21,688 nt of DNA from a virus. The translations under genes were made by a program, and so were the position numbers. The notes beneath the pieces were generated by a model. That model saw only the letters and a list, made by a program, of their open reading frames with translations. It was not told the DNA's origin and ran no database searches. The DNA lies in IMG/VR virus record IMGVR_UViG_3300032240_003187, positions 1 to 21,688 of that record, one strand, 5' to 3'. This document shows positions 1 to 21,688 of the stretch, piece by piece (within the stretch, counting starts at the first letter, position 1; each line of letters starts with the position of its first letter).

Positions 1-1620
1 AGGAGCCTCGCCACCTTGAACTGGTGCGGATTTCCATCCCGGTCCACCAGCTTTAATTTGTTCAATCTCCCACATGAATTCTGCATCCTTACGCATGAAT
101 CCACGGTTAGCCAGAATATCTTGATCCGACCAGCCCAAGTATTTCTTCTGACTGTAAGTCTTGGAAATGGATTCGTTTTGGGAAATTGTGTTAAAGGATT
201 CGAATTTCAATTGCAATTTTTGTTTTTCCCGCAATTCGTAGAAATTGGTTGGCGGGTTAAATTCAATCTCCAAAGAATGTTCTTTGAGCTCTAGCTTGTC
301 CCACACTTTTTTAAGTTTAAGATGCGTGATGAATCCAGGTTTGATGCCGGAAGCAAAGCGCTGTTGTAAGCGCATAACAAACCGAGCAAACTTTAATTCT
401 TCCCGAAGGATGTTTTCTCCATCATTAAAGACATCTTCCGGATTAACCCGGTTAGTCGGCACCTTGAGGGCTTTGTAAAGCTTTTTGACAAAGTAAATTA
501 AATCGGTCAATTCACCTAAATTAGCACCGCCGGCTAATTGGGTAACACTAGTACCTTCGGAACCAGCACGCTTTGCAAACCAGTAAGCATCCAACATGCT
601 TTGTGGATTGAATTTGTTAACGGTTCCGCCTTGGTCGGAATCAAAAGTGCGCTTCGACCAATAATTGGTCATCAATTTACGCAAATAGGCTTCCGCTTTA
701 GGTGGAGACATATTACCCACATCCACGTTAAAGACCAAACGTTCCGGGGCGCGAACCAAACGATAGATGACAATAGAATCTTCGATTAAGCTCAATTGGC
801 GATAGGCGCGGCGAGCATTTTCAATGAAAGGCAAACGCAAGGTCTTATTCTCATTCCAGATACCGGAATTGATATAGATGACCTGATTCTGATCCATTGG
901 GATCATTTTTACCTCTTTGACCTTTGTCGGATTATTAGCATCGTGGATGGGTTTACGAAGCAAAAATCCCTTCACCATCAAATTCTGGACGTTGTTGTAA
1001 ATCGGGTCCAGCATGTCTGACGGGATAGAAATGACACCCAAGATGCCGGCCTCAGGATGATCCTTGTGAATGATATTTTCAAAAAAGACCTCGGCATCTA
1101 CCAGCATCTGGCGAAAATATTCCCAGCCCTTGCGATTCAAATCGAAATAACCAATATAGCGTTTGAATTCTTTTTCGATTTCTTCTTTCTTGTCTAGCGA
1201 CAAATCTACATCTTTGAAAACCAATTTTGCAACATTGCCTTCACTATCGGTATTAATGGCTTCGTCGCAGATTTCATCCAACGCATCCGATACTTCCGAA
1301 AAGGCCGCCATCACCCGATATTCCATGAGACGTTTGCCTTTGTCCGGTTGGACACTGGCATACATATAATCATAGAATTCTTTGTTTCTTAAAACATTTG
1401 CCGCCGGTTCATCATAAAGAATCGCCGAAGAAATGGATTTGTTGATTAAATTTTCTTGCTGCTTAGCCCCTTTATTGTAGAAAACCTCAAACTTAGGGTT
1501 AATTTCTTTGATGCGGTCGATGACGCTAAACCCGGAATAAGGCAGACGGTTGCCCACAAAACGCATTAGCTCACGACCGAAAGTACTTTCTCTATTAGAA
1601 TTTTGGGGCTCCATTGCCAT
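1..1620 (-). CDS. 20: Portal vertex protein, T4 gp20-like (3' end cut by window)
   Basis: An open frame of 540 codons runs from ATG 1620 to the window edge without a stop, so the C-terminus is missing. The protein would form the dodecameric portal at one capsid vertex, through which DNA is packaged and to which the tail attaches. Family recognition rests on the central stretch around residues 280-300 (IEDSIVIYRLVRAPERLVF, followed by a NVDVGNM segment), which is the conserved core of T4 gp20-type portals, and on the overall acidic/aromatic helical pattern. T4 gp20 is about 524 residues, so little is probably missing. A second in-frame ATG lies at 1614. No Shine-Dalgarno sequence is visible; the leader is AT-only and carries a late-type promoter motif. 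Gene 15 lies immediately upstream, as expected for a T4-like morphogenesis block. Confidence 0.9.
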   Translation of the reverse strand, partial: MAMEPQNSNRESTFGRELMRFVGNRLPYSGFSVIDRIKEINPKFEVFYNKGAKQQENLINKSISSAILYDEPAANVLRNKEFYDYMYASVQPDKGKRLMEYRVMAAFSEVSDALDEICDEAINTDSEGNVAKLVFKDVDLSLDKKEEIEKEFKRYIGYFDLNRKGWEYFRQMLVDAEVFFENIIHKDHPEAGILGVISIPSDMLDPIYNNVQNLMVKGFLLRKPIHDANNPTKVKEVKMIPMDQNQVIYINSGIWNENKTLRLPFIENARRAYRQLSLIEDSIVIYRLVRAPERLVFNVDVGNMSPPKAEAYLRKLMTNYWSKRTFDSDQGGTVNKFNPQSMLDAYWFAKRAGSEGTSVTQLAGGANLGELTDLIYFVKKLYKALKVPTNRVNPEDVFNDGENILREELKFARFVMRLQQRFASGIKPGFITHLKLKKVWDKLELKEHSLEIEFNPPTNFYELREKQKLQLKFESFNTISQNESISKTYSQKKYLGWSDQDILANRGFMRKDAEFMWEIEQIKAGGPGWKSAPVQGGEAP

Positions 1621-1632
1621 AATAATTAAAGA

Positions 1633-1640
1633 TATTTATC
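1633..1640 (-). promoter_or_regulatory. Late-type promoter motif GATAAATA before the portal gene
   Basis: Read on the minus strand, GATAAATA matches the T4 late promoter TATAAATA at 7 of 8 positions. It ends 12 bases before ATG 1620. With T4 geometry, transcription would start near 1627 and give a leader of about seven bases. It lies in the gene 15/portal gap and suits a structural gene. Confidence 0.5.
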
Positions 1641-1669
1641 GAATGTCTTTTGTATTCCCACAGGGTTTA

Positions 1670-2488
1670 TTAATGGCGATAGATAGAGCTACTGACCGTA
1701 TTAGTTGTCGTATTTCCAGAAAGTGACACGGTTTCCAGATTTGAGTAAATCTTTGCACTAGCCGGGTAGAAGAACGTTTCTCCGGTCAGGCTGCTGTATT
1801 GCGTGATATCCGCCGTATTGTATAGATTCTCATTAATGTAAAAGATATTGCCTACGGGGTCCTGAGCTGCTGGGAACAGCCATCCCTTTATAGTAAAGGA
1901 CGTATCAGCGGATACTTTGTATTTTTCTGCAGCGGCGATGTCCGTCGGATAGGATAACGGAATACTGCCGTTCCAAAGAACCTCACTTCGTATTTCTTGA
2001 GCCGAGCTGATGCCAAAATCTGACGGGATCTGCCAAGAGATAATGATGTAGGGGTTGTTATAGGGGACAAAATTAGAAAGGATCTGGTCCATGTCTGACT
2101 GAAACTTTGTCATAATGGACATATTGACGGTAATATCTACCGGAACGGGGGTACGAACATGTACACTATTTGGCAGGTACTGCCCGTTTTGATTGGTGCC
2201 GTAATAAAACCCGTTTACTTTATTGAACACCCGATCGGGGCTTCGGTTAATGGAAGCAATGCTGACGGCAATAACGGGAACGGTAATGTTCTGCGCTAGA
2301 TTGACCAAATCATACATCACCCGCTGCTTAGGGGAGTATACATATCGTACTTGAACGGAGCTATCGGCGGTTCGATTGCGGAGAAAGCGTTTGATGACCA
2401 CATTATCGAATGCAGCCACAAACTGGGTAATCAAATCTTTAATCTCAAAATGATAGGCTTGTTGTTTAATAAGATTCCTTTCCCTCAA
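1670..2488 (-). CDS. 15: Tail sheath stabiliser/completion protein, T4 gp15-like
   Basis: This protein caps the proximal end of the contractile tail and joins it to the neck. The match to T4 gp15 lies in the N-terminal part (a hydrophobic helix ending VVIKRFL), the middle (VNMSIMTKFQSDMDQILSNFVPYNNP, corresponding to the T4 segment with IFTRYEDDM and PYFQP) and the FTIKGWLFP strand near the end. The length of about 270 residues matches the 272 I recall for T4. The start is abnormal: the frame opens after TAG 2500-2498 and holds no ATG until about residue 60, inside the conserved region. TTG 2488 has AGGG seven bases upstream and is used here. ATT 2470 has AAGGA five bases upstream and aligns with residue 1 of T4 gp15 as I remember it. 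The N-terminal codons overlap the homing endonuclease gene upstream. Confidence 0.8.
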   Translation of the reverse strand: MRERNLIKQQAYHFEIKDLITQFVAAFDNVVIKRFLRNRTADSSVQVRYVYSPKQRVMYDLVNLAQNITVPVIAVSIASINRSPDRVFNKVNGFYYGTNQNGQYLPNSVHVRTPVPVDITVNMSIMTKFQSDMDQILSNFVPYNNPYIIISWQIPSDFGISSAQEIRSEVLWNGSIPLSYPTDIAAAEKYKVSADTSFTIKGWLFPAAQDPVGNIFYINENLYNTADITQYSSLTGETFFYPASAKIYSNLETVSLSGNTTTNTVSSSIYRH

Positions 2489-3287
2489 ATCCAAACCCTA
2501 AACTAAATGGTGTTCTGCCTTCTGCAGCGCCTAAGGCTTTAAGTGTTGGATTTAATTTTATCATATGATTATTTAAGGGTTCAAAACATCTCTTACACAA
2601 TTTACTAAGTGTTGGTTTAGAAATTTTTAGGGCTTTTGCTGCATCGGATAAGAAATCAAACGCGCCGTTGGGGGTAATCCAATGTCCCTTCCAGGAATTG
2701 TTTTTTGTTCCTTTGCGGTTTATTTTAGCCCAGCGACTTATTTTTTGTTTGGTATTTTTAGACCGCGGAATTCCTACTCTTGCCGTTTGAATTTTTTTGC
2801 GAGCTAAATGCGAGGAGGAACCTTTACGAAGAAATACAGCGTTGTCCTTTAAAGTCTCTACAATTTTTCCGATAGAAATTTTTAAAAGTTCTTTAATGTC
2901 TTTTATACTCAATCCTGCCGCATAGTGCATTAATATTTTTTCAATATCAGCCGGTGCAACGGGTTTATAAGCGCGGGCCAATTTGCCGCAATAGTATTCC
3001 CCTATTTTGCCACCGGTGCCACCCTCGGCGATATTGTAATCGCCAAATTTAGTGATATATTGCTTTTCTTTTAAATCTACTAGATTATGGGGCACCTCTT
3101 CTAAGGTATACCATATAAATTGATGCCAACCATATTTTTTGACAGCATCATAAAATGCTGATCGATATGGTAATTTTCGATTGCTTAATTGCTTATGAAA
3201 TGCTATGCGAACTTCTAGGGGGTTACTAGTTTTGCCGATATATTTTTTACCATTTATTAAACATTCAATACAATAAATAATAGCCAT
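2466..3287 (-). CDS. GIY-YIG homing endonuclease (I-TevI/Seg type)
   Basis: A free-standing homing endonuclease that would cut alleles lacking it and spread by recombination. From ATG 3287 (MAIIYCIECL) it starts with a GIY-YIG nuclease domain: the IIY strand and YIG at residues 2-18, an Arg about ten residues later (VRIAFH), the catalytic Glu in VDLKEKQYI, then YNIAEGGTGG. A helix-turn-helix-like stretch follows (AAGLSIKDIKELLKIS). Next come a NUMOD3-like segment (GIPRSKNTKQKIS) and a NUMOD1-like DNA-binding motif (PNGAFDFLSDAAKALKISKPTL), ending in GRTPFSLGF, a C-terminal form common in phage homing enzymes. An in-frame start at 3311 adds eight residues that include the promoter motif, so 3287 is preferred. 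The 3' end overlaps the gene 15 frame and its TAA (2468-2466) shares bases with a candidate AUU start. Confidence 0.9.
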   Translation of the reverse strand: MAIIYCIECLINGKKYIGKTSNPLEVRIAFHKQLSNRKLPYRSAFYDAVKKYGWHQFIWYTLEEVPHNLVDLKEKQYITKFGDYNIAEGGTGGKIGEYYCGKLARAYKPVAPADIEKILMHYAAGLSIKDIKELLKISIGKIVETLKDNAVFLRKGSSSHLARKKIQTARVGIPRSKNTKQKISRWAKINRKGTKNNSWKGHWITPNGAFDFLSDAAKALKISKPTLSKLCKRCFEPLNNHMIKLNPTLKALGAAEGRTPFSLGFGFEGKESY

Positions 3288-3292
3288 ACTAT

Positions 3293-3300
3293 TATTTATC
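3293..3300 (-). promoter_or_regulatory. Late-type promoter motif GATAAATA, five bases before a start
   Basis: GATAAATA (7 of 8 with TATAAATA) is followed by ATAGT and then ATG 3287. In T4 the octamer covers -13 to -6, so +1 would be the A of the start codon. It now serves the homing endonuclease; before that gene arrived it may have served gene 15. Confidence 0.5.
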
Positions 3301-3324
3301 TTTGACCTCAAGATGGAATTATAT

Positions 3325-4953
3325 TTAGTGAAACCGCTCCAGGAAGTGTTTGGGTAATTTATCCTTGCACCGTATTAAAACGTCGGTAATCCCGCCATCT
3401 AAAATGTAGGTTACTGAATGATCATTTACATTACGAGTAGCACGACCACACGCTTGAACCAAAGTATTGAGCATTTTATTCTCATACCAAGGGCGGTCCA
3501 ATTCGAATAACTTTTTGATGCGTTTATTACCTAAAGGCAGGTAAGGCAATTTGATGATAACCTGAAACCGCGCCAGGTCATCTTTCAAATCTACACCATA
3601 AGACAAAGAAGGACTTACTAAAACGGTAGGATCCTTAAAAACCGTGTGCTTCTCCAGGATATCCTCATTGTTATCCTTGTCGTTACGAAACAAAAACCGA
3701 TGATTTGAACCTAATTTCTTTTGCAAGAAATTGCAAATATCCATGCTATGGGTATGAATAATACCCTTTTCATTTTTGTGATGTTCGCAGATTTTAGCCA
3801 CCTCTTCAGCAATCATCGGCAAGAGTTTATTCAGGTTGTTATAATTAATACGATATTTTGATGCGACATAAATAGGCGACTTTTTAGCATCAAACGTCGA
3901 ATCCACTTCGATGTATTCGTAATTCGTAATCCCTAAAGTCTTTGCGTAATGCTTATGGTCGATGATGGTTGCCGACATGAGCAACACTTTATCTGCATAA
4001 TCAAATAGATTGTGTGATAAGTTGTTCACTTTCAAAGGGGTTAACGTAACCCCGTCTGCGGAACGATCAACAACATATTCACATTGAGTCCAAGATTCTT
4101 GAACGGTTTTGACCGAATTCAAAAGATTGCGCAATGCTGTCAGCTTAGCCTTATCCACCTGAGAAAGGGGATGTTTAGACTTGGCGACCTTTGAGGTGAT
4201 GGTCTCGATTTTGTTATCAATCTGTTGTTTGATATCACCGACCCACGGCAAAACAGCTTCATACGCGTCGGAAAGCAAAGGTTTGTATTCGATACCACAA
4301 TATTTCAGCTTAGTGTAAATGATGTCCGCGGAAAACATCTTAACCAACTCTTCCTCCAACTCAGAAGCTTCATCGCAAATGATAATATTTTTATGCTTGA
4401 TATGATCCGGCAGGGCCAAAAACATTTTGTAATTGTAAGCACTGAAGGGCGCCAACAAAGCATCATTACGAGCATTGTAATAAGGGCATTTGTTTGCCTT
4501 CCAACAATCGTCCTTCAACTTCGGCAAGAATAAGCAGGGAGCCGTATCCACATCAAAATTGTTGTCAATAGCACAATCATAATTGGATTTGCCTTTGAGC
4601 ATCTTGGTTTCTTTGAAAGACTCAGTGTATTGATTCTGCAAAGCTTTGGTGATTGTCAACACTGCCGCGCCATGAGCCGGTTGTTGGCGACATTCCTCGG
4701 CATTAGAAAAGCCACCAGTGTACTCCATACGGAAGGCATCGTAGGTGCGAATCAATTCTACGAAACGGGTCGACGGCATTTTCGCATAAGCTTGCAAGGT
4801 GCGTGCTAAAAAGCTTTTGCCAGAACCCGTCGGGGCGTTACAGATGACAAATTTCGTTCCTTTTGCAAAAGCGCGCTCAATGCGCTCCAAGGTATTTACT
4901 TGGTTTTCCGTGGGGGTATACGGATGAGGAAATTCAGAGACTAATTTAGACAT
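3325..4953 (-). CDS. Superfamily 2 DNA helicase, DinG/XPD-like, with Fe-S cysteines
   Basis: A 542-residue ATP-dependent helicase. Visible motifs are: a Q-motif-like start (YTPTENQ, about 12-18), Walker A APTGSGKS (40-47), DEAS as Walker B (194-197), LLMSAT in the second half, SYGVDL, and QACGRATR as motif VI close to the C-terminus. Four cysteines at 127, 140, 150 and 156 lie between motif I and motif II, the last followed by PYYNAR and a NY segment. This is the 4Fe-4S cluster arrangement of Rad3/XPD/DinG 5'-to-3' helicases, not that of the T4 helicases UvsW, Dda or gp41. The role could be R-loop or recombination-intermediate unwinding (inference). It heads the run homing endonuclease, gene 15, portal, and has its own sigma70-like promoter. 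Confidence 0.87.
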   Translation of the reverse strand: MSKLVSEFPHPYTPTENQVNTLERIERAFAKGTKFVICNAPTGSGKSFLARTLQAYAKMPSTRFVELIRTYDAFRMEYTGGFSNAEECRQQPAHGAAVLTITKALQNQYTESFKETKMLKGKSNYDCAIDNNFDVDTAPCLFLPKLKDDCWKANKCPYYNARNDALLAPFSAYNYKMFLALPDHIKHKNIIICDEASELEEELVKMFSADIIYTKLKYCGIEYKPLLSDAYEAVLPWVGDIKQQIDNKIETITSKVAKSKHPLSQVDKAKLTALRNLLNSVKTVQESWTQCEYVVDRSADGVTLTPLKVNNLSHNLFDYADKVLLMSATIIDHKHYAKTLGITNYEYIEVDSTFDAKKSPIYVASKYRINYNNLNKLLPMIAEEVAKICEHHKNEKGIIHTHSMDICNFLQKKLGSNHRFLFRNDKDNNEDILEKHTVFKDPTVLVSPSLSYGVDLKDDLARFQVIIKLPYLPLGNKRIKKLFELDRPWYENKMLNTLVQACGRATRNVNDHSVTYILDGGITDVLIRCKDKLPKHFLERFH

Positions 4954-4959
4954 TACTAA

Positions 4960-4988
4960 ATTCTAAAGTATTTTTCGCAAAAAAGCAA
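4960..4988 (-). promoter_or_regulatory. Sigma70-like promoter ending six bases before the helicase ATG
   Basis: On the minus strand, TTGCTT (4988-4983), a 17-base spacer, TAGAAT (4965-4960), then TTAGTA and ATG 4953. The -10 box matches at 5 of 6; the -35 box is weak. The predicted +1 is the start codon. This is the weakest of five sites with the same layout. Confidence 0.4.
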
Positions 4989-4990
4989 GA

Positions 4991-5338
4991 TTAAATCTTA
5001 CGAATTGTGACTTCAGAGTTGTAATATTTGGAGGGGTTCTTTATGAAGTAAAACAAAATGCTATGCTCTACTTCCGGGTCCCTTTTTGTAAAATACTCTT
5101 CCAAATAAGATAACACCAAATGATCCGGGTTGTTGGTGTATTTAAAAGGGTAAGGAATTTCAAAGTGAACCATCTTGGTAGAATTGTTTGGCAATAATTG
5201 GAAGTCCAAATAAAAATCCTTTATGGCAAACAGCACTAATCGGCCTTCCTTTAATACCTTGTCCCGATGCACGAATTGAATATTCTTTTGCAACAGCGCG
5301 GTAAAATCCTTTTCAACATGCTCCATGTATATATTCAT
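4991..5338 (-). CDS. Hypothetical protein (115 aa)
   Basis: I do not recognise a family. The protein is soluble, rich in aromatic residues (LFAIKDFYLDFQLL, HFEIPYPFKYTN, LFYFIKNPSKYY) and alternates beta-like strands with charged turns; there is no signal peptide or membrane segment. The start ATG 5338 overlaps the stop of the preceding gene in an ATGA arrangement, indicating translational coupling. A second ATG lies four codons in. It is the last gene of the run that begins with the kinase and gp62-like genes and precedes the separately promoted helicase. Confidence 0.7.
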   Translation of the reverse strand: MNIYMEHVEKDFTALLQKNIQFVHRDKVLKEGRLVLFAIKDFYLDFQLLPNNSTKMVHFEIPYPFKYTNNPDHLVLSYLEEYFTKRDPEVEHSILFYFIKNPSKYYNSEVTIRKI

Positions 5339-5646
5339 GAGTTCATAAACTTAATTTTTTGCTGAGGACTCATCAGGACTAGCCGCTCATTAAAAAATTT
5401 CCAAAATCCAGCATTGGGGACCAGAGTTACTAATTCACACGCATCCATATTAACACACCGGTAATCCTGCATAAAGATGTCCCAAGTAATTAGCAAATTT
5501 TTTTGTACGGGGTTGAATCTCGGTTGGTTATAAGCCGGCCGAAAATTTAAAGCAACACGGCCTTGATTGCTATTTAAGAGACTAAGATCCCCTGTACATA
5601 GCATACGCCGAAAAGGCGGCGACCCTGGTTTAAGGTGTCGCCGCAT
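5335..5646 (-). CDS. Small protein, possibly WYL_2 (Sm-like/SH3 barrel) type
   Basis: A protein of 103 residues from ATG 5646, which has TGGAG nine bases upstream. The frame is open further up to 5709, but that start would overlap the GroES-like gene by 44 bases, so the later start is chosen. The pattern FRRMLCTGDLSLLNS, followed by NLLITWDIFMQDYRCVNMDACEL, resembles the WYL_2 (formerly DUF2693) layout: a basic stretch with CT near the start, and a WD..xxxxR strand near the end. That is recognition by eye and moderate at best. It is translationally coupled to the gene downstream by ATGA and sits between the co-chaperonin-like gene and an unknown gene. Confidence 0.6.
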   Translation of the reverse strand: MRRHLKPGSPPFRRMLCTGDLSLLNSNQGRVALNFRPAYNQPRFNPVQKNLLITWDIFMQDYRCVNMDACELVTLVPNAGFWKFFNERLVLMSPQQKIKFMNS

Positions 5647-5665
5647 AAACTTTATCTCCAAAACA

Positions 5666-6112
5666 TTACTTTTTTGAAGATTTTGCAGTGATGCTAGCGA
5701 CACTCTCATTGTCTTGGATCATGGAAGCAATGCCGAAAATACGTTGTTCGTTAATGAAGATACCCTTTTCTAGTTCGCCGTAACCTTCGATATCAATTTT
5801 GGCAATGGGGATGCCGAGGTTGTTCGGGAAGATAATATAATCCCCGACCTTAGCGTGTTTAACGTTAGGCCCGGCTAGAAGAACTCGACCGATACGCCAA
5901 GCTTTGGTGTCGGCGTTTCCGGGAATATAAATACCGCGACGTAGAATAGCAGTCCCGTCCCGGGATTCATCCACAAACTCTGCCAACATGACATCGTCCA
6001 GGATTTGTTTTAGTTTGAACCCGTAGAGAACCGAATTGAAGGTGTTCTTGGGTAGTTCCGATAAGTCTATGAGACTTTTTTGTGTGGGCAATACATCAAT
6101 AGGTAATGGCAT
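5666..6112 (-). CDS. GroES/gp31-like co-chaperonin candidate
   Basis: A 148-residue protein from ATG 6112. GroES-type co-chaperonins cap the GroEL chamber; T4 gp31 replaces host GroES so that the major capsid protein can fold. Support: an N-terminal strand DDVMLAEFVDES that fits the GroES opening, then RIGRVLLAGPNVKHAKVGDYIIFPNNLG (residues 73-100), which follows the GroES pattern of a G-x-V strand, a loop, then KVGD-x-x-x-F, and finally a closing strand EQRIFGIAS. Residues 48-66 could be the mobile loop that contacts GroEL. It is longer than bacterial GroES (about 97) and T4 gp31 (111), with extra N- and C-terminal tails. An upstream ATG at 6145 would overlap the gp62-like gene and is less likely. 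Confidence 0.62.
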   Translation of the reverse strand: MPLPIDVLPTQKSLIDLSELPKNTFNSVLYGFKLKQILDDVMLAEFVDESRDGTAILRRGIYIPGNADTKAWRIGRVLLAGPNVKHAKVGDYIIFPNNLGIPIAKIDIEGYGELEKGIFINEQRIFGIASMIQDNESVASITAKSSKK

Positions 6113-6117
6113 GCTAT

Positions 6118-6125
6118 TATTGAGT
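6118..6125 (-). promoter_or_regulatory. Weak late-type motif before the GroES-like gene
   Basis: ACTCAATA on the minus strand is followed by ATAGC and ATG 6112, the same five-base spacing as at 3293-3300. It matches TATAAATA at only 5 of 8 positions, so it may be chance. There is no Shine-Dalgarno sequence here. Confidence 0.25.
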
Positions 6126-6518
6126 TTAACCCTCAATAATGGCAACCATCCCTTTGAACATTTTTATTTCTCGTTGAGAACACTCCCGATTTTTAGCAAT
6201 CAAGGCCAAAACCAAATCGGCTTCCTCATCTTCTTTAACCTTTTCGGTTTTGGCCTTCTTAACATAAGGGATGCGCTTTTGGCGTAAGCGCGGATAGACC
6301 GACACGAAGAAATTGAATTGGTCTTGCTTGGTATTAAAAATATTGGTGTACTTATTAGTGGTCTGATTCACTAAATTCGCCATTTCCGGAGAATACATGG
6401 AAATCCAACGATTGATCATGTAAGCACTAAAGGTGGATTCATCATCCACATTGCTAAAGACGGTGTTGTCTTTGCTATGAAGGACGGCATTTACATAATC
6501 AAAAATGGTATTTTTCAT
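6126..6518 (-). CDS. 62: Clamp-loader small subunit, gp62-like
   Basis: A 130-residue protein that would pair with a gp44-type ATPase to load the sliding clamp for phage DNA replication. The call rests on resemblance to gp62 of T4-like marine phages: an N-terminal FDYVNAVLHSKDN, the FSAYMINRWISMYSP segment (residues 30-44) with its INR motif, a following helix with N..TNKYTN, then FFVSVYPRLRQKRIPYVKK, and a C-terminal helical region. T4 gp62 itself is 187 residues and much diverged, so the match is by pattern. No gp44 or clamp gene is in the window. The start ATG overlaps the upstream stop (ATGA) and there is no separate ribosome-binding site. Confidence 0.62.
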   Translation of the reverse strand: MKNTIFDYVNAVLHSKDNTVFSNVDDESTFSAYMINRWISMYSPEMANLVNQTTNKYTNIFNTKQDQFNFFVSVYPRLRQKRIPYVKKAKTEKVKEDEEADLVLALIAKNRECSQREIKMFKGMVAIIEG

Positions 6519-6793
6519 TGTATAATAATACGATGCGGGCTTATAATGGCTAGCTCTTCTCGCAGCCTTTCATATTTTTCTCGCCATTCTATTTCTCGGT
6601 CTACAGCTCGACACGTGTCTGCATAGGCTGGTGTCCAATAAGGATGATCTTCACCAATTCGGAGTTTTGTTGTGTCGCGGGTATTTTGCATAGCTGCTGT
6701 GGATATAGCAGCCAATTCCATGATGTGCTCTTCGTTTACTGGGGGGAAGTGCCCTGCCAGATCCACTGTGGTAATTTCAAGCCCGGCGGTCAT
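6515..6793 (-). CDS. Hypothetical protein (92 aa)
   Basis: No family recognised. The N-terminal half is acidic (VDLAGHFPPVNEEHIMELA); a central DHPYWTPAYADTCRAVDREI stretch is rich in aromatics; residues 60-85 are predicted to be a charged helix (EIEWREKYERLREELA). The start ATG 6793 lies within the last codons of the P-loop kinase gene (17-base overlap), and its own stop overlaps the gp62-like start. The overlaps on both sides support it as a real, translationally coupled gene. Confidence 0.7.
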   Translation of the reverse strand: MTAGLEITTVDLAGHFPPVNEEHIMELAAISTAAMQNTRDTTKLRIGEDHPYWTPAYADTCRAVDREIEWREKYERLREELAIISPHRIIIQ

Positions 6794-7319
6794 GCTGATC
6801 TAGCAAGAGAATAATCTTTTCGACAATTTTCGCTTGTCCTTCCTCACTACCGGGAAAGGTTTCATAAGGAATTAAATTGTCTTCTAACATCGTAGCAATG
6901 ACTTTATCCAATTCCTTTGCTTCGGCTTCGGATTGATTGCGCCCTTTGGGGTTGTAAGGTTTGACTCGCGTCAAAAAGATATCATAAGTCCACATCTTCT
7001 TGTGCTCATTATGCGCTAATTCTTTTAGAAGCGGTCGCTTCTCTGAATCATAAATCGGAGATAGAATGATCGGACTATCGGTAATAATCGCATCTACTTG
7101 CCCCAATAAGCGGAAGATGCGATGATACTGCTCGCCAAGAATATAAATCTGGTCTTTGAGTGTCTTGTGACGTTCTTCCCAGGTTAGATCTTTGGCAAAT
7201 TCGCCCACCAGCTCCACATTACGATGACGCCATTTAAGTGCTGAATATACACCAGCAGCCATAGTAGACTTGCTGACTCCGGGGCCTCCATAAAAGTTTA
7301 CGACAAGGGTGTTTAACAT
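6777..7319 (-). CDS. P-loop NTPase, nucleotide/nucleoside kinase-like (AAA_28 type)
   Basis: A 180-residue protein with Walker A GGPGVSKST at 11-19 directly after an N-terminal strand (LVVNFY), a VDAIITDSPI strand that can serve as Walker B, and a basic region after it (TRVKPYNPKGRNQ) that fits a lid. The GPGVSKST form is known from small phage ATPases related to NadR-type and deoxynucleoside kinases. The substrate cannot be read from the sequence. ATG 7319 overlaps the stop of the HAD phosphatase gene (TGTTAA shared), so the two are made together; T4 PNK joins a kinase and a HAD phosphatase in one chain, so a split end-healing pair is conceivable, but nucleotide metabolism is equally possible. 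Confidence 0.72.
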   Translation of the reverse strand: MLNTLVVNFYGGPGVSKSTMAAGVYSALKWRHRNVELVGEFAKDLTWEERHKTLKDQIYILGEQYHRIFRLLGQVDAIITDSPIILSPIYDSEKRPLLKELAHNEHKKMWTYDIFLTRVKPYNPKGRNQSEAEAKELDKVIATMLEDNLIPYETFPGSEEGQAKIVEKIILLLDQHDRRA

Positions 7320-7645
7320 AAAACAATGCCAGTATTGGCTTCTACACGATGAGCTCGATCATCGTAAAATGCTACCATACCATGATCCTTAATACAAGTA
7401 ACGGCTAATTTTTGACCAATGTGAACTTCACACCAATCATGAATAGCGGTGCGAACTGCTTCCAGGTCGCGATTTTCGTAAGGCGCCACTCGCGCGGTAA
7501 AGATACGAACTTCTTTACCTTCTTCTAGCCAACGCTTTACACGATTGACCATAAGGGGAATGGGTTCGCCGATAATGGTTTCACCTTTGAAACCATCATA
7601 GCGGGCTAAGGTTGCATCTAAATCTACGCCAATCCAGGGATTCAT
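7313..7645 (-). CDS. HAD-superfamily phosphatase (small)
   Basis: A 110-residue HAD-fold hydrolase from ATG 7645; a TTG nine bases earlier would lie in the upstream gene. Motif I is GVDLDATLA with the nucleophile Asp8 and Asp10 (DxDxT). Motif II is the Thr of IFTARV (Thr50). The motif III Lys is probably Lys86, and motif IV is FYDDRAHR (Asp95, Asp96). The protein lacks a large cap domain, which suggests that it acts on an exposed phosphate of a macromolecule or relies on a partner. It is coupled to the P-loop kinase downstream and starts one base after the stop of the DUF366 gene. The cluster DUF366-HAD-kinase probably forms one transcript from the promoter at 8238-8265. Confidence 0.85.
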   Translation of the reverse strand: MNPWIGVDLDATLARYDGFKGETIIGEPIPLMVNRVKRWLEEGKEVRIFTARVAPYENRDLEAVRTAIHDWCEVHIGQKLAVTCIKDHGMVAFYDDRAHRVEANTGIVLC

Positions 7646-7646
7646 A

Positions 7647-8231
7647 TTAAACAATTACTTTTGAGGTGGCAATGAAGATATCATCAACCATCGGATAGAA
7701 AATACCAATGACATCATTCATAAATGCGGTAGCTTGTTCATTGGTCAAATTGGTGGAATAAGCAAAAGCAGGTGCCTTTTTGCCGGCGGTGATGTTAATA
7801 GCGGTATGACCTAGCGCCACATTATTGGAGCTGTAGGTAATAGATACACTGGCCTTGCCCTTGGGTTGCACAACGCCGCCTTGATTGTGTTCTTTATGAA
7901 CAATCAAATCATCGCCATCGACCTCAATAGGTGCTTTGAGGTATTTGACACTCAAGATGTTGGCGATCTGGGTGTTGAGCAAGCGTTGAAACGCTACCGC
8001 ACCAAAAGGACAAAGGTTTGGAATTTCCCAACAGAAATTGATCGCATCATCACTATAAATGTAATCCTTGGACAAGATATCTTCATTGTCAATCATGCCT
8101 TCCGCTTCGACCTGCATAGGAGCACGAAAAGCAACAATGTTGCCAATAGGAAGGGTTTTGTCTCGGAAGAATTTGTAAGCAAAGCGGGAGTGGATAAGAT
8201 TGCCATCGTAAAGAGATTGTTGAATAATCAT
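7647..8231 (-). CDS. DUF366 family protein, possible 7-deazaguanine biosynthesis enzyme
   Basis: A 194-residue protein with the layout I know for DUF366: an N-terminal LYDGNLIHSRFAY (Asp9, Gly10), IVAFRAPMQVE, an acidic MIDNEDIL, IYSDDAINFCWEIP with Glu69, FQRLLN (Gln82, Arg83), then DGDDLIV and KASVSITY. DUF366 proteins occur in archaea and in phages. As I recall, work on phage 7-deazaguanine DNA modification predicted a decarboxylase, DpdL, acting on 7-carboxy-7-deazaguanine, and I believe it belongs to this family, but I cannot verify that here. The presence of folE and queE in the same window supports the link. The gene has a sigma70-like promoter almost identical to that of folE. Confidence 0.72.
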   Translation of the reverse strand: MIIQQSLYDGNLIHSRFAYKFFRDKTLPIGNIVAFRAPMQVEAEGMIDNEDILSKDYIYSDDAINFCWEIPNLCPFGAVAFQRLLNTQIANILSVKYLKAPIEVDGDDLIVHKEHNQGGVVQPKGKASVSITYSSNNVALGHTAINITAGKKAPAFAYSTNLTNEQATAFMNDVIGIFYPMVDDIFIATSKVIV

Positions 8232-8237
8232 AATAAT

Positions 8238-8265
8238 ATGATATATCCCTTTATTTGATTTTCAA
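8238..8265 (-). promoter_or_regulatory. Sigma70-like promoter ending six bases before the DUF366 ATG
   Basis: On the minus strand, TTGAAA (8265-8260), 16 bases, TATCAT (8243-8238), ATTATT, then ATG 8231. The -35 box and both spacings are the same as at folE. The predicted transcription start is the ATG. No Shine-Dalgarno sequence is present. Confidence 0.6.
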
Positions 8266-8281
8266 GCTTTTTTTTTGCGAC

Positions 8282-8986
8282 TTAACGATTGTGAATTAAC
8301 AATTGACCCCAAGATTCCGTGCGATAGGGGTTGCCATATTGTGTAATGTCAAATATGGGTTCTTGGTTGTATTTTTTGCAAAGTAAACTAAGAACGGCTT
8401 GGTCGTGTCGGTGATCTATAAACACATCATAATTAGGAAAGTCTTGTGTATTCGGCATGTCTGTCAATATTCGTTCATCCTCACAAAAGGCTAGCCATTC
8501 CGTCACTATCTTTTCTGTAAGTTCAGTTTTCCGTATCGTTAGGTAACTAGCCCCATATTGACTAGTAATTGATTGATTATCGCACCCCATTAATACGTAA
8601 GCGTCTCTTTTTGTAACCATGCGATCGTTTCCGGTGCCATCATTAACACGAAACATCAGAATGTTTTTGTCGGCTATGAAATTAAAAATTGGTGCTAATG
8701 ATTGAATTTGGATAATCGTCGCATCCGCATAAAAAAGAATGTCATCATAATCCATTTTTGACAAAATTCTTTTAATTAAATGAGGTTTCCACAACCAATA
8801 TCCCGCGCCACGCGATTGATCAAATATATGAGCAAATTTTTTACGATATTCTGCATCTATGCTATGCTCATCCAATGAATAATATTTGTCGAAATCTCCT
8901 ATTTTTTGAAAGGATAGGAGAGACTTTTCTTTGAAGGAAGAAAAATAATTTGTAGAAGTACCGTAATTTAAGAAGTATTTTTTCAC
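8282..8986 (-). CDS. Glycosyltransferase-like protein, last gene of glycan operon
   Basis: A 234-residue protein of a type found in phage and bacterial polysaccharide clusters. Its signature is RGAGYWLWKPHLIKRIL (about residues 59-75), DDILFYADA (about 81-89, where a GT-A enzyme would bind the nucleotide sugar) and HRHDQAVLSLLCKKY (about 192-206). Donor and acceptor are unknown. The start is GTG 8986, whose GTGA overlaps the TGA stop of the gene upstream, so translation is coupled. The coding sequence looks more AT-rich by eye than the replication genes to its left. It is followed by a 50-base gap containing the DUF366 promoter. Confidence 0.65.
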   Translation of the reverse strand: MKKYFLNYGTSTNYFSSFKEKSLLSFQKIGDFDKYYSLDEHSIDAEYRKKFAHIFDQSRGAGYWLWKPHLIKRILSKMDYDDILFYADATIIQIQSLAPIFNFIADKNILMFRVNDGTGNDRMVTKRDAYVLMGCDNQSITSQYGASYLTIRKTELTEKIVTEWLAFCEDERILTDMPNTQDFPNYDVFIDHRHDQAVLSLLCKKYNQEPIFDITQYGNPYRTESWGQLLIHNR

Positions 8987-9600
8987 TTCACGGGGACATA
9001 TATAATAGCCGCTTTACGCAAAGTGTCAGTATACTCAATGCGATACGCCCTATTAATTTGTTTGACGGCTTCTTCGAATTTTTCTTTTGTCGGCCATCCC
9101 GGTCCGTTTAGATCTATCGCATCATCGACGATTATCACATGATTCTTTATATTAGAATGCTCGTTTATCGCTTGCAATTCTTCGATAATGGGGGAATAAC
9201 TAGGGGAGTGAGCATCTAGCAATATCACAAATCGGGTATCGGGGCGATCGGTCAACGCATTAACAAGAAAAGGTACTGAATCCCCGGAATAAAATGTTAT
9301 GTTGGGGTGAGTCTTTCTTATTTCTCTGTATGCTGCCAATAAACCCGGGTGGCCATATGGATTTTTCTCTACATACTTTTCAACTGTGCTAACGTTGTCA
9401 AATAATTCCGCAAAAAATGTTGTCGTATCGCCTTGATATGTGCCCGTTTCTATTGCGTCCTTAATTCCTTCAATATCAGAAATAGAGTTTTTGTGATTAA
9501 ACAAAATCTGACAAAAAAGGTTTGGAACATCAACACAAGACGGGTGAGCCACTACACGTGACCACCGACTATCTTGTTTATCATATGTTTTGATTTTCAT
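8983..9600 (-). CDS. Methyltransferase-fold protein, paralogue 1 in glycan operon
   Basis: A 205-residue protein with a Rossmann-like SAM-binding pattern: AIETGTYQGDTTTFFAELF as the first strand and loop, STVEKYVEKN as the acidic second strand, ITFYSGDSVPFL, VILLDAHSP and VIIVDDAID. The IETGT-x-x-GD motif, the LDAH strand and the [IV]DD strand are shared with the next gene upstream, so the two are diverged duplicates. Function is probably methylation of a sugar or nucleotide sugar, but a non-methylating relative is possible. There are only two bases between the upstream stop and this ATG. Confidence 0.6.
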   Translation of the reverse strand: MKIKTYDKQDSRWSRVVAHPSCVDVPNLFCQILFNHKNSISDIEGIKDAIETGTYQGDTTTFFAELFDNVSTVEKYVEKNPYGHPGLLAAYREIRKTHPNITFYSGDSVPFLVNALTDRPDTRFVILLDAHSPSYSPIIEELQAINEHSNIKNHVIIVDDAIDLNGPGWPTKEKFEEAVKQINRAYRIEYTDTLRKAAIIYVPVK

Positions 9601-9602
9601 GC

Positions 9603-10214
9603 TTATTTTGGTTTAAAAACTAAAAATCCTTGATCCTTCAGGACACGTTCGAATTTATGGGTTTGGGAAAGCATCTCCACAAAAACATCTATCATTTTTT
9701 TGTCACCAACGAGTTCTTCACGGGTGATGTCGTGTCCGCATTTTTTACAATGTTCATTAAATGTACCCCATGAAGAACCCCAATCTTCATAAATCCACAA
9801 ATCATCTGCAATGATAACATCGTCGTTACCTCTTTTTGAGATAAGCGATAACTCTGCTTCTAAGGGAATTTTTTTTGATAGGTTTATCTCGCTCTTATAA
9901 GACGCGAGATTAGCATCACACCCCGGAAAATGTGCATCTAACCAAAATAGTACAGGCTCCTTTATCGTCGGCAATATTTCTTTCAAAACATCGGGTGAAT
10001 TGCCTAACAAAATTTGTACTCTTGGATTTGTGGCGTATTTGTTTTTCGCCTGTTGATAAAGCGTTTCGTTTATTTCAATAGAAATAATTTTTTCAAAGCC
10101 ACATTCCAAAGCATAATCTACCCCATCCCCATACAGGGTACCGGTTTCTATGAAGGTAGTAATATTTTTTGCTTGTGCGATGTTCTTTAAATCGAAAGTG
10201 CGTATAGATCCCAT
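9603..10214 (-). CDS. Methyltransferase-fold protein, paralogue 2 in glycan operon
   Basis: A 203-residue protein in which TFIETGTLYGDGVDYAL (SAM-binding loop), KIISIEINETLYQQAKNKY (acidic Glu at the end of strand 2), VQILLGNSPDVL, LFWLDAHFPG and VIIADDLWIYED are recognisable in the class I methyltransferase order. It aligns with the downstream gene through IETGT, LDAH and the DD strand. It keeps a clearer second strand (ISIEIN) than its paralogue and is the more likely of the two to bind SAM. It has a three-base gap to the upstream stop. Substrate unknown; the operon context suggests a glycan. Confidence 0.65.
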   Translation of the reverse strand: MGSIRTFDLKNIAQAKNITTFIETGTLYGDGVDYALECGFEKIISIEINETLYQQAKNKYATNPRVQILLGNSPDVLKEILPTIKEPVLFWLDAHFPGCDANLASYKSEINLSKKIPLEAELSLISKRGNDDVIIADDLWIYEDWGSSWGTFNEHCKKCGHDITREELVGDKKMIDVFVEMLSQTHKFERVLKDQGFLVFKPK

Positions 10215-10217
10215 AAA

Positions 10218-10847
10218 TCAATCTTTCTGAAGTACAAAACAACCAACACCAAACGCCCGGTCCTCATACAGTACTTCTTCCATGTTTTGCGGGGTTTCAA
10301 TATTCCATGTACCATTACGAGGCCCATTCGGCACTTCCCCGGCTAGTTTATATGTGTACATTTCTACGATAGAGCTGCCTTGGGTTAAATCCAAGATGCC
10401 CTTCATGTTGTAATTCTGATGGAATGGCTGCCAGCGATGCTTGCCAAACGGTACCGTAAGGATAATGTGTCCTTTCGGATTCAATACCGATAAGGCCTTT
10501 TCATACCCCTTTCGGTCATATCCTTGTCTAAAAACCACATCTGATTCAGTACACTGCGGAAAGTGCTCCAATGATGATAAAAACATGACAATGTCAAATG
10601 TTTCATTGAAAGGCAGGCTAACGAAATCGCCCACATATTTTCCGCCTCGGAAATCGCATATGTTGTAATTTACCTGATTAGAAGAGATGAAATTGTAAAA
10701 AGCCTCCATCTCTTGGGATTTTGTAGGTACACCTCCAACATCTAAAATGCTATTCGACTTGCGATGATATTTTTGCACCATCTCTAAAACGAATTTCGTT
10801 TCGATAGTTCGCTCGCTTCCGGCGGTATTGGGGTAGGAATCCAACAT
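10218..10847 (-). CDS. Class I SAM-dependent methyltransferase
   Basis: A 209-residue protein with the common methyltransferase order: NSILDVGGVPTK (motif I, SAM loop, about residues 32-43), YNICDFRGG (acidic end of strand 2), DIVMFLSSLEHFPQ (motif IV with the SLEHF helix) and GHIILTVPFGKH (post-motif strand). C-terminal residues may form the substrate pocket. This type is common in O-antigen and nucleotide-sugar clusters, where it methylates a sugar hydroxyl or amine. ATG 10847 lies one base after the stop of the SDR gene, so it is co-translated. Confidence 0.78.
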   Translation of the reverse strand: MLDSYPNTAGSERTIETKFVLEMVQKYHRKSNSILDVGGVPTKSQEMEAFYNFISSNQVNYNICDFRGGKYVGDFVSLPFNETFDIVMFLSSLEHFPQCTESDVVFRQGYDRKGYEKALSVLNPKGHIILTVPFGKHRWQPFHQNYNMKGILDLTQGSSIVEMYTYKLAGEVPNGPRNGTWNIETPQNMEEVLYEDRAFGVGCFVLQKD

Positions 10848-10848
10848 A

Positions 10849-11826
10849 TTATTTGATTTTATTCAACCAGTAAGTAAGCAAGTCACGAATAGTGGTTTTC
10901 AACTCATATACAGGTTTCCAATTGGTGATTTCTACCAATTCCGAGCAATCCCCGTGTTGATAATGAATGTCGATAGGGCGATAAAATGGTGGGTGTATAA
11001 TCTTTTCCACATTAGACAACCCACTAGCTTCGATTAACATGTCAGTGTAAACACCCATCTTGTAGGGCACGTCCCCGGATACATTAAATATCTTGCCGTT
11101 GGATTTGTCGCTCTGCATTAACAAATAGTATGCATTGACAATATCCCGCACATCCAAAACAACTCGAACAGATTCAAGATTGCCGACGAGCAATTTTTTG
11201 TCTTTATACCCTTTCATCATTTGCGCAATTTGATAGGCGTCAGATGATATTGAAAAGGTTTTCCCGCGACGAGGGCCTGTGTGGGAAAATGCACGGGTGA
11301 TAAATCCTTGAATTTTCTTGTTTTCAAATCTTTCTTGCAAATATAAATCAATAGCAGCTTTACTAGCGCCGTACGGGTTGGCCGGCAAAAGAGTATCTGT
11401 GGTTTTTATTTTACGGTGGTCAATGCCGATATTGCCATACACTTCTGATGTGCTACAAAACATCAACTTGCAATCCGGTTGGTTGTCGGAAATCGCCTGA
11501 ATGAGATTTGCTGACCCCATAATGTTGCTTTCAAAGGTTCCGATAGGATCTGAAAAGCTGGTCGGTGGGTGAGATTGAGCAGCAAGATGGAATACCCCGT
11601 CGAACTTTTCCTTTTGGAAAATTCCATTCAATGTACGTAAATTTGTTAAATCGCTGTAGACGAATTTAATTTTGTTGAATTTTTGTTCCGGAACAACGTC
11701 TAATATATCCGTTTCCATTCCGTTTGAGCCACGAACTAATCCGTACACTTCATGGCCTTGATCAATCAAAAGGTTGGCGAGATGTGGACCTGCAAACCCA
11801 GTTATACCAGTTATGAGATATTTCAT
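10849..11826 (-). CDS. NAD(P)-dependent sugar epimerase/dehydratase, GDP-mannose pathway type
   Basis: A 325-residue extended SDR. GITGFAGPHLAN has the glycine-rich nucleotide motif (Gly7, Gly10, Gly13). The catalytic set is Ser125/Thr126 in CSTSEVYG plus Tyr152 and Lys156 in YGASK. FHLAAQSHPPTSFSDP, RAFSHTGPRRG and VRVVLDVRDIVNAY are the forms seen in GDP-mannose 4,6-dehydratases and GDP-4-keto-6-deoxymannose reductases. The length and the ITGFAGPHLA start favour the reductase type (GDP-rhamnose) over the dehydratase. ATG 11826 overlaps the upstream stop (ATGA); an earlier ATG at 11838 is less likely. A GDP-deoxysugar donor fits the GT10-type enzyme encoded two genes upstream. Confidence 0.85.
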   Translation of the reverse strand: MKYLITGITGFAGPHLANLLIDQGHEVYGLVRGSNGMETDILDVVPEQKFNKIKFVYSDLTNLRTLNGIFQKEKFDGVFHLAAQSHPPTSFSDPIGTFESNIMGSANLIQAISDNQPDCKLMFCSTSEVYGNIGIDHRKIKTTDTLLPANPYGASKAAIDLYLQERFENKKIQGFITRAFSHTGPRRGKTFSISSDAYQIAQMMKGYKDKKLLVGNLESVRVVLDVRDIVNAYYLLMQSDKSNGKIFNVSGDVPYKMGVYTDMLIEASGLSNVEKIIHPPFYRPIDIHYQHGDCSELVEITNWKPVYELKTTIRDLLTYWLNKIK

Positions 11827-12548
11827 TGTTTTTTCCATGGTGTTTTAAAAATTTCGTCTATCGCATTGTGATCCCTTGAAAAGAGGCACAACTTATTTGT
11901 CTTCATATTTAATTTTTCTATGATATATGTCAACGCCGACCCTTCCATATGTATTTCCTCGGCATTTTCTATTACCCTGCACCAATCAAAAATATTATAC
12001 CCGTCTATGAAATTCATGTAAATTTTTTTAATATCGGTGGTAGTATCTATGTGCTTCCATACCGTGTGTGTCGGTGCGGTCCCGACATGCTGGTTTATTA
12101 ACGCATACTTTTCATTAGAACGATTGAGGTTGGAGAACAATTCGTCTTCTTTAGTGAAATTGCGGTTTAAAGAAAAGCAGCCTTGCCAATTATCCCAATT
12201 AACATCTAGTTGAAGAAGAGATTTGACCATATTATACTTAGCTTTCATTACCCCTTCCGGTCCTGCGCATCCATCTAAGGTTATTACAGAGCAATTCTTA
12301 TGCGGTGTAATTTTTGCTGGTAACGCCTGCTCGTAAATGTCTTTATATTCAAATGCACCGTCCACTGATGGAAACGATATCGGCACAGATGGTGTTATGT
12401 ACTGAGATAAGCAGACATAGTTTTTATTTACTGGCCATATAATATTGCAATCATTTTTACAATATCTAAAGATAGTCTCTGCTATCTTTAGGCAGAATAA
12501 AATATCCCCCAATCCCGCGGGTTGTTTAAAAAGAACCGTCTTTTTCAT
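11823..12548 (-). CDS. Glycosyltransferase family 9-like protein
   Basis: A 241-residue protein whose N-terminus FKQPAGLGDILFCLKIAE has the G-x-GD loop after strand 1 that is typical of GT9/ADP-heptose transferase-like GT-B enzymes. EEIHMEGSALTYIIEKLN corresponds to the acidic-helix region that binds the nucleotide in the C-terminal half. It is shorter than bacterial heptosyltransferases (about 320-350), so it may be reduced or catalytically altered. The start overlaps the GT10 gene stop by ATGA. The sugar added cannot be inferred. Confidence 0.6.
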   Translation of the reverse strand: MKKTVLFKQPAGLGDILFCLKIAETIFRYCKNDCNIIWPVNKNYVCLSQYITPSVPISFPSVDGAFEYKDIYEQALPAKITPHKNCSVITLDGCAGPEGVMKAKYNMVKSLLQLDVNWDNWQGCFSLNRNFTKEDELFSNLNRSNEKYALINQHVGTAPTHTVWKHIDTTTDIKKIYMNFIDGYNIFDWCRVIENAEEIHMEGSALTYIIEKLNMKTNKLCLFSRDHNAIDEIFKTPWKKQ

Positions 12549-13363
12549 TTAAAAAGGAAAGGGTAGTGCTTGTATATCCAATCTTCAGGAATGCGATAAT
12601 CCTCTACTTTTGAAAAGTTTCTTCCGATAGCTTCTTTTTTGGAGTTATAAAGGGCGTCGCCGCTTTTTTGAATTTCCTCAAGGATGCCGCGCAGTTCATT
12701 TTTGTCTTGAAAGAAGATAATACCTTCTTTATCAAAGTGCTCTGTTACTGAAGCGTCACCCCAAAATAAGGGAATGGTTTTCGTTGCGAAGCAATCTACA
12801 ATCTTTTCAGTCCAATATCCGGGTTGGATGCTGTTTTCAATTGTAATTGAAAATTTGTAAGGTGACAAAGCGTCTTCTTTATTTTCGATCGATTTATAAC
12901 CATGTCCGAATACATCAAAAGCCCCCGCCATTTCCGCAATAATTTCATGGCGCAAACGATGACCTACCGTGGTATTTTTACTGGACGCTATAATCGAGGT
13001 GTTTTTTACCTTTGGAGTTTCAATGTAATGGTTAATCCAACAACGACCATGGGGATAGTAGATGAAATTTTCTCCGCGATTGATCAATTCTGTATCAAAT
13101 GTCAAGACATAATCAAAAAGGCGGTTGTTCGTGGATATCCAATTATAGACGTGGGGGTGGATAGCGCGTGGCTCTAAAATCCAAGCAATTTTGCGTTTGA
13201 CGTGTTTAGCCTTTATAACATCCGGCAAGCACATATCCGTAATGAAACAAGAGTTGCTTACTAATTCGTTGCGGAATACCCACTCTACAAATTTATTAGT
13301 TCCTTTGTGGCATGATGACGGTTCCCCGTCAAAATTTTTATCGCGTATGTTTACTTTTACCAT
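12545..13363 (-). CDS. Glycosyltransferase family 10 (alpha-1,3-fucosyltransferase-like)
   Basis: A 272-residue GT-B enzyme. The diagnostic C-terminal block is residues 169-202: YKFSITIENS, then PGYWTEKIVD, then TIPLFWGD. It matches the alpha-1,3-fucosyltransferase motif with ENS, Y-x-TEK and the P-x-x-x-G end, which binds a GDP-sugar (GDP-fucose in known members). VFGHGYKS just before it is also typical. There is no membrane anchor, as in bacterial members such as those of Helicobacter. The GDP-sugar SDR encoded nearby could supply a donor. The gene overlaps the upstream GT gene by seven bases and the GT9-like gene downstream by four. Confidence 0.85.
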   Translation of the reverse strand: MVKVNIRDKNFDGEPSSCHKGTNKFVEWVFRNELVSNSCFITDMCLPDVIKAKHVKRKIAWILEPRAIHPHVYNWISTNNRLFDYVLTFDTELINRGENFIYYPHGRCWINHYIETPKVKNTSIIASSKNTTVGHRLRHEIIAEMAGAFDVFGHGYKSIENKEDALSPYKFSITIENSIQPGYWTEKIVDCFATKTIPLFWGDASVTEHFDKEGIIFFQDKNELRGILEEIQKSGDALYNSKKEAIGRNFSKVEDYRIPEDWIYKHYPFLFK

Positions 13364-14139
13364 GTTTTGATATATTCTTCCAATTGTTCTTTATTCATCG
13401 ATTCCACCTTAGTAACAATCTGATGGTTGTTGCTATAATGATTATGTTGGCTTTTATCCTTCGCTACAATTTCATGTGGTAGATGAAATAGATAAGCATC
13501 GGGCGTATTGATTTTAGTTACCATATACCCTAAACGATGCACGCGGGAAACTATTTCATTGTCTTCATACCCCCAGCCTACAAAAAACGGATTGAATCCA
13601 TTATATTTGCGGAATGCTTGTCGGGTTGTAACTACACAACCCCCAACTGAGTGAACTCCTGCTAATTGAAAGAACGGATAGTTGGTCAATGGAACGAGAC
13701 TATGCCAATGCGCAGGCAGTAAGGCTTGCATTTTTTCCATAGTGATGCCATCTGCCAGTTGCGCCTTTCCTTTGTAGTTCAAATACAACGCCGTGCCATT
13801 ATAAGCAACACAGATACCGGGCGTTCGGTTAACGGTTTCTACGGCAGTTGTAATGTGTTTAGGGTCAACAACAATATCAATATCCAGAAAACAAAGGTTA
13901 TCAAATTTAACGCATTGAAACCCTAAATTGTACCCTAAACATTTTCTATGTGGGCCACCATTCTTCAAAAGAACATACGAATCACCCTCTTGAAGGTCTT
14001 GAAGCGTGGGTTCTTTTGCTTCTTCAACAAAGACAAATTGACAACCCGGGAATTGTTCTTTGTAAAATTTATACACTAATTGATAGTTCTTTTTTCTTTC
14101 AATTGTGTCTTGTCTGTAATGCACTATGAAACTAATCAT
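13357..14139 (-). CDS. GT-A glycosyltransferase, GT2/GT7 galactosyltransferase-like
   Basis: A 260-residue enzyme with a DxD metal-binding motif in CFLDIDIVVDP (Asp86, Asp88) and a C-terminal part like the galactosyltransferase C-domain: SVGGCVVTTRQAFRKYNGFNP (about 164-184), then GWGYEDNEIVSRVHRLGY, where WGYEDNE (189-195) contains the likely catalytic acid. It begins MISFIVHYR, the usual first strand. There is no transmembrane segment. The downstream GT10 gene starts within its last codons. Donor probably UDP-linked by family analogy; not shown by the sequence. Confidence 0.85.
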   Translation of the reverse strand: MISFIVHYRQDTIERKKNYQLVYKFYKEQFPGCQFVFVEEAKEPTLQDLQEGDSYVLLKNGGPHRKCLGYNLGFQCVKFDNLCFLDIDIVVDPKHITTAVETVNRTPGICVAYNGTALYLNYKGKAQLADGITMEKMQALLPAHWHSLVPLTNYPFFQLAGVHSVGGCVVTTRQAFRKYNGFNPFFVGWGYEDNEIVSRVHRLGYMVTKINTPDAYLFHLPHEIVAKDKSQHNHYSNNHQIVTKVESMNKEQLEEYIKTW

Positions 14140-14145
14140 AAAAAT

Positions 14146-15000
14146 TTAGATTTTTGCTAATTTGCGTTGGCGCTTAATCCATTCAATGACCTCTTCTTTA
14201 GTATGAAAAGGTGGATTGTTGGGATAATGACCATGCTTGGTGAGATACTTTTCTCGTCCACCGTAAACATTCTTATGCCATTGGTCCTTTTTATCGGCAA
14301 TCGAGGATTTATCGATAGCACCCGGTGCTTCTGTTAACATCTCATGGCTATTAGCGAGATCCGCAAAATACCAAAAGGGTGGATGATATCCGGCTTTGAT
14401 GATGCGATACGTGAGGTCTACGTGTTCCCAGGCATTGTAAAATTGCTCATCATGTAGTCCGACCTTTTCTAGGACCACTCGATGAAAATAAGAAAACATA
14501 GCTACGGTATGCTCGTAAAGTGCCAATTTAATTCCAGAGGGGTATTCGAAGATTAATCGGGGATTCGGTGCTGAATCCTGTTTGAGGAGATGGCGAGTGT
14601 CTAAATCAATGCGGATGTTAGGATCTTGTTTGCGATTAAACGGACTGCCCGGTCCGTAATTAAAATGGAGAATGCCAGACTCTTTAGCAGCATTGATATA
14701 AGCTTCAAAGACCTTCGGGTCTTTAACAATCATGTCATCTTCAAGAAGGAAAATATGCTCACAGCCTTTATCCAAAAGATATTTCAATGCATCATTTTTA
14801 CTAATGCCCACGCCAGTATTATTCGCGTGATGAATCCAATGAGCGCTATTGTAGGGGGATAATTCATATTCTGCTTGGTGTTTGCCGTCGTTAACTACGA
14901 CCAATTCATCGATTTTATCCTTAGGAATACTATTGAAGCATTGGCTGAAAAAATCAAAGCGATTACAGGTTACAATACCTAACCCAATTTTTGATGGCAT
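14146..15000 (-). CDS. Glycosyltransferase family 2, first gene of glycan operon
   Basis: A 284-residue GT-A enzyme. GLGIVTCNR at residues 6-14 is the GT2 entry strand; LVVVNDG follows, then a GISKNDALKYLL helix, HIFLLEDDMIV with the acidic EDD (87-89) as nucleotide-sugar/metal site, and NAWEHVDLTYRIIKAGY as the catalytic ED-type motif. The C-terminal tail is basic (EWIKRQRKLAKI). It is the promoter-proximal gene of the nine-gene operon and is divergent from the fibre-like gene across a 28-base gap. The leader is AT-only (AATTATT before ATG) with no Shine-Dalgarno sequence, and I could not find a convincing promoter of the type seen at folE. Confidence 0.87.
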   Translation of the reverse strand: MPSKIGLGIVTCNRFDFFSQCFNSIPKDKIDELVVVNDGKHQAEYELSPYNSAHWIHHANNTGVGISKNDALKYLLDKGCEHIFLLEDDMIVKDPKVFEAYINAAKESGILHFNYGPGSPFNRKQDPNIRIDLDTRHLLKQDSAPNPRLIFEYPSGIKLALYEHTVAMFSYFHRVVLEKVGLHDEQFYNAWEHVDLTYRIIKAGYHPPFWYFADLANSHEMLTEAPGAIDKSSIADKKDQWHKNVYGGREKYLTKHGHYPNNPPFHTKEEVIEWIKRQRKLAKI

Positions 15001-15014
15001 AATAATTATGTTAA

Positions 15015-15022
15015 CGTAAATA
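15015..15022 (+). promoter_or_regulatory. Late-type promoter motif CGTAAATA before the fibre-like gene
   Basis: CGTAAATA (6 of 8 with TATAAATA) is followed by six bases and ATG 15029. The predicted +1 is the base before the start codon. It lies in the 28-base divergent gap and would serve a structural gene on the plus strand. Confidence 0.45.
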
Positions 15023-15028
15023 ATATAA

Positions 15029-15733
15029 ATGGCAACGAATCAAGTCAACATTATTAACCTGTCTAACCTTCCAGAGGCGCAAGACATTACAAGCGGTAAT
15101 TTTCTTATCGTACAAAATGATCTCGGAACCCAGATTATTGATTGGGACAACGTGCCGGCAGTGCGACAAGACGCACAAGGAAATGCTAGCCTGACGGGCA
15201 CTCTTACTGCCACCGGTGTCATTGCCGATAACGTTGCCGTAGACAGCTTATCTGCGGAATATATTACCAGTAACGGGCTTCCGGGTGTTTCCTATCAAAA
15301 TCAATACCTAAACACCTTCACCTTTACTCATGGTATTATCACTTCTGGTGGTTTTGTCATTGGTAGTCCAGAGTATCAAGACTTGGTAACTAATGTCATC
15401 CCGGCAGCAACTGCTTATTCGGCTGGTGTAGCTCAAGCGGTCTATGAAGTCTATGCGAATAACCTAGCGGGTATTCCGACTAATTCACTATCAGCTAACT
15501 TGACATTTACCGTGTTGCCATCAGAAATAAATTACACTTCTTTTAATTCGGTAGATTTTAATATTGGTTACACCGGAACTATTGCATTATCCACCATTCC
15601 TTATATTTCCAATATTGGATCGGATATTAACAACAATCTCACGGCTACCTTGTTTTTAAGACAGCCAGCACCTAGCCCAGGATTTAATGCGAACGACTTT
15701 ACCGTGAAGGTAACCAAACACTACACGGTATAA
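15029..15733 (+). CDS. Putative virion structural protein, fibre-like
   Basis: A 234-residue protein, low in charge and rich in Thr, Ser, Asn, Ile and Val, with a beta-structure pattern and no membrane segment. The N-terminus (NIINLSNLPEAQDITSGNFLIVQND, then GTQIIDWDNV) resembles the start of tail-fibre and other virion proteins of T4-like marine phages, where a short SxLP-type segment precedes the fibre body. The middle and C-terminus (repeated SAEYITS, SANLTF, YTGTIALSTIPYI) look like beta-sandwich or fibre modules. It stands alone on the plus strand among minus-strand genes, has its own late-type motif and a strong terminator 45 bases beyond its stop. A capsid decoration protein is another possibility. 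Confidence 0.6.
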   Translation: MATNQVNIINLSNLPEAQDITSGNFLIVQNDLGTQIIDWDNVPAVRQDAQGNASLTGTLTATGVIADNVAVDSLSAEYITSNGLPGVSYQNQYLNTFTFTHGIITSGGFVIGSPEYQDLVTNVIPAATAYSAGVAQAVYEVYANNLAGIPTNSLSANLTFTVLPSEINYTSFNSVDFNIGYTGTIALSTIPYISNIGSDINNNLTATLFLRQPAPSPGFNANDFTVKVTKHYTV

Positions 15734-15930
15734 AATAGAAGAGCTTTACACAGCTTTTTGAAAGCCGCTTTGGGGTTCATGCCCGCTTTAATAAGCCGGG
15801 CATGTTCTTTTTTGAAGGCCAGAACAAATTCCTTACTCAATTCAAAATTACGAGGATAGAACTCCCGCTTGATGTACTTTATGCTTTTGAATTCTTCGGA
15901 TAATAATTTGTCTAGTTCTTCAAATCTCAC
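15721..15930 (-). CDS. Hypothetical protein (69 aa), GTG start
   Basis: A short, highly charged, probably helical protein (FEELDKLLSEEFKSIKYIKREF, then LAFKKEHARLIKAGMNPKAAFKKL). No family recognised. It begins at GTG 15930, five bases after the late-type motif CCTAAATA and six bases before the P-loop gene's stop codon end (15935). Its 3' end overlaps the convergent fibre-like gene by 13 bases; because the overlap is nearly palindromic, both proteins end Tyr-Thr-Val. The terminator of the plus-strand gene lies inside this ORF. It fills a gap neatly and has normal-looking composition, but it could be spurious. Confidence 0.55.
   Translation of the reverse strand: MRFEELDKLLSEEFKSIKYIKREFYPRNFELSKEFVLAFKKEHARLIKAGMNPKAAFKKLCKALLFYTV
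15778..15813 (+). terminator. Intrinsic terminator for the fibre-like gene
   Basis: CATGCCCG (15778-15785) pairs perfectly with CGGGCATG (15797-15804); CTT/AAG extend the stem inward past one bulged base, and the loop is TAAT. The stem is followed by TTCTTTTTT. It lies 45 bases after the stop at 15733, within the antisense 69-aa ORF. Confidence 0.8.
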
Positions 15931-15934
15931 AATA

Positions 15935-16753
15935 TTATTTAGGCTTAATATTGCGTAACTTCTTAGGATCGAAGGGGGCTAGAGGGTCAAATTTGTCCAA
16001 TGGATCCAACTTGTCTTGGATTTTGGCGCTGAGAATCTTGCTCTTTTCCTTTTTAAGCTTGGTTTCCTCGACGGAAGCGTCTTGCTGGTCTCGGATGAGA
16101 CTTTGCATCATGTCCAGGTTTTCCGGTGAAAGGATGCTAGCCGCGGTGTCAATAACGTCTCCTTGTGTATTCAGATACAGTTTAACCATCTCAATACGCT
16201 CCAACGGACTACCGAAAATCTCAATAATCGGCGGTGCGTCATCCTTAACAAAGAACGGACTGACACCTCTTTGCTGTTGATATTCGATTGCTTTGAAGAT
16301 GTTATCAATTTCGGCAATGAATTCCGGATCTACATCCCGGTTTTCACGCTTTTCCAAAGGAACCGGCGCAACTTTGGTGATTGGGGTGAAGAAGATAATG
16401 TCCAAAGCCCGCAAGCTTTCTTTGACCTTCTCAATGCATTCTTTCACAAACTCTGCATCAATCTCTTTATTACCCTTCTCGTGTGCCCAAAGGGTGAACA
16501 CCAAATTATCTAATGGACACCGATCAAATAGAATATTATCACTCTTTTTGGTTTGCTGAATGTCATCAATCAAACAATCTAAGATAATGCGCTGACTTTC
16601 TTTGGTTACTTGTTTGTTAAGACTAAGTCCCTTTTCTTTTGCTACACGGCGATAGGACTCATTAGAACGACGATACATCGGCCATTCCTTAATGATGTCA
16701 TTGATAAGTGTAGATTTTCCTTGATTGGCGGCGCCAATGATAGCAATTCTCAT
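15935..16753 (-). CDS. P-loop NTPase/kinase-like protein (AAA_28 type) with DPL-repeat tail
   Basis: A 272-residue protein. Walker A is GAANQGKST at residues 7-15. ILFDRCPLDNLVFTLWA (about 74-90) is the DR-x-P-x-D segment of NadR-like and nucleoside kinases. DIIFFTPI is a further core strand. A GSPLERIEMVKLYL strand/helix closes the fold near 181-194. After residue 210 the protein becomes a charged helix (TKLKKEKSKIL) and then a tail with three D-P steps: DKLDPLDKFDPLAPFDPKKL (247-266), an unusual short repeat that may bind a partner. Substrate unknown. It is the second such P-loop protein in the window; the two are distant. It has a sigma70-like promoter. Confidence 0.75.
   Translation of the reverse strand: MRIAIIGAANQGKSTLINDIIKEWPMYRRSNESYRRVAKEKGLSLNKQVTKESQRIILDCLIDDIQQTKKSDNILFDRCPLDNLVFTLWAHEKGNKEIDAEFVKECIEKVKESLRALDIIFFTPITKVAPVPLEKRENRDVDPEFIAEIDNIFKAIEYQQQRGVSPFFVKDDAPPIIEIFGSPLERIEMVKLYLNTQGDVIDTAASILSPENLDMMQSLIRDQQDASVEETKLKKEKSKILSAKIQDKLDPLDKFDPLAPFDPKKLRNIKPK
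15936..15943 (-). promoter_or_regulatory. Late-type motif CCTAAATA, five bases before a GTG start
   Basis: CCTAAATA (6 of 8 with TATAAATA), then ATATT, then GTG 15930: T4 late spacing puts +1 at the G of the start codon. The motif also spells the last codons and TAA of the P-loop gene, so it could be chance. Confidence 0.35.
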
Positions 16754-16759
16754 AAAGAT

Positions 16760-16787
16760 ATTTTATCTGTGATTTGGTTTAAATCAA
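16760..16787 (-). promoter_or_regulatory. Sigma70-like promoter ending six bases before the P-loop gene ATG
   Basis: On the minus strand, TTGATT (16787-16782), 16 bases, TAAAAT (16765-16760), ATCTTT, then ATG 16753. Same spacings as at folE, queE and DUF366. The -35 box overlaps the palindrome GGTTT-GATTT-AAACC (16776-16790), a possible repressor site. Confidence 0.55.
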
Positions 16788-16822
16788 ACCTTCAAAGCCT
16801 TGTTTAATTATAAATTATGTGA

Positions 16823-17569
16823 TTAAACGCGAAGAGCTCGGTTCCAGATCATTAATTGCAGGCGCGGGCTGAATTTGAAATTGTTCTTTTTGCACATTTC
16901 CGCCACCCACACGCTCTGCTCATTCTGTTCTTCGCGGGAGCCGCAGCAAGGCATTAGCCAAACCTGATTGCGAGTAATGAGACCGGGTTTGATGTATTTT
17001 TCAATAACTTCGTCCACATCTTCTTCGGTTCGAACCACGAATTTAAAGCAAGCATTGGCTTGTGATAGGAGCTTCAACACCTCCGGTTTGTATCGTTTTT
17101 CTTCTGGATCGCCATTGTTAGCCAACTTTGGTGAACTAGTGAAGGTGGCAATGTCTAACCAAAACGGATCAGGTGCGATAGTGCCGTTGGTTTCAAAATC
17201 AATCAAAGGCATGAACTCATATCGCTTAGCAAAGGCTTTGACTAATTCAATTAAAGCCTTTTGCTGAATAAAAGGTTCACCACCGGTAATTTTCCAGATA
17301 GCGCCGTTCTTTAACCGAGAAATCATACTATCAAAGGTATAAGGATCCAAAACTTCCATCGCCTGAAAGATCTCATCAAACGATTTCTTGTTCTTGACCG
17401 ACCAGCTAACAAAACTGTCACAACCAAACGGTGAATCTTTGCTTTTAAATCCTTGGCAAGTGAGATTGCACATGGACAATCTCATAAAAACGGATGGGCA
17501 TCCTACGTAACGGCCTTCGCCTTCAATGGTGTAAAAGATAAAATCATCAGAAAGAAATAAATCACTCAT
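16823..17569 (-). CDS. queE: 7-carboxy-7-deazaguanine synthase, radical SAM (QueE)
   Basis: A 248-residue radical SAM enzyme that turns 6-carboxy-tetrahydropterin into 7-carboxy-7-deazaguanine. FYTIEGEGRYVGCPSVFMRL at residues 12-31 is the QueE opening, with the EGEG motif; TGGEP is at 95-99; DFETNGT follows; the C-terminus has NQVWLMPCCG and FSPRLQLMIW. The iron-sulfur cysteines are Cys34, Cys38 and Cys50, i.e. CxxxC then eleven residues before the third Cys, where the common form is Cx3Cx2C; the CDSFVSW that follows shows the site is intact with an insertion. In bacteria the product leads to preQ0 and queuosine; in phages it can feed DNA modification. A strong promoter lies immediately upstream. 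Confidence 0.93.
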   Translation of the reverse strand: MSDLFLSDDFIFYTIEGEGRYVGCPSVFMRLSMCNLTCQGFKSKDSPFGCDSFVSWSVKNKKSFDEIFQAMEVLDPYTFDSMISRLKNGAIWKITGGEPFIQQKALIELVKAFAKRYEFMPLIDFETNGTIAPDPFWLDIATFTSSPKLANNGDPEEKRYKPEVLKLLSQANACFKFVVRTEEDVDEVIEKYIKPGLITRNQVWLMPCCGSREEQNEQSVWVAEMCKKNNFKFSPRLQLMIWNRALRV

Positions 17570-17575
17570 ACTCCT

Positions 17576-17603
17576 ATTATAGGATAATTTTTTACTTAAT
17601 CAA
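17576..17603 (-). promoter_or_regulatory. Sigma70-like promoter ending six bases before the queE ATG
   Basis: On the minus strand, TTGATT (17603-17598), 16 bases, a perfect TATAAT (17581-17576), AGGAGT, then ATG 17569. The AGGAG is only one base from ATG, too close for normal Shine-Dalgarno use, and would lie upstream of the predicted +1. The -35 box lies in the last codons of the upstream gene. Confidence 0.65.
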
Positions 17604-17864
17604 TCCCTTTGCTTCCATTTCTGCTAATTCTTTCATAGCTTCTTCTGGGGTAAGGACTTTATGGTCTGACGGTTTAGGATTGGCCTGGGGATTGCGAACG
17701 GGTTGATTGTCTACAGACAAGGCAGCCAGCTTAGAATACACCTCTCGTTCAAGGTTAACCGTTTTTGGATCCCGTTCTCGAATGATAGCAGACTGCATTT
17801 TGCTTTGATTGATATGCTCTAATTCCAGAGCCATCGTTAAAGCAAATTTGCGTATATCATTCAT
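17592..17864 (-). CDS. Hypothetical protein (90 aa)
   Basis: No family recognised. The N-terminal half is helical (FALTMALELEHINQSK), the middle carries a Pro/Asn-rich linker (QPVRNPQANPKPSDH), and the C-terminus is an acidic helix (TPEEAMKELAEMEAKGLIK). The start is ATG 17864, which shares its A with the TGA of the upstream gene (TGATG); a TTG three bases earlier is not needed. It is co-translated with the zinc-ribbon gene. The queE -35 box lies over its stop. Confidence 0.7.
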   Translation of the reverse strand: MNDIRKFALTMALELEHINQSKMQSAIIRERDPKTVNLEREVYSKLAALSVDNQPVRNPQANPKPSDHKVLTPEEAMKELAEMEAKGLIK

Positions 17865-18241
17865 CAAACACCCCAGCTAGTGCCTTTAAATGGATTGTTC
17901 CAGCCATGAGAAACTTTAGAACCGACTTCTGCTGGTCGTGAATTTCCAGGAGCAGGAACAACGGGGTTTCCGACGGGAGCCGGTTGAGATTGTGGAGTTG
18001 TCTCCACAGCTGCTGACTGGACTTTTTCTGAAATCACTTCTGGAAGCTCGGATTTGACTAAGCGAGTCTCGGCTTTACAATTTTCACAGACATAAAAAAG
18101 ATATGTAGCCTCTAATGACAAGGCTGGATTCTTTTCATCTGTCTCTTCCAACTCGACTTGACGTTCACAGTTTTTACAATTAACAACCTTTCCTACCCAC
18201 CAATGCTTGACTTCCGGTTTACCACTTTTAATGACTTTCAT
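17864..18241 (-). CDS. Zinc-ribbon protein with Pro-rich tail
   Basis: A 125-residue protein. Cys22 and Cys25 (NCKNC) and Cys52 and Cys55 (VCENC) form a four-cysteine zinc ribbon with about 26 residues between the knuckles. After residue 75 the chain becomes low-complexity (TTPQSQPAPVGNPVVPAPG) and ends HGWNNPFKGTSWGV, which may be a docking peptide. Function unknown: zinc ribbons of this size bind nucleic acid or protein. It starts one base after the stop of the DUF6496-like gene and runs straight into the next gene. Confidence 0.75.
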   Translation of the reverse strand: MKVIKSGKPEVKHWWVGKVVNCKNCERQVELEETDEKNPALSLEATYLFYVCENCKAETRLVKSELPEVISEKVQSAAVETTPQSQPAPVGNPVVPAPGNSRPAEVGSKVSHGWNNPFKGTSWGV

Positions 18242-18242
18242 G

Positions 18243-18515
18243 TTAGTAATTATACCCGCAGAATGATGAAATCACTGGGCTGGGCTTTGGAATTAAAGCC
18301 TCTGCTAGGATGCGGTTAACCGTGTCGTCAAAGCTTTCTTTCACTTTTTTGCTCTTACCGGCTTTGCTAAGCGCGATGGCGATCGCTTGTTTGCGAGCTT
18401 TGTCCTTGTTAGCGGGTTTAGACGTTCCTATTTTACCTTTCTTTTTGAAGGTGTGCATTAACTCTTTAATGTTAGAGCTTACAGCTTTTTGGGATTTACC
18501 AGTTTTGAGGGGCAT
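18243..18515 (-). CDS. Small basic protein, DUF6496-like
   Basis: A 90-residue, very basic protein. PLKTGKSQKAVSSNIKELMH, then RKQAIAIALSKAGKSKK, is the pattern I know as DUF6496 (GKS...I..LM, then QAIAIALS-x-AGKS), widespread in phages and bacteria and without a proven function. Here 15-20 extra residues (KKKGKIGTSKPANKDKA) separate the two halves. The C-terminal tail has FDDTVNRILAEALIPKP (residues 62-78), a segment that recurs at the N-terminus of the protein encoded just upstream. It may be a head-internal DNA-binding protein (inference). Confidence 0.68.
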   Translation of the reverse strand: MPLKTGKSQKAVSSNIKELMHTFKKKGKIGTSKPANKDKARKQAIAIALSKAGKSKKVKESFDDTVNRILAEALIPKPSPVISSFCGYNY

Positions 18516-18519
18516 AAAT

Positions 18520-19362
18520 TTAAGGAGTAGCGGCAGCTTTCGGAATGAATTTTACTTTATACAACTGTACTTTAGCTGCACCCATGTTGCGTTCCACAAC
18601 CCCCACAATCTCGCCAGTAACTTCTTCTCCGGTTTGAATGCCTTCTCCGGTAATGGTGTCACCTACTTTGCGAACACCGGAAACGGAAGCCACCGGAATG
18701 TAATCCGTGTCAGGGCGGGCTTTGGAATCGATTTCAAAGGCACCCGTTTCAAAATTGAAAAGAAAACTAGGGTTGTGTCCGGATTCTTTTTCGTTTTTGA
18801 TATATTTGCCTTCGGGTGTCACGTTACTGACGATGTATTTTCTAACAGAATAATATGGCAGCTGTGACTGATCTACCGTCATCACCATAGCTAAATTAGG
18901 TTGACCATCATTTCCCGGAGCCGGGTTAGCCATAATCGTGTAAGCAACTTCTTTATTGCCGACATTTTGGGTATTGGTAATTTTACCAATGTAATCCCCA
19001 TAATACATTGTCAGCATTTTAATTTGATCGCCTGTCTTTGGCCATCCATTCGGCACAGCCAACTTTTGATAATACTTTTCCAAATCTGCTTGACGTTGGC
19101 CTTGAACTTCTTTTTTAAATCCTTTAGCACCAGCAACCGCGGCTGCCATGGTGCCGTGTATGGTTCCAAATTGGTCTAACTTATTAGCCAACCCCTTCGG
19201 ATCAAAGATTACTTGCTTACCTAGGTTAGCCAAATTCTTGCCAGCAACCTTCGCTGCGGTTTTTAATACCCCGCCAGTAGGAGGCTTGACGGATTTGATT
19301 TTCGGTTTAGGAGCGTCTGCCTCTGCGACTAAAACCAAGTCTTTGAAATTATAGCGCTTCAT
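18520..19362 (-). CDS. Uncharacterised protein (280 aa), possibly virion-associated
   Basis: I do not recognise the family. Residues 5-21 (NFKDLVLVAEADAPKPK) resemble the tail of the neighbouring 90-aa protein. Residues 22-100 are Ala/Gly/Lys-rich and helical (VLKTAAKVAGKNLANLGK). From about 105 on the sequence is beta-rich with many Gly and Thr; QIKMLTMYYGDYIGKI and TGEEVTGEIVGVVERN look like two small barrel-like modules. No signal peptide or membrane segment. It overlaps the upstream 135-aa gene by 14 bases and has five bases to the next gene, so the block 19756-17592 is one operon. Confidence 0.7.
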   Translation of the reverse strand: MKRYNFKDLVLVAEADAPKPKIKSVKPPTGGVLKTAAKVAGKNLANLGKQVIFDPKGLANKLDQFGTIHGTMAAAVAGAKGFKKEVQGQRQADLEKYYQKLAVPNGWPKTGDQIKMLTMYYGDYIGKITNTQNVGNKEVAYTIMANPAPGNDGQPNLAMVMTVDQSQLPYYSVRKYIVSNVTPEGKYIKNEKESGHNPSFLFNFETGAFEIDSKARPDTDYIPVASVSGVRKVGDTITGEGIQTGEEVTGEIVGVVERNMGAAKVQLYKVKFIPKAAATP

Positions 19363-19756
19363 GATTTTTGATGAATTCTCTGTAGAAATTTACCTTTTCG
19401 GCGTCGGTGGTGCCGCGCATTTTTAAAACCTCTTCCACATCTTCAAAGCGAGCGGCGTTGACAATATTAAAAAAGGAAGGATCGGAATCCAAAAGCTGTA
19501 ACTTATTCAAGAGAAAGTATTTAAAATGATCTAACAGACCGGGTTTAGCTAAGGCAGCGGCTGGTATATCTACTACCGGAGACCCTTGCTTAATGACCAT
19601 AACCCGGACGATTTGGGCGTTTTCTTCCAAAATGTAACCTTCATAACTGTCAATGCTTTTGAAATTCTCGTAAGAAGCATGGCGAGGGTCCACCTTAATT
19701 CTTATTCTTTTAAGGTGCTTATGTACGTTTTCAAAAAATACGTGATTAAAGCGCAT
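19349..19756 (-). CDS. Hypothetical protein (135 aa)
   Basis: No family recognised. It is a mixed alpha/beta protein with a basic N-terminus (NVHKHLKRIRIKVDPRH), a central beta part (YEGYILEENAQIVRVMVIKQGSPVVDIP) and a helical C-terminal half (HFKYFLLNKLQLL, ARFEDVEEVLKMRG). It heads the five-gene block 19756-17592 and is divergent from folE across 52 bases. The late-type motif AGTAAATA lies 11 bases before its ATG and abuts the folE -35 box. Confidence 0.7.
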   Translation of the reverse strand: MRFNHVFFENVHKHLKRIRIKVDPRHASYENFKSIDSYEGYILEENAQIVRVMVIKQGSPVVDIPAAALAKPGLLDHFKYFLLNKLQLLDSDPSFFNIVNAARFEDVEEVLKMRGTTDAEKVNFYREFIKNHEAL

Positions 19757-19767
19757 GTTGTTAATAT

Positions 19768-19775
19768 TATTTACT
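19768..19775 (-). promoter_or_regulatory. Late-type motif AGTAAATA before the 135-aa gene
   Basis: AGTAAATA matches TATAAATA at 6 of 8 positions and ends 11 bases before ATG 19756, giving a predicted leader of about six bases. It shares one base with the divergent folE -35 box, so the two promoters could exclude each other. Confidence 0.4.
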
Positions 19776-19802
19776 TGAAAGTAGTATCAATACCAGTATA
19801 AT
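19775..19802 (+). promoter_or_regulatory. Sigma70-like promoter ending six bases before the folE ATG
   Basis: TTGAAA (19775-19780), 16 bases, a perfect TATAAT (19797-19802), AACAAT, then ATG 19809. The expected +1, seven bases past the -10 box, is the A of the start codon. No Shine-Dalgarno sequence is present. This is the clearest of the five promoters with this layout. Confidence 0.7.
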
Positions 19803-19808
19803 AACAAT

Positions 19809-20471
19809 ATGCCAGAAATTAAATCTCTCATACCACATGCTAACGGTAACGTTGAGTTCAATTCAGCGGAAAAACGACAAATCATTGAGGAAGCAGCTAA
19901 GGCTTATGCTTCCTATTTGGACGCCCTTCGTTTTGATTGGCGTAGTGATCCTAACAGTAAAGACACGCCTATGCGTGTAGCCAAAGCCTTTATCAATGAA
20001 ATTGCTTCTGGTTGCTACAGCAAGTCTCCAAAGATTACTGCCTTTGATAATGTTGAGCGCTATGATGGCATGGTGTTCCAAGGCGGCATTCCGGTTAAAA
20101 GTCTTTGCTCTCATCACCACCTTCCTTTCATCGGCAAAGCTCATGTAGCTTACATTCCCGCGGCTGATGGCAAGGTCATCGGTTTGAGTAAATTAAATCG
20201 CATTGTGGAATTTTATGCCCGTCGCCCACAAATCCAGGAAGGCCTGACAGCCCAAATCCACAAAGCTATCGATCAGACCTGCACCGGTAATTTGGGTGTG
20301 GCGGTCATGGTTAGTGCCACCCATACTTGTGCATGCTTGCGCGGAGTCAATCACGATGGAGCTTGTATGAAGACTAGTAAGCTCAGTGGTGCATTTTGGG
20401 ATAAACCGGCAGTCCGCGAAGAGTTCTACAGCTTCGTGAAAGATATGGTTAATAGTCAGTATATCGGTTAA
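19809..20471 (+). CDS. folE: GTP cyclohydrolase I (FolE)
   Basis: A 220-residue enzyme that converts GTP to dihydroneopterin triphosphate, the first step to folate and to 7-deazaguanines. The length is that of E. coli FolE (222). [14 protein letters not shown] (52-65) is the conserved entry; [18 protein letters not shown] (100-117) carries zinc ligands Cys100 and His103; [20 protein letters not shown] (125-144) is the core; [10 protein letters not shown] gives the third ligand, Cys174. The usual Glu of CEHH is Ser here, so the motif reads CSHH. It lies alone on the plus strand, with its own promoter and terminator. With queE in the window, its job is probably to feed 7-deazaguanine synthesis, with folate supply as the alternative. 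Confidence 0.96.
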
Positions 20472-20474
20472 ACG

Positions 20475-20507
20475 TCTAGAGTCGATTTAAACCTCTAGAG
20501 TCGATTT
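20475..20507 (+). repeat. Tandem direct repeat of TCTAGAGTCGATTT
   Basis: The 14-base unit occurs at 20475-20488 and again at 20494-20507, five bases apart. The second copy forms the left arm and loop of the folE terminator; the first could compete for the right arm and form a shorter alternative hairpin. Confidence 0.85.
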
Positions 20508-20524
20508 GACTCTAGAGGTTTTTT
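20489..20524 (+). terminator. Strong intrinsic terminator downstream of folE
   Basis: AAACCTCTAGAGTC (20489-20502) pairs perfectly over 14 bases with GACTCTAGAGGTTT (20508-20521) around a GATTT loop, followed by more T residues. On the minus strand the same hairpin is followed by only a short T run, so it is better in the folE direction. The stop codon TAG of the convergent gene (20514-20512) lies in the right arm. Confidence 0.9.
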
Positions 20525-21603
20525 ATTTGCTCACGCATTTTGCGAAAGGCGTCAGCTGTCATAGCCGCTGTAACAAGTTTGCTATTTTCTAATTTTTCGA
20601 TCTCTGCCGTCAATCGAGAGTGCTCTTTGTGGAGCTCTTGTGGAACCGCACTGGGCATGACTTCAATGTGGTGTTCAATTTCTTTTTCGATTATTTGTAA
20701 TTCTCTTTTAAGCTGAAGAATGTGTTTATCGATTTCTTCATTCTTCAGTCGCACCCGCTCATCATGTTCTTGAGACCAACCTTCGGGTACTAACTTTGCT
20801 TTGTTAACGTCAATGACAGCATCCATTTTTTGAATGAAGGGTACACCAAATAGAACCTTTTCGTCATTTTGAGAACGGTCGGCGACGCTAAACGGTTCAT
20901 TGGAAAAGAATTTTCCTTTGACGCGAACATTCAAAGCAATAACGGGACGCTGATGATTGATACCACCTGCAACCACTTCTACCCAACCGATTTGTTTGAA
21001 GCTAACGGTTTTGTCATCAATCGTCTGGAATTTGACAATAACTTCACCCTTTTCATTTTTTGATCGAGATGTGTTGATACCGTGAATAACATTATAACCG
21101 TCATTGCCACTATCGATTTTAGCTAAAACCGATCCAATACCATCTATTTCGGCGGGTTCAGAAACCCCTACTACAACATTTTCTGCAAATGCATCATTTT
21201 TAGGGGGTTCATAAAGGGTTTCAGAAGGTTCAGTAAAGCCAACACCGATTACCGGTTTTTGTTTTGCAACACCAAAATCAATCAACGCTTGGTGTTGGGT
21301 GCGACTCAAATGAACAACGAATTTTTGGTCTAAGGCCGAAACATATTTCTGATAGAAAATTTCCGGTCCCATATCTGTAACCTTTACAAAGCCTTTTTTA
21401 GCCATGCATTGATAAACATACTGACGATCTTCCCACATCAATTCTGGAATTTGTAGTACACCACTTTGGCGCGCCCAGGGAAGATGTCCTTGAGGTGCAC
21501 GGATTATCTGGCCTTTTGGATTTAACCAATACTCCAGATAGCTACCACCCCAACTCTCCACTGCCAGCTGGCGATGGAGAAATTTTTTAAATCGCTTTTC
21601 CAT
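20512..21603 (-). CDS. Retropepsin-like (RimB/PF05618-type) domain protein with coiled coil
   Basis: A 363-residue protein. The centre looks like a retropepsin-fold domain related to RimK-associated proteases: SVLAKIDSGNDGYN (158-171) gives the Asp-Ser/Thr-Gly catalytic triplet at Asp164-Ser165-Gly166. After a beta region come INHQRPVIALNVRVKGKF, SVADRSQNDEKVLFGVPFIQ (239-258, the hydrophobic-Gly loop) and AVIDVNKAKL, all in the order of that family. The N-terminal 115 residues are a separate domain (EYWLNPKGQIIRAPQGHLPWA). Residues 284-345 are a charged coiled coil. It may process virion proteins or only use the fold for binding; T4's known head protease, gp21, is a different (serine) type. 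The last codons lie in the folE terminator. Confidence 0.65.
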   Translation of the reverse strand: MEKRFKKFLHRQLAVESWGGSYLEYWLNPKGQIIRAPQGHLPWARQSGVLQIPELMWEDRQYVYQCMAKKGFVKVTDMGPEIFYQKYVSALDQKFVVHLSRTQHQALIDFGVAKQKPVIGVGFTEPSETLYEPPKNDAFAENVVVGVSEPAEIDGIGSVLAKIDSGNDGYNVIHGINTSRSKNEKGEVIVKFQTIDDKTVSFKQIGWVEVVAGGINHQRPVIALNVRVKGKFFSNEPFSVADRSQNDEKVLFGVPFIQKMDAVIDVNKAKLVPEGWSQEHDERVRLKNEEIDKHILQLKRELQIIEKEIEHHIEVMPSAVPQELHKEHSRLTAEIEKLENSKLVTAAMTADAFRKMREQIKNL

Positions 21604-21606
21604 AAA

Positions 21607-21688
21607 TTACCAAGTCTTGCAAGCCCAGTAACGAGCCTTAGTGCGAGGACCCGGATTTTCGCAATGATGGCGAGCTCGGAAGCTCCGG
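21607..21688 (-). CDS. 3' end of an unknown gene (C-terminal WxCKxW signature)
   Basis: A frame open from the window edge ends at TAA 21609-21607 and encodes 26 residues ending in RARHHCENPGPRTKARYWAC followed by KTW. The RAR-H-x-C, then P-x-x-KARYW-x-CK-x-W form resembles the C-terminus of uncharacterised proteins of T4-like marine phages, as I recall. Function unknown. It ends three bases before the retropepsin-like gene, which probably shares its transcript. Confidence 0.55.
   Translation of the reverse strand, partial: RSFRARHHCENPGPRTKARYWACKTW

Follow-up and report, generated by a model that had tools for sequence, protein, structure and literature searches.

Promoter boxes fused to start codons

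The window, that is, the whole stretch of 21,688 nucleotides of viral DNA analysed here, carries five genes (helicase, DUF366, P-loop kinase-like, queE and folE) that are each preceded by a sigma70-like promoter, the -10 box of which ends six bases before the ATG (Table 1). These five sites had been described in a sequence-only reading; every one was found exactly as described, and the fused sites in the window are real. We also confirmed that no usable Shine-Dalgarno motif lies ahead of them, the AGGAG at queE ending, as that reading had remarked, one base from the ATG. The gene starts of the window, 32 in all, were chosen manually among the listed ORFs. The pattern TTG-N16/17-TANNNT-N6-ATG was present at five of them, and when their upstream regions were dinucleotide-shuffled 2000 times it occurred on average 0.036 times and at most twice. 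Each -10 distance other than six was seen at 0–3 genes, and a reversed-pattern control gave one match in the window. A sixth match to the pattern (7360–7397, minus strand) is intragenic and was taken as chance.

Three more window genes have a T4 late-type TAAATA box 5–6 bases ahead of the start codon, a class absent from the sequence-only reading.

Table 1. Promoter boxes adjoining start codons in the window (positions in nucleotides; strand in brackets)
Gene	Gene position	-35 box	Spacer	-10 or TAAATA box	Bases to start codon	Start codon	Element	Element with ATG
GIY-YIG endonuclease	2466–3287 (-)			TAAATA 3293–3298	5	ATG at 3287	3288–3298	
Helicase	3325–4953 (-)	TTGCTT 4983–4988	17	TAGAAT 4960–4965	6	ATG at 4953	4954–4988	4951–4988
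DUF366	7647–8231 (-)	TTGAAA 8260–8265	16	TATCAT 8238–8243	6	ATG at 8231	8232–8265	8229–8265
ORF	15029–15733 (+)			TAAATA 15017–15022	6	ATG at 15029	15017–15028	
ORF	15721–15930 (-)			TAAATA 15936–15941	5	GTG at 15930	15931–15941	
P-loop kinase-like	15935–16753 (-)	TTGATT 16782–16787	16	TAAAAT 16760–16765	6	ATG at 16753	16754–16787	16751–16787
queE	16823–17569 (-)	TTGATT 17598–17603	16	TATAAT 17576–17581	6	ATG at 17569	17570–17603	17567–17603
folE	19809–20471 (+)	TTGAAA 19775–19780	16	TATAAT 19797–19802	6	ATG at 19809	19775–19808	19775–19811

Conservation of the spacing in relatives

The window phage belongs to a large uncultured T4-like family, mostly from freshwater, with relatives such as IMGVR_UViG_3300019776_000961 and 3300017917_005108. 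Membership in the T4 superfamily is seen from the portal gene of the window (phrog_213) and from gp20, gp23, gp17, gp43 and gp44, which are encoded by the relatives. Orthologous upstream regions were located by protein match. The box of DUF366 lies exactly six bases from the start in 42 of 53 distinct orthologue upstreams, none of which has a Shine-Dalgarno motif. For the helicase, a -10 box is found 4–9 bases from the start in 55/60 distinct upstreams (distance 6 in 33 and 5 in 15, allowing at most one mismatch). Boxes at 4–9 bases were also observed for queE (21/24 distinct orthologue upstreams, exactly six in 12) and for folE (38/59 distinct upstreams of relatives). Only three distinct relatives were found for the P-loop site, which is not clearly conserved; this counts against the explanation given below. 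At DUF366 and the helicase the box spacing is kept while the surrounding DNA diverges, and the 5–6 linker bases are conserved in length and not in sequence.

The sequence-only reading had proposed that a -10 peak at six bases, absent from shuffled sequence, should appear genome-wide. We observed this peak in all six relatives examined (157–230 kb; gene starts called by a simple purpose-written gene caller, which counts against the explanation given below), where early-type boxes at six bases occur at 12–26 genes per relative (0.2–0.4 in shuffles) and late-type boxes at five bases at 21–34 genes (0.4–0.8 in shuffles). Under the same caller, T4 and cyanophage P-RSM4 have no gene with either geometry. 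The joint counts of -10 distance and spacer in the relatives peak at (6, 16) with 34 and (6, 17) with 19; these counts and the base frequencies place a TTG element 16–18 bases from the TANNNT box, as in sigma70-type promoters. The -35 box stays 16–17 bases from the -10 box even where the latter shifts to 5, 7, 8 or 9 bases from the start codon.

TATAAT-like words are common in low-GC DNA, but the shuffles, the counts for T4 and P-RSM4, and the conservation across 53–60 distinct orthologue upstreams refute a chance match in A/T-rich DNA or an artefact of gene-start calling, either of which we regard as exceedingly improbable.

An early or late fused box precedes about 44% of the non-overlapping genes in the relatives. 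Around half of the separately placed genes have no recognised fused box, and this counts against the explanation given below. Shine-Dalgarno motifs occur at 3–10% of well-separated genes in the relatives, which is near background, and at 67% in T4, bearing out the earlier remark that leaders are the norm for early genes of the T4 type. About half of the separately placed genes in these phages probably need no ordinary ribosome-binding site.

Late-type promoter boxes

The late box of T4 spans 8 bp starting from -13 (PMC2988020), and therefore ends at -6, which corresponds to a distance of five bases. As the TAAATA boxes of the relatives lie at this same distance from the start codon, late transcripts should also begin on the start codon. 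The gp55 promoter of T4 has TATAAATA between -13 and -6, lacks a -35 element and is A/T-rich downstream. The likeness to it is partial: the TAAATA core is placed correctly and the downstream DNA is A/T-rich; the first two bases are A/T-rich and not TA. As at the gp55-dependent promoters of T4 (PMC2988020), no -35 element is recognised. A homologue of the gp55 sigma factor (phrog_234) is encoded by 9 of 10 relatives; the window, being a genome fragment, showed none. It is likely that gp55 reads the TAAATA boxes.

Leaderless transcripts as the preferred explanation

Promoters lying so near the start codon should give mRNAs that open with the first codon. From the arrangement of the boxes, we consider it very probable that early and late promoters alike are fused to start codons, systematically producing leaderless mRNAs or mRNAs with leaders of 0–3 nt. 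Transcription would start at the first base of the start codon, A or G, or no more than about three bases from it. At early and metabolic genes (helicase, DUF366, queE, folE) the host polymerase would use a sigma70-type promoter (TTGA-N16/17-TATAAT, six bases, RTG), and at late genes the host polymerase with the phage sigma gp55 would use a T4 gp55-type promoter (TAAATA core, five bases, RTG). Ribosomes would then initiate at the 5'-terminal ATG or GTG with no need of a Shine-Dalgarno sequence. Genes overlapping the preceding gene would presumably depend on coupled translation or, in some relatives, on a Shine-Dalgarno site. The actual 5' ends and the leaderless translation are thus what we infer from the boxes. 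The leaderless early mRNA of the sequence-only reading is supported by the six-base peak; its limitation to early genes was too narrow, since the late TAAATA class is also fused. Leaderless genes are already known; what is new, to the extent of our search, is that a T4-type phage employs them for early and late expression alike. Promoters further upstream could contribute leadered transcripts as well, and this counts against the leaderless explanation.

The sequence-only reading had offered an alternative in which the -10-like box acts in translation. The boxes would then be A/T-rich initiation elements (unstructured leaders contacting S1 or the ribosome, in a host not using Shine-Dalgarno sites), with transcription starting further upstream. 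Most starts indeed have no Shine-Dalgarno site, and A/T-rich upstream regions are known in hosts of this type. However, this alternative is quite improbable in view of the -35 TTGA enriched at a matching distance and tracking the -10 box as it moves, the late box placed at a distance of its own that equals the known box-to-+1 distance in T4, and the linker conserved solely in length.

A smaller set of boxes lies 7–9 bases from the start codon and therefore suggests leaders of 1–3 bases instead of none, which counts against strict leaderlessness. Start-site wobble is normal for sigma70. It is possible, though we hold it to be the less probable case, that the promoters generally give very short leaders (1–5 nt), through such wobble or through boxes at 7–9; the preferred explanation itself allows leaders of some three bases, and to that extent the two overlap. 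The main peaks, however, are at exactly six (sigma70) and five (late) bases, and from there any downstream shift of the start point would remove part of the start codon.

The choice of start codons also bears on leaderless initiation. GTG is used at 81 of 470 fused starts and at 44 of 859 ATG/GTG starts elsewhere (P = 3e-12), and TTG at 0/470 fused starts and 21/880 elsewhere (P = 2e-4). Both the enrichment of GTG and the absence of TTG are expected of leaderless mRNA. Leaderless GTG starts perform poorly in E. coli, so the host of the phage must differ, a point against the explanation. In mycobacteria, leaderless translation proceeds from ATG and GTG only, and not from TTG (PMC4633059).

Comparison with known systems

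In the leaderless 'TA-led' genes of Actinobacteria and Deinococcus-Thermus, the Shine-Dalgarno site is replaced by a -10 box some 10 bases ahead of the start codon (PMC3160421). The phage -10 box is sharply placed at a similar distance, no Shine-Dalgarno motif accompanies it, and the genes start with ATG or GTG, as they do in mycobacteria (PMC4633059). Unlike the TA-led genes, the phage genes belong to a T4-like virus, and its late promoters, a second class of phage type, repeat the arrangement. In T4 itself, most TAAATA boxes are 12–29 bases upstream and a Shine-Dalgarno sequence precedes the majority of genes, whereas here only five bases separate the box from the start codon.

Pelagibacter phage HTVC008M resembles the window phage in having late-type boxes fused to ATG: TAAATA lies 4–7 bases ahead of ATG in 13 of 190 genes (exactly five in 10), often as ATAAATAGTA. 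Examples with five bases are at positions 18916 (-), 19456 (+), 31132 (+) and 49760 (+) of its genome. It differs in that its fused boxes are of the late type only and 52–60% of its genes have a Shine-Dalgarno sequence. The late promoters of phiKZ (TATG, with G as +1; PMC4666361) also have a phage motif where transcription begins, and a start codon could lie within it, but they are an unrelated promoter type that depends on a multisubunit RNA polymerase of the phage. No comparable peaks were seen in Flavobacterium phage immuto or Sinorhizobium phage phiM9, and Rhizobium phage RHph_I1_18 has a few apparent fused sites (5/234 genes). Apparent fused sites in marine virus AG-341-P01 were not located at called gene starts and were rejected.

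Host, bS21 and significance

Neither WhiB nor psbA genes were found in ten relatives, and hence nothing points to Actinobacteria or Cyanobacteria as hosts. Scans of bacterial genomes with the helicase and with the divergent bS21 alignment found no relative. The folE gene is closest to Flavobacterium phage folE. The Bacteroidota -10 form is TANNTTTG; a host of that phylum is argued against, despite the folE likeness, by the early -10 box being TATAAT and not TANNTTTG. The tRNA-Met genes of the phages have no GGG/CCC anticodon stem, and hence no phage initiator tRNA was found.

If the preferred explanation holds, a widespread T4-type group has set both host-type promoters and its own late promoters to yield leaderless messages, and ribosomes of the host, or of the infected cell, must then be efficient at initiating on a 5'-terminal ATG or GTG. 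Gene starts and promoter maps of these phages could also be corrected with the sequence rule that it supplies. The methods used for cyanophage late promoters did not work well on pelagimyophages (PMC7029224), and fused late boxes may help to explain why late promoters are hard to find there.

Nine of ten long relatives encode a homologue of ribosomal protein bS21. The phage bS21 might take the place of the host protein next to the anti-Shine-Dalgarno region and turn initiation away from leadered host mRNA, altering host ribosomes in favour of the phage's own leaderless messages; we consider this rather unlikely. When GFP translation was assayed, E. coli ribosomes carrying HTVC008M bS21 showed almost no activity (PMC6375957), as would follow from such a shift to leaderless mRNA. 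The role of phage-encoded bS21 would become directly testable with HTVC008M in culture; the cultured phages HTVC008M, Mosig and Melnitz each encode bS21 and carry some fused late-type promoters.

Fused promoters in the window

The sequence-only reading had reported sigma70-like promoters with a −10 box six bases before the ATG at folE, queE, DUF366, the P-loop gene and the helicase, none of them having a usable Shine-Dalgarno sequence. A pattern search of the window matched all five sites, plus one intragenic site. With hand-curated gene starts (n = 32), TTGNNN-N16/17-TANNNT-N6-ATG was present at 5/32 genes, as against a mean of 0.036 matches (maximum 2) in 2000 dinucleotide shuffles of their upstreams, and the lack of a usable Shine-Dalgarno site was borne out for all five. 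Three further window genes, absent from the sequence-only reading, have a T4 late-type (gp55-type) core, TAAATA, 5 or 6 bases ahead of ATG or GTG. We refer to promoters lying so near the start codon that the mRNA is predicted to begin on the first codon as fused, and to the sigma70-like and TAAATA types as early and late, respectively.

The window, an entire IMG/VR contig of 21,688 bases, represents a piece of a T4-like phage genome. It encodes a T4-type portal, tail sheath stabiliser, clamp-loader subunit, QueE, GTP cyclohydrolase I and DUF366, and also a helicase with a Helicase_C_2 domain, a P-loop kinase-like protein and a GIY-YIG endonuclease. Its portal shares 60–69% identity with the portals of nine long relatives, all uncultured, and only ~32% with cyanophage portals, which places the window in a family that has no close cultured representative among the sequences searched. 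The hairpin and T-run next to folE (see table) look, from their sequence, like an intrinsic terminator.

Features of the window and of its relatives (G002, G003, G005)
Feature	Sequence	Coordinates (strand)	Remarks
DUF366 protein	window	7647-8231	
Methyltransferase-, epimerase- and glycosyltransferase-like gene block	window	8282-15000	DUF366 to ORF 15029-15733; families judged by eye; mostly without fused promoters
Hairpin CCTCTAGAGTC/GACTCTAGAGG, then TTTTTT	window	20490-20530	between folE and convergent gene 20512-21603; partial repeat just upstream
bS21 homologue	G002	15868-16029	near-ordinary form
bS21 homologue	G003	167052-167213	near-ordinary form
tmRNA prediction	L171 (a stretch of G005)	283-688 (−)	tag peptide unusually long, 33 residues

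Genome-wide spacing in the relatives

Six relatives of 157–230 kb were analysed at full length, with genes called by a script that ignores upstream signals and box positions counted from the start codon; T4 and the cyanophage P-RSM4 were handled identically as controls. The six-base spacing also held genome-wide, as the TATAAT-like box peaked at distance 6. TTGA peaked where the spacer would be 16–17 bases, and the joint counts of −10 distance and spacer, (6,16) 34, (6,17) 19, (8,16) 10 and (9,16) 8, indicate that the −35 shifts together with the −10. The late core peaked at distance 5. Per genome, the early geometry was found at 12–26 genes (shuffle mean 0.2–0.4) and the late geometry at 21–34 (shuffle mean 0.4–0.8), while the same analysis gave 0 genes of either geometry in T4 and P-RSM4.

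Overall, 44% of the relatives' non-overlapping genes (33–53% by genome) have an early or late fused box. Shine-Dalgarno sites precede 3–10% of separated genes in the relatives, near their own background, compared with 67% in T4. Genes overlapping a neighbour rarely have a fused box (4–9%), and at these genes Shine-Dalgarno sites exceeded background in G001, G004, G005 and G007, not in G002 and G003. The analysis confirms the original observation and carries it beyond the five genes, to the early and the late class in the phage family as a whole.

In T4, TAAATA boxes lie mostly 12–29 bases upstream, and in the cyanophages P-RSM4 and P-HM2 mostly ~20–28, unlike the peak at 5 in the relatives. 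The Pelagibacter phage HTVC008M (stretches L197, L199 and L200) has 13 genes, several of them structural, with TAAATA 4–7 bases before ATG; 10 of these boxes are at exactly 5, often as ATAAATAGTA. Among the other cultured T4-like phages examined, such boxes were found at 6 genes of Mosig and 3 of Melnitz. In all three phages, however, Shine-Dalgarno sites serve most other genes. Leaderless genes and T4-type promoters are already known; what seems new is the systematic fusion of both in a T4-type phage, for which we found no prior report in the open literature, as far as our incomplete coverage goes.

Conservation at individual genes

Upstreams of orthologues were gathered from viral contigs through protein matches and collapsed to distinct sequences. 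Ahead of DUF366, a TATAAT-like box lies 4–9 bases before the ATG in 51/53 (exactly 6 in 42/53), a complete two-box promoter is present in 41/53, and a Shine-Dalgarno motif in 0/53. The box falls within 4–9 bases in 55/60 helicase upstreams (exact TATAAT at distance 5, 6 and 7 in 12, 23 and 4, respectively), in 21/24 for queE and in 38/59 for folE, where many source contigs may be other phage groups. The P-loop gene, with three distinct relatives only, shows no clear conservation of its site. Between box and start codon, the linker is constant in length and variable in sequence. The DUF366 protein is itself unusually conserved (73–87% identity over 80 contigs, ~600 relatives; helicase, 53–60%).

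Predicted leaderless geometry and start codons

The sigma70 −10 box occupies −12 to −7, so that, across a six-base gap, +1 falls on the start codon. In T4, the late box begins at −13 and is 8 bp long (PMC2988020); it therefore ends at −6, and a five-base gap has this effect too. The two promoter types thus have two distances, each equal to its own box-to-+1 distance, and a homologue of the late sigma factor gp55 is present in 9/10 relatives. On sequence grounds, both geometries mean predicted leaderless mRNA; for the minority of boxes at 7–9 bases, leaders of 1–3 bases would be expected.

Under P values that assume independent genes, some being in fact orthologues, GTG is over-represented at fused promoters (81/470; other ATG/GTG starts, 44/859; P = 3e-12), and no TTG occurs there (0/470 versus 21/880, P = 2e-4). 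GTG, near behind the −10 box, starts 55/60 distinct helicase genes (relatives L007–L086), whereas queE and DUF366 start with ATG throughout. Use of ATG and GTG to the exclusion of TTG is also the rule in mycobacteria, where ATG or GTG functions at the mRNA 5′ end and TTG does not (PMC4633059). The missing TTG might in part reflect a preference for purines at +1. Leaderless GTG works poorly in E. coli and Caulobacter (PMC9031893), so the phage host probably differs from both.

Ribosomal protein bS21 and RNA genes

Homologues of bS21 are encoded by 9/10 long uncultured relatives (G001–G007, G009 and G010), in two forms: near-ordinary in G002 and G003, and very divergent, ending NKWK(F/Y)Y, in G001, G004, G005 and G007. 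A late-type core precedes the bS21 gene as well in G001 and G002, where TAAATA lies 4 or 6 bases upstream of the ATG. Among 15 comparison phages, bS21 was found only in HTVC008M, Mosig and Melnitz, those with some fused late-type promoters; these three are mutually related, and the co-occurrence is not independent evidence. E. coli ribosomes with HTVC008M bS21 translated a T7-driven GFP template at ~5% (PMC6375957), in a report whose main text does not contain the word 'leaderless'. We only hypothesize that phage bS21 might act in leaderless initiation.

The relatives have up to 22 tRNA genes (stretches L130–L132, L147–L148 and L150–L151). In three of these phages the predicted tRNA-Ile(tat) is 93–95 nt long, and may contain an insertion or be a mis-called tRNA.
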